This document shows, piece by piece, positions 1 to 64,000 of a DNA stretch of 64,000 bases. Position numbers and translations under genes: made by a program. Position 1 is the stretch's first letter, and every line of letters begins with the position of its first letter. Source of the stretch: Linanthus parryae. Its lineage: Eukaryota; Streptophyta; Magnoliopsida; Ericales; Polemoniaceae. Below the pieces are notes generated by a model. The model searched no databases and was not told the DNA's origin. It saw only the letters and a list, made by a program, of their open reading frames with translations. Where the stretch lies: contig JALGPY010000006.1 in NCBI GenBank assembly GCA_023055425.1, positions 72,758,127 through 72,822,126 on the forward strand, given 5' to 3'.

Positions 1-865
1 GTAGTAACCAAATCAGTCAAGGTATGTGTTTCAACATTTGTAGCACATTGGGTAGGTGGGGAATTGGAAAATGGAAAGATATGAGGAACGAAACGAACAT
101 GGCGAGAGATATATATGCGATCAGTGGATGGGTCAGGACACTTGTAGGCTGATTGGGTGACAGAATAACCTAAGAAGATGCATAGAGTCGAAAAAGGTTC
201 GAGTTTGCTTGTGGTGTATGTTCGAAGCCAGGGGAAGAACTGGCATCCAAAAGGTTGAAGGGAGTTATAGTTCGGGAGAACTTGAAAGAGTTTGAAGTAT
301 GGAGAGTCATTGCAAAAGGAGTGGCCATGATTGTTTAGGTAGACTGCAGTTTGGAAGGCATGTGACCGATAGCTCAGTGGGAGCAATGTGGTATGAAGGG
401 GAGAGAGACCAGTCTCAACAATGTGGCGATGTCTGCGCTCGGCTGAGCCATTGTGTTCGGGGGTATGAGGAGGGGTGAGATGTGTGATGTCGTGGAGGTT
501 AAGTTGGGGTAGGATTTTAACAAATTCACCATCATTGTTAAAGAGGAGAGTGACAATTGATTGGGAAAATTGCTTCTCTACAAGACGTTTGAATTGTGAG
601 AAAATTGAATCAACGTCGAATTTTATCTTGAGGGGGTAGAGCCAAACATACTTGGTGAAGTGATCAACAAAGGCTACATAGTATAGATAGCCATTACGAG
701 AAATTTGTTTGGTACTCCAGACATCGCTGTAAATCAACTCAAGTGGGCGAGAGCTTGTAAGAGAGTTTTTTTGAGAAGGGAAGCTTGTAACTTTATTGCT
801 ATGACATGAAGCACAATATAATTTCTTAAGACTAGACGGAGACAAGGAAAGATTGCACTTCTGCA
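1..865 (-). CDS. Copia integrase, open frame, truncated by window edge
   Basis: The frame equals that of the 368-residue ORF at 54807-55913. It encodes the end of the GAG-pre-integrase finger, then an rve-type integrase core: an Asp in an SDVW motif, an Asp in NNDGEF, and a Glu followed by a HNGSAERRH-like stretch, matching the D,D-35-E triad of Copia integrases. Past the core comes the FGCQCF and ISRRVRF sequence typical of the integrase C-terminus. The substitutions I could place against the other copy are missense and add no stop. The enzyme would insert element cDNA. It is unlikely to act here because gag is broken. Confidence 0.6.
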
Positions 866-2277
866 TAATAAGCCCTAACGTTTTATTACACGGATGACCA
901 AATATGTAATGAAGACTGTGAATGTCTGGGACAGTGGTTGTATTGATGAGAGGAGGGTTGATGCGAGGTGCGTAGTGGACACCATCTCGATTTTCACCGT
1001 GTAGAAGAGTGGTTCCAGTTGAGCGATCCTTCTAAACAAAATGAGAGAAAAAGAATTCAACCGAAGCATGATTAGACTTGCAAAGCTGGGAGACAGACAA
1101 GTTTGCGATGTAGTTTAGGGACACACAGGACATTGGACTGATGGAGAGGTTTAGCAGAGGAGGAGAATTTAGTGCTACCAATCTGAGAGATAGACAGACT
1201 CTTACCGTTGCCAATATGGATCGCCTCAAACATCGTAAGCTGCAAGATCTTGAAGACAATATGTGCTAGGGGTAACATGATGAGATGCACCACTGTCAAA
1301 CATCCATGCATCTGAAGATTCTGAGGCTTGGCTGACTGTGGTGTTGACCATATGTGTGTTGCTCGCAACTGAGAGGTTGTGGTCGCGTAAGAAGCGAGTA
1401 AGTTTGCGACATTCGCGAACAACATGCCCCGCGAAGTTGCAGAAGAGATAGCGCTGCTCAGGACGACCATGCTGAGTCGCGTCTGTTGGGGGGTTACACG
1501 ACCCATTTTGCGCATTCGATGAGTGTTTGTTGCGGTCTTGGTTCCTTGAGTAACCACCACTGTGTGAGTATTGAGGGGAAGAACACTGTTGCGATGCCAT
1601 TCCATAGTAACGTTGCGTCTCGTTGGATGTGGCGAAGAGAAGTGCATATTCTGATTCTCCGATTTGTAGGAAGCACTCATGCTCCATAAGGATGGATGTG
1701 AGTTCAACAATGTAAACATGCGTTTTGCAAACTCGAAGGGCAGCCACGATGGGGGAGTAATCGACCCCAAGTTGGTTGATGATGGAGATGGAAGATCAGT
1801 GTTTGACACTGGGCTCCACGCGAGAGCAAGGTCGTTGGCTATGTCCTTCATATCCTTGATGTACACCGAAATGGACCAATTGCCGCGCGGATTGGGAGCA
1901 AGTTTGTTTTTGAGTGCAATGACTCTACCAGGAGAAGCGCTAGCATAACTTTCCATAAAGATGGTCCAAGCTTCACGAGCAGTGGACGAGGAGGAGATCA
2001 GTGGCTGAACTGGTTCGGTGCAACTACCGAGGAGGGCACTGACGATGATATTGTCTTGACGATACTAGATGGAACAGGAAAGGCTTGCAACTGATTTCGC
2101 AGAATTGGTATAGCACAACGGTGCTGTGGTGGATCCCTTGATGAACCCTTGAAGATCAAAGTCAATCAGAGTGGCTTCGATTTATTGTTGCCAAAGAAGG
2201 AAACTAGCGGAGGAAAGTTTGATGGGGAAGTTTGTTGGGGCATTGAATTGGATTACTGATGGTGTGGTGATAGTCAT
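866..2277 (-). pseudogene. Copia gag and protease, broken
   Basis: The likely start is the ATG at 2277-2275, giving MTITTPSVIQFNAPTNFP, a usual opening for Copia Gag. The coding signal then passes through several frames with internal stops, including one about 30 codons in and one near 2070. A zinc-knuckle region survives in decayed form (CNFAGHVVRECRKL; the expected second Cys is missing). It is followed by the protease active-site motif MFDSGASHH. About 470 codons of Gag plus protease are recognisable, but no single frame spans them. Confidence 0.75.
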
Positions 2278-2372
2278 GGTGGTGATGGCCTGCGTCCGAG
2301 ACCGAAAAGCAAGGTTGTTGGCTTATGATTTGCGACGAGAGAGAGGGATCATGTAGAAGAAAAGTTTCTACA

Positions 2373-2384
2373 ACTCTGATACCA
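2373..2384 (-). other. Primer-binding site of H1 (initiator tRNA-Met type)
   Basis: On the minus strand the sequence reads TGGTATCAGAGT, complementary to the 3' end of plant initiator tRNA-Met. It lies two bases inside the LTR end, as expected for minus-strand cDNA priming in Copia elements. Confidence 0.85.
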
Positions 2385-2386
2385 TA

Positions 2387-2582
2387 TGAAGGTTGAATGA
2401 GTGAATTGATATTTTTAATGACCCTTGACTTTTATTTATAGAAGATGAGTGATTTACAAACAATGTATAATCAACTAAAATAGGAAATATATAATTACAA
2501 CATAATAAGTGATCCCATATATCATGGGAGAATCAACATAAATCACGGAATATATAATTGAAGATTATCTTATTCCTTGACA
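2387..2582 (-). repeat. 5' LTR of H1 (196 bp)
   Basis: In element orientation it begins TGTCAAGGAATAAG and ends ACCTTCA, i.e. TG...CA, directly next to the primer site. A TATA-like stretch (ctataaat, minus strand, about 2434-2441) lies in it. The flanking bases 2583-2587 (cccaa) would be the target duplication; the partner end is outside the window. Confidence 0.75.
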
Positions 2583-5196
2583 CCCAATTCTAGAACTAGC
2601 TGATTGTATCCCCTTTTGCAAAAAGATGCCAATGTTAAACTAAATTTATTCATCAAATTCAAACCCGACAATGGTATTTTCATAAAGTGCACATCGTCTA
2701 TGATACAATCACATTGTGTGAAATAATGTTCACTGAGTATGTTAAGTTTATGATGAAAGTTCATTCCCAGTTTAATATTGACGTACTTTCTGCAAACTGG
2801 AGGTATGCATTAAATAATTAAACCTATTTTTCATCGGATATAATTACTTCGACATTGCTGATGTCTGGAGAACTTTAGGATGCTCATTATTGTATCAGAC
2901 ATTTCCCGTACGAGTACTGATATATACACATGATTAGTTGTCTCATTTTACAGACATGTCAGGTGAAGTGAAGGAATTTACATAGCAAAGGATAATTTTC
3001 TTATGCTTAAGCGCAATCTTGAGAATGGAATAATCCTCTTAAAACCTTTTAAAAAGAGTGTAAACAAGAGTTCAATTTAACTTTGTTCACGCAAGGTACA
3101 TTTCTTGTAATTTCACCAGGGCTGGCGATGATATATTCTTTTATTTTGTTTGTAATTGATTCATTTTGCATAACTTGTCAGAGCATTTGTGACATGGGTT
3201 AGTTTCCCATTGTTGTTTTATTAGCTCGTCTAACCGATGTGACATCTTAGTTACAAGACATATTGATGGTTTGACCACGGAAGGACTATGTATGACTGAT
3301 GTCGAATTAAAATGTTCTGAGGTTCATGTTTACATTCCAAGAGATTGGATATGTTTTGTTATGACAACTTCGGAAATGGGTGATTACTAACCAAATTCGA
3401 TTGAGGAATTTAAAGTCATAGGAATATGATATTACTATAGACTTATTGATATGTTTAAATTGAATCATATCTCATCCTAATGATGTAGGTCATTACCAAA
3501 AGTCACGTGCATCGAGGTTCAATGATAATTCAATTAAAAATCTGCCCGTTGAAAGTTAAGTGAAAGACTACATTTCCAGTACATTGAATTATTTAAAGAA
3601 TAGTGGGGTACAACTTCTCACTTATAATCCAAACTATTCCTTTAAAGTTCCATGTTTAACTAATATGCTGTTTATCCAAAGCAACGTAAAAAGGATGGAC
3701 AAAATGTCCTTATTATAAATTATAGCCTTTTATGGTGGAGGGATTAAGCGTATGTGAACGCTCTATTGCCTTTGCAGTTAAGGAAGTAAGACGCATCTTT
3801 CTGGGAATCATCGGTAAGACCCCGAGAGTACTTGATAAGACCGATAAAGCACAAGGCCCATTAACGCGCTGCCTCTTGAAGAATTAAAACTTGGTACTTA
3901 CGTGAATAATTTTCTATTATACTAAGATATATACGTTTCCATTCATATTACAGTTCAAAGCTCAGTCCACCGTTGATGATACATGATACTATACTAAGTT
4001 CTTAGTTGTTTTCAGCGTCTACTGATATTTCCATATCCGAGTCTAATGTTTCGAGAAGTTTAGTGCAAGATTGTCGTATAAAATTTTCAAATCATTTTAT
4101 TATTTTTATTCTTATTTGAGTTCTTAATTATTCTGAAAAATATGTGTGGTTTTAATTAGTGACATTTACGGAACTCGTGTCCTAGATCACCTAAAACTCC
4201 TAGGATGGGCTTCGCTCCCACTCCAATCCTCGCTCAGGCGCTTTCAGCTCGATTTCACCTATGATCCTCGCTCTCAAAATTATAGAGCGTGCTTTTTACC
4301 AACGTTCTGTATTTTTTTAGCAGTAGCCTCGGTACTTAGTTACTAAGCCTACTTCAAACTAGACGACAATTTCAACTAAAATAATCTAGCCAACCCCTTA
4401 CTGAGATACCCCGCTGCCGCATTGTAATTATTGTCACTAAATCTAGTTTACACATAAATTTAAAATATAATATGTTTATATCTAAAATTATATAAAATAA
4501 TAATTTATATACGCGTTCTCATGATGCTCTCAAATACACCATTTTTAGAATTTGTCGCTTTGACGTTCCCCCTCCGCTCCCCCTCCGAGTGACTTAGCTC
4601 GTGTCCCATCGTTAACATGTGCTTTATGCACCATTTGGCTTTACATATAAAAGTTGGCACACTTGTTTCTTAGAATGCATCTCCCATCTCAAGATTTTGG
4701 TGCCTCTTTCTACATTGTTTTTCTATTTGGGTTGGGTTCTAATGTCGAGAAGATACGAAGTGCAATATTGATTCTTCTCTGTTATCATAACAGAAACTTT
4801 ATCGGTGGATAGAGTTGCATGCAGCCAATTTTACATTGTTTAGTAGGGAAAATTACTATCCTAAAGTGAGGAGGCCTTGGAGCAGCATTAGCCTACAAAT
4901 TTAATATATTTTTTATATTCCTTTTCACTCACCTCTATTTTCCAGTTTGCGAGTTTTTACAAATTAGCATTTTACACTTATCATATTTCTGAAATTATGT
5001 ACTTGTTGATTTAGCACAAAATTAAACTAATTTATATAGGGAGAGCAAAGATTGGGGAAGGCTTTTTCTTTTTTCTTTTCCAATTGTGCCGTCCTCTTTC
5101 CACAATAATTTCCAAATCAGTGGTTCAACTCAAGTGGTAAGCATATTGAGTAAGTTCAAGGAGTTCATATGTATATATATATATATATGTACGTAC
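2583..5196. other. No gene seen; probably part of dioxygenase intron 2
   Basis: The stretch is AT-rich with no convincing ORF or transposon terminus. It follows directly after the exon 2 splice donor on the minus strand and runs to the LTR of H1, so it is most simply intron sequence. Short C/T-rich patches (4180-4280, 4560-4600) were inspected and not recognised. Confidence 0.5.
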
Positions 5197-6362
5197 CTGA
5201 AAAACATATCCTAGGTTGATCACTAAAGCGTCCGGAATAGCACGGACTTGAACCCATTCCCCATCGGTTCTAGGTTTGATTTGGAGCCCTTGGACATCAT
5301 CCAGCTGAGAGAGAATCGTGAAGGCATCGTTATCCTTGTGTCGACCTAGGCCAAGAGCCAATTGAGGCTCGGGGCAAGGCGGGTAGTGGTTGAGCCTCAC
5401 CATGGTCATTTGGTCCTCGAAAAAACTGTCAAATCTATCCCCGGGCAAGCCAAGGCTCAGTGAAATTAGTTCCAGCAACTTGTAACATAGCTTCTCCATT
5501 TCTCTGGCATAACCTTCACAGGCCTCCCTGCTCATCATCAATCAACATCAATCAAATTATTAAGTTTCTGTATTTGTATCAGAGACAACATATCACTCCG
5601 TGGCAGCTGTTTCTCCCCAAGTTGACTTTTTGACTCGTACTTTGACTGGGTGATTTGAATAGCAAAATGACGGGATGTTTTGATAACTTTTTCACCGTGT
5701 TATAGAGCAATGTTTACTCTACAAAGTACAAACCACGAGAAGAATATCAAAAAATTGCGGCAGTTTGCTGTTCAAATCACCGGGTCAAATTGACCCACTG
5801 AATAGTGATAAAAGTCCAATTAGAGAAAGAATGAGTGATAGTAATTAACTCGTGTTTACCTGAACTCATGATCGCAATCCGGCCATTGATTAGTCATCAA
5901 TTTCAATTCATAGCCATGATCGATATTGCCAGAATTACAACTCCCAGTATTCTCATGATGATAAGAAGCTGTAGGGATTGGGACCGGACTTTTTAGTGCG
6001 AAATCGAAAATTTCTTTCCAGTCCCTAACATGCTTTGTATATTCAGTATCATAGTAGCCCATGGGATTGATTTCGTCACGCCTCACTTTCATCTTCTCCT
6101 CGGATGGAAGAGAAAAGAAATTCCTGGATGCGAAATACAACTTTTGGAGGACGGACGCTGGGACACCGTGGTTGATAACTTGGAAGATACCCCAGTTGCT
6201 ACATGCTTTGCGTATCTCGACCAAAATGGTACTCGGATCGTGTTGCAGTGCTGAGAGATCGATAACTGGAATTTGTCTGTCGTCTCTAACTTCTGTGACC
6301 AGTTTTGGTCTATGTTCAACATGTTGGATGAATTCATTCCCAAAGTTGTCCGCGTCTTCCAT
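5197..6362 (-). CDS. 2-oxoglutarate/Fe(II)-dependent dioxygenase, exons 1 and 2
   Basis: Plant 2OGD superfamily (DIOX_N plus 2OG-FeII_Oxy). Exon 1 is 6362-5860, starting at ATG; it ends CAG before GTAAAC, in phase 2. Intron 1 is 5859-5528 (332 bp, GT-AG). Exon 2 is 5527-5197 and ends TTTCAG before GTACGT in phase 0, giving 278 codons. Residues about 30-130 form the DIOX_N part (IPVIDLSAL; NWGIFQVINHGVP). Later come REACEGYAREMEKL, then NHYPPCPEPQLALGLGRHKD, where His231 and Asp233 form the first two iron ligands (HxD). The second iron His and the RxS cosubstrate motif lie in the missing third exon, which should be beyond the left edge past H1. The family oxidises small molecules such as flavonoids, hormones and alkaloids in the cytosol. 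The substrate cannot be told here. No frame damage was seen in these two exons. Confidence 0.88.
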
Positions 6363-6544
6363 TGCTAGCTAGTTGACGGAGAAACTCAGTTAGCTTCTTC
6401 ACTTTGTAAAGCAAAAACCATTCGAAACTATCAGAATGGCCCATAGTTTTGTATCAATATTATTCTTAACGCCGTTTGACGAACAACCGATCAATTTATC
6501 CTTATTATTGTTCTGTCATGACTACCCTCTCCAGACACTTTTAC

Positions 6545-6935
6545 TGTATTATAAACAAGTCCAACAACTACAATCCAATTATTGTTACAGTAGCATCGTA
6601 TTTTTATATGCTAAAGTGGAAGAGATATACTTGAAAACAAAATGTTGGAGGTATATTATAAATTACTTCAACAACTACGTCCAAAAATTGGTATGGTAGC
6701 ATCGTATAGAAAACAAAGGAGAAGTGACACAGACTTAGAAACAAAATGTTCATAAACTAGTTCAACAACCACGGTCATTATATAGATGCCAACGGACAAG
6801 TGACAGACTTGAAAACCAAAGGCATATTATAAACTTATAAACTAGTTCAACAACTACAAACCAAATACTTGTAAGGCAGCATCATATATTTAGATGACAA
6901 AGTGGGAGAGACGTAGACTTTAAAACAAAATGTTC
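6545..6935. repeat. Degenerate tandem repeat upstream of the dioxygenase
   Basis: Four imperfect units of about 75-110 bp start near 6548, 6653, 6751 and 6825. Each carries a variant of ATAAACTAGTTCAACAAC, then a variant of GTAGCATCGTAT (missing from the third unit), and ends near GACTTGAAAACAAAATGTT. The array begins about 180 bp upstream of the dioxygenase ATG, so it would sit in its promoter. Confidence 0.7.
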
Positions 6936-7013
6936 TTATACAATCATGTTAGCCAAATTTTTCTTTTTCTTTATTCTTTCCAAACTTCTTTCGTCAATTT
7001 GTACTGTCATGTT

Positions 7014-7038
7014 AGTCTCTCTCTCTCTCTCTCTATCT

Positions 7039-7077
<39 letters not shown>
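7014..7077. repeat. (CT)n followed by a poly-T run
   Basis: A CT dinucleotide tract runs directly into an unbroken T run of about 37 bases. No source-element terminus was recognised. It marks a likely length-polymorphic and assembly-sensitive spot. Confidence 0.9.
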
Positions 7078-7079
<2 letters not shown>

Positions 7080-7167
7080 ATGGTCAACTATTTTGGTATG
7101 TTCATAGTACTGGAGGTGTGAGACCGGATTACCCTCTATAATCAACTTTGTTTATCATTGCTTTTTT

Positions 7168-8623
7168 GGTATAAGACACTGACAACTCTTGAGTTTAGGA
7201 TAAATTCCTCTCAGCTATCCTGTATTTTCAAAAAAGACAGTCTTCACCTTTTTTTGGATGGAAGCTAGCTGTAGACTAACAGCACGGGCAAAAAGACAAT
7301 TTTAGCCCTGAAATGTTATAAAATTACCTCATATATATCACCCTAATCTCTCTTGCCTCCATTTCTAACCTACCCTCTCTCTCTTCCCCTCTTTCTCTCT
7401 TCCCTTCCTTTCATGTGAAAACAACCGCCTCCCAAATTGCCCCTATCAACCGAGATCCATCCGTCGCCGCCATCATCCAAGACCCGGTCGGCAACGAGGA
7501 CGACGGGATGAGGTTGGGCCTTTCCACGTTCTTCTCCGTTTCTTTCACTATGTGAGCGACCTTCCAGATGGCGGATGGAAGCAAATCGTCGGCCGCCAAA
7601 GTGGCTGAGATTGTAGATCTCTCAATTCCGATCTGACCACACCCTCTGACTTCAAAATTGCGACTATCGAGATTTGGATTGACTGTGACGATGGTGATTT
7701 GGGGCCTTCGGGAAAAAGCAAAAAAGGCGGAAGATCTGTTCTTCGGTCGACGACGAGACGGAAGGTGGCGTCCTCGTCGCATGCGCCGACGCAAAAGGAC
7801 TCATCGCCGGTGAAATCAAAGGTAGAATCAACAGGGTTGGGAGGGTTTCGGTTCTTATTGTAGTTGTTCTTGGTCTAATCGGCGATTCGGCGGAGCTCGT
7901 CAGAGCGAGAGAAGGGTGCGAAGGGGACGTTGCTGGGGTGGTTCGTCAGGAGAGTGTAAGACAGTTCCGGTCTTTTTTCTCAACCAACAGTGTCCTATGT
8001 TTACATTCTGTGTTGCAATTGCTCAAAATTTCCAATTTTCGTCATGAGAATCACATAAAGTTTGGCTTTTGTTTCTGGATTTGATTTTGGGTATAGGCTA
8101 TGTTAGAACTTCTGGGTTTGATTTGAAGTTTGATTTGGGTTTGTGGAGGTTGTAATGTTGGTGGTTGTGCTTGTCCTTATGCTTATATTGATGTTTGTTG
8201 TTCGTGTTCTTGACCATGAACACCAAGAACACTAAAAAAAATGACACTACACGGGTAAATCAATTGTTTTGCTGGGTTTTCGATTACAATAATTTTGTTC
8301 ATCTTCCTAGATGTTCTTCATTTGTTATTGGTGGTGTTGATGTTTTGGATTCAAAATGAAAGATGATTTTGGTGGTGTTGATATTTTTTATAGATGTTCT
8401 TGGTGTTCTTGATGATAAAATAGACAAAAAAAAAATCAAAAAAATACACATGGGTAATATGGTCCGAAAAATCCAATCACCGACTTTTTAAAGGAACCTA
8501 ACAAAAGGGTGCTAAGTGTCCACATAATATTCTGTTAATTGGGTGCAGATTGTGTTTTTACAAAACACAGGGTAGCGGGGAGGAATTTATCCTAAGATCA
8601 GGGGTGGTCAGTGTCTTTTACCC
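7168..8623. mobile_element. Non-autonomous DNA transposon with long terminal inverted repeats (Mutator-like)
   Basis: The left end (7168-7249) and the reverse complement of the right end (8623-8542) align over about 82 bp at roughly 80% identity. They share AAGACACTGAC, TTAGGATAAATTCCTC and a CCTGT.TTTT block. Long inverted termini with a GG/GGG outer end fit Mutator-like elements. No transposase is encoded. The flanks are T-rich (CTTTTTT against CTTTTTTTT), so a 9-bp target duplication cannot be confirmed. Total length is about 1.46 kb. Confidence 0.72.
7400..7970. other. GC-rich gene-like cargo inside the inverted-repeat element
   Basis: Composition changes sharply from the AT-rich surroundings to GC-rich, with CG-rich codon-like sequence on both strands. 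On the plus strand an ATG at 7568 opens a short frame, MADGSKSSAAKVAEIVD, that stops after 22 codons. On the minus strand a 127-residue frame (7794-7411) is Arg-rich. Neither matches a family I know. Genic cargo between long inverted repeats is the hallmark of a Pack-MULE, but the donor gene is unknown, so no function is proposed. Confidence 0.35.
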
Positions 8624-8989
8624 TTAACTTTTTTTTTTTGAAATATTGTTTATAATTACTTAGGAGGCGTTTAGTTGTGCATCCAAATATACTTTCGAGA
8701 TGGGGACTATTCTTCCATCCTGATCTTGTCTTTTCATCTTTGTTCATAAATTAACTCCGCTAACTCAACTATACATGTTTTTTTCTTCCTTAAAAATTTC
8801 ATTTTGTAGACATAAATATGCAACCTTGGGTTCGATAAATTTCTTTCTAGAATTTTATTTCTGCATATGACTCTCAAAAATATGTATGCATGTTGGACAA
8901 TTTTATCATTGTTAGTCAATTACGTGTATGCGTCCAGAGAGGTGGTTTGTAAACTGACACGAACCTCTAGGGGTTAGGCTGCAGTAAGC

Positions 8990-10390
8990 TAGAAACTTGT
9001 CTATAAATAGATAGAGAGAGGCTCCCATTAAATATGCAAGTGATATAATCACACATTTGTAGGAACCCTAGCCTCTCTCTCACATTCATCCGAAGGCGTG
9101 CCGTGGACAATCGTGTTCATCATAGAGATTCACACGGGATTGCTGGGAGCGTGAGGATTGTGAGTACGAGCACAACAACATATAGATCATCATATGATGT
9201 CATCAACCCATAAAGCGGTAAGCGCTGAAAGCTTCCGCTATTATTTCTATGCTTAGATCTACCTCTTAACCATCAGCTTTTCCTTCATTGGTATAAGCGC
9301 CCTAGACTCGTATTTCGTGCCTCGTAACCCGAACCCGAATCTCACACAAAAATAATATGTTTTCATAATTTTTTTCTGTGTGCGAATCTTATACCACTGC
9401 GTAGATAATTTCATGAGGATTTCAGAAATACGAAATTTTAATTTTTTGGACAATCGTACAAAAAGTTATCAACGTTTTAAGTTTCGAATCTGTATTAATC
9501 AGGATTGTTTAGTTCTGAGAATTAAATCGTGTCATTTCAAAAACGTTAAAACTAAGATTTGAGCACATAATCGGGGATCAGGACGACGAGACGAGACTGC
9601 TGGTATAAAAATCACCTGAAAACGGAGCACAGGAAGGCGCCGCGTGGGGTACATGCGCCGAATGACGATGCCACCATGCGCAGACACACGCCGAGAGCTG
9701 GTACCAGCTGCTTACATGGCAGTAGGGCTAATGTGGCGTAGTGACGTGGCATTGACACGTTAACCGAATGCTAACATGGCGTGATGCCGTGGCATACCCA
9801 ATCAGCATTGGTGCTGACGTGGAAGCCACGTGTTGCTAACTGGACTGCCTGGTGGCATCTGAGTCAGCACGTGATGACGTGGCTAGGACTCGGCGAGGGC
9901 GCGTGACGGAGGCGGATCGCCGTACGCGCAACAACATATGTCAGCGTGTGCGGTGGCCTCCTATCACCATTTTCGTCCAATTTGTTTTTAGGTACTCCAA
10001 ATTGAATTTCCTACTTTTGATATTTTTTTTATAATTTTTGGGAAAAAACAAAATTTCAGTTATTTTCAGACTAATTAGTTAGTGCTTGGCACACTTCCCG
10101 ACGCAAAAAGGCAACCTTTAACACATTGTTTATTTTCCCCTACTTTTTACCATAGGTGGTGAGACCATAGGAGGTTTCTAGTATGATTTGATGATTTGGA
10201 GTAATTAGATTATTTCTTCTTATTTAAAATAATAATTATTTAATTATGATAATTTTCGGAAAATTTTGGAATGTTTATTATTATGTTTTACATATTTTTG
10301 TTGGTTGAATGGATGTGTTTGGCGCATGGATGTGGCTTAGAGGTGATTATTTTATTATTTATGGTTTGTTTTTGGTTTGATAAATTGTAA
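8990..10390 (+). mobile_element. Possible LTR-retrotransposon remnant (LTR end plus leader)
   Basis: CTATAAATAG at 9001-9010 resembles a promoter TATA box and is followed by a transcript-leader-like stretch. TTGGTATAAGCGCC at 9288-9301 differs from the Met-type primer site TTGGTATCAGAGC at two or three positions. The next 700 bp would be an untranslated leader, GC-rich from about 9560 to 9960. No gag or pol follows and no second LTR was found. The interval 8624-8989 before it holds nothing recognisable. Confidence 0.35.
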
Positions 10391-10699
10391 GTCTTATTAT
10401 GTAGTCAAAATACGGCCCGCGTGTCGTGTCTCTCTACATATTCTATTGTATTCTCTTCTCAACCACTCACCTCTAGATAGATTATTCTTATCAGAAATGA
10501 GATCGTTTGTGAAGATTGAAGAAAGAAGCTTCTAGAGATGGCCAAATCAAGAAACATGAAGCATAGTTTATGGAGCAAAGGCGAATTCAAAAACTTCGCA
10601 AGAGTTTTGTAAAGAGAAGAGGACGCAAGGAGAGAAATTTAAGACTTGCGTAGGATCGTGTTCTCATTGATGATAATGAAAACTTACGCCCACATCCAT
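10391..10699. other. No gene seen
   Basis: Short A/G-rich stretch between the possible LTR remnant and element F. No open frame of note and no repeat terminus recognised. Confidence 0.4.
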
Positions 10700-10749
10700 G
10701 CATATTTCTTTGTGCTCTTGTATGCTTGTTTTACTGTTCTTATATGCGT

Positions 10750-12234
10750 GTTGATAATTCAATCTCTTTGAATTAATGAGGTATATGAACTCAGGGGGAG
10801 CTTGTATTTTGGAAGTGATGAAAGACAGAAATTCTAAGAGACAGATTCAAAGCTCCAAATCTTTTAAGCTTAGCTTTAATTTATGAACTTGTTATATTCT
10901 GACAAGTTTATGTGCTGCAGGCTAAATTTTGGATTGAATTATGTTAATAGTGTCTCTTAAAAATATTATTAGGCTTATAGAATGATTTGTTTATGCTAAA
11001 AGATTGAAAATTTTTTTGGCTTCAAGGATCAGTGTTAGTTTCCAAAGCTTTGAAGTACTGTCAAAGCTCCAAAGCTTTGAAGGTTACCTTTGGGATTCTT
11101 TCAGTTACTTCTGTGACTGATTGATTCTTCGTGCATACTGATTTAGCTGTTTGTGTGATTGATTACTGAATGGTTGTGAGTCATAATCTCATCACTAATT
11201 ATTATTTGAGACATGAACATGTTATTTATATAGATTTTAATCTGCAAGAGAACATACCCGAGTTTATTGTTCAAACTGATCTGTCTAACATATTAGGTAT
11301 TTCTATGCTCATTTTATCTGGACTGATCTTGTGATTGAGTCTTGCAAGGTTGTTTGTCGTTCAAACCCTCCTAAAAAATCAATTAAGCTATTCAAATATA
11401 GCTGTTGAAAGAAGCAGCTTGGGGGTTGAGGATATTCAGGAAGTTTGTTCTTAAAATCTCTCATGTTGTTGCTCCTGTTTGTTATAAGATTGAATTTGAT
11501 TTTCCAAGTGAAAGATAGAGCTGAAACACTGAGAAAGGAAGAGAGTTCATTCGTGGAATATCTACATTCATCTCTTCATTCATTCATCCAAGAATTCAAC
11601 ACACAGAATATGAATCATCCAGATTCTGAAGAACACTTATGAGCATTATTTGCTTATCTATTTTCTGTGTTCTTCTGTGAGCTTTCATTGTATTATTTTA
11701 AATTTTTTCTCAACCTCATAAACTTTAGTAAGTTAGTTGTTCAAGTGAACAAAAAGTGGTTCTCATTATTTCCTTAGATTGTAGCTGAAACTAGATAAAT
11801 TTGGAACCACAAGCTGTATAAGTGTAAGGTAGTTCACTTAGGCTTGAGATCTAGGGAAAAATTTGTGACTAAGAAGAATATATTCAGATTCTGGAGGGAT
11901 AGTATCCCTCAGGCGGAGAGTAGGCCAATTGGTGGCTGAACTTTTTAAGAAATATTGTGTTCACTGCTTTACTTTACAACTATTCATTCTGCATACCAAA
12001 CTGCTCAAAACAGGCAGCTCCAAAGCTTTGGAGAATTTCCAGTCTCAAAGTTTTGAAGCTCCAGACAGTTTCATTATGTTTCAAACTACTTCAAAAGTTT
12101 CCAAATCCTTGAGATTCTCTCTTAACTATGTTTTTAAGTTTCAAAAGGTCATTGTTAGCAAAATTTTGCATACTCTATTCAACCCCCACTCTAGAGTATT
12201 AAGATCCTGTTTATACATGCATTACACAATTACA
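10750..12234 (+). repeat. 5' LTR of element F (start approximate)
   Basis: The 3' boundary is clear: it ends TTACA just before the primer site. The start is uncertain by about 60 bp and was placed by aligning the CTCAGGGGGAG block (10793) with the same block in the LTRs of D and E. The core CAAAGCTTTG occurs at 11043, 11070 and 12021. Confidence 0.6.
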
Positions 12235-12236
12235 GT

Positions 12237-12248
12237 TGGTATCAGAGC
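12237..12248 (+). other. Primer-binding site of F
   Basis: TGGTATCAGAGC, complementary to the 3' end of initiator tRNA-Met, two bases after the LTR end. Confidence 0.85.
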
Positions 12249-12284
12249 TTTGGTTCACTGTAAGGATTTAACCATCTTGTGACT

Positions 12285-14145
12285 ATGAGTAATGTAGGTG
12301 ATGGAGAATTCTCTCAAGGAAGATCAGCCAATATACCTTCATTGTTCTGTGGTGACAACTTTGCTCACTGGAAGAAATTGATGAAGAAGTTCATCATAGA
12401 TCAAGACATGTAGCTATGGTCAATTACTCAAAATGGTCCCTATATTTAATATACTACTTCTCATGGGATCAGAAATGCTAAGAAAGAAGATGATCTTTCA
12501 ATTACAGAATGGGTAAAGGTATCCAAAAATTATAAAGCTATGAACTTGTTATATTGTGCTCTTAGTGCAGTGAGTTCAACGGGATTTCCAACTGCAAGAG
12601 TGCCAAGGAGATTTGGGACATTTTGTCTGTAACAAATGAATGAACTAGTTAGGTCAAGCAGACCAAAATCAACATTCTTCTAAGGCAGTATGAGTTATTC
12701 AAGATGAATTTTGATGAATCCATCAATGACATGCTCAAAATATTCACACACATTGTGAATAACTTGGAGTCCTTGGGAAAAGAATTCTCAAATGAAGAAA
12801 AAGTCAGAAAAATTCGAATAAGTTTGCCAAAAGCCAAGTGGGAGCCAACGTCAACTGCAATTGAGGAAGCTCGGGATTTGAGCATTCTTGAGCTAGATGA
12901 TCTGCAAGCTCACTCATGAGATTTATATGAAGGAAGTAGACGTTGACATGGGTGACATAATCAAGAACCTAGCACTCAAGGCAAAAGACAGTGAAAAATA
13001 TCAAGGCCTTGAACAGGAAGATGATGATGATGAAGAAGCCTTATCCTTGATCTCTAAAGCTTTGACCAGAATTCTGAAGATGAAAAATTTTGTTGGAAAC
13101 AAGGATTACAACAAAGACAAGTCCAGATCCTCAACCAGCAAGGATCACAGAGGTAAGTCTTCGTCACATTGAAATAAATCTAAAGTAATGAATTGCTTAG
13201 AATGTGGAGATGCAGATCACTTGGTGAGAGATTGTCTTCAAAAGGAGAAGAATAGAAATTTTCCCAAGAAGGAAAATGACAACAGAAGGAAGAAAGCTAT
13301 GGTTGCATCATGGAGTGATTCTGATTCATCCATTGAATCAAATTCAGATGAAGAAAAGCAAATCTATGTCTAATGGATGAGCATGAAGAAGAAAACAGCT
13401 CAGACAAGCATATGGAGGAGATGCTAAAAAATCTTCTTGCTAGTCCTTCTGATGTTCTACCCGAAATTCTAGAAAGTATATTTTTAAAGGAGGAAAGCTA
13501 TAGAAATGAGATTGGGTCTTTGTAGGTGAAATTTCATGAGAAAGCTAAGGAAAATTTGAGTTTAGTTTTGCAGAATAAAAATATTGAAGTTTCTAAGTCA
13601 AAAACTGACAGTGACTTCAATGACTTGGACAACATGTTCAAAGCTTTGAAGGCACAGTTTAAAGAAGTTTTAGATAAAAAATCTTTTTTAACTGATGAGT
13701 TTGTTGCTCTAAAACATTATTCAAATGATTTAGAACAACAAAAAAATTCTTTGACTGAGAAACTTCATGAATCAAAGAAAGTTTTGTCAAGATTTGCAGG
13801 CTCTGAACATAATCTTAATCTCATGCTTGGAGGAAGTCTACATTCTGTACACAAAAGTGGAATTGGTTACAATCCAAATTTTCCAAAGAAGAACCAAACC
13901 ACATTTGTGAAGGCAGGAAACAGACATTCTCCAAAATGTAATTATTGTGGAAAAACTGGACATCTGAAGTTAACTTGCCCCTTTAGAAGGACATAACCTC
14001 ACATATTGAGGAACACTTATCCTTATCATATTAAGGGACAAGTGAAGCAGATTTCAGTTCCTAAAGGAATTAGACCACCTAACATGGTTTATTCTGAATA
14101 TGAATCCAAATTCGACATTTGGTCTAATAGCTTGTTGAGGCATTG
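12285..14145 (+). pseudogene. Gag of element F, broken
   Basis: It starts MSNVGDGEFSQGRSAN, aligning with the Gag start of D and E. Stops interrupt it (for example codon 45) and frames shift near 12600, 12920 and 13380. Two zinc knuckles remain: CLECGDADHLVRDC at about 13194 and CNYCGKTGHLKLTC at about 13938. Between them lies a charged, coiled-coil-like stretch including FKALKAQFKEV. Gag would form the cytoplasmic particle and bind element RNA, but no full-length protein can be made. Confidence 0.8.
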
Positions 14146-14149
14146 ATTG

Positions 14150-16557
14150 AATTTTACAGGCTGTCACCAAAGCTTTGAAGGATCAAAAGTGGATTTAAGA
14201 CAGTGGTTGTTCCAGGAATATGAGAGGAAAAAATCTTTGTTCTCAGAACTTAAGGAGCAATATGGGGGAACAATCACACTTGTGACAAATGCAATATTAT
14301 TGGCATAGGTAGTATTGGTAATGAATCGGCAAATTCCATTTCCGATGTTTACTTGGTAGAAGGTTTGAAATATAATCTGCTTAGTGTATCTCAATTATGT
14401 TATAAGGGTAATAGAGTTGTTTTTGACAAGGAAAAATGTGTGGTGCAAGATGAGAAATCTGGAAATTCCATACTCACTGCTCCTAGGTCATACAATGTTT
14501 ATGCTATGAGTACTAACAAAGTTGCAGGTGAAAGTCTAAAGTGTCTCAAAGCTTTGAAGGATGACTCAAAGCTTTGGCATAAAAAACTTGGGAATATAAA
14601 CATGCATACAATGAACAAACTCATCTCAAAGTACTTGGTAAGAGGATTACCATCTATGAGATTCAAAGACGATGAGATCTCCAAGGCATGTACCCAAGGT
14701 AAACTGACAAGCAGTTCATTCAAGCCAAAGAACTTTTTAAGTACTACTAGATCCTTAGAGTTGATGCACATGGACTTGTGTGGTTCTATGAGGGTTCAAA
14801 CACCCAAATGTAAGAAATATATGCTTGTTGTGGTAGATGATTACTCTAGATTTACTTGGGTTATGTTTATTAGAGAAAAATATGAAGCATTGTCTGAATT
14901 CTCAAAGCTTTGTAAAGAGCTTCAAACTTTGAAAAAATCACCTCTTGTATCTATTAGAAGTGATCATGGCAGAGAGTTTGATCAACTAGATTTTAACTTA
15001 TTTTGTGCAAAGCATGGCATCTCACACAAATTTTCTGCACCTAGAACTCCACAGCAGAATGGAGTAGTTGAGAGGAACAATAGGACACTTGAATATATGT
15101 CTAGAACTATGCTACTTTAAAGTCACTTGCCAAAATATCTCTGGGCAGAAGCTGTTAACACTGCCAATTATGTGCTGAATAGATGTTTGATTAGGCCTAT
15201 TTTGAAGAAAACTCCTTATAAACTTTTCAAAAGGCAGAAAGCCAAGTGTTTCTTACCTAAAGCCTTTTGGTTGTACTTGCTATGTGCATAATAATGGTAA
15301 GGATAATCTTGGTAAATTTGATGCTATGAGTGACGAAGGTGTATTTCTTGGTTGTTCTCAAACTAGCAAAGCTTATAGGGTTTTCAATAAGAGAACTAAA
15401 GGTTTAGAGGAGAGAATTCATGTGATTTTTGATAAAAGTGCTAATGATTCCTTGAGCGAAAATTTTGCAGATCTAAATCTGAATAAGTATGAGGCAAATG
15501 ATGACCTTGAGGAAGAAAAATGAAGCAAAACTAATCTCCACGAACAGACAGAAGAATCTCAAAGCTTTGGCCATCCTCCTGAATCAAAATCTCAAAGCTT
15601 TGAGACTGGATCTCACAGAACACAAAGTGCTCCAGCTACTGCTTCAAATTCTTAAAGGATTGAAAAAATTAATGGAGAACTAGAACCCTGGACACCAAGG
15701 AAGAGATTCAAGTATTTATCAGCTCATCCAACAGACAATATCATTTCAGATCCAACAAATGGTACGCAGACCAGAGGAAAATTGAAGAACTTGTGTGCCT
15801 TCAATGCTTTTGTATCAGTTATTGAACCTAAGAATGCAAAGGTAGGATTAAAAGATGAATATTTGATCATTGCAATGAAGTATTAGCTGAATGAATTTGA
15901 GAGTAACAAGGTGTGGTACCTAGTTCATAGGGTAAAGACTCAATCATTCATTGGAATCAGATGGGTGTTCCGAAACAAACTTGATGAAAATGGCAAGGTT
16001 GTGAGAAACAAAGCCAGACTTGTGGCACAGGGATATAATCAACAAGAAGGTATTGATTATGAGGAGACATTTGCTCCTGTTTCCAGGTTAGAAGCTATCA
16101 GAATACTTCTTGAATTTCCATCTTATAAAAACATAAAGCTTTATCAAATGGATGTCAAATGTGCTTTCCTAAATGGTTATTTATAAGAGGAAGTATATGT
16201 TTATCAACCTCCTGGTTTTGAAGTTGACAACTTTTCTGATCATGTTTACAAATTAGACAAAGCTCTCTATGGCCTCAAGCAAGCTCCAAGGGCTTGGTGT
16301 GACACACTGTCAAAGTATTTACTTGAAAATAATTTTAAGAGAGGTCTAGTAGACAAAACTCTTTTTATTAAAAGTCATGAAAAGTACATCTTAGTAGTAC
16401 AAATTTATGTTGATAATATATTATTTGGTGCTACTAATGATGCTCTATTAAAAGATTTTTGAGGTCTAATGTGCAGGGAATTTGAAATGAGCTTGATGAG
16501 AGAGTTAAATTTCTTTCTTGGACTTCATGTACATCATGCAGGATTCTTTGAATACTA
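14150..16557 (+). pseudogene. Pol of element F (protease, integrase, partial reverse transcriptase), broken
   Basis: The protease motif region at about 14180 is out of frame. The best surviving frame, 14353-15120 (255 codons), holds the GAG-pre-integrase finger and integrase core: MDLCGSMR, then IRSDHGREF, then TPQQNGVVER (D, D and E of the triad). It ends in a stop. The reverse transcriptase is recognisable from [14 protein letters not shown] (about 15964) through YGLKQAPRAW. The catalytic YVDD box reads YVDN, so the enzyme would be dead even without the stops. The sequence is cut at 16557 before RNase H. Confidence 0.82.
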
Positions 16558-17445
16558 GGACCTACGTCTCTACCTCAAGAATTTGATCCCTGCAGGATTT
16601 TCAACTCAATTCTTATTAATCAAAAGCTAAGCCCTAGATCTCAAGCACAGAGATTTCCTTTACTCTGTTACTTCTTTTGGTTCTCACTAACCTATATAGT
16701 ACCTGCTCTAGCTAACCGATTCTGCAATAATTCTCTGTTGTTCACTTAGACAACTCACTAGAATAAGATAATAGAAGTATTATCAAAATGATGTACAAAT
16801 TAAGTACAGAAAGGATAACACTGAGAACTAGTGAAGCAATGGAGTATGCAGTGATCTTCTGATGCTTGGATTGAGTGAATTTAATCTCGTTCTGTATTGC
16901 TTGTCAGACCTTGAGAGTGTTTGAACGTCTCTGTCAAAGTTCTGCACCAATTCTCTCTGCAATTCCCTCTCTTATGCTGCTAGTTTGAAATGAAGATTTG
17001 TAGGATCTTCTTCAAACAAATTCTCCTAAAATCAAGCAGCATATCTTGATTCTCTAACAGCTTTTCCCAACGGCTAGTTGCTCAGTATCTTTTAAGATAC
17101 TGACTTGATCTTTTATCCGATAGTGTTAGGAAAGTCCAGGCATGATTGCACAAGAAAAGAATCCATTTGAAAATCTTATTTTCTTTCGTGCAAACACACA
17201 GATTATGAAATAGTTCCTGCAAAATAGGTAGGTAATTAATCTTTCCAAAACTAGTCAAACAGAGAGATTAGCAATAGTTTTGAGGAATATTTTTTTTTTT
17301 CTTTCATCATCAAATAAGACATAACCAAGCATATGAGATCAAAAATCAAATTAGAATGAAAAGCTCCCCAGTTCATGCCATATATTGCAGTATAGTTTCA
17401 AGCCTTTGAAAGATGTTTCAATGCCTTGAAACAGCGCAGTTTTCA
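16558..17445 (-). repeat. Inverted partial Sirevirus LTR (G)
   Basis: Read on the minus strand from 17445 it starts TGAAAACTGCGC and follows the LTR of element D through the GTTGAAAATCC...GTAGAGACGTAGG block. It stops before the last 300 or so bases of the LTR. Upstream of its start there is no polypurine tract but unrelated DNA, so it is a 5' LTR or solo LTR rather than a 3' LTR. It joins element F head to tail in opposite orientation at 16557/16558. Confidence 0.75.
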
Positions 17446-17960
17446 ACATTGAATGCAAAATGTCCCATTGACAGGATACACAACTCCGTGTAATACGGCT
17501 TGACTTTATTTTCCTTATCCGCTCTAATTGGATTGAATCTGAATTCCTCACGTGAATGGAGGAACATTAGGTTGTTCACTGTATCGATGCAATAGAAAAT
17601 TTGCCTTTATTTTGTTTCCTTTCTCTTCCATTTACTGAGCCGTGCATTTAATTAGAGCAACTAAGTGTGGGTTTTTTCGGTTAGCTCTTGAAACCGCCGT
17701 AAGGGATCGTGGTGTACATTCTCCAACTTCACTTAGGCCGAAGCAATGTACCACATTAAACCAACTCAACACGAAGGTCCAACCCAAATTTACAAGAGAC
17801 CACAAGTTTCCACTTGAATACAGAGTAATCGACTACCATAGGACCTTATCATCCTAGCACAATAAAGGAACTTAAAGTATCCCCAATATTTACTTTCCAC
17901 AGTTTCCTAAATATTGGGGACATCCTTTCATGAAATAAGCACGCAAGATACTAAGATTAA
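17446..17960. other. No gene seen
   Basis: Sequence between the inverted LTR G and non-autonomous element A. It holds no ORF with family resemblance; its one notable structure is the hairpin at 17880-17920. Confidence 0.45.
17880..17920. repeat. Perfect 13-bp inverted repeat (hairpin)
   Basis: TCCCCAATATTTA at 17880-17892 and its exact reverse complement at 17908-17920 are separated by 15 bases. No T run follows, so it does not look like a terminator. Confidence 0.85.
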
Positions 17961-18808
17961 AAAATTTATACTACTACGACACTTCCTATTCTCAGAGACT
18001 CTTTCACTGAACTCTTTTCGGTTTCTAGTTCCTAGGTTGCCCTTATTCTAAAAAAAAATCAATTTTTCTGATTTTTCTGCTTTTCTATTTTTTTTTTTAC
18101 TCTGACTCTATATGTGTTGGCCAACTCTACTAACCACATAACATTTGGGTAGGGGGGGACTCAATAAGTTAAGTGCAAACAAATGCATACTAACAATATG
18201 ACACATTACGACAATATATTAAAACACGACACTAAACACAAATCTCACAATACGACAATCTAATCTACATGTAAATCGGGATACAAAACAAACATGGCTA
18301 GCAAGTATCTACAACCCCCCCAACACACTTAAGTGTTTCGTTGTCCTTACAGAATTTAGAGAGCAACTAAGAGGACTCTGCACCTAAATGCGTGGCCAAT
18401 GGATCTACTTAAATTGAGAAAAAAGAAGCAGCGATACTCACAAACCCCCGCTTACTGACTGAGCTTTCCCGAGCAATCCCCAAGCCACGTTGAATGACAA
18501 TGCACCCCCCTAAGGTTGCGCGTGAATTGTCACATGACAGTAATTGCTCCATGCTGTGAACAATGCACACGAAAAATCCCCAGCTAACTACATGAGTCCC
18601 CATGCGGGTCAAATGTGCCAAGGCACACAGAGGTAGATTTTGCGCAAAACATTACCGGAAACCACTAGAAAAATCATCATTATTTCTCTCTCGCCTCTCA
18701 AAAATTCACATTGAGAACTCAAAAGAAAATAAAATAACAAACAGCTTAGTCTATGTTGGGTTGCCTCCCAAGCATCGCTTGTAATTTAAGGTCGACGGCC
18801 CTAACCTG

Positions 18809-19860
18809 TTACCTTAACCGAAAAAGGAGACTGGAGGATTCTTGATCCCTCAACTTCTTCTTCATCCACCATCTTTCCTCAATGAATTTTACCCTATGAG
18901 CACCCATGTACTTTAGCAATGGTGGAAAGTTGTTGAAGCTAACCCTTTTCATCTTGCATATTATCTTCTTCATCAACTTCCACAAAGTACCACTGGGCCC
19001 AAATGCATTTCTCTCCATGAAGTCATCTCAGTAGTACCTCTTTTGTGCTAGATGCTCTTCACTCACCACATGTACCTCATCCACACCCCCACACTTGCTG
19101 ATTTCCAAATCCTTGACTATGGCATATAGGTCGTCAACGAAAATAGTCCATCGGACAAGGAATTGTGGGTTGCCCATGACATTATTCCCCATAAGAATCT
19201 CCATGTACAAGTCTTTTCAACTCATTACAGACTTTATTAATATGATATATGTAAAATTCTTCATACATTTGAGTTGGGGCTTTTACCTCGAGGGCAATGG
19301 ACCCAGTTTCATCATCAGCTTCCTCATCATCACGTTACTAGGCCTTAATGTCAATGTCTTACCATTCATGCCAAGGACGTGAGATAATTGGGGGTTCCAT
19401 CTTGCTGAACATCACTTCCTCCATTCTTCACAAACTCTTCCATCCTAATCTGAATCAGCGTTAAAGTCCTCATAAGTGGTAAAGTCCACAAATTGTTCAT
19501 GGACATTGAACTCTTCGTTCAGCTCAGGAACCTCTTCTTCCACTGTAGCTCGCGACGCATTCTGTTGTTCTTGCTCCATCTTAGCCTAAAATTTCTTATG
19601 CATCTCTCCCAAAGCTAGAAGCCAATGAGGAACGTCTGAATCGCCATGTTGTGGAGGTGATGATGAAGGATCAATTGGCGATAAATCCTTTTGATAGTGT
19701 CAATGAAATGGGTCACTGTTGTCATGATAAATGTCACATCGGTAGCACCAAAATATGCATGCATCTTCTTCTTCTTCATGATTACCCCTACAGTTGAAAT
19801 AGTGGGGGGGTACTGAGAGTGCCCCGAATCTTAATATTTTCTCCACATGCTTACAATATC
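18809..19860 (-). pseudogene. Uncharacterised protein of element A, broken copy
   Basis: Not a family I recognise. In order it shows a Cys/His-rich segment (CRGNHEEEEDACIFWCYRC, about 19810), a Pro/Ser-rich linker with DSDVPHW, an acidic middle, and a basic C-terminal block (CGGVDEVHVV; SGTLWKLMKKIICKMKRV; ERWWMKKKLRD). At least five stops or shifts break it. The same order and motifs occur on the plus strand at 22725-23900 in element B, which is why I treat it as a real, shared gene. A nucleic-acid-binding role would fit the Cys/His cluster and basic tail, but that is inference. Confidence 0.6.
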
Positions 19861-19981
19861 TCCTACTTCATGCGTTCTTGAGAAAACAGACTCACTAGAC
19901 ACTCGTGAAGCAATGAGATAGAAAAGAAAAGAAAAATTTAAGGTACTCTAAACTAACTCCTAACTAACTAATCTACCGTTT

Positions 19982-19999
19982 TCCCCGGCAACGGCGCCA
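19982..19999 (-). other. Primer-binding site of A (tRNA-Asp)
   Basis: On the minus strand it reads TGGCGCCGTTGCCGGGGA, exactly complementary to the 3' end of plant tRNA-Asp(GTC) as I know that sequence. It is 5 bases from the LTR end. Confidence 0.85.
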
Positions 20000-20004
20000 A
20001 AAAT

Positions 20005-20827
20005 TGACTGGAGATTTTACGCCTGTGCGCAAGTGCATGGTCAATTAATATAGAGGTGGTATTTTAACCCCGAGTTATGTAACATGTGTGGAGATTTTAT
20101 GCGTGTACGCAAGTCCAAGGTTGTCGCCCCCAAACAAGCGATTGAAATGGAAATAATAAATAAACTAATATTTTTGGATTTTTTTTACGAAAACAAATAT
20201 TGAGAAACTAGGAAATCTCCTAGGTCACCTAGGGATGTAGACGATTTATGGATCAGCTATTAAACACGTTTATCAATTCTAGTTCCACTGGTTAATAGCA
20301 TAGACAATCTCATGTCAATATCATGTTATTCTACGTCTCAGTTTACTTAGGGTCATGTCAGTCCATCTACGTCTACCGGTCCGTTCTAGTAGGCTAACTA
20401 CGTGCACAAAAATGGGCCATGTCAGTCCAGCGTTGCACAAAACCGTTGAAATATCCTACCGAATCTACCTACTAAGGCCAATCCTACTCACTTCTCTTTT
20501 CGGTCTCGGTGATTTGGGATTGTGTTCATGTTCTCATCACAACTAGGCTAAGTCACTTTCACGCACTCACCTAATTAACTAGCATGTCTGGGTAGCTACT
20601 CCATTCATACTGAGCCTCAAACAAGAACATAAACTAAAAAAATTTAACATTAAGCATGGATTATGAACTATGATGAACATACACTTTAAATGAATGTTAA
20701 ATCCTACCATAAACGTGTCAATAGGCTAGGTTCATAAACAAGTTCATGAAAGAAAAACACCCATTCCATAGAATCAAACCCATAAAGCATGAAACAAGTC
20801 TTAAATCTGGGAATCATAACCGTCTAC
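20005..20827 (-). repeat. Truncated 5' LTR of element A
   Basis: It aligns in reverse complement with the second half of the LTR of B (about 21700-22557), including the AACTCGGGGTT...ATACCACC block next to the primer site. The first half is missing because B inserted at 20828. Confidence 0.75.
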
Positions 20828-22557
20828 TGATAACTCTCTATTAGAGTTATATTTCTTGCACGTTTTATATCATTTTGCGTGATTTCCGGGTTGAGAATCT
20901 TAGTTTTACACTATGAATAGAGAAAAAACATAGAAGTTTAGCTCTAGGCGTTAGTTTGTTAATCCTAGCGTTTCTCGTATGATTTTATGTATTTTTGTCA
21001 CATTTGATCGCACGGGTTGTGTTTCGTGTTGTCTTGACAGGAAACGGAGCTTAGGAGATGGAGCGGAGAGGAGAAAAGGGCATTGGATATTATTCGGGAG
21101 CTAAACGGAGAAGAAATCGTGAAGAAATGGTGAAAAGACATGGAGAGGGGAGGCATGTGTCATTTAATCAAGTTTGCGTAATGGCACTTTAACACCCCTC
21201 CCCATACTTAGCCAAAATTCGAAGCAAAAGTTGAAGAAAACTCATTGTTGTCACGATCAGAGTTGCTGATCGTGTGATCTAAATGTCTGATCACAAAAAC
21301 AGAAACCCAGACCGTGCGATCTGCTAGCAAATTTCCTAACGGGCAAAACACTCAGATCGCATGACCAGAATTAGCAGATCGTGCGATCTGCTGAAGGAAG
21401 AGGCACGCATTTGCTTGTTCTGGCCAAAACTAAGTCGTTTTGAGTTAATTATTTCGTAACCTAGTAGGAGAATAATTAATACACGATTCATTCATTCAAT
21501 TTGAACACTCATGCAAGGAAAAAGAGGACGGCGACGGAGAGGAAGAGAAGGCAAGGCCGAAGCCACCATTGGAGGTCTCTAGGTTTTGATTTCTTCTTCT
21601 TCTTTCACTCAAATCCTGTATGGATAAACTTGTAAGCCTTGTTTGGTTGATTTCAATTAGCTAAACTCCATTGCTAGGCGTCTTTATGATAGCCTAGGGT
21701 TTGTGTAGACGATTGATTTTCTGGGTTGAGACTTTTTTCATGCTATTAATTTAGATCTATTGAATAGACGTAGTTTCTTGAAATTGTTGACGATTCTAGC
21801 CTATTGACACGGTTAGAGTATGAATTGATAATCAATGAGACTATGGTTTTGTTCATAGACATTAATCATGCTTAATGTTAGTCTTTGTTCTCTTTACATG
21901 TTCTTACATTGTGCTTAATCCTTAACAAGAATGGATTCGCGACCCGGACTTGTTAATTAACTAGAAAGTGCACGATGGTGACTTAAACTAGTTGTGAAGA
22001 GTGTATGAACACAATCTCGAATTACGAGACCGAGAGGAAAATTGTTAGGATTGGCCTTAGTGGGTAGATTCAGTAGGTGAGATTCGACTACTTTGTGCAA
22101 CGGTGGACCGAAAAGAACCCTTGTCGTGCATGACGTTAGCCTACTAGAATGGACTGGTAGACGCAAGAGACCGACAGGAGATTGTAGTCAACCGAGATGT
22201 AGAATGACATGAGACCGACAGGAGATTGTCAGTGTAGTTACCTGGCTGAACTAGAATAGGATTAATGTGTTACATAGCCGAACCGAAAATTGTCTACAGC
22301 CCTAGGTGATCTAGAGATTGCCTAGTTTCTCCATATCTTCTTTATTATATTAGTTTGTTATTTCAATTTTCAGTCACTTGTTTGTGGGTGACGAATTCAT
22401 TTATCACTCAATTTTCCTCCCTGTTACCGTACTCTTACTTAATCGCTTAATTAAATAGTCTCGAGTCTGTCCTCGTGGGATCGATAACTCGGGGTTGAAA
22501 TACCACCCCTATATTACTTGACCATGCACTTGCGCATACGTGTAAAGAATCGCATCA
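20828..22557 (+). repeat. 5' LTR of element B (1,730 bp)
   Basis: It begins TGATAACTCTC and ends GCATCA (TG...CA), six bases before the primer site. Between 21250 and 21395 it holds four variants of a GATCGNNNGATC palindrome, the best being GCAGATCGTGCGATCTGC at 21374-21391. From 22190 to 22240 the phrase GACCGACAGGAGATTGT is repeated. Confidence 0.82.
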
Positions 22558-22563
22558 AGTTTT

Positions 22564-22581
22564 TGGCGCCGTTGCCGGGGA
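22564..22581 (+). other. Primer-binding site of B (tRNA-Asp)
   Basis: TGGCGCCGTTGCCGGGGA, complementary to the tRNA-Asp 3' end, shared with A. Copy C has one mismatch at the corresponding site (39382-39399). Confidence 0.88.
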
Positions 22582-22724
22582 AAGCGGTAGATTATTTAGT
22601 TAGGAGTTAGTTTAGAGTACTTTTATTTTAGTTTTATTTTATTTTCCTTTCTCTATCTATGTGCTTCACGGGTATCTCGTGAATTTGTTTTTGCAGGGAC
22701 GCGGGAAGAAAGAGACAATATAAG

Positions 22725-23900
22725 CATGTGGAGCGAAAAATACTATTCCGTTCCCCCTACTGTTTGTACTGCAGGGTAACCTTGAAGAAGGGGACACATG
22801 CATGAGTTGGTGCTATGGATGCAGCATTTGGCACGATCATAGACACCCATGTCGATTTCATCCACCCCATCTCCATCAGTAGCCACAAGAAGATTCAAGG
22901 ACAACTATGGAGAATTTGTGGGAGATGATAAATTTAAACACGAACCTAGTAGAGGAATTGGAGCTCTCAGTGGCAAGGTTATGACATGCTCAAGAGCCAA
23001 ACACGGAATCCTTGCCACATTACATTGAGCCTCAAACTGATCCTCCATCACCACCACCAAAAGATGATGATTCTGACATCCCTGATTGGATTCCATCTTT
23101 GCGAGAGATGCAGAAGAACTTTTGGGCTAAAACGGAGCAAGACCGAGAGTCTGGAACGTGAGCTGCAGTTGTGAAAGAAGAGGTACCTGAGCCGAGCGGA
23201 GAATGCATTGCCCTTGAGCCAGTTGTGGACTTTGCTAATTATGAGGACTCAAACTCTTATTCAGAATGGGGTAGACCTGTGTGCCCAATATGGGAGCACT
23301 TGTCGTATTGCAAGCTAAAACTGCAGGCGCGCCCACTTACTTGGCATGAATGGGATGAAACTGACATTTGGAGCTTGTGTAGTGCTAATGAAGAAACAGT
23401 GTCCATTCCTATTGAGGTAAAAGTCCCAACTCAAATTTATGAAGAATTCTCCATATCTCATATTAATCAAGTCTGCGATGAGTTCGAAAGACTTGTGTAT
23501 GGAGATTCTGATAGAAAAGAATGTAATGGACCACTCTCAATTTCTTGTCCAACTGGCTACATTGATGATGATTTATATGTCATAGTCAAGGAATTGGGAA
23601 TCACTCAGCGTGGTGCATGAGTTTAATGAAGAGAGTATAGCACCAAAGAGGTACTACTGGGATGACTTTATGGAGCATGATGCGTTTGAGCCCAGTGGTA
23701 CTTGGTGGAAGATGATAAAGAAGATAAAATGCAAGATGAAAATAGTCATCTTCTACACTTCTCCACCATCTTTACAGCAGAGGGGTGCACTTGTGAAGAG
23801 AGTTCTGGAAAAGAGATGGTGGAAGAAGAAGAAGTGGAGGGATAAAGCTGCCTCCACTATCCTTGTCGGTTGAGGTAACCAGGTCGGGTCCGACCTTAAG
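22725..23900 (+). pseudogene. Uncharacterised protein of element B, best-preserved copy but frameshifted
   Basis: Begins MWSEKYYSVPP near 22725. The Cys/His segment (CMSWCYGCSIWHDHRHPC, about 22803) is a frame away because one G is missing relative to copy C. The Pro-rich linker follows (about 23040-23160), then an open frame of 149 codons (23171-23620) rich in acidic residues. It shifts near 23610 to a frame ending at 23873 with YYWDDFMEHDAFEPSGTWWK, a KKIKCKMK block and ERWWKKKKWRD. Intact length would be roughly 380 residues. No gag, protease, reverse transcriptase or integrase motif is present. The protein is unknown to me. Conservation between A and B after strong divergence argues that it was once under selection. 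Confidence 0.6.
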
Positions 23901-24247
23901 TTACAAGATCTTCATGGGAGGCAACCCAATGTAGAGTAGGATGCTGTTTATTTTTGCTTTTATTTATGAGTTCTCCATACCAGTTTTTGAGAGGTAAGAG
24001 AGAGGGACTGATGAATTATCTAGTGTTTGCAGGTTATGTTTAGCGAAAAATCTACCCAGGTGTGCCATGGCACATTTGACCCACATGGGGACTCGTGAGG
24101 GAGTTGGGGATTTTTCTTGTGCATTGCTCGCAGCATGGAGCAAACTACCCCGGTGTGAGAGGAACACGCGACCTTAGGGGAGCTACGTTGTAGCATGATG
24201 TAGCTTAGGGATTGATCAGGGGATTTCATAAGCGGGAGACTGTCAAC

Positions 24248-27070
24248 TGTAATACTCCACATTTTTAATAAGGGTAATTTCGTATTTTTACGCGACAATT
24301 CAGTTTTAGGCTGCGAGAAGTGATTTGGGTATTTTTTCTGGAATTTTATTAGTCCGGAAGCTCGTGTGAGCATTTTAATTTTTTTCGCGATTTGTTTTAA
24401 TTTTTCTAGATAACCTCGCGGTAGCGACTACCGCGTTACCGTGCACCTTCACCAGACCCAATCTTTTTCCATGAATCAATTAAATAATAAAACAAAACCC
24501 AATTTTCATCTTTTTCTTTCCTTCTTCTTCACGACCACGAAACCATCACCGCCTCCACCATTTTCACCGCCGTCAACTCCTCACCGTCCTGCCTCCTCCC
24601 TCCACAACCACTACAGCCGCCCCCACTCTCTCTCTCTCTCTCTCTCTCTCTTCGCCGGCGAACAACCACCAACACCACCGTGAGCACCTTCCTCCACCAT
24701 GCCCAACTTCACCACCATCACCTCCACCTTACTGCTCTTCTCTCCCTCTCTTCTCTCTCTTCCCAGTAGCATAACCACAGTCGCAGTAGCTAGGGTGACA
24801 ACCCAGCCACCGCACCACTGTCCCGTCGGCAAAGCAACCACCGTGCACCACCTCTGTTTCTCTTGCTCCCTCCATCACTCCCTTCTCCTTATCTCCCTCC
24901 CTCTGAATCGACCATAAAGCAGAAGAAGAAGAAGAAGCTGAAGCAGGAGCAGTAGCGACATAGGCCGAAGAAGACCGCCAACGCCGCCGAACCACCATAC
25001 TTTCCGGCGAAAGCTTGGCGCGACACAAACGGTGATGCCCAGGCCTTAAGACCTGTCACCCTTGACTTGAGGAGTCCCGAACAATTTCCAGGAAGTCTTA
25101 GAGGTGCCTAGAAGTGACCGGAGCTCCGCCATCAAACTCCATCTCCGACGGAAATTCAGACGGACCGACCCGCTTTTTTTCTTGATCAATTCTCGCCATT
25201 CTTGGCTTGGGTAACTCCTAAACTTCTCTATAAATCATTTTCAGTAGTCAAAATTATATTTTTATGGTTTGAATTAGTGTTTAGATTGAACAGTAGAGTA
25301 TTTCACCATGTGTGTTCATCGTGGGTTATGTTTCAGGGGGGGTGAATTGTCTCTTTTCAGAAACATCGGGTACTTGTTGTAGTTTTGCCAAAATCTAAGG
25401 GGGCTGCTGTCATTTATATTTCTAATATTTGGTTATTATTATCATATTTGATTCCAAGAAAATAAGATTAAATATTAAGAATATGTTTGTGAAAATCACT
25501 TTCTTGAAAAATGAGTTGATAAAACATTTGTGTATATATGTGTATATTTGGAAAATAATGCTGTATTCATATGGTTTGTTTGAATAAATAGTGAGCTTTA
25601 AATGTTTTTAGCAACAAACATAATTGTTTAAATTGAACGTTGAGTAAATAGTTCTCTAAAATTACTCTTTATAATCACTAATATTCTCTTATGCGATAAA
25701 GGTATATTTTCCTATTACTACTAGTGATTATAATAGTTCTTAAATATTATTTGCTTATTCTAATCATTAGTTATAAGTGTTATTTTGCTTATTTAATATC
25801 AAATTATTTCAAAAGTACTTGCTTATGTAAGTGTGTAGCTTAAAAACGGGGTTTATTGGGGATTCTAAGAGCTGAACTAGTAACCGAACTAGACGAGCAT
25901 TTCTTTATTTAGAAATATTGTCGTTGTGACTATATAATTGGTAATTTTAGGCGACGGGTTCGTGGGCATCGACTTCATCGACCATCCTACGTACTAACTG
26001 CCAAGTCAAATAAGGTGAGCTTATATGTTTAGCCTAGCGTGTCTTGCTTCTTTCATGTCATATTTTGATTTTATAAGTTTTCTCAAAATATATTGGTGAA
26101 TTACATTTGTCATACGTGATTTTATACTTGTCTCAAAATTGTATTTTTATGTGTTTCTTCTTGTCAAATTTGGACTTGTGATTACTATTCTTGGAAACTA
26201 TCACGAAATAATAATTCATTAACAACGTAAAGTGGAACACCGCACATACCTGATTCTATTACTATTTTGGAGGTGCTTTGTTGACCATTCAGGAAATCCT
26301 TTGTTGACCACTACTCTTTGGGAGGTCCTTTTTTGACCATTAAGGAGGTCATTTCTTGATCAGTACTATCTGGGAGGTCCTGTGTTGACCATTAAGGTGG
26401 TCATTTGTTGACCATTAATGTTTCAGGTACTGTGCTTAATAACTGGCTGCTTTGATTTATATTTGGAAACTGATAAAAAGATTTGTGTTCTAATTGGAAA
26501 ATGACATTTGTCAAGGACTTAATTGTAATTTTTACAGCTTTGGATATTGTCATTCGTGATTTGGTTATCCCTGTTGCTTTTATCGTTGCAAACTCTGATA
26601 AAGTTTTACTTATTCTCTGCCACTTTCACTTTATTTAACTTGTGTCCCGGCAGTTTATAGTCTCTTTCATGTTTTACATGCTAAGGTGTGTCTCACTCAG
26701 TATTTATTGCTGACTTTGAAAACTGCGGTTCTTTTTGTTTTCTTCCCACCGCGGGTCTAGGAGTTGTGAATTAAGGAATAGAAGGGGCGAGACTCACCTA
26801 GACTGATAACGTCACAATTAGTATCTAGTGTTGTTAGGTTATAGTATAATAATAAGCATCTTTTGTATAAGACTTCAGGTTTAATGTTTAATATTATATG
26901 TTTATGTTGTGGATTGTATTGCTTTTGATTTCCGCCACTTCTATTAAGCATCGCCCTCCCGGTCTTTTCTTGAGCCGGAAAAGGGGGTTGTTGGTCCATA
27001 AGACCCCTTCTTGTTGCAGTTTCCCGGACACGGTGCCCATGTATTTCCGGGCACCCCAGGTATCTGTTAC
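24248..27070 (+). repeat. Solo LTR K, about 2.8 kb, same family as the LTR of element L
   Basis: Starts TGTAATACTCC like L's TGTAATACCCC and has the same layout: a C/A-rich first part with CT repeats (24430-25030), an AT-rich middle, then the block TTGCTGACTTTG..AAACTGCGGT (about 26707) and TTGATTTCCGCC (about 26926). These align with 59529 and 59738 in L. No second copy, primer site or internal region follows, so it is a solo LTR inside element B. The right end, near TGTTAC at about 27065-27070, is uncertain by some 15 bases. Confidence 0.7.
26270..26425 (+). promoter_or_regulatory. Tandem W-box-containing repeats in solo LTR K
   Basis: A unit of roughly 25-50 bp with GGAGGTC and TTGACCATTAAGG variants is repeated about five times. 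Perfect TTGACC lies at 26281, 26304, 26333, 26385 and 26408. TTGACC/T is the core bound by plant WRKY factors. Binding here is inference. Confidence 0.55.
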
Positions 27071-27522
27071 TCTCTCGGTTTCTACGTTTTGAGCAATAAT
27101 TGTGGAGATCCACCGCTTACACATTTAAGCGAGGAAACCTCTTACTTTGATCTCTAAATTGGTTAAGGACAACGAATCGCTTAAGTGTCGGGGGTTTGTG
27201 TTTACTTTCATTAGCCATGTTTTGTCCTTCCATAACCTTGTTACATATAGTTTGTGTAGTATTGTGTTGGTATGGTTAGTGTAGATTGTGTTAGTGTCAT
27301 ATTGTGATAGTTTGATTTTTTTCTGCATTGTCCTGCACTTTTACACTATTGAGTCCCCCTACCCGACCGTTGTGAATAATAGAGTTGGCCAAAAGCATGT
27401 AGAGTCTAGGAAAATATGAAAAAAATAAAAAAAATAGAAAAACAGAAAATACGTAAAATGTAAATTTTTTGAGTTGGGCAATTGATGAAGCTTGAAATCA
27501 GAGAGATTTCAGCGAAAGAGTC

Positions 27523-28814
27523 TGAAAGTGTGAGTATGCAGTTGTATAAGCAGCTAAGATACTCTAGAAGGGGGGGGGGTTGAATAGAGTATGCAAACTT
27601 TTTGTAAAACTTGCTAGGAAGATGAAAAACTTGTACAAACAAAGAATTTCAAGGCCTTGAACATAGGTTCAAGCCTTTGAAGTAGATGCAGAAAGAGTAT
27701 GGCAAGTATGTCATTTTTCAAGGCCTTGAAAACAAGTTCAAACCCTTGAAAATAAACAGTTCTTGTATGCTTCAAAATCACTGAAAGTAAATGAACTGAA
27801 AATGCACAAGACAAGTGATTTATAGAGTTCAGTCCACTTGGACCTACGTCTCTACCTCAGGGATTAGATCCTTGCAGGATTTTCAACTCAATTCTTATTA
27901 ATCAAAAGCTAAGCCCTGGAACTCAAGCACAGAGAGTTCCCTTATTCTGTTACAGCTTGTGGTTTTCCCTAACCTATCTAGTACCTACTCTAGCTAACTG
28001 ATTAACTAAGAATTCTCTAATGTTCACTTTTAACAATCCTTGAGAATGAATGTAGAAATGATACAGAAATAATTTACCGATATAGCTCTATACAGAAGAT
28101 CACTTCAGAGTAGAAAACTGCATTGAAATGCAGTGAACTTCTGTGAAGATTGGAAGAGATGAAGAACTTATTTGATGCTTGTCAATCCAGAATACTTTCT
28201 CTGTATTTGCCCGTTAAGTATTGTGTCTTGTTGCTTCGAATTCGAGCTCTATAAATACTTCAAACAGCTCTGCAAATCTCCCCAGATTTTCAGCAACAAC
28301 CTTCCTATTTTGTAGGCAACAGAGTTTTGACTTCTTTGAAATCTTATCCAACGGTTGAATGATCACAATCTTCAGAGATATTGTTGTAAAATTTTATTTA
28401 ACCACCGTGAGAAGATGTCATACACGTCTGATTGATCACGGGATCAAAGTATTCCAGTGTTTCCAAATCTGCAGCAATACAGTTTAGGAAATAATCCTGT
28501 AAAACTTAGAAACAAAATTTCCTGCATTATCATGGTCAAACAGATGATATATTGTGTTTCAAAACATGTTAAATGACTTGTCTTTCATCATCTAATAACA
28601 GATAATCAAAATTATGCAAGAGAAAGAATAAATAAAATCAGAGAGTTAGCAGGAAACTTATGCATTCCGGTTAAGCAGTTTCAAGGCTTTGAATTCAATT
28701 TCAAGGCCTTGAAAATAGCCAAACTATTTTTAAGCCTCTGAAGCTGATTCAAGGCTTTGAAAGGTCTTTCAAGGCCTTGAAATAGCCTCAAGTCTTGAAC
28801 AACCCGAGCTTTCA
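27523..28814 (-). repeat. 3' LTR of element D (1,292 bp)
   Basis: In element orientation it begins TGAAAGCTCGGG and ends CACTTTCA. Flanking DNA on the left ends in GAGTC. The first 150 bases hold a row of TTCAAGGCCTTGAA-type palindromes. A TATA-like CTATAAATC lies at about 27816-27824 on the minus strand. The polypurine tract GGGGGAG precedes it at 28817-28825. Confidence 0.85.
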
Positions 28815-29127
28815 ATCTCCCCCTTGATGAAAGACAAAACTAAATTCTGTTTGATCCTTAGTCTCTGGAAATAAACTGATTAGTGCACAGTTAAAAAACA
28901 CAGTATTCCAAAAAGATCCAACTTATTGAAATACCAACATAAACACATAAATAGTTCAGCAGATAAAACCAAATAATCGTAAGACTAGAATCTAAAACCT
29001 AGAATTTTCTCCCCCTTTTTGACTTTCATCAAAAAGATGGAAGATGTTGGATCAAGATTCTGGAAAATTTTGAAAACAAAAAGAAATATTTAAAGAAAAG
29101 AGGATATGGAAGAAAGAATAGGCAAGA

Positions 29128-30814
29128 TTAAGGGGTTTGATCTTCATCTTCATCCTGATCTTCTTCCTCTTTCTCATTGTCTTCTTCATCAGTCTTGTCT
29201 CGCTCTTCCTGTTCCTCTGCAATCCCTCCTGCAACAGTTGCTTCTTCAGTCTTGTCTTTTTCAGCAGCCTTTGGATATTTCTTCTTATTCTTCAAAGTGA
29301 TCAGCAGCTCATCTGAATTAGGGCTATTGGCTTCATCTTCTGTCTGTTCTGCTGTCTGCTTTCCCTTGTCTGAAACATGAGTAGCTTCTTCCTGGTCTGA
29401 ATGCTCAATAGGAAAATCCTTGTCTGAATCTCCTTTCTTTGTTCCTTCACGATCCTCAGGAACATCAAGCAAGGTCATGCTTCTGAAGATACTTTCCACC
29501 ATATACTTGACTTGTCCCATATCACTCTAGTCCAAAACCTATAGCTTTGACATCCTCCATGTCAAGTTCCAAACCATCAAGTTTTTGATTTTCTGTAGGC
29601 TGAGAAGTCTGACTTGAAGTGGGAGTCAAGGTCTTGGGCTTAGAAAATTTCATTGCACCTAGTTCTGCTTCAGTCAGGTATGAGTAAAGTTTCCAAACTT
29701 TCTCTTTTGTTTTCACAACTCCAATTTTCTCAAAGGCTTTCTCATTGAGTTCCTCACAACCAGATGTGACTGATTCCCCTCCAGTAAAAGGGATATCAAA
29801 ATGATCAAAGAACATGGTGAGGAGTCTTGCATATGGTAGGGGTGAATCCTCTTACTGGTTAGGCTAAAGAGCATGTTTTCAAGAACTAGTATTGGAAGAT
29901 CAATCTCATAGCCATGAATTACCAGATACATGATGTGCATCATTCTCTCAGTCACCAACTCTCTTGAGTGCTCTCTAGGAAAGACACATCTCACCAGTAT
30001 AGTGTGAAGGATTTTGGCTTCAACATTCAACACAGAATGTGTTAACTGTTTGGCTGAGGTTGATATATTTGGAAGAAAGAATTCTTCTTTGGCTAGCTTC
30101 AAAGTTTCTGACTTTGGTGGATGGTTTCTAGTGTCATACCTCTTTGAACAACCTAACACATTGGAAAACTCAGAGTGATCTAGTTCAATTACTATCCCAG
30201 CAACTTTAGATTTGATCACCAAGTGCGCAGATCTCTTAACTTGGGTTAGGTTCAGGTAGAAGAGTCTGGTGAGTCTGGAGTAGGCTATTTCTCTAGGATT
30301 CAACATACACTACAAAGAACTCTTCTTTAGCATAGAGCTCGAGTTTCATGTGTTCCAACACATACTTATTAACCAAACTGCAGAAACCAATAGATCTTGA
30401 AGCAAAACTATCTAACCACTGACCTTTAGAGATTTTTGAGACAAACCATGTCTCATCTGGAGCTGTGTTCTTTGTTGAGACTTGAGAATAGATCTGCAAT
30501 GCCTTCTCCAATTGTCCTTCTGGTTGTGCTTCTGTCACCTTCCCTTTCCCTTTTTCTACCTGAGTTGCTTTCTTCTTCACCTTCTTTGAACTGGTAGGCT
30601 TTGTTTCTGGTTGCTTTTATGTAATAGCCTTCTGCTTCTTCTGCTTTTCTGATGAGGAGGTTGTAGCCTTCTTGATCTTCTTATTTGGTGGAGGAGGATC
30701 TTGAACAGACTCTGCACTAGGAGTTCTGGAGCTAGAGTCTCCACTGACTTCTTGAACCTCTTCTACTGCTGCTTTTCTCTTCTTTTCTGAGACAGGTTTC
30801 GAACCTCCAGCCAT
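29128..30814 (-). pseudogene. Sirevirus extra ORF (env-like position) of D, broken
   Basis: It lies between RNase H and the 3' LTR, where Sireviruses carry an additional, sometimes envelope-like, gene. It starts MAGGSKPVSEKKRKAAVEE. The N-terminus is Lys/Ser-rich and disordered-looking, and the middle about 300 residues are folded-looking, with LTHSVLNVEAKILHTILVRC and ERMMHIMYLVIHGYEIDLP. The C-terminus is very acidic (Asp/Glu runs). Stops at 30617 and about 30293, a frameshift near 29815 and a stop at 29520 break it. I see no clear signal peptide or membrane segment, so an envelope function is not supported. Confidence 0.72.
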
Positions 30815-31331
30815 ATCTTGTGCTCATTAGGGTTAGGGAGAAGAAAAGAGAGAGATGGAATGATACGGAATGAAGGAGAAAAGAAGAGGATACATACTGA
30901 AAGAGTTTGAGTTTCAAAAGGAAACTAGTATCTCTTCTGATTTTCAAAAAGATTTGGACAGATCATATAAATTTCAAACTATTATGCCATTGGAAAATAG
31001 AATATACTAATACTATTTTTGGCTAAATCAAATTTTTGAAAAGGGTAGGGGCTATATCTGCAGAGATATCACCAAATATAGAATGATCCAAGTTTATTGA
31101 CTATTGGTGTAACAGATTCATTTTCAAGGCTTTGAAAAGGTTTTCAAGGTCTTGAAATACTGTAACACTGCAACAAGTAAAGGTCAAGTCTTTGAACTGA
31201 TTTTCAAGGCTTTGAAACTCAGTTCAAACCTTTGTAAACACATACATCTTACCTTTCTTACCTTATGCTCCCCCTAAACCAAGGCAGTCTTATTTAGCAT
31301 TCCCAATTCCAATCTTAGAGCTGAAAATATT

Positions 31332-34250
31332 TCATCTGCTAATGGTTTGGTGAAGATATCTGCAATTTTGCATGTTAGTAGCAACAAATTCAAGAACAAT
31401 ATCACCTTTCTCGGCATGATCTCTGATGAAATGGTGTCTGACATCAATGTGCTTGGTTCTTGAGTGTTGCACTGGATTCTTTGTAATTAAAATTGCACTA
31501 GTGTTGTCACACTTAATAGGTATGCCTCTGAAGTCAAATCCAAGGTCTTTTAGTTGTTGAGCAATCCATAGCACTTGTGAGCAACATGCTTGTACAGCTA
31601 TATATTCAGCTTCAACTGTTGATAGAGCATTTGAATTTTGTTTCTTGGAATGCCAACTAATAAAGGATGATCCAATGAATTGACAAGTTCCAGAAGTGAT
31701 TTTTCTATCAACCCTGTAGCATGCAAAGTCAGCATATGAAAAACCACTCAAAGAGAAGTTAGAATGTCTTGGATACCAAAGCCCTAAGTCTTTGGTACCA
31801 TTGAGATATCTGAATATTCTCTTCACAGCAGTTAAGTGTGATTCTTTTCGATCAGCTTGGAACGTAGCACACATGCATACACTAAACATAATAACTGGTC
31901 TGCTTGCTGTCAGATAGAGTAATGATCAAGTCATGCCTCTTTACTCTTTTACATTGACACTCTTACCCGATTTATCCTTGTCTAAGGATAGTGTAGAGCT
32001 CATTGGAGTCTTGGATTCTTTGCATTGAGCCATGCTATACTTATTTAGCAAGTCTCTTGTGTACTTGATTTGATTCAGAAAGATTCCCTTCTTCAATTGA
32101 TGTATTTGAAGTCCTAGGAAGAAATTTAATTCTCCCATCATGCTCATCTCAAATTCCCTGCTCATAAGACTTGATAATTCTCTTCATAATTGATAATTAG
32201 TAGCTCCAAACAGTATATCGTCAACATATATTTGGACTACAAGTAAATCTTTCTCATGAGTCTTAATGAAAAGAGTATTGTCTACTAAACCTCTTTTGAA
32301 CCTTGAGCAATTGAAGCAAAAGTTTCCTCATAATCAATACCGTCTTCTTGATTTTAACCTTCAGCAACTAACCTTACTTTGTTTTTGACTACATCGCCAC
32401 TTTCATCCAACTTGTTTCTGAATACCCATCTGGTACCAATGACAGACTGGTTTGTTGGTGCAGGAACCAGGTTCCAAACCTTATTCCTCTCAAACTCATT
32501 GAGTTCACTTTGCATAGCAATGATCCAGTCTGCTTCTTGTAAAGCTTCTTTCACAGTTTTTGGTTCTACAAGAGAAATAAAAGCATTAAAAGCACATAAG
32601 TTCTTCAACTGTGATCTAGTTTGTGTACCAGTGGTTGGATCTGATATGATATCATCAGCTGGATGGGATGAGAGATATTTGAATCTCTTTCTTGGAGACC
32701 ATGGTTCAGGTTCTCCATAGATATTTTTTGGTCTTGAAGTAGTGGATTTGTCACTTGAATCCTTCTGTTCATCTTTTTCAAGGCTTTGAGCTGTATTTTC
32801 AAGGCCTTGAGAACTATTTTCAAGATCTTGAAAATGTCTTCTGTTTTCCTCTGAGTCTTTCTTGAATTCAAGTGGATTCTCAGTCTCTTCCTCTGATTCA
32901 TGCTTGTTCAAATTCAAATCTGCAAAACTTTCACTGAAAGAGCCATTATAGCTTTCATCAAAAATAAGATGAATGCTCTCTTCAACCAGTTGGGTTCTTT
33001 TATTGTAAACTCTATAAGCTTTGATATTCAGAGAGTAACCAATAAATATACCTTCATCACTTCTTGCATCAAACTTACCAAGATTGTCTTTTCTATTTTT
33101 ATGGATAAAACAAGTACATCCAAAGGGTCTGAAGTAAGAGATGTTTGGCTTCCTCCCTTTGAATAGTTCATAGGGGGTCTTCTTTAGAATAGGTCTGAAC
33201 AAGCGCCTGTTCAAAATATAATTTGATGTATTCACAGCTTCTGCCCAGTAATGTTTTGGCAACTTGTTCTCAAGAAGCATTGTATTTGACATATCTTCAA
33301 GAGTCCTGTTCTTTATTTCAACAACACCATTCTGTTGAGGAGTTCTTGGAGCAGAAAAGTTGTGAGAAATACCATGCTTATCACAGAATAAATCAAATTC
33401 TAACTGATCAAACTCTCTACCATGATCACTTCTGATTGAAGCTACAGGTAGGTTTTTCAAGTTTTGAAGTTCTCTGCAAAGCTTTGAAAATTCAGAGAGT
33501 GCTTCAGATTTTTCTTTGAGAAACATAACCCAAGTGCATCTAGAAAAATCATCTACAACAACTAGCATATACCTTTTAAATTTTGGAGTAGGATTCTTCA
33601 TAGGACCACAGAGATCCATATGGTAATTCAATTGGTCTAGTTGTATTTACAAACTTCTTTGGCTTGAAGGAGCTTCTGGTCTGCTTTCCTTGTGCACAGG
33701 CTTTGCATAACTCATCTTCCTTTAACTTGGTGGATGGCAACCCTCTTACCAAGTCTTTGGAAATCAACTTGTTCAAAGTATGCAAACTGATATGACCAAG
33801 TTTCCTGTGCCAAAGCTTTGAATCCTCTTTCAAAGCCTTGAGACACGTCCAACTTTCACCTGCAACTTTGTTAGTCTGAAAAATATAAACATTGTTTGAT
33901 CTAGAGGCTGTAAGAATGCAATATCCTGATTTCTCATTTTGCACCACACACATCTCTTTATCAAAGATAACTTTGTTACCATTATCACAAAGCTGAGATA
34001 CACTAAGTAAGTTAAACTTCAAACCTTCAACCAGATAAACATTAGAATAGAGTTTTCAGAATTTGTACCAACTTTTCCAATACCAAGAATATTGCATTTT
34101 CCTTTCTCACCAAGTGTTATTGAACCTTCTGATTGCTCCTTTAATTATGAGAATAGAGATCTTTCCACTCATGTGTCTTGAGCAACCACTGTCCATGAAC
34201 CACTTCTATTATTTGGTGACAACCTGCAAGCACCAATCACTGCCTTACCT
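31332..34250 (-). pseudogene. Pol of element D, broken, with internal reverse-transcriptase deletion
   Basis: Protease motif WFMDSGCSRHMSG at about 34200, GAG-pre-integrase 34022-33576, and integrase core in the 425-codon frame 33631-32354 (MDLCGPMK, RSDHGREF, PQQNGVVEIK). That frame runs on through a Gln/Leu/Glu-rich linker into the start of reverse transcriptase. Near 32310 GIDYEETFA joins directly to sequence that in E lies about 280 bp further on, so the fingers/palm part is deleted. The YVDDI box (about 32215) and RNase H (31889-31332) remain. Pol cannot function here. Confidence 0.85.
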
Positions 34251-35882
34251 AGCTGTTAGACCAAGTGTGGAATTTGGATTCATATTCAGGATCAACCATG
34301 TTAGGTGGTCTAACCCCTTTAGGAACCCAAATATGCTTAACCTGTCCTTTAAGTTGAAAAGGAAAAGTGTTCCTCATTATGTGAGGGTCTCTTCTTCTAA
34401 AAGGACAAGTCATTTCAGCAAGAGTAATCTTTTGTTTCTCTAAATCATCAACCTGATTTCTTAGATTAACAAGGCTGTCACTCACAGAGGAGTTTTCAAT
34501 GACTACTTCCTTGACTTGTGTTTTCAAGGCTTTGAAACTAGTTTTCAAGGCCTTGAAATCACTGTCATTTTTCTTCTGAGAAATTTCAAGATTCTGATTT
34601 AGGCAAACAAGTTGTAGATTTTCTTTTGCTTGCTCATGAACTTTTTCTTTAAAAAGCTTGATCTCTTTCAGATAATCATCCTCATTTAAAAGCATTGTTC
34701 TGAGATATTCTGAAAGAGCTTCTTTTGGCATTGAAATTAAACAGTTTACCATTACCTCAATTTTCTTTTCACAACTCTCATCATGCTTGGCCATGAAGCA
34801 TAGATTGGCATGTTTTTCTTCAGATTCAGATTCACTAGAGCTATCTGAATCACTCCATGAAGCTATCTTGGCTTTCTTTCTTTTGTCACGATCTTTCTTC
34901 TGAAAGTTCTTGCTCTTTTTGTGTGGACAGTCTCTTATCAAGTGTCCTGCATCACCACACTCAAAGCAATTCATAACTTTTGACATGTTCTGTGAAGAGG
35001 ACTTACCTTTGTAATCCTTGCTGCTGGATGGTCTATGCCTTTCCCTGTTGAATTCTTTATTTCCAGAGTTTCTCTTCATTTCGAGAACCCTTGTCAAGGC
35101 TTTGGAAATTATGGCAATTGGATCTTCATCATTACCATCCTCAGTTTCAAGGCTTTGAATTCTCTCATTCTATTTGGCTTTGAGGGCTAGATTTTTGACA
35201 CCTTCTGCGAGTTCTCCATCAACTTCATTCATAGATATCTCATGTGTCAGGAGCTTCCCTTGTAGGTCATCAAGTTGTAAAGTTGAGAGATTCTGAGCTT
35301 CTTCAATAGCTGTGGTTTTTGGTTCCCATTTTGCCTTTGGAAGACTTCTGAGAATCTTCCTCACATATTCGTCATTGGAAAAATGTTTTCCCAGTGAGTC
35401 AAGGTTCTTAACAATATCAGTGAATCTCTTGAACATATCTCTCATGGACTCATATGCATTCATCTTGAACATCTCATATTGTCTGAGATAAATATTGATC
35501 TTGGTTTGCTTGACTTGACTGGTTCCTTCAAAGGTAACCACAAGTTTATCCCAGATTTCTTTAGCAGTTGTGCATCTAGAGTCCTGTTGAATTCATATGT
35601 ACTCAAAACACAATACAAAATGTTAATAGCCTTGTCGTTCTTAGAAAATTGCTCTAATTCAGAATAGGAGAGTGAGTCTTATGTTTTGGTAGTTCTGATC
35701 CCATCTTTCTCTGTGTAGAAAGAATGAGGTCCATTTTGGATAATGGTCCAAAGCTCTAGATATTGATCAATGATAAACATTTTCATGAGAGCTTTCCAGT
35801 GAGCAAAATTTTCTCCACAAAACAGAGGAGGTCTGTTAGCAGCTCTTCCTTGTGAGAAACCACCATCACCTGCAGTACTCAT
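34249..35882 (-). pseudogene. Gag of element D, broken
   Basis: Starts MSTAGDGGFSQGRAAN at 35882, right after the primer site. Stops and shifts occur near 35679 and 35100. The longest frame (35097-34249, 282 codons) holds the intact zinc knuckle CFECGDAGHLIRDC and the FKALKTSFKALKTQVK repeat. The second knuckle is lost in a short deletion that leaves only TCPFRR. Confidence 0.82.
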
Positions 35883-35932
35883 GATCACCAGATGGTTAAA
35901 TCTTATACAGTGATACAAGCTCTGATACCAAT

Positions 35933-36341
35933 TGAAAGTGTGTGTATGCAGTTTTATAAGCAGCTAAGATACTCTAGAAGGGGGGGTTGAATAGAGTATG
36001 CAAACTTTTTGTAAAACTTGCTAGGAAATAATCCTGCAAAACTCAGAAGCAAAGTCAAACAGATGATATTCTATGATCAAAAGTGTTAAAATAATATGTC
36101 TTTCATCATCTAATAACAGTGACTCAAACAAATGAAAGATAGAGAGGAAATCAAACTCAGAGAGTTTGCTGGAAAACTCCCCCTGAGAATGTTCATACAG
36201 GTTAAGCAGTTTCAAGGCTTTGAATCCAGTTTTAAGGCCTTCTATTTTCAAGCCTCTGAGAACTGATTCAAGGCTTTGAAAGCTGGTTCAAGGACTTTAA
36301 ATAGTTGAACTATTTCAAGTCTTGCACAACCTGATCTTACA
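35933..36341 (-). repeat. Chimeric 5' LTR of D (409 bp)
   Basis: Its first about 315 bases (36341 down to about 36025) match the head of E's 3' LTR (TGTAAGATCAGG...). Its last about 95 bases match the tail of D's own 3' LTR (GCTTATAAAACTGCATAC). The join is at TTTCCTAGC (36021-36028), where both parents share TTCCTA. The middle of the LTR, about 880 bases, is absent. The outer flank, read on the minus strand, is CACGA. Confidence 0.8.
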
Positions 36342-36346
36342 TCGTG

Positions 36347-37484
36347 TGATTGCTCCACACATTTTCATCTTTCTCCAAGGATGAATCTTGGAAGATCATG
36401 AAACAAGATGTATATACACTCTCTACATTGCAACTCTTTGTGTTTAGACTAACATGGCTTTGTAGGAGATTTAAAGTATGTGAAACACCTGGTCTGGGTA
36501 TCCTAAGAGCTGAAGTGTCACGACTCTTTGAGTTGAAGTTCCCCCTGAGCCTCTTGAATTCGTGTGACACCGTGAAGACTGTAATCCCTTCGATGTTTCA
36601 GAAACGTTCTGGTTTAGAAAACTCGATGGAATTAGTTTTCCTCTATCTGTTGGAGTGAACACTAAAAGCCATGCTTTTTGTATTGGATTATTTGAATTGA
36701 AATGTATGAGAATAGTTTTGGGCAATGTTTTATGCATAGTTGTCTATTATTCTACATAGTAGAAGATCTGGTGTGTAGAGTCTAGCTTCCACACAAAAGA
36801 TCATATCTTCGATTCTTGTGGAATGAAATTTATGAGTTCACAATCTAGATAAAATTAGACAAACCATCGGAACGATTGTAGCACATTGTTTTAGTATGCC
36901 GGTCTTGGCTACCGGAAACGGTATAGTTCATACAATAGTTTCAACTATATGTGCTAGTATACTTTGTGTATATTGAACATGACCAAGTTGAGATCATTGC
37001 CTTTGTACTGACATAACAAGACAAGTTGCGTCTCATGGTTATTATGATTACTTATGCTCTTAATCATTACGTAGTTAATATGCACATGTATTTAATAGTT
37101 ATTACTTTGACAAGTCATGTGAGTGAGATTCCTAAGGAGTCAATACCTCGATGAGTTGGGTGATACTATTGAGTCCATGGTGTAAATTGATGTATCAGAG
37201 CAATCCATGTCCCAGTTATGATATTGATGAAATCTCCTTGATGAAGCTTATAAGTTTTGATCGTGTCAAACCCTGCAAGTAGATTACTTGATAATCTGGA
37301 CATGTCAAATAAGTTAAGTGGTAAGGATCAATGATTTGGAAAGAGTTCGATTAAATGAATTAGTTAGTAATTAATTTAATCGACAGATATATGTAATCTT
37401 AACATGGGGAGTTAATAAGCATTTAATAACATGAGCTCGAAATATTTTTGTTGAGAATACGGACAGAAGTGCAATAAGAGTTAT
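36347..37484. other. No gene seen
   Basis: AT-rich sequence without a recognisable coding family. Parts (36780-37450) read like a decayed transposon leader, but no terminus or primer site could be fixed. Confidence 0.4.
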
Positions 37485-37690
37485 ATAGTGGTACTAACCA
37501 TAGTTTTTAAAATCGTATCGGACCGTCCGGTTCGACCGGTTCGCCCGGTGAACCGGTGCCTAACCAGTCCGGTTTGGCTATTAGACCGTCGATGCAGAGA
37601 ACCGGTCAAAGCCCGTCAAGAACCGGCAGTTTTTACTGAACCAGTGAACCGGCCGGTTCTGACCGGCTTTACCGGTTTTTGCATTATCTT
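37485..37690. repeat. CCGGTT-rich repeat
   Basis: About 200 bp packed with ACCGG/CCGGT palindromic motifs (for example 37527, 37551, 37600, 37648, 37671). Similar CCGGTT-rich short repeats are widespread in dicot genomes and may be non-autonomous DNA elements. The family is not resolved here. Confidence 0.5.
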
Positions 37691-37914
37691 CAATCTCTGG
37701 CAATCTATCGAGGTGGTGTTCTGGTGGAGATGGGGTAATGTTTGTCGCCGGAAACTGGCGCTGACGGCAGGGGAGAGAGAGAGAGAGAGAGGGGAGGATG
37801 AGGAGGTGAAAGTTAACAGGGAGGGAGAGAGAGCCAGCGAGCAGATCTGAGGGGAAAAGAGAGGCGGAAAGGAAGTGGTTCCAGAGGGGGGAGAGAAAGA
37901 GACGGGAGATGTAG

Positions 37915-38169
37915 GGTTTTGATCATGGATACGCAGCGGAAATATAAATTATCCATATAAGACCCTCCAAGGATCACATGAAGAGAATCATAACGATTGT
38001 CCCATTTAATCATTATAATGGACTAGGGATATTTAAAATAAACAACACAATTGTAAATCTAAGGACTTCATTATATTAAATATCCAATAAATAATACAAC
38101 GAATGTTCTAGCCAAAAACAAGTTCATACTAAACTAGATTGCCTCAAGGGCATCTATTCTAAGGAAAAA
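37915..38169 (-). repeat. Copia LTR fragment of another lineage
   Basis: On the minus strand, ATGCCCTTGAGGCAATCTAG at about 38139-38158 resembles the start of Tork/Angela-type LTRs, and CATGGATACGCAGCGGAA (plus, about 37924) is a common phrase near the other end of such LTRs. No coding part is attached. The right end is cut where element C begins. Confidence 0.4.
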
Positions 38170-39684
38170 GCAGATCGCGCGATCTGCTCAAGGCAGAGGC
38201 ACGAATTTGCTTTTTTTGGCCAAAACTACGTCGTTTTGAGTTGATTATTTCCTAACCTAGTAGGAGAATAATTAATACACGATTCATTCATTCAATTGGA
38301 ACACTCACGCAAGGAAAAAGAGGACGACGGCGGAGAGGAAGAGAAGGCAAGGCCGAAGCAACCATTGGAGGTCTCTAGATTTTAATTTCTTCTTCTTCTT
38401 TCTCTCAAATCTTGTATGGAGAAACTTGTAAGCCTTGTTTGGTTGATTTCCATTAGCTAAACTCCATTGCTAGGCGTCTCTATGAGAGCCTAGGGTTTAT
38501 GTAGACGATTGATTTTCCGGGTTGAGACTTGTTTCATGCTATTAATTTAGATCTATTGAATAGACGTAGTTTCATGAACTTGTTGACGATTCTAGCCTAT
38601 TGACACGGTTAGAGTATGAATTGATAATCAATGAGACTAGGGTTTTGTTCATAGACATTAATCATGCTTAATGTCAGTCTTTTTTCTTGTTACAGGTTCT
38701 TACATTGTGCTTAATCCTTAACAAGAATGGATTCGCGACCCGGACTTGTTAATTAACTAGAAAGTGCACGACTGTGACGTAACCTAGTTGTGAAGAGTGT
38801 ATGAACACAATCTCGAATCACCGAGACCGAGAGGAAAAGTGTTAGGATCGGCCTTAGTGGGTAGATTCGGTAGGTGAGATCCGACTGTTTCGTGCAACGG
38901 TGGACCGACAGGACCCGTTGTCGTGCATGTCGTTAGCCTACTAGAACAAACCAGTAGACGCAAGAGACCGACAGGAGATTGTAGTCAACCGAGACGTAGA
39001 ATGACATGAGACCGACAGGAGATTGTTAGTGTATTTACCCGGCTAAACTAGAATAGGATTAACGTGTTACATAGCTGAACCCGAAATTGTATACCACCCT
39101 AGGTGATCTAGAGATTACCTAGTTTCTCCATATCTTCTTTATTAAAATTAAAATACAAAAATATTAGATTGTTTTGTTATTTCATTTTTCAGTCACTTGT
39201 TTGTGGGTGAAAATTCATTTATCACTCAATTTTCCTCCTTGTTACCGTACTCTTAATTAATCGTTTATTTAAATAGTCTCGAGTCTGTCCTCGTGGGATC
39301 GAAAACTCCGTGTTGAAATACCACCCCTATATTACTTGACCGTGCACTTGCGCATACGTGTAAAGAATCGCGCCAAGTTTTTGGCGCCGTTTCCGGGGAC
39401 AACGGTAGATTATTTAGTTAGGAGTTAGTTTAGAGTACTTTTATTTCAATTTTATTTTGTTTTCTTTTCTCTATCTCTGTGCTTCACGGGTATCTTGTGA
39501 GTTTTTTTTTGCAGGGACGCGGGAAGTAAGAGACAATATAAGCATGTGGAGCAAAAACTACTTTTTGGTTCCCCCCTACTATTTCTACTGCAGGGGTAAC
39601 CATGAAGAAGAAAACACATGCATGAGTTGGTGCTATGGATGCGGCATTTGGCACGATCATAGACACCTATGTCGATTTCATCAT
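38170..39684 (+). mobile_element. Element C: truncated third copy of the A/B non-autonomous family
   Basis: LTR part 38170-39375, tRNA-Asp primer site 39382-39399 (one mismatch), then leader and the first codons of the unknown ORF. It begins exactly at a perfect 18-bp palindrome (38170-38187) inside the LTR. The ORF start is clearest here: MWSKNYFLVPPYYFYC at 39544, then CMSWCYGCGIWHDHRHLC in one frame. It stops matching B at about 39684. LTR identity to B looks above 90%. Confidence 0.8.
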
Positions 39685-39685
39685 G

Positions 39686-39771
39686 TTATTGTATTCTAGT
39701 TCGGCCGGGTAACTACACTGACAATCTCATGTCGGTCTCATGTCATTCTACATCTCGGTTGACTACAATCT
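39686..39771 (-). repeat. Inverted LTR scrap of the A/B/C family
   Basis: These 86 bases are the reverse complement of about 22178-22262 in the LTR of B (GACCGACATGAGATTGTCAG... on the minus strand). They sit between element C and the broken left end of element E. Confidence 0.75.
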
Positions 39772-39776
39772 ACTAG

Positions 39777-40460
39777 AATAGAGAAAGAGTTCTGGATTTA
39801 CAAGCATCAAAGAAATTCATCAATCTTCCAATCCATTCACAGTAGATCACTGCATACGTTACTGCATTTTTCTACACTCTAAGTGTTCTTCTGTATTGTA
39901 CTCCATTGGTAGATCATTTCTGTATTATCTCTACATTCATTCTCAAGGATTGTTCAAAGTGAACAATAGAGAATTCTTAGTTAGTCAGTTAGCTAGAGCA
40001 GGTACTAGACAGGTTAGGGAAAACCACTAGCTGTAACAGAGTAAGGGAACTATCTGTGCTTGAGTTCTAGGGCTTAGCTTTTGATTAATAAGAATTGTGT
40101 TGAAAATCCGGCAGGGATCTAATCCCTGCGGTAGAGACGTAGGTCCAAGTGGACTGAACTCTATAAATCACTTGTCTCTTGCATTTACAGTTCATTAATT
40201 TTTCTCAGTATTTGCAGCATACAAAATATTCTGTTTTTCAAGGGTTTGAACTTGTTTTGAAGGCCTTGAAAAATTCTTACTTGCTTTATACAAACTGCAT
40301 TGCTTCCAGGGGCTTGAACTAGTTTTCAAGGCCTTGAACTTCATTGTTTTTCACAAGTTTTCATCTTCCTAGCAAGCTTTGCAAAGTGTTGGCATACTCT
40401 ATTCAACCCCCCCTTCTAAAGTATCTTAGCTGCATTAACACCTGCACACTCACACTTTCA
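39777..40460 (+). repeat. 5' LTR of E, first half missing
   Basis: Ends CACACTTTCA directly before the primer site. The TATA-like CTATAAATC is at 40161. Its tail (GCATTAACACCTGCACACTC) matches E's own 3' LTR rather than D's. The first several hundred bases, including the TGTAAGATC head, are absent; the sequence begins at ATAGAGAAAGAGTTCTGG. Confidence 0.82.
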
Positions 40461-40462
40461 AT

Positions 40463-40474
40463 TGGTATCAGAGG
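40463..40474 (+). other. Primer-binding site of E
   Basis: TGGTATCAGAGG, complementary to initiator tRNA-Met apart from the last base, two bases inside the LTR end. Confidence 0.85.
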
Positions 40475-40509
40475 TTGTATCACTGTATAGATTTAACCAT
40501 CTGGTGATC

Positions 40510-42366
40510 ATGAGTACTGCAGGTGATGGTGGTTTCTCTCAGAGAAGAGCTGCTAACAGACCTCCTCTATTTTGTGGAGAAAATTTTGCTCACTGGAAAG
40601 CTTTGATGAAGATGTTCATCATTGATCAAGATATGGAGCTTTTGACCATAATACAAAATGGACCTCACACTTTATACACAGAGAAATATGGGATTAGAAC
40701 TCCCAAATCTGAAGACTTACTCTCCTCTTCTGAATTAGAGCAATATTCTAAGAATTAAGATGCTATTAACATATTATATTGTGCTTTGAGTAAAGATGAA
40801 TTCAACAGGATTTCAGGCTGCACTACTGCCAAAGAAATATGGGATAAACTTGTGGTTACTTTTGAAGGAACCAGTCAAGTGAAGCAAACCAAGATCAACG
40901 TCTATCTCAGGCAATATGAGTTGTTTAAGATGAATGCAGATAAGTCTATCAGAGACATGATCAAGAGGTTCACAGACATTGTTAACAACCTTGATTCACT
41001 AGGAAAACATTTTTCTAATGAAGAAAAGGTGAGAAAAATTCTAAGAAGTCTTCCAAAGGCAAAGTGGGAACCAAAGACCACAGCAATTGAAGAAGCTCAG
41101 AATCTATCAACCATACAACTTGATGACCTACAAGGAAAGCTTCTGACACATGAAATATCCATGAATGAAGCTGATGGAGAGCTACCAGAAAGTGTCAAGA
41201 ACCTAGCTCTCATAGTTAAGGAAAATGAGAGTAATCAAAGCTTTGAAACTGAGGATGGTGATGATGAAGATCCAATTGCCGTGATTTCCAAAGCATTGAC
41301 AAGAATTCTCAAAATGAAGAAAAACTTTGGAAACAGAGACTCCAACAGAGAAAGGTATAGACCATCCAGTAGCAAGGACTACAAAGGTAAGTCCTCTATA
41401 CAAAATAAATCAAAAGTTATTAACTGCTTTGAATGTGGTGATGCAGGACATTTGATAAGAGATTTTCCACACAAGAAAAGCAAGAGCTTTCAAAAGAAAG
41501 ACCATGACAGAAGAAAGAAAGCTATGATAGCCTCACGGAGTGATTCAGATAGCTCTAGTGAATCTGAATCTGAAGAAGAACATGCCAAACTATGCTTCAT
41601 GGCCAAACATGATGAAAGTTCAGAGAAGAAACATTGAGGTAATGGTAAACTGTCTGATTTCAAAACCAAAAGAAGCTCTTTCAGAATATCTCTGAACAAT
41701 GCTTTTAAATGAGAAAGATTATCTGAAAGATATCAAAATTTTGAAGGAAAAAGTTCATGAGCAAGCAAAAGAGAACTTACAACTTTTTTGCCTAAATCAG
41801 AATCTTGAAATCTCTCAGAAGAAAATTGATAGTGATTTCATGGCCTTGAAAACCAGTTTCAAAGCCTTGAAAACACAAGTCAAGGATATAGTCACTGAAA
41901 ACTCTTTAATGAGTAAAAACCTTGTTAAAATAAGACATCAGATTGATGAATTAGATAAACAAAAGACTACTCTTACTAAGAAACTTAAAGAATCTGAATT
42001 GGTCAAAGTCAAGCTTGATGGATCAGAACACAAGTCGAACTTGATTCTTGGAGGAAGTTCACAGTCTGTTCACAAAGCTGGTATTGGATTCAATCCAAAT
42101 TTTCCAAGGAAGAACAATACCAGGTTTGTGAAGGCTGGAAACAAAACTTCTCCTACATGTCATTACTGCTGTAAAACTGGTCATGTTAAAATGACTTGTC
42201 CTTTCAGAAGAGGAGACCCTCACATAATGAGGAACACTTTTCCCTTTCAACTCAAAGGACAAGTTAATCTGATTTGGAACCCTAAAGGGGTTAGACCACC
42301 TAACATGGTTGATCCTGAATATGAATCCAAATTCCACACTTGGTCTAACAGCTGGGTAAGGAAGTG
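40510..42366 (+). pseudogene. Gag of element E, broken
   Basis: Starts MSTAGDGGFSQRRAANRPP. The frame breaks near 40758 (stop), 41637 (frameshift/stop) and 41690. The 283-codon frame 40786-41637 carries the first zinc knuckle as CFECGDAGHLIRDF, with the last zinc-binding Cys replaced by Phe. The 222-codon frame 41699-42367 has a coiled-coil-like region with FKALKTQVKD and the second knuckle CHYCCKTGHVKMTC. Gag should assemble the particle and bind RNA; the lost Cys would weaken that even if the frame were open. Confidence 0.85.
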
Positions 42367-42374
42367 ATTGGTGT

Positions 42375-45300
42375 TTGCAGGTTGTCACCAACATCAAAGA
42401 ACAGAAGTGGTTTATGGACAGTGGTTGCTCAAGACACATGAGTGGAAAGAGATCTCTATTCACAGAATTTAAAGAGCAATCTGAAGGTTCAATTACACTT
42501 GGTGACAAAGGCAGATGCAACTTGGTATTTGTAAAGTTGGTAAAAATTCTGAAAACTCTATTTCTGATTTGTATTCAGTTGAAGGTTTGAAATTTAACTT
42601 GCTTAGTGTATCTCAGCTTTGTGAAAATGGCAACAAAGTTATTTTTGATAAAGAGAAGTGGGTGGTGCAAAATGAGAAATCAGGACATTGCATTCTCACA
42701 GCCTCTAGATGAAACAATGTTTATACTTTTCAGACTAACAAAGTTGCAGGTGAAAGTTTGAAGTGTCTCAACGCCTTGAAAGAGGATTCAAAGCTTTGGC
42801 ACAGGAAGCTTGGTCATATCAGCTTGCACACTTTGAACAAGTTAATTTCCAAAACTTGGTAAGAGGATTGCCATCCATTAAGTTCAAAGAAGATGAAATG
42901 TGCAAATCATGTGCTCAAGGCAAACAGACCAGAAGCTCTGTCAAGCCAAAGAAATTTGTAAGTACAACTAGACCTATTGAGATGCTTCATATGGATCTAT
43001 GTGGTCCTATGAGAACTCCTGCTCCAAAAGGTAAAAGGTATATGCTAGCTGTTGTAGATGATTTTTTTAGATATACTTGGGTTATGTTTCTCAAAAAAAA
43101 TCTGAAGCACTCTCTGAATTTTCAAAGCTTTGCAGAGAAGTTCAAAACATGAAAAACCTACCTGTAGCTTCAATTAGAAGTGATCATGGTAGAGAATGTG
43201 ATCAGTTAGAATTTGATTTGTTCTGTGATAAGCATGGTATTAATCACAACTTTTCTGCTCCAAGAACTCCTCAACAGAATGGTGTTGTTGAAAGAAAGAA
43301 CAGGACTCTTGAAGATATGTCAAGGACAATGCTTCTTGAGAACAAGCTGCCAAAACATTATTGGACAGAAGCTGTGAATATATCAAACTATATTTTGAAC
43401 AGGTGCTTGATCAGACCTATTCTGAAGAAGACTCCCTATGAACTATTAAAAGGAAGGAAGCCAAATATTTCATACTTCAGACCCTTTGGATGTACTTGTT
43501 TTATCCACAATAATGGAAAAGACAATCTTGGTAAGTTTGATGCAAGAAGTGATGAAGGTATATTTTTGGTTACTTTCTTAATAGCAAAGCTTATAGAGTT
43601 TACAATAAAAGAACCAAATTGGTTGAAGAGAGCATTCATGTTATTTTTGATGAAAGCTTTGATGGTTCTTTGAGTGAAAGTTTTACAGACTTGAATTTGA
43701 ACAAGCATGAATCAGAAGAGATTGAGAATCCACTGGGATTCAAGAAAGGCTCAGAAGAAAACAGAAGACATTTTCAAGACCTTGAAAATGGTGCTCAAGG
43801 CCTTGAAAATAAGCCTCAAAACCTTGAAAATGATGATCAGAAGGATACATGTGACAGAGCCACTACTTCAAGACCAGAGAAGATCTATGGAGAACCTGGA
43901 CCATGGTATCCAAGAAAGAGATTTAAAATTTCACTCATCACATCCAGTTGACAATATCATTTCAGATCCAACCACTGGTACACAAACTAGATCACAATTG
44001 AAGAACTTATGTGCTTTTAATGCTTTTATTTCTCTTGCAGAACCAAAAACTGTGAAAGAAGCATTACAAGAAGCAGACTGGATCATTGCTATGCAAAGTT
44101 AACTCAATGAGTTTGAAAGTAATAAGGTTTGGAACCTGGGTCCTCCACCTACAAACCAGTCTGTCATTGGTACCTGATGGGTGTTCGGAAATAAGTTGGA
44201 TGAAAGTGGCAAAGTGATCAGAAACAAAGCAAGGTTAGTTGCTCAAGGTTACAACCAAGAATAAGGTATTGATTATGAGTAAACTTTTTCTCCAGTTGTC
44301 AGGTTAGAAGCAATAAGAGTTTTTCTTGCATTTGCATCTCACAAGAACATGAAACTTTTTCAAATGGATGTAAAATGTGCTTTCTTGAATGGCTACTTAC
44401 AAGAAGAAGTTTATGTTGCACAACCACATGCTTTTGAAAATGATAAGTTTCCAGATCATGTTTACAAACTTGAAAAAGCTCTCTATGGTTTGAAACAAGC
44501 TCCAAGAGCTTGGTATGAACGGTTGTCAAAGTTTTTGCTTGAAAATAATTTCAAAAGAGGTTTAGTAGACTAGACTCTTTTCATAAAGACTCATGAGAAA
44601 GACTTGATTGTAGTTCAGATATATGTTGATGATATCCTGTTTGGAGCTACTAAAGATCAATTGTGCAGAGAATTATCATGTCTTATGAGTAGGGAATTTG
44701 AAATGAGCATGATGGGAGAGTTGAACTTCTTCCTAGGACTTCAAATACATCAATTGAAGAAGGGCATCTTTCTACATCAAAGCAATTACACAAGAGACTT
44801 ACTAAACAAATATAGCATGGCTCAATGCAAGGAAGCTAAGACTCCTATAAGATCTACACTATCCTTAGACAAGGATGAATCTGGTAAGAGTGTCAATGTG
44901 AAAGAGTATAGAGGTATGATTGGATCATTACTCTATCTCACAGCAAGAAGACCAGATATTATGTATAGTGTGTGTATGTGTGCTAGATTTCAAGCTGATC
45001 CAAAAGAATCACACTTGACTGCTGTGAAGAGAATATTCAGATATCTCAAAGGTACCAAAGACTTAGGGCTTTGGTATCCAAGACATTCTAACTTCTCTTT
45101 GCATGGATTTTCAGATGCTGACTTTTCAGGTTACAAAGTTGATAGAAAAAGTACTTCAGGGAATTGCCAATTTATTGGATCATCCTTGATCAGCTGGCAC
45201 TCCAATAAACAGAATTCATTTGCTCTATCAACAGCTTAAGCTGAATATAGAGCTGCAGGAGCATGTTGTTCACAAGTACTATGGATTGCTCAACAGCTAA

Positions 45301-45535
45301 GAGATCTTGGATTTGACTTCAGGAGCATACCTATTAAGTGTGATAACACTAGTGAAATTTCAATTACAAATATTCCAGTGCAACATTCAAGAACCAAGCA
45401 CATTGATGTCAGACACCATTTCATCATAGATCATGCTGAGAAAGGTGATATTGTTCTTGAATTTTTTTCTACTAACATGCAGCTTGCAGATATCTTCACT
45501 AAATCATTTCCAGATGAAACATTCTCAGCTCAAGA
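42375..45535 (+). pseudogene. Pol of element E, broken
   Basis: Protease WFMDSGCSRHMSG (about 42407), GAG-pre-integrase (about 42580-42950), integrase core (MDLCGPMR; IRSDHGREC; TPQQNGVVERK) with a frameshift near 43100 and another near 43570. A linker of repeated Gln-x-Leu-Glu-Asn units follows (43770-43830). Reverse transcriptase starts near 44170 and keeps YVDDILF (about 44622). RNase H runs from about 45000 to 45450 with HIDVRHHFI near its end. At least five in-frame stops are present (for example 44101, 44176, 44263, 44571, 45237). Gene order is Copia (integrase before reverse transcriptase). Confidence 0.88.
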
Positions 45536-46028
45536 CTGGAATTAGGCATGCTAAATAAGGATGCTTTGGTTTAGGGGGAGAATCAGGTAAGAAAGGTAAG
45601 CTTTATGTGTTTTCAAAGGTTTGAACTGAGTTTCAAAGCCTTGAAAATCAGTTCAAAAACTTTTGCTTTTATTTGTTGCAGTGTTACAATTTTTCAAGAC
45701 CTTGAAAATCTTTTCAAAACCTTGAAAATGAGTCTGCTACACTGATAGTCAATAATCTTGGATCATTCTATGTTGGGTGATATCTCTGTAGATATTTGCC
45801 TTATATAGCCCCTACCTTTTTAAACAATTTGTTTTAGCCAAAAATAGTATTAGAATATTTTATTTTCCAACGGCATAAAAGATTGAATTCTCTCTGATTA
45901 CTGCAAATCTTTTGAGATCAGAGAGATACTAGTTTCCTTTTGAAAATCTAACTCTTTCAGTATTTATCATCTTCTCTTCTCCTCTCTCCGTATCATTCCA
46001 CCTCTCTCTATTCTTCTCCCAAACCCTA

Positions 46029-47773
46029 ATGAGCACAAGGAGAGCCTCAGACAGAATCAAGATGGCTGGAGGATCGAAATTTACTTCAGAGAAGAAAAGA
46101 AAGGCAGCAGTGGATGAAGTTCAAGAAGTCAGTGGAGACTCTAGCTCTAGAACTCCCAGTGAAGAGGCAGTTCCAGTTCTTCCTCCACCCAAGAAAAAGG
46201 TCAATAAGGTTACAACTTCCTCCTCAGAAAAGAGGCATAAGAAGAAAGATAAAGCTATTACAGGGAAGAAACCTGAAACAGAATCCACTAGTTCAAAGAA
46301 GCTGAAAAAGAAGAAAGCAACTCAAGCAGAAAAAGCGAAGCGAAAGGTGACATAAGAACAACCAGAAGGTCGACTGGAGAAGGCCTTTCAGATCTATTCA
46401 AAGGCATCAACAAATAAAACAACCCCCAATGAGACTTGGTTTGTCTCAAACATCTCTAAAGGTCAGTGGTTAGATGGTTTTGCTTCCAGATCTGTTGGTT
46501 TCTGTAGTATGATCAATATGCATATGGTGGAACACATGAAACTTAAGTGCGTCTCCATGTTGAAGAAAAGTTCTCTGTGGGTCATGTTGAATCCTAAAGA
46601 GTTAGCCTATCCTAGACTCATCAGATTTTCTATCTGAATTTGACACAAGTTAGGAGATCTGCACACTTGCTGATAAAGTCTAGAGTTGTTGGGATAGAAA
46701 TTGAGTTGGACCACTCTTAGTTTTCCAATGTGTTTGGTTGCCCAAAGAGGTATGACACTAGCAATCATCCACCAAAGACAGAAACTCTAAAGCTAGCCAA
46801 AGATGAGTTCTTTCTTACAAACATCTCCTCCTCAGCCAAACAGTTAACACATTCTGTGTTGAATGTTGACGCCAAGGTCCTTCATACCATTATGGTTAGG
46901 TGTATTTTTTCCAGAGAGCACTCTAGAGAACTAGTAACTGAAAGGATGCTGCACATTATGTATCTGGTTATGCATGGCTATGAGATTGATCTTCCCAAAC
47001 TAGTTATTGAGCATAAGCTCTTCAGCCTTACCAGTCAAAGAAAACACCCTCTACCCTATGCCAATCTGCTCACTTTGTTCTTTGAACACTTTGAGATTCC
47101 AACTAGTGGAGAGGAATTAGTTACTTCTGGTTTTGGAATGCTTAATGAGAAAGCTTTTGAGAAGATTGGAGTGGTGAAGACTAAGGAAAAAACCTGGAAG
47201 TTATACTTAGACTTGACTGAAGAAGAACTGGGTGAAAAGAAGTTTATTAAGCCCAAGACCTTGACTCCCAATTCAAGTCAGACTTCTCAGGCTACAAACA
47301 ATCAAAGAATTGATGGTATGGAATTGAATTTGGAAGACATCAAAGCAACTGTTTATGGAATTGAATCTGAAATGGGGCAAGTCAAGTACATGGTGGACAA
47401 CATCTTCATAAGCATGACTTTGATTGATAGTCCTGAGGATGATGAAGGTCCAAAGAAAGGAGACTCCGAAAAAGATATGCCTAGTGAACATTCAAGCCCG
47501 GAAGAAGTTGCTCCAGTCTCAGATAAGGGAAAGCAGGTGGCAGAGCAAGCCTCACAGGAAGGAGATGAAGTCAACAGTCCTGACTCAGATGATCTGCTGA
47601 TTACCTTGAAGAAAAAGAAGAAATCTCCAAAGGCTGCTACAAAGGACAAGACTGAAGAGGTAATTGTTGCTGGTGAGAAGGAAGAGGAACAGGAAGTGCA
47701 GGAAAAGACTGATGAAGAAGATAGTGAGAAGGAGGAAGGAGATCAAGTTGCAGATGAAAATCAAACCCCTTAA
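46029..47773 (+). pseudogene. Sirevirus extra ORF of E, broken once or twice
   Basis: Begins MSTRRASDRIKMAGGSKFTS. A stop at 46353-46355 ends a Lys-rich 108-residue N-terminal part. The middle is interrupted near 46636 and 46720. A long frame, 46730-47773 (347 codons), then holds the conserved middle (LTHSVLNVDAKVLHTIMVRC; ERMLHIMYLVMHGYEIDLPK) and a strongly acidic tail. The homologous ORF of D is the same length and order, so the gene was part of the ancestral element. It resembles, from memory, proteins annotated as putative plant transposon protein; its role is unknown. No convincing transmembrane segment was seen. Confidence 0.75.
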
Positions 47774-48081
47774 TCTTGCTTACTCTTTCTTCCAAAATCT
47801 CTATTCTTAAAATTTTCTTTAAGTTTTCAAAATTTTCCAGACACTTGATCCAACATCTTCTATATTTTTGATGAAAGGAAAAAAAAGGGGGAGAAAATTC
47901 TAGGATGGTTTTAGGTTTTTATTTCTAGGTTTTATTTGCTATTTGCTGAACTGTTTACTTTATGTTGGTAATGGAATAAGTTGGATCTTTTTGGAATTAC
48001 TGTGTTATTATAAATTGTAAACTAACAAGTATTTTTTTGCAGAGACTAAGGATCAAACAGAATTTGGTTTTGTCTTTCATC

Positions 48082-48092
48082 AAGGGGGAGAC
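48082..48092 (+). other. Polypurine tract of E
   Basis: AAGGGGGAG lies two bases before the 3' LTR start. Similar tracts at about 45574 (AGGGGGAGAATC) and 47886 (AAGGGGGAGAAAA) match the multiple polypurine tracts reported for Sireviruses. Confidence 0.8.
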
Positions 48093-48965
48093 TGTAAGAT
48101 CAGGTTGTGCAAAGCTTGAAATAGTTCAGCTATTTCAAGGCCTTGAACCAGCTTTCAAAGCCTTGAATCAGTTCTCAGAGGCTTGAAAATAGTTTAGCTA
48201 TTTTCAAGGCCTTGAAACTGGATTCAAAGGCTTGAAACTGCTTAACCTGTATGAACATTCTCAGGGGGAGTTTTCTGCCAACTCTCTGAGTTTGATTTCG
48301 TCTCTATCTTTCATTTGTTTGAGTCACTGTTATTAGATGATAAAAGAGAAATTATTTTAACACTTTTGATCATAGAATATCATCTGTTTGACTTTGATGT
48401 TGCAGGAAATTTTATTTCTAAGTTTTGCAGGATTGTTTCCTAAACTGAATTGTTGCAGATTTGGAAATAGTTGCACACTTTGATCCTGTGATCAATCAGA
48501 TGTGCATGAAAACTTCTCATGGTGTTTATATGAAAGATCACAACAAAATCTCTGAAGATTGTGATTATCCAACCGTTGGAGAAGATTGTGATTGAGTTCT
48601 AGGGCTTAGCTTTTGATTAATAAGACTTGTGTTGAAAATCCTACATGGATCTAATCCCTGAGGTAGAGACGTAGGTCCAAGTGGACTGAACTCTATAAAT
48701 CACTTTTCTCTTGCATTTACAGTTCATTAATTTTTCTCAGTATTTGCAGCATACAAAACTGTCTGTTTTTCAATGGTTTGAACTTGTTTTCAAGGCCTTG
48801 AAAAAGACTTACTTGCTTTATACAAACTGCATTGCTTCTGAACTTCACTGTCTTTCAGAAGTTTTCATCTTCCTAGCAATCTTTGCAAAAAGTTGGCATA
48901 CTCTATTCAACCGCCCCCTTCTAGAGTATCTTAGCTGAATTAACACCTGCACACTCACACTTTCA
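48093..48965 (+). repeat. 3' LTR of E (873 bp, internally deleted)
   Basis: Begins TGTAAGATCAGG and ends CACTTTCA. Compared with D's 3' LTR, a block of about 400 bases is missing at about 48592 (GAAGATTGTGATTGAGTTC). TATA-like CTATAAAT at 48693. The five bases after it, CACGA (48966-48970), also occur (inverted) next to the head of D's 5' LTR. Confidence 0.85.
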
Positions 48966-48970
48966 CACGA

Positions 48971-49561
48971 TTTTTACTCCCCCTATCTTGCAAAATCCAT
49001 CAATCCAAAAGGAGCAAAAAATTCAAAGATCCCACTTGTATGTTTTCCTGCAAAATGATTAGTACTACCATAAAAAAAAAATAGGCATGCCACACTAAAC
49101 GATATGGGAGTAGACAAGTATCCAGAGATTACTAAGCCATAGCTTATAGAAGAAGACAATAAAGCATACTTTACTCCTCCAGATATCAACCTGTTTGACA
49201 CACAAAAGTAAATGAGGTATACAAGCTTGGAATTTTAAACTTTCCGAGTGATGTGATGCACATGGTGAGTCCTACCAGAAGACAAACGTGTGAATGAGGG
49301 AACGTACACGTTGAAATCATTCTACATATGTCATACTGATACGTCTCGAACTGTCACACAAGCACTCCTTAGAGCAGTGACATGATATAAGCTAGCAATT
49401 CTAATTAACATGTAGGCATGCAATGTAAATAATAAAGTAAAGAACTTGTTTAACAAGTAAACAAGTAATCATATGGGGCTCATGAATTTTGAAAGACACA
49501 TACAACAAACAATAATGAAATCTAACAAAAAACTAATAGCTCCCCCTTGCTCGCATCGCGA

Positions 49562-49606
<45 letters not shown>

Positions 49607-50870
49607 AACACATTCAGTTGAGTGTATTTTACTACAATCTAAGCAGCTAAAAAATACATATACGATGTGTCAGGGGAAGCTCTTCACACCTAGTTATATG
49701 AAGGTGGACATGTGGAGTGCGTTCCACATGATCCTTTCGTGACTCAGTACCTCATCCAGTTACTATCATGTCAGTAAATAAGAGGTCTGGAGATTCCAAA
49801 ATTCTCTCTGAGAAAATTGTGTCAAGGAAAATTCTAGATATATGTCCACTGGCACGAAAAATGTAGCACTTTAAAGCTACATTTATAATTCTCTCTTTGA
49901 GTCAGTCTGATTACTTATTGTCTCTATAATCATTCTCCACTAGAATTATAGAAGTGATTTGTAGAGGATTGATGATGATACTTGTACATTACTCTTTGTA
50001 TTTATTTTTGATGATAGAAACTTTAAATAACAACCATGGGACGGATCAGTGAGGACTCACCAGTCAGGCAGAGGGCGTGATTGATTTGTCTTCTCGGATA
50101 TTTGATTTTGAATTAGAGACATGACTCATAACCTTAAGGGATTTAGATTCCTTAGTGTTGTTTCTACAGTTTGATATCTTGAATTGAGCTGACTTATGAT
50201 CTTTAGGCGAGTCTTTTATATGAACAGAGGAGTTCGATTCGACAAAGTTACCTCAATATTTCTTGAAATGTGTAATTAAGCCCTTCTTAAAACTAGGGGT
50301 ATCACAATGGTAAATTCGCAAATGGAGCATGCAATAAGGTAGTTTTAGAAATAGGGGTTCTAATGTGGAAATTAGGGTATACTGAGGTATACAATATGCA
50401 AGTAACCCTTTATTTTAGTTCGGGATACTCTGGTGAAAGTTGTAGAAAACAAGTAAAAAGGTAAAGAACACCTAAATGGTTTAAACAATCGAGTTGTGAA
50501 ACAATTATTGGTCTTAAACAATTGAGATGCTTCAACGTTTCATAATAGTAGAACTTATGCTACTCTCGCTTATGTATATGCCCATTGTACTCGTTTGCTA
50601 AATCGAATAATTATAGTATTGTTTTTCTTCCTAAATATAACGTATTGTTCTTCTTCATAAATTTAACTTTTGATAGTACTTTGATTTCTTCCTGAGGGGA
50701 ACGGTACTTTTGAAAATTGTCACACAAAAAATGTCATGCTCAAGAAAATCAGACTTTGTAATTTTCATAATACAATAATTGATGAAGGGTTCCACGAACT
50801 TATCACAATTAATATTGTTAGCAATACAAATCAAATTCATAGATAAAAGAAAGTATAAGCTGCGTAAAAA
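48971..50870. other. No gene seen; includes a long poly-A run
   Basis: AT-rich DNA downstream of E. It contains an unbroken A run of about 42 bases at 49563-49604. No coding family, TIR or LTR was recognised. It lies just beyond the stop codon of the dioxygenase exon at 50871 and may include its 3' untranslated region (AATAAA-like signals were not resolved). Confidence 0.45.
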
Positions 50871-51134
50871 TTAAGTTTTTGACGCTCTAAATTTATGAAT
50901 ATCAAGGTCTTCCGCATTGAGCTTCTTGAAATTACTAGAAAATTTTGTACGAAGCCATTTTCCCCAATTGACCGTCTCGTACTCGGCTGGATGGCGATCA
51001 TCTACAAGCTCCTTCATGGGCTCGATCATGGCAGCGTGTCCCGGAGTAAAGAAATAGCCGACAGAGTATCTCTCCCTTTGAGTGTTGACTACCACTCTGT
51101 GTTCCACACTCCAATATAGGCCGTTACTCCAAAC
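50871..51134 (-). CDS. 2-oxoglutarate/Fe(II)-dependent dioxygenase, last exon of a second gene
   Basis: A splice acceptor TTGCAG ends at 51135, then an open frame of 87 codons to TAA at 50873-50871. It starts in phase 0 with VWSNGLYWSVEHRVVV and continues NTQRERYSVGYFFTP. The His in VEHRV is the third iron ligand, and Arg-x-Ser in RYS binds 2-oxoglutarate, so this is the C-terminal part of the 2OG-FeII_Oxy domain. The phase fits the donor of exon 2 at 5197 (also phase 0). It lies upstream of that gene on the same strand, however, so it should belong to a neighbouring paralogue whose exons 1-2 are to the right of the window. A TATA box or promoter is not expected here. The frame is intact. Confidence 0.85.
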   Translation of the reverse strand, partial: VWSNGLYWSVEHRVVVNTQRERYSVGYFFTPGHAAMIEPMKELVDDRHPAEYETVNWGKWLRTKFSSNFKKLNAEDLDIHKFRASKT

Positions 51135-51574
51135 CTGCAATCATGTAAAGGGGTACGTCCATATTTCCCCAATGTGAGACCGTAAATATAAAAAGTATAC
51201 ACTAATCGGTGTACAAAACTTCCCACGTCATTATTTTATATTAAAATTTTAACTCTTAACCATTCTAAAATGACGCGTTATTTTAATTTGTGTCTTTTTG
51301 AAATTGTTGTGTCACACCATATGGATTACTATTATATTATATAAAAGTTTACAAAGTTTCTTCTATTAATTTATTTCTCATATCAAGATTTTGATAATTT
51401 TTAAAAAATGATTTTGATGCCGTTTTACTACATAGTTTTTTTTAATTGTGTAGGTTTTAATTCGGAGAAGAGAAGTGTAATTTTGCTTCTTTTCGATTGT
51501 GATACGCATTGTATCGGTGTATATATTTTCATCAAGCCGATTTTGTGTTGTACAATGGGGGTATAACTATCGTA

Positions 51575-52221
51575 AAGAAAGACCCTGGAGGCACCTTAAC
51601 CTAAAAATTTATATTATTTTTTACAAACTCAAGAGAAAATCTTTTGGTATCAAAATAAAAATCAAGTGGATGAAGGAAGGAGTTAGAAACACTAGTTTCT
51701 TCCATAAATCTGTAAAAATAGAGTTGACAGGAACATGATCGAGGGACTGATGGACCAAGATGTGACTTGGATTTCAAACTTCAATGACCACTCCAATCTT
51801 TTTACGGGGCATTTTGAACCATATTTCACAAAGCCTTAAATGTTGATTCCCCTCTCATAGAGGCTTAACCAGGTTGGAATCTTCTATCAGCTAGGCTTGA
51901 TGACCAAAGTCTCGGAATTCTTAATCAACCTTTTGAAAATGAGGAGATAAGCCCCAAGTTTCCTCTAGGACCTTATAAATCTACAAGTTTGATGGCCAAC
52001 CTTGCATTTTCTACAAAGAAATTTGGTAAACAATTTAATCATCGATAGTGGAAGATGTTCACTCCTTCTTAAAGGAGCTAAACTACTCTTTCGTTGCATA
52101 TATCTTGAAAACTTAATCCCCACATTCCCAGCGAATTTCAGTCATATAAGCTTATGCTCATCCTTATATAAAATTATTGTAAAACCCCCGGCTAATCGTC
52201 TTAAGCGAGTCCTTCCTCACA
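51575..52221 (+). pseudogene. LINE (non-LTR retrotransposon) ORF2 fragment
   Basis: IKWMKEGVRNTSFFHKSVK (about 51660-51716) matches the conserved motif just before the reverse transcriptase of plant L1-type LINEs. In another frame, PTFPANFSHISLCSSLYKII and ANRLKRVLP (about 52120-52216) match the first reverse transcriptase blocks. Several stops and shifts break it. It is cut at 52221, where a CACTA terminus starts. It lies in what should be intron 2 of the second dioxygenase gene. Confidence 0.7.
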
Positions 52222-53246
52222 CACTACTAGAAATGAACACAAAATGGCAAAAAGATACTAAAATTCGCGTGGCAAGAGTAAATTTTGCCGTTTATTGTAT
52301 CACAAACGGAGATAATTTCTATTCTCGCTTAAAATTATCTTATACGACAACAAATTAGTGGCCCGCATCTAGTTTGGATCTAACGGCAAGAGTCTTAACA
52401 AAAAAGACTAGATTTTTTATCGCCGTTAATACTGGTATTAAAAACGGCGATAAGAAGTTACTAACGGAGTCATTTGTTATCTTGGTAAGTAATATTTAGG
52501 AGAAACGGCCAGAGTTTTATCACGCCATTAGTCATGTCATATACGACGAGAAATATTTCCATATATGTTCTTTTTTTACACGTGTCACCCTATGCCAAAA
52601 TTGTTTGATTTCTCCGCCAAATTTTGGGGCGAAAATTCGCTTACCCCACGCAGAGAAAGATATGGACCTAGCGAGAGGGAAAGACGAGGGTTCGACGAGG
52701 GTTCGAAGGCGATTTGGTGGTTGAGGCGACTTGGGTGGTTTAGGCGAAGTGTCCCCGGTGCTATCTTGTCTTCGCGACGTTTCCCGCCGTATGAGTGCTC
52801 CTTCTCTTCTTCTTTTGGTTGTTCTTCTCTAGGGTTAATATATTTGGTTGCATGTCGTCTTTGCCAATTTTATTTGATTGTTCAATTTGTTCAATTTCTT
52901 CTGGTTGAATGTAGAATAAAACCTTCTGGTTGTATGATTTCATATTGCCATGGTCTGTTTGGATGATACTAGATTATATGCTAATTTGTTCAAAAAAAAA
53001 GTTTGGTTTGTTTGTTAAAGGTTATCACATACACACTGTAACTCTAGTTAATTTGCTTTTTTAGGAATACATTTTGCCGGGGGTGGGTTTATTCGAGTCT
53101 GTTCTCAAGTTTTGTGCTGACGTTCATTTTAGTAATACTTAACATGTGTATGTGATTAATTAAGTTCATTTATTAATGCTTCTAATATGTGCTTGTAGAA
53201 CTAATGTATGAATTTGTCTTCACATTTGATTTTAGTTGAGTTCTCG

Positions 53247-53870
53247 ATGGATAAGAGTTGGATAAATATTACCCCAAGGTGTGATTCGACTTTTGTTGAT
53301 GGTTGTGACAAGTTCTTAGACTTTGCGTACATGGGCATGAATTTGCCCTTGTAAAAAATGTCTTAACCGATTTTACGCAACCAGAAGTGTAGTTAGAGGT
53401 CATATAATATGTAATGGATTCTAGCCTAATTATTTGCAATGGATTTATCATGGGGAACCATCTGAACTAGTTGAATATGAGTTGGGTAGCGAAGAAACAA
53501 TTGGGGGAGATCACATGATTCGTATGGTACGTGAAGCATTTGGAGCTCAGCCTGATCAAGATTTTATGAGTTCTAATGAGACATCGGTTAACGAAGAAAC
53601 TATGAAAATCATTAAAATACTGGAACAAGCGGAGAGTGAGATGTATCCAGGATGTAAGAAGTTTACCGCATTGTCGTTCGTAATTACAATGCTGCACATT
53701 CAAGTCTTTTATAACCTGCCAAATGTATGCTTCGATGATTTGATTCAACTATTCAAAAAGGCTCTCCCTAAGGAGGATAAGTTACCCAATTCAAACTATG
53801 AACCAAAGAAGTTGAAGGAATCCTTAGGGTTTACCTACATACTCTTGACTTGTACTCATGTACTCTTGTA
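53247..53870 (+). pseudogene. TNP2-like CACTA transposase, N-terminal part, broken
   Basis: Starts MDKSWINITPRCDSTFVDG and CDKFLDFAY, the transposase-associated domain of plant TNP2 proteins. A frameshift near 53337 is followed by its zinc-binding CPCKKCLNRF, then an in-frame TAG in GF*PNYLQW and IYHGE. The last frame (53434-53871) includes EMYPGCKKFTALSF and LPNSNYEPKKLKESLG, which align with the region before the catalytic domain. The catalytic domain itself is absent. TNP2 would cut the element ends; this copy cannot. Confidence 0.78.
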
Positions 53871-54018
53871 AGTATATATGTATAGGTTTGTTAATGATCT
53901 TTAGCTATTTCTCTGCCACAAGATGCCTTTTTAAAAATTTTAGAAATATTGCAGTCTAAAAAGCCGGTAACGTCGTAGGATGCTGCTCGTTCTGAGCTGG
54001 TTGTGTAGATAACATATG

Positions 54019-54070
54019 TATATATGTATATGTGTATATATGTGTATATATATACATATATATATATAGG
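54019..54070. repeat. AT/GT microsatellite
   Basis: Alternating TATATG/TGTATA units over about 50 bp. Confidence 0.85.
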
Positions 54071-54301
54071 TAAGCTTTCTTATTCTGTGTTTTGGTAATA
54101 AAATTTTGTGTGTTAGTTGCTCAATTTTAATGAAGTGGCTAATTTGCTATGTGATGGGCGATAAAATAGTTAGTATTCATATTTGCTTATGTTTAGTTTT
54201 AGCCCTCATGGTTTAATATTGAGCTTCCCTTCGCACGATCCATTTGTTAGCTTGTCTTCTTTCTGTAATTTTTTGAGGGTTTCGATTAAGTGGCTAGATT
54301 T

Positions 54302-54496
54302 TTACAAGGCAACAGTTGAATAAGTAACATTCGAACACCCATTAAGTCGCCTTTCAACAACGAAAACATGGCACTGCATAATTGTTTTGTCGGTGGTAAC
54401 TTGTAGACCCCTGGAGTGGTGGTGGCCAATGACACCATATTCGGTGCCTAAGAAATAGATGGAGGGTTTCTCGGGGGTAAATGTTACATCACCACC
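54302..54496 (-). other. Exon-like open frame of unknown origin
   Basis: On the minus strand a TATAG acceptor-like site at about 54497 is followed by about 64 codons without a stop, to TAA at 54304-54302. It includes TFTPEKPSIYFLGTEYGVIG and HHHSRGLQVTT. The codon-like sequence has no family I recognise. It could be captured gene sequence within the CACTA element or chance. Confidence 0.25.
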
Positions 54497-54806
54497 TATA
54501 TCTCCCTTGGTTTAGCTTCAAATTCCCACTTGCTTGTATATTCCTCTATATTCTTGTGGAACTTGGAGAACCATGGATTTGACGTGGACATATGTGAAGA
54601 AAAAAATGTTGAATGCTAAAAAATCTCAAAAATATGGAACAATTGCACAACCTCCAAAAAAATCCAGAAATGGTTATACATGCCCACAACTACATCTCTT
54701 AAAAATGTTTTTTTGTTCAAAGCTTTGAAGGTACATGAGTTTTTTTATTAGGTACGAGAATGACTAGTTCCATGACAAACTGTGAATTGTAGTATTTGGG
54801 ATTGGG

Positions 54807-55913
54807 CTAGCGAGTGCGCGATGCTGCCGGCGCTGGTTCCAGAGTAGAGACTTCGTTGGGAGCGACGACGGGGTTGGGCGCATGGGCATGTGCTGGTGGA
54901 GGTGGTGGTATAACATATGGTGCAGCTGCTTGCGCAGAGAGAGGCTCATGTGCGAGTGAAGGTGCAGCCGTTGTAGGAAGCAGAGGTGCATACATGGGCG
55001 AAGGTGTTTGATCCATGTGAGAAACATGCTCAATGTCAGGGGCAACTGTAGTAACCAAATCAGTCAAGGTATGTGTTTCAACATTTGTAGCACATTGGGT
55101 AGGTGGGGAATTGGAAAATGGAAAGATATGAGGAACGAAACGAACACGGCGAGAGATATATATGCGATCAGTGGATGGGTCAGGACACTTGTAGGCTGAT
55201 TGGGTGACAGAATAACCTAAGAAGATGCATAGAATCGAAAAAGGTTCGAGTTTGCTTGTGGTGTATGTTCGAAGCCAGGGGAAGCACTGGCATCCAAAAG
55301 GTTGAAGGGAGTTATAGTTCGGGAGAACTTGAAAGAGTTTGAAGTATGGAGAGTCATTGCAAAAGGAGTGGCCATGATTGTTTAGGTAGACTGCAGTTTG
55401 GAAGGCATGTGACCGATAGCTCAGTGGGAGCAATGTGGTATGAAGGGGAGAGAGACCAGTCTCAACAATGTGGCGATGTCTGCGCTCGGCTGAGCCATTG
55501 TGTTCGGGGGTATGAGGAGGGGTGAGATGTGTGATGTCGTGGAGGTTAAGTTGGGGTAGGATTTTAACAAATTCACCATCATTGTTAAAGAAGAGAGTGA
55601 CAATTGATTGGGAAAATTGCTTCTCTACAAGACGTGTGAATTGTGAGAAAATTGAATCAACGTCGAATTTTATCTTGAGGGGGTAGAGCCAAACATACTT
55701 GGTGAAGTGATCAACAAAGGCTACATAGTATAGATAGCCATTACGAGAAATTTGTTTGGTACTCCAGACATCGCTGTAAATCAACTCAAGTGGGCGAGAG
55801 CTTGTAAGAGAGTTTTTTTGAGAAGGGAAGCTTGTAACTTTATTGCTATGACATGAAGCACAATATAATTTCTTAAGACTAGACGGAGACAAGGAAAGAT
55901 TGCACTTCTGCAT
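54807..55913 (-). CDS. Copia integrase region of H2, open 368-codon frame
   Basis: Starts MQKCNLSLSPSSLKKLYC, the end of the His/Cys finger, then YCASCHSNK and the integrase core with D,D,E residues (SDVW; NNDGEF; HNGSAERRH). The C-terminal SKLEPFSILCIFLGYS and ISRRVRFVPH parts follow, then a Pro/Ala-rich tail ending at a stop where a reverse transcriptase should begin. As a fragment of a larger polyprotein it is not a functional gene by itself, but its intact frame shows that it is young. Confidence 0.72.
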   Translation of the reverse strand: MQKCNLSLSPSSLKKLYCASCHSNKVTSFPSQKNSLTSSRPLELIYSDVWSTKQISRNGYLYYVAFVDHFTKYVWLYPLKIKFDVDSIFSQFTRLVEKQFSQSIVTLFFNNDGEFVKILPQLNLHDITHLTPPHTPEHNGSAERRHRHIVETGLSPLHTTLLPLSYRSHAFQTAVYLNNHGHSFCNDSPYFKLFQVLPNYNSLQPFGCQCFPWLRTYTTSKLEPFSILCIFLGYSVTQSAYKCPDPSTDRIYISRRVRFVPHIFPFSNSPPTQCATNVETHTLTDLVTTVAPDIEHVSHMDQTPSPMYAPLLPTTAAPSLAHEPLSAQAAAPYVIPPPPPAHAHAPNPVVAPNEVSTLEPAPAASRTR

Positions 55914-56118
55914 AATAAGCCCTAACGTTTTATTACACGGATGACCAAATATGTAATGAAGACTGTGAATGTCTGGGACAGTGGTTGTATTGATGAGAGG
56001 AGGGTTGATGCGAGGTGCGTAGTGGACGCCATCTCGATTTTCACCGTGTAGAAGAGTGGTTCCAGTTGAGCGATCCTTCTAAACAAAATGAGAGAAAAAG
56101 AATTCAACCGAAGCATGA

Positions 56119-56520
56119 TTAGACTTGCAAAGCTGGGAGACAGACAAGTTTGCGATGTAGTTTAGGGACACACAGGACATTGGACTGATGGAGAGGTTTA
56201 GCAGAGGAGGAGAATTTAGTGCTACCAATCTGAGAGATAGACAGACTCTTACCGTTGCCAATATGGATCGCCTCAAACATCGTAAGCTGCAAGATCTTGA
56301 AGACAATCTGTGCTAGGGGTAACATGATGAGATGCACCACTGTCAAACATCCATGCATCTGAAGATTCTGAGGCTTGGCTGACTGTGGTGTTGACCATAT
56401 GTGTGTTGCTCGCAACTGAGAGGTTGTGGTCGCGTAAGAAGCGAGTAAGTTTGCGACATTCGCGAACAACATGCCCCGCGAAGTTGCAGAAGAGATAGCG
56501 CTGCTCAGGACGACCGTGCT
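56119..56520 (-). pseudogene. Gag/protease remnant of H2
   Basis: Same sequence as 1071-1472 in H1: the decayed zinc-knuckle region and protease start, cut at 56520 by element L. Confidence 0.65.
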
Positions 56521-59500
56521 TGTAATACCCCGTTTTAATTTAGGGGTGATTATTGGCTTTTATGAAGTGTAGATGTTAAATATACACTAAACGGGGATGT
56601 GGTTGTAGTTTGAGATAATATAAACTAGTTAACAAAGGGGGGTTGTAGTTGTATTTTGAAGAAAGCCTATAACCTAGTTGGTAAATAGGTAATAGTGGAT
56701 TAAATATTAATGAAAAAAGAATAAAAAATTGTTTTCTCTACCCATTTTTCGGCACTTCTCCCGTCCCCCAACACTTACTCATTCCCCAACAAAATTCTTT
56801 TTTTTTATTCTCTCTCTCTCTCTCCTCCCCCAACCCCTATTTCTTCTTCTCTTCTCTCGGCAACACCCCACCCCCGACACCACCAACTCCATCGCCACCC
56901 TCACCTCCCTCTCCACTCTTCCTCCTCCCTCTGCCTCTCTTTCCCTCTGATGGCCAGCAAGCACAGCAGCAGCAGCGGCTCCGACGAGCGCCACCACCCC
57001 ACTACCGGCACCAACTCCACCACCACAGCCACCACACCACCTCGTCCTCCTCAATCTCTCCCTCTCTCTCTCTGCTACCTTCTGCCCAAAACAGAGCAAC
57101 AACAACACCAGCAGCAGCTGGTGGCAGCGGCCGAACCCACCACCACAGCTGCTGCCATTCCCGACGGCAACCACCGGCAAAAACCACCATCAACGCCACC
57201 ACCATTACAGTCACCACCTCCTCCACCATCTCTCCGTCTCACTCCCTCTCTTCCTCTGTTTCTGCCGACGAAAAGAGAGCAACCCCCAGCAGCGGCGTTG
57301 TGCCGCTGCCTTCCCCGACGGCAGCACCAACGGGACCACCACCACACCAATCTCTATCTCTATCCCTTATTTGACCCCCAAGACTTATTCCCCTCTCTGT
57401 TTCGACCATAATAGAGGCAAGAACAGCAGCTAAAACCCACTGCAAAGAAGACCCAGAACCGCCGCCGACCGCCGGCGGCCATTAACGCCGGCGAGAACCT
57501 CGAACGAGCCATCCGACGCTACCCAGCCCCTCAAACCAATTCCAAACGATTCCCTGAGGCCCGAGGAAGCTTTATCCGGTGCCAATCGAAGCAGAGGACG
57601 CTAGAATCGTCGGATTCGACCATCACAGCCGGCCACCATCGACGGCGAACCCAACCGGACCCAAATCTCGACCGTTTTTCGAAATTTTTGGTATGGGTAA
57701 CTCCTAAATCCTCCCCTAGTTCGTTTTTGATAATCAAAACACAATTTTAATAGCTAAATTTGGATTCGGATCATTGAAGTGAAGGTAGTGTACATGTGTT
57801 CATGTTGGGGGGTAATTATTGCATTTTCAGAAAAGTTGGGGGTTCATGTGTAGCATGTTGAAACTGATTTTGTTAGTAGGAGGTCATTGCATGTCATTTA
57901 TGGAAAGTTGGGGTATCTAGTTGTTGATTACTTAAACTGCATATAAAATATAAAATTAAATTTGCAATTTTGATTTAGAATTAATTTCTAATATTTCTAG
58001 TTATTGTTTTAATAATATAAAAGATGTTTTTACTATTAAAATTATGTATGCATTATTTAATTTGGGATATTGTTGTTTTATTGAAAAAAATAAGCAAGAT
58101 AAAATATATAGTTCTTTAATCGTATAAAATTTAGTGTGATTAAATAAATATTTCAAGTATTTATGGATTAGTTTTTTTTGAGTAGAATATGTTATTTTCT
58201 TAATATTGATAAAATAACATAAGTTAGAAAGTTAAAAGGAAAATAACTTTTAAGAAAATTTCCTCCATTCATAAATAGTTGAAGTTTGATTATTATTTGT
58301 AGATATTATAAAATAGTTTCTCCAAAATAAAGTTATAATTTATGTGTGACTAAACACTTATTTTATGTGAATAAACATTTTGTGAGTTTTATTTATGAAA
58401 TTTAATCCTTTAATAGAATATACATTTTATAATAATTGATTAGCAATAATTAAATAAGTTTGAATTAAATTTTGTAGTAACTTACAAATAAATGTGTTGT
58501 AAAATAGATTATTATTTTCTAAATATGAGAGTGTATAAAGTTAATATGCGATATCTTACTTAACAATTTTAAGAGTTAGTATTTATATAAGTAATGATTT
58601 TATGAAGAAAAATACAATTGTTTGCGTCATCGTTTTATTATATAAATATTACATGCTAATAATTAATGGGATAATTGGGGGGTAATTTCAAATGAGACTT
58701 ATAGAGATTTTGCATAGCTTGCACACTTTGGACTTGAAATTGATTTAGGAATTATAAATTGTAGGTGACGAGTTGGTAGACGAGGGCTACGTGTACTCGT
58801 AGGAGCTTTATCGTGATAATTGTCGTGCTACTTGAGGTAAGTAAACGTGCCTAACCTAGTGTGCCGTCCTCCTTTCGTGTCCAAATATTTTTATAATTTT
58901 ATGTCTCAAAATGTGACTTGTGATATACGTGTTCGACTTGAGATTTCAAATACTTGTCTAAATGATTCTTTTGGAAACTATCACTTGAAATTAATAATGC
59001 GTAATAACGTAAAGTGGAAACAGTTGTGCGGTGGAACCATATTTGGATACTTTTATATTGTGATATTTTGCTCGGTTGCAATTAGCCCCGAGCTGCTCCA
59101 TGTACTCACCTCTCTGGCCGCAAGAAGTCTTAGGGGGGTGCCGGCACTTAAGGTCTTGGATGCATGGGATATGGTTGGTTACTTATGAGATACTGTGATG
59201 GATTATTGCGATGGATTGGTTCGTTCCCCGCTACAACTAATTAATAAATATGGATTTTCATGAGAAAATGAAAGGAATTACATACTTGAGATTTTCCCAT
59301 AATTGGGACAGAATTATGAGATTATCCCTAATCGGGACAGTATGGTGGTTTGGAAATATTTCATGGGAATCATAAATGGTAATATTTTGAGAATATTGGA
59401 AAATTTATATCATCTCACACTTGGTCATTTGCGCTACTAAATATGATTCCTTGTTATTATTCGTGTTCTTTAAAGAAAAACTTGTCTCTTTCCTGTTTAC

Positions 59501-59819
59501 ACGTTGGGGTGTTTACTTATTCAGCATTTCTTGCTGACTTTGGAAAAACTGCGGTCTTGTTTCTTTTCCCCGCAGGTCTAAGAGCTGGGATTATGGAGTA
59601 GCGGGATTCGAGACTCATCTAGTAATTGATATCACTTTTAATAAAGCGCACTCTTAGTATAATATCATCTTGTGTAACAGTATATTGTAAACAAATTAAG
59701 AGTTGTAATATATAAATATCGGATGTGTTGTTCTTGATTTCCGCCGCTTCATTTTTGAGTAGCACCCTCCTAGGCTCTCCGGTCCGGAACGGAAAGCTCG
59801 GGGAACGAGGGGTGTTACA
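56521..59819 (+). repeat. 5' LTR of element L (3,299 bp)
   Basis: TGTAATACCCC...GGTGTTACA. Segment 56812-57680 is C-rich with CT and CCACC repeats and gives long Pro/Ser/Thr/Gln-rich frames that are composition artefacts. The next 1.2 kb is strongly AT-rich. K (24248-27070) is an older relative. Confidence 0.88.
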
Positions 59820-59821
59820 GG

Positions 59822-59833
59822 TGGTATCAGAGC
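59822..59833 (+). other. Primer-binding site of L
   Basis: TGGTATCAGAGC, complementary to initiator tRNA-Met, two bases after the LTR. Confidence 0.88.
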
Positions 59834-62800
59834 AGTTCGTCCTAAAAGGGAATTTAAAACCTGTAGGGCAAACTAAAATCAACATAGGGTAAGATAATAA
59901 AACTGGAAAAGCCGATCGGGTTATGGGTAGTCTACGTGCTGGTATCAATTCCACCCACGTCCCTTCTTGCTAATTGTTATGTACTTAAAAGGTACTTGGA
60001 TTATTTTGTTTGAGTTGGTAACGTCATCCTTGATGGGTTGATTGACCAGTTTACTCCTGTTGTGGAGATTGAGAAATATGAGTTATCATAACCAGATTCT
60101 GAATTGCAAGTGATTTGAGAAGATGAGGTATATATCGGTGAAAGTAATTGCATAATTTGGCCCCATGAGGTCGTTGATACTTGAATTATTTGGAATCTTT
60201 ATCTTTTGATTGGTTATTGGATAAATAATGCTCTTAAAGCAAGGGGAAATTGGTTAAGAGTTATAAGAGTTAGATTGTGAATCATGAAAGATGCATTACT
60301 CAATTTGAAGATTTATATGTTGTGTATAAGATTCATATGAATTGCTAAAAGTGATATGATATTTATCCATTTGTATGATGATTTAAATCCCTGAGACCAG
60401 GATGGAATAGATAAAAGCACCATAGATGACTGCTGAAATTATGACTAATAAACCATTGCGATAATATACTAAGAGGGCCCGATAAGGATAGACGGCCCAG
60501 GACAATAACCACAGGGAGTAACTCTTCGTCTGATAGTAATGTTGTAGATACATGACTCTTATGATAACTCTTGGGGGGAAGTATTGGGTTTCGACCATTT
60601 GAGACTTTGGGTCAAAGAGACGTAACGGGAATGTTGAAATATTTGACTAGTGAACCCTAGTTTCTTTAACTAGATCTGAGAAGACTTCGATGATATATTT
60701 GAGGTACCGTTTGAGTTGTTAATTTAGAATTATGGGTCAAGGATAAATTTATTTTGAGAATCTTTTCTAGTAATCGAAGAAAGCTATTCGAACAAGGTCC
60801 CACCCACCCTCACCTGAGAAGTTAAGACGATCCCTTGAGTTTTGACTTGTTTTGTATACAGTTTCACAGCCTTGGTGATTGGAGAGACTTTTCTATGTAA
60901 ATGGTTGATTGTAGTCTACTTTTTCATGGTTTATATTAGGGGGGGGGGGTTACGCTAGGCTGCTTTGTCGTTTGAGGGTACTGTTACTATTTAACTATTT
61001 GAGGCGTTACTTGTATTCTGGTTACTCTAATGTTTCTTGATGATTGGGATGTCTATTCGGCTACATATTAATTATATGATTTAAATGGAAGAAACGGTGT
61101 ATAAACTGTGTAAGAATTATTGTTGGTTCATTGATGGTCGCTAATAATATATGGACACACCCTATGACAGATCTAAGCAGGTTTATTATGAAGTTACACA
61201 TTTAATGTTGTATTGGAGTTCTGACCGAGGCTTTGAAATGTGTGTTTAGAGCCTAATAAATTTATATTGGAGTCTCCTATTTTAAGAAGATTGCTCGAGA
61301 GATATTATTGTGCAAGAAATTATGGAAGCCTCTTATATATAACTATAGCATACTCAGAGTGTTGTAGCAATACTGTTTCTCATGGTCGGGGTATATGCTC
61401 GGATATTGATTGTTTCTAAGGGATGTATGCTTCACATATGTCATTCTAAGTCTTTTGGGGTTAGGGGAGATGTTGTGCATTCTTCAACTTTGCGTAGTTC
61501 GGTTTATGGTGTGAGATACGAACTGTATGAAGATAATGCTATCAGTTACCAAGACAGAAGACGTTAAGAAAAGCTCGGAGTTCGTTTAGAAAATTTGAGG
61601 CAATACTAGCTTTATATTTGGAGACTTGTTAGGATGTAGCCACAAGGTCAGTAAGTGTTTCGTTATTTGGCTAAATCGAGTAACAAATTCGGACTAAGAA
61701 GAACTGTGGATCTAAATGGTTGGAGTTCAATTAGAATACTCGGTAGAAGCGCATGGGTGGTGGTCGTCAAATGAAATATGAAGACTTTAGTACCCTCTAG
61801 GTACAACAAGTGGTTGTATAAGTAATACCCTAAGTTTTCGTAGGTACTGGACACATAGAAGAACCTAACGTAAGGAACTCAGCTCCGGATATGACCATAA
61901 GACATAGTTAGAATTCTAGAGAGTAATTGCTTCGGTGCTTGATCGGAAAAAGCGTCATTTGAGGTATATTTGGGTAGCGTGTGATCAATGGGGGGCTCTT
62001 CCATGAAGGATTTTGGAGGAACTTCGAAGAAATGTTGGTAGCTGAATCAAAGGTCAGGGACCAAACCACTAAGTTTTAGATACCCTCAGCTAACTTGGTT
62101 GGAGACACTAAGTTCGGTTTTAAGATGTCTACTTGGAGTTCTATTATTTAGATCAACCACCCTAAGGAATCTGGTTATTGATGTGGTCGGGAATTCTCTA
62201 CAATGTGTATGGACTAGCAAGTTTGCGAGCCTTATGGAGTTATGTAGCAGAATGAGATGTCTCGGTAGCCTAACTTTAGTACATACTCTTCCAATAAAAC
62301 TTAATTGGGGTCTTGTTGTTAATGTCTTGTTGTGGTATACACTCTTCACTTAATCGAGGTTTGGTTACGAGGATTGAATCTTGATAAGTTGCTTGGTAGT
62401 TCTTCTTCAGAATCGAGCCTTCTCTAATCATTTGAAACGGTATTTTGAGATTCTTGGGGAGTGTCTTGGAATTTTGGGTCGGTAGCTAGATTTCAAATAA
62501 CAATAAGAACTGTATAATGTGAAGCCTTGTTCGCTATTTTCTTAAGTCATGTTTGGAAGGAATAAAGTGATTTGAATGCCTAAAAAGTTGATAATTTCTT
62601 TGGACATTGTTGCATGGAGTTTTGTCACTTGATCATCACCGGAGGAGCCTGAACTTTGAGTCATGAACTACCGTTGGAGTCAGAAAACCCGTCGGATTAT
62701 GTGTTATGTAGGAATACATTCTAATTCATTTATTGATTAATTGTCTGGACTATTGGTTATATCAAGTAAGCATTACATGTGGCATTAGTAGTTTATAAAG

Positions 62801-63567
62801 ACTTTGGAGGTTTTTCTTGAAATAGTTCTATGACTTGGTGTAATTAGGCTCTGTCTATGGAATTATGGTACAGATTCAGATTTCCGGTAGTTAGCACCAT
62901 CCGCCAGTGGAAGTGTGCAATTTAAAGTCTTATCGCTAAACACATATTTGGGAGCCATGGGATGATCGTTCACTTATCAACTAATCCTTGATGTTATACG
63001 ACGTATCGGACTACTTACGTTTCATTTGAACCAAGGGTAATAACTGTTATTTAGAAAACTCGGAGACATGTGTTATCTTGACGGAAGCGACTAGTGAAGA
63101 CAATATATTTCGAGGTAAAAAGGGAAATAGTTAGTGGGTAAGAGGAGAAAAGAGACTTCATAAATTTATGGAGAACACCTGATTCAATTCAGTCTGGAAG
63201 ATTAGGCATAATTTTACGTCGTAGCTTCTTAGACGAGTACGTGACAGTCAGTCGACCTTGGAACAAATATATAGTGTCCATGAACACAACTAGCGACATG
63301 TATTCACTAAGTATGACCATCCATTGCGACTATAGTTCCGGGGACGTCACTTTTTAAGGGGGAGAGGATGTAACCCTTCGCTTTAATACCCTTACGCTTT
63401 GGTTAAAGTAAACCTTCCTAAGCACAAAAAATAGAGTTTAAACATTTCATGTTATCTCTGGTTAGCCTCGTGGCATATTTTGTGCATCACCATATATACA
63501 TATCTTACATCGAGAAGAAACTATTTGCTCATTGAGTAGCTTTAGCTTCGAGGACGAAGCCCTCTTT
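59834..63567 (+). other. Non-coding internal region of L
   Basis: 3.7 kb without frames longer than about 90 codons and without any gag, protease, reverse transcriptase or integrase motif on either strand. G runs occur at 60941-60950. Confidence 0.7.
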
Positions 63568-63580
63568 AAGGGGGGAAGGA
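63568..63580 (+). other. Polypurine tract of L
   Basis: AAGGGGGGAAGGA directly before the 3' LTR; primes plus-strand cDNA. Confidence 0.88.
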
Positions 63581-64000
63581 TGTAATACCCCGTTTTAATT
63601 TAGGGGTGATTATTGGCTTTTATGAAGTGTAGATGTTAAATATACACTAAACGGGGATGTTGTTGTAGTTTGAGATAATATAAACTAGTTAACAAAGGGG
63701 GGTTGTAGTTGTATTTTGAAGAAAGCCTATAACCTAGTTGGTAAATAGGTAATAGTGGATTAAATATTAATGAAAAAAGAATAAAAAATTGTTTTCTCTA
63801 CCCATTTTTCGGCACTTCTCCCGTCCCCCAACACTTACTCATTCCCCAACAAAATTCTTTTTTTTTTATTCTCTCTCTCTCTCTCCTCCCCCAACCCCTA
63901 TTTCTTCTTCTCTTCTCTCGGCAACACCCCACCCCCGACACCACCAACTCCATCGCCACCCTCACCTCCCTCTCCACTCTTCCTCCTCCCTCTGCCTCTC
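63581..64000 (+). repeat. 3' LTR of L, first 420 bp
   Basis: Identical to 56521-56939 except G/T at 56601/63661 and one extra T in the run near 63858. Cut by the window end. Confidence 0.95.

Follow-up and report, generated by a model that had tools for sequence, protein, structure and literature searches.

The 64,000-nt window of Linanthus parryae DNA examined here raises the question of why one short palindrome should recur in LTRs, in spacers and in genes of the Sireviruses it contains, as a sequence-only reading had reported. All motif counts given below were made within this window. Three Sirevirus copies (A, B and C; Table 1) occupy 24,816 bases (39%) of it, and the remainder comprises 39,184 bases. 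Copia gag, GAG-pre-integrase, integrase and RT domains are present, as in Sireviruses, and PF14223, PF13976, PF00665, PF25597 and PF07727 were found among the pieces of the three copies. Self-BLAST and tblastn showed that copy A belongs to a diverged subfamily, with 71-80% identity to B and C over the aligned stretches; at its end, 16554-17500 is a separate, inserted LTR fragment. The PBS and PPT were identified by reading the sequence. The 5′ LTR of copy C ends at 40460 and its 3′ LTR spans ~48093-48965 (~873 bp); its PBS, TATCAGAG at 40466, lies five bases past the LTR end and, as TATCAGAGG, matches at 8 of 9 bases the Sirevirus PBS described near the 5′ LTR end in the available text of PMC2829016 (5′-TATCAGAGC-3′). 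A run of C was observed in copy B and in both copy C LTRs ~47 bp from the LTR end, the C-rich integrase signal of Sireviruses lying on average 21 bp from it. ENV-like ORFs are placed between pol and the 3′ LTR, as in some Sireviruses; their identity as ENV rests on this position because a protein search with the ORF returned no relative, and the structure model of the ORF pieces was unreliable (mean pLDDT 41). The C-terminal part of the copy C ENV-like product is lysine-rich and acidic, and the product could be nuclear.

At ≤2 mismatches, TTCAARGCYTTGAA occurred 61 times in the window, compared with 2.66 expected (100 shuffles, maximum 7), and 60 of these matches fell inside the three copies (12 in A, 26 in B and 22 in C), 36 of them non-coding and 24 in coding segments. 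Matches at 0, 1 and 2 mismatches numbered 21, 45 and 60 in the copies vs. 1, 1 and 1 in the other 39,184 bases. The palindrome as a whole is not quite the correct unit; the constant part is TTCAA....TTGAA, with a loose centre. TTCAA-N4-TTGAA was found 34 times in the copies vs. 0-3 times at all other gaps from 0 to 20, TTGAA-N6-TTCAA 19 times vs. 0-2 at other gaps, and the former was the top dyad among all 5-mers at gaps of 0-12 (34 vs. no more than 4 for any dyad in 30 simulations). In AT-rich plant DNA, the words TTCAA and TTGAA are both frequent, as would suit chance recurrence combined with selection bias of the reader; this explanation is refuted by the unbiased dyad scan and by the concentration of 60 of 61 sites within 39% of the window, and its probability is negligible. 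Every place at which the palindrome had originally been noted holds the motif or a close variant. Two of the labels given to these places require correction: 34533 lies in copy B gag and not in an LTR, and the S-K-L at 14565, assigned to integrase, belongs to the GAG-pre-integrase domain (SKLWH), outside the integrase core.

Sites in copies B and C usually come as pairs. Of the 60 sites, 43 had another site at a distance of exactly 20 or 21 bp, vs. a mean of 0.56 and a maximum of 6 under random placement; strong pairs ≤30 bp apart comprised 23 at 20/21 bp, a single one at 25 bp and a single one at 27 bp, and when partners with ≤4 mismatches were allowed, 27 of 37 runs contained two or three sites. 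Spacing was 20 bp in all 15 non-coding pairs, and in coding pairs it was 21 bp in six and 20 bp in two. The 6-7-base spacers vary from pair to pair while the arms stay constant, so the pairs are not mere tandem duplications. Copy A fits the pairing rule poorly. A strong 20/21-bp neighbour occurs at 2 of its 12 sites, both in the inserted LTR fragment, its spacings being otherwise 27 and 25 bp in the LTR and 33 bp in the linker; in its genes, the three partners that do stand at 20/21 bp each carry 3-4 mismatches. The fixed N4 and N6 half-site gaps and the 20/21-bp pairing were absent from the sequence-only reading. The heat-shock element nGAAnnTTCn, in which GAA and TTC alternate every 5 bp, was considered and rejected, TTC and GAA starts being 11 bp apart within a site and 9 bp apart between the sites of a 20-bp pair.

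Table 1. Sirevirus copies, ENV-like ORF pieces and palindrome sites in the window (positions of the window; mismatches are to the motif).
Feature	Position	Strand	Details
Sirevirus copy A	10750..17500	+	self-BLAST, tblastn, motif list
Sirevirus copy B	27523..36400	-	26 sites (≤2 mismatches), 22 with 20/21-bp neighbour
Sirevirus copy C	39780..48966	+	22 sites, 19 with 20/21-bp neighbour
Copy B ENV-like ORF piece	29713..30309	-	PF20167 'putative plant transposon protein', 56.5 bits (cut-off 45)
Copy C ENV-like ORF piece	46721..47773	+	PF20167, 42.4 bits, under cut-off 45; lysine-rich stretch and acidic tail
A LTR sites	11041..12057	+	11041/11068 (27 bp), 12019/12044 (25 bp); exceptions to 20-bp rule
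20-bp pair in LTR fragment inserted at copy A end	17397..17430
B 3′ LTR tail	27648..27750	-	pairs 27648/27668, 27717/27737
B 3′ LTR head	28680..28781	-	pairs 28680/28700, 28748/28768
B pre-ENV array	31123..31236	-	31123/31143, 31183/31203/31223
B 5′ LTR head remnant	36211..36300	-	sites 36211, 36267, 36287
C 5′ LTR tail	40237..40338	+	pair 40237/40257; 40325 with weak partner 40305
C pre-ENV array	45612..45726	+	45612/45632, 45693/45713
C 3′ LTR head	48134..48236	+	pairs 48134/48154, 48203/48223; weak third site 48174
C 3′ LTR tail pair	48769..48802	+	downstream of TATA box (~48694)
A gag single site	13000..13013	+	phase 1 (YQGLEQ)
A gag site 13637 (FKALKA)	13616..13650	+	decayed partner 21 bp upstream (3 mismatches)
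A GAG-pre-integrase site 14545 (LKALKD)	14545..14578	+	partner 14565, 20 bp on (SKLWH, 3 mismatches)
A integrase site	14901..14914	+	phase 2 (FSKLCK); degenerate partner 14921 (4 mismatches)
A linker	15558..15604	+	two CAAAGCTTTG sites, 33 bp apart, read QSFG and QSFE
B linker triple	32777..32832	-	21 bp, phase 1 (FQDLEN, SQGLEN, AQSLEK)
B integrase site	33475..33488	-	phase 2 (FSKLCR); degenerate partner 33455 (3 mismatches)
B GAG-pre-integrase pair	33809..33842	-	20 bp (LKALKE, DSKLWH)
B gag pair	34523..34557	-	21 bp, phase 0 (FKALK both)
B gag single site	35146..35159	-	phase 1 (IQSLET)
C gag single site	41234..41247	+	codon phase 1 (NQSFET); corresponds to A 13000, B 35146
C gag pair	41837..41871	+	21 bp, phase 0 (FMALK, FKALK)
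C GAG-pre-integrase pair	42767..42800	+	20 bp, phases 0 and 2 (LNALKE, DSKLWH)
C integrase site	43121..43154	+	phase 2 (FSKLCR); degenerate partner 43141 (4 mismatches)
C integrase/RT linker triple	43773..43828	+	21 bp, phase 1 (FQDLEN, AQGLEN, PQNLEN)
Exact motif starts behind originally noted places	11041, 12019, 27648, 27717, 34523/34544, 40325, 48134, 48203, 48789, 13637, 14565 (3 mismatches), 14901, 33475

Within genes, the sites occupy all three codon phases. The sequence-only reading had argued from this that protein selection alone cannot explain them, and had named codon-preserving shuffles as a comparison able to refute its view. When synonymous shuffles were run at ≤2 mismatches, 5 sites were observed in copy A vs. 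a mean of 1.37 (3 of 5000 shuffles reached 5), 10 in copy B vs. 2.16 (0/5000) and 9 in copy C vs. 1.62 (0/5000), so that the motif exceeds protein-preserving shuffles in each copy and the argument is borne out, the three copies being related by ancestry and therefore not independent tests. Exact dyads alone showed no significant excess over synonymous shuffles in copy A (678/5000). A gag site lacking a 20/21-bp partner is common to all three copies, and its readings YQGLEQ, IQSLET and NQSFET show G/S and L/F changes at degenerate R and Y positions. An account based on protein-level selection only, in which gag F-K-A-L-K heptads and linker Q-x-L-E repeats were selected and the DNA palindrome is a by-product, is consistent with the recurrence of KAL heptads in gag relatives P0121 and P0123, with the linker of relative P0001, where QDLD/QGLD and QGLE/QDLE each stand 7 residues apart, and with the membership of SKLC and KLWH in conserved domains. 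As the sole cause, it is ruled out by the synonymous shuffles, which yield far fewer sites, and is highly improbable also in view of a single DNA motif being read in three phases and lying mostly outside genes. A protein contribution in gag remains; protein constraint contributes at the gag pair, because the KAL...KAL heptad is kept as protein in P0121 and P0123.

In comparisons between copies, motif columns were more alike than 95% of shifted masks in 5 of 14 piece comparisons, most clearly in the LTR head of B vs. C (motif 98.2% vs. 81.9%; 0 of 447 shifts). In the other nine, extra motif conservation did not go beyond 95% of shifts; these included gag (222/1321), pre-integrase/integrase (283/1015) and the pre-ENV region (72/888) in B/C, and the linker in A/B (568/895), and in the A/C linker conservation was even lower in the motif (928/1136 shifts). 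With the copies pooled, within-site symmetry was significant beyond column composition (30/5000 for Watson-Crick pairs, 251/5000 with G-U), and per copy it was not significant (B, 4947/20000; C, 6105/20000; A, 1066/20000). The non-coding site centre differs by subfamily, AGCT being found in 4 of 5 sites in A (where it is the centre of most sites), 0 of 18 in B and 0 of 15 in C; this difference does not hold throughout the genes, where AGCT occurs in 2 of 11 sites in B and 3 of 10 in C, and A has one GGCC in gag.

We consider it most probable, at about 0.58, that the sites are paired, helically phased dyads for a dimeric DNA-binding protein with a regulatory or anti-silencing function. TTCAA-N4-TTGAA would be the site bound by the dimer, mostly within a two-site unit whose centres, 20-21 bp or about two B-DNA turns apart, would set two dimers on the same face of the helix. 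The two-site arrangement is found in copies B and C in the LTR head and tail, upstream of the ENV-like ORF, and in gag, pre-integrase/integrase and the integrase/RT linker; in copy A, sites are present and their partners are mostly weak or differently spaced. The bound protein, possibly the same factor at coding and non-coding sites, may influence transcription, or may help the element escape silencing along its length. Among the causes originally proposed, a putative protein-binding site gives the best fit, given the exact 20/21-bp pairing, the unrelated spacers and the shared single site, and a self-spreading micro-palindrome found little positive support.

The main rival, possible though doubtful, is an RNA structure or small-RNA signal, in which palindrome pairs would fold as transcript hairpins for packaging or dimerisation or as a source of host small RNAs. 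Palindromes in maize Sirevirus LTRs are described as forming structured, small-RNA-rich regions (Bousios 2016 as cited in the available text of PMC10760457 and PMC5311732), and here a hairpin between two neighbouring sites was predicted in 12 of 12 stretches folded, out of 27 multi-site runs, with 11-17 pairs broken by mismatches, loops of 4-9 bases and z-scores of -2.5 to -5.1 against dinucleotide shuffles. Such hairpins, however, follow automatically, since two self-complementary sites always fold together, and complementarity between neighbours was not above that of re-paired sites (2129/5000 Watson-Crick, 3165/5000 with G-U). Hairpins also accept many loop lengths, yet strong pairs lie mostly at 20/21 bp, and the partnerless gag site of the three copies cannot make a two-site hairpin. 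The site centre is polar in the sense orientation, with 13 AGCC, which breaks pairing (C-A), vs. 1 GGCT, which would keep it by G-U; this polarity is not expected of a perfectly symmetric site. Self-spreading, by which a functionless micro-repeat would be moved by template switching, slippage or gene conversion, is quite unlikely as the full explanation. Some local duplication is probable because sites recur at 68/69 bp (7 distances), in LTRs among others, and the 3′ LTR tail of copy C has lost a site-bearing stretch that is still present in B and in the copy C 5′ LTR. Against self-spreading stand the variable spacers, the quantised 20/21-bp spacing, and the occurrence of the gag, pre-integrase and integrase sites at corresponding positions in all three copies, matching the protein frame.

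Palindromic repeated motifs, termed RM boxes, have been described in Sirevirus LTRs and in the linker that precedes ENV, two elements having further copies where ENV begins. A CGG-CCG core was present in 12 of 13 elements, Tnd-1 being the single exception; that report could not name a common binder (Bousios et al., 2010, available text of PMC2829016). The present sites resemble RM boxes, as described there, in being palindromic, family-specific dyads, many per element (at least 8 in RM boxes; 12, 26 and 22 here), situated in LTRs and just upstream of ENV, where both pre-ENV arrays and the non-coding majority of sites agree with the RM-box location. In contrast to RM boxes in that account, TTCAARGCYTTGAA lacks the CGG-CCG core and contains neither CG nor CHG, and sites occur also in gag, integrase, the INT/RT linker and, past the TATA box, in the LTR tail; these published locations agree with the earlier view of coding-DNA spread as unusual. 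The available RM-box description, compared by text and not by sequences, makes no mention of 20/21-bp pairing (PMC2829016). It has RM boxes forming CpG islands, to which the present motif itself brings no CG. In the LTRs it puts 92% of copies into the upper half, beginning 200-400 bp in, whereas in the copy C 3′ LTR 4 of 6 sites are in the upper half, at 41-143 bp, and two at 676-709 bp. The maize Sirevirus LTR palindromes are likewise clustered and able to fold as RNA, but are CACCGGACNNNGTCCGGTG and, in the text available, described for LTRs (PMC5311732, PMC10760457). VANC anti-silencing proteins target motifs repeated in VANDAL transposons, and VANC21 localises to non-coding regions of VANDAL21 with the motif YAGTATTAY (available text of PMC5735166). 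The likeness, on that description, lies in a short motif, many per element, differing between related families and with element-wide reach; YAGTATTAY is unrelated to the present motif, and 24 of 60 sites here are coding, unlike the non-coding localisation of VANC21.

While Sirevirus LTR and pre-ENV palindromes have been known since 2010, the exact 20/21-bp pairing and the coding placement beyond protein need are added here, and these turn the palindromes into a testable putative binding-site architecture with a 34-bp paired unit. These features also point to DNA-level selection in the shaping of part of the gag and integrase/RT linker sequence. An unlikely extension of the paired-site reading is an element-wide address code, in which paired, phased dyads in LTRs and, via tolerant codons, in genes would be read by the element's own protein (the ENV-like ORF product being a candidate), either to keep the whole element active or to distinguish its own sequence from other DNA; code and reader would change in step from one subfamily to the next. 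Should the reader prove to be element-encoded, an LTR retrotransposon would possess a system of self-recognition or anti-silencing. In the DNA uptake sequences of Neisseria and Pasteurellaceae, too, a short motif is scattered over coding sequence in several reading frames and marks identity; the likeness is that of a scattered coding-DNA tag, in bacterial genomes and not in a retroelement, and no homology is implied.

Across the window, TTCAARGCYTTGAA was found 61 times at up to two mismatches, compared with 2.66 matches expected from dinucleotide shuffles (maximum of 7 in 100), so that the motif noticed in the sequence-only reading recurs beyond chance. The positions given in that reading were also correct; two of its context labels were not, as the site at 34533 lies in gag and that at 14567 in the pre-integrase domain. 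Sixty of the 61 sites lie inside copies A, B, and C, three related elements in a single window that make up the whole sample, with A representing a diverged subfamily. When every 5-mer dyad with a gap of 0 to 12 was scanned in the copies, TTCAA-N4-TTGAA was the commonest (n = 34), and the largest dyad count in 30 first-order simulations was 4. TTCAA and TTGAA occurred only 0-3 times at each other gap, and the outward arrangement TTGAA-N6-TTCAA occurred 19 times, with 0-2 at the remaining gaps. The two arms are almost constant across sites and the four central bases are loose, being GGCC in 15, AGCT in 14, and AGCC in 13 (sense orientation) of a 69-site set that takes in weak partners, i.e., more mismatched neighbors, down to 4 mismatches.

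Sirevirus-type copia elements carrying the motif, with positions in the window
Element	Position	Strand	Classification	Basis
Copy A	10750-17500	+	Sirevirus-type copia	self-BLAST, tblastn, Pfam
Copy B	27523-36400	-	Sirevirus-type copia	self-BLAST, tblastn, Pfam
Copy C	39780-48966	+	Sirevirus-type copia	self-BLAST, tblastn, Pfam

The sites are paired. A neighbor at exactly 20 or 21 bp was present for 43 of the 60 sites (A 2/12, B 22/26, C 19/22), compared with a mean of 0.56 and a maximum of 6 in 10,000 trials of random placement. Adjacent pairs number 23: the 15 in non-coding DNA are without exception spaced at 20 bp, and the eight in coding DNA at 21 bp (six) or 20 bp (two). Near two helical turns, 21 bp is the spacing at which the two sites share a reading phase. 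Because a 20-bp spacing shifts that phase, the two 20-bp coding pairs, one in B and one in C at the same place, use two different phases and are read as LKALKE or LNALKE followed by SKLWH. Spacer sequences vary between pairs. Copy A was the exception to this pairing, its sole strong 20-bp pair belonging to an LTR fragment inserted there. Distances between sites are 27 and 25 bp in the LTR proper of A and 33 bp in its linker, and the three partners found 20 or 21 bp from its coding sites are degenerate, with 3, 3, and 4 mismatches. The inserted fragment is of B/C type, lies reversed at the end of A (16554-17500), and carries its own pair at 17397/17417. Site pairs also recur at 68/69 bp in LTR heads and in the B LTR tail (28680-28781, 48134-48236, 27648-27750). 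The 3′ LTR tail of C (48830-48850) lacks a palindrome-bearing stretch that is kept in the C 5′ LTR and in B; a deletion that took out a site thus distinguishes one LTR of C from the other.

In non-coding sites, the center AGCT was found in 4/5 cases in A, 0/18 in B, and 0/15 in C; other centers were AGCC (6) and GGCC (5) in B, and GGCC (5) and AGCC (2) in C. In coding sites, AGCT was found in 5/8 (A), 2/11 (B), and 3/10 (C), and A also has one GGCC, in gag. The view that versions of the motif switch as a set between subfamilies is thereby weakened, the switch being clear in non-coding DNA and mixed in genes. Owing to these mixed centers and the poor fit of copy A, we rate slightly lower both the reading of the motif as paired, helically phased sites for a dimeric DNA-binding protein and that of an element-wide code.

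Coding segments contain 24 sites at up to two mismatches (A 5, B 10, C 9). As the sequence-only reading had proposed, all three frames are used: phase 0 gives F-K-A-L-K and similar words, phase 1 Q-x-L/F-E, and phase 2 S-K-L. Its further claim, that protein selection alone is insufficient, was upheld by 5000 synonymous shuffles per copy, in which neither the encoded protein nor the copy's codon usage changed. The shuffles gave means of 1.37 (A), 2.16 (B), and 1.62 (C) sites; the observed counts were reached by 3, 0, and 0 shuffles, respectively, at up to two mismatches and by 8, 0, and 0 at up to one. In this test, the C segment 43682-44248 holds 9 stops and lies in part beyond a frameshift, out of the true frame. 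Three sites in that segment read QDLEN, QGLEN, and QNLEN in the frame used. Exact dyads alone were in significant excess in B (0/5000) and C (44/5000), and not in A (678/5000). These results indicate a constraint at the DNA level on top of that on the protein. The protein probably contributes in gag, where the relatives P0121 and P0123 keep KAL heptads.

Likeness between copies was assessed by comparing motif columns with shifted masks in 14 piece comparisons. In five, the likeness of motif columns exceeded that under 95% of the shifted masks: the LTR head of B/C (98.2% in the motif vs. 81.9%; 0 of 447 shifts), gag of A/B (85.7% vs. 68.8%; 16 of 1309) and A/C (83.3% vs. 69.8%; 61 of 1526), and pre-integrase/integrase of A/B (90.5% vs. 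75.7%; 18 of 1015) and A/C (88.1% vs. 75.7%; 39 of 1015). The other nine fell below that level, and in the A/C linker motif columns were less alike (65.7% vs. 71.7%). The lack of a linker excess between A and B/C suggests that sites may turn over within a tolerant linker stretch.

The pol search scored 7991 candidates, of which 6543 passed and the best 120 were listed. The closest relative among these, P0001, shares 60% identity with the query across 81% of the query length. Its linker contains two pairs of Q-[DG]-L-[DE] words, four in all, with an offset of seven residues within each pair, which would equal 21 bp in DNA. Of the 102 linkers that could be excised by rule from the best 120 of 6543, only that of P0001 had at least two Q-x-L-E/D words, as has that of B; the linkers of relatives P0005 and P0118 have one each. 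A general test for short self-repeats on the same linkers flagged five (P0023, P0042, P0046, P0049, P0106), none of them at an offset of 7, and passed over both P0001 and B; the arrays in the linker therefore look specific to the family and weak as protein repeats. The gag search found three relatives among 711 candidates. In viral_contigs, the two-site pattern had 0 matches, and no stretch matched by the patterns from P0001 (1) or a 12-row pol alignment (51) was confirmed as a relative.

A dimeric DNA-binding protein is the reading favored by the exact spacing of two helical turns, the unrelated spacers, the constancy of the arms, and a single gag site that the copies share; two of its dimers would sit adjacent on one helix face. 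The main rival is a role in RNA, with hairpins between neighboring sites as the selected structure. All 12 stretches tested folded stably with such a hairpin, and maize Sirevirus palindromes are described as small-RNA hotspots in PMC5311732 and PMC10760457; however, neighboring sites were no more complementary than re-paired sites, and the prevalent asymmetric center breaks the hairpin. That polarity is also unexpected for a perfectly symmetric DNA site. Within pairs, G tends to stand at position 6 of the first site (sense) and A at position 6 of the second (Fisher p = 0.025 in B and 0.10 in C, which are not independent). Covariation within sites was not retained as an argument for DNA-site symmetry, being significant in the pooled set only and in no single copy. 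For a dimeric binder, the sites in the LTR head and tail and those preceding the ENV-like ORF (between pol and the 3′ LTR) would fit transcriptional control, and those in genes suggest a possible influence on the element as a whole, for example resistance to silencing. Sites of the CHR/TSO1 type (TTYRAA) and that of EIN3 were considered as possible identities of the motif; a heat-shock element was ruled out by spacing. Among the listed publications matching the motif letters, none concerned LTR retrotransposons by title.

Sirevirus repeated motifs (RM), as described in PMC2829016, are numerous palindromes found in the LTRs and in the region upstream of ENV; a CGG-CCG core is present in 12 of 13. 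In its symmetry, abundance, and approximate location, the motif studied here resembles them, but it has no such core, contains neither CG nor CHG, occupies other LTR positions, and also reaches coding DNA. It belongs with the RM, and its architecture is unusually clear. Among the publications listed and in the passages covered, neither this motif, coding-region sites, nor 20/21-bp pairing was reported in Sireviruses, and the passages covered of PMC9073684 and PMC3599292 contained nothing on coding-region palindromes.

The one site outside the copies, a perfect TTCAAAGCTTTGAA at 54716-54729, adjoins a different copia element (54807-56078, minus strand). Two pairs of stretches are 99.5% identical, namely 1-1473 with 55048-56520, common to the copia element at both window ends, and 56521-56939 with 63581-64000, which abuts the first; they look as if they were LTRs of a young nested insertion.

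The ENV-like search found no relative among 112 candidates. The predicted structure of the ENV-like piece had a mean pLDDT of 41, and its 14 weak matches to sequences of solved structures (best E = 0.098) were mostly GCN4-fusion coiled coils or a histone chaperone. Its C-terminal part (47609-47773) combines KKKKKSPK (47609-47632) with a tail rich in glutamate and shows no obvious membrane segment by eye; from its sequence, the product would resemble a nuclear protein more than one of the membrane. Within 45586-46072, splice-like GGTAAG (45586) and TTGCAG (about 45676) occur around the pre-ENV array, and TATATAG (45802) lies about 220-260 bp upstream of candidate ENV-like start codons (46021-46062), suggesting a possible separate promoter or spliced ENV message.
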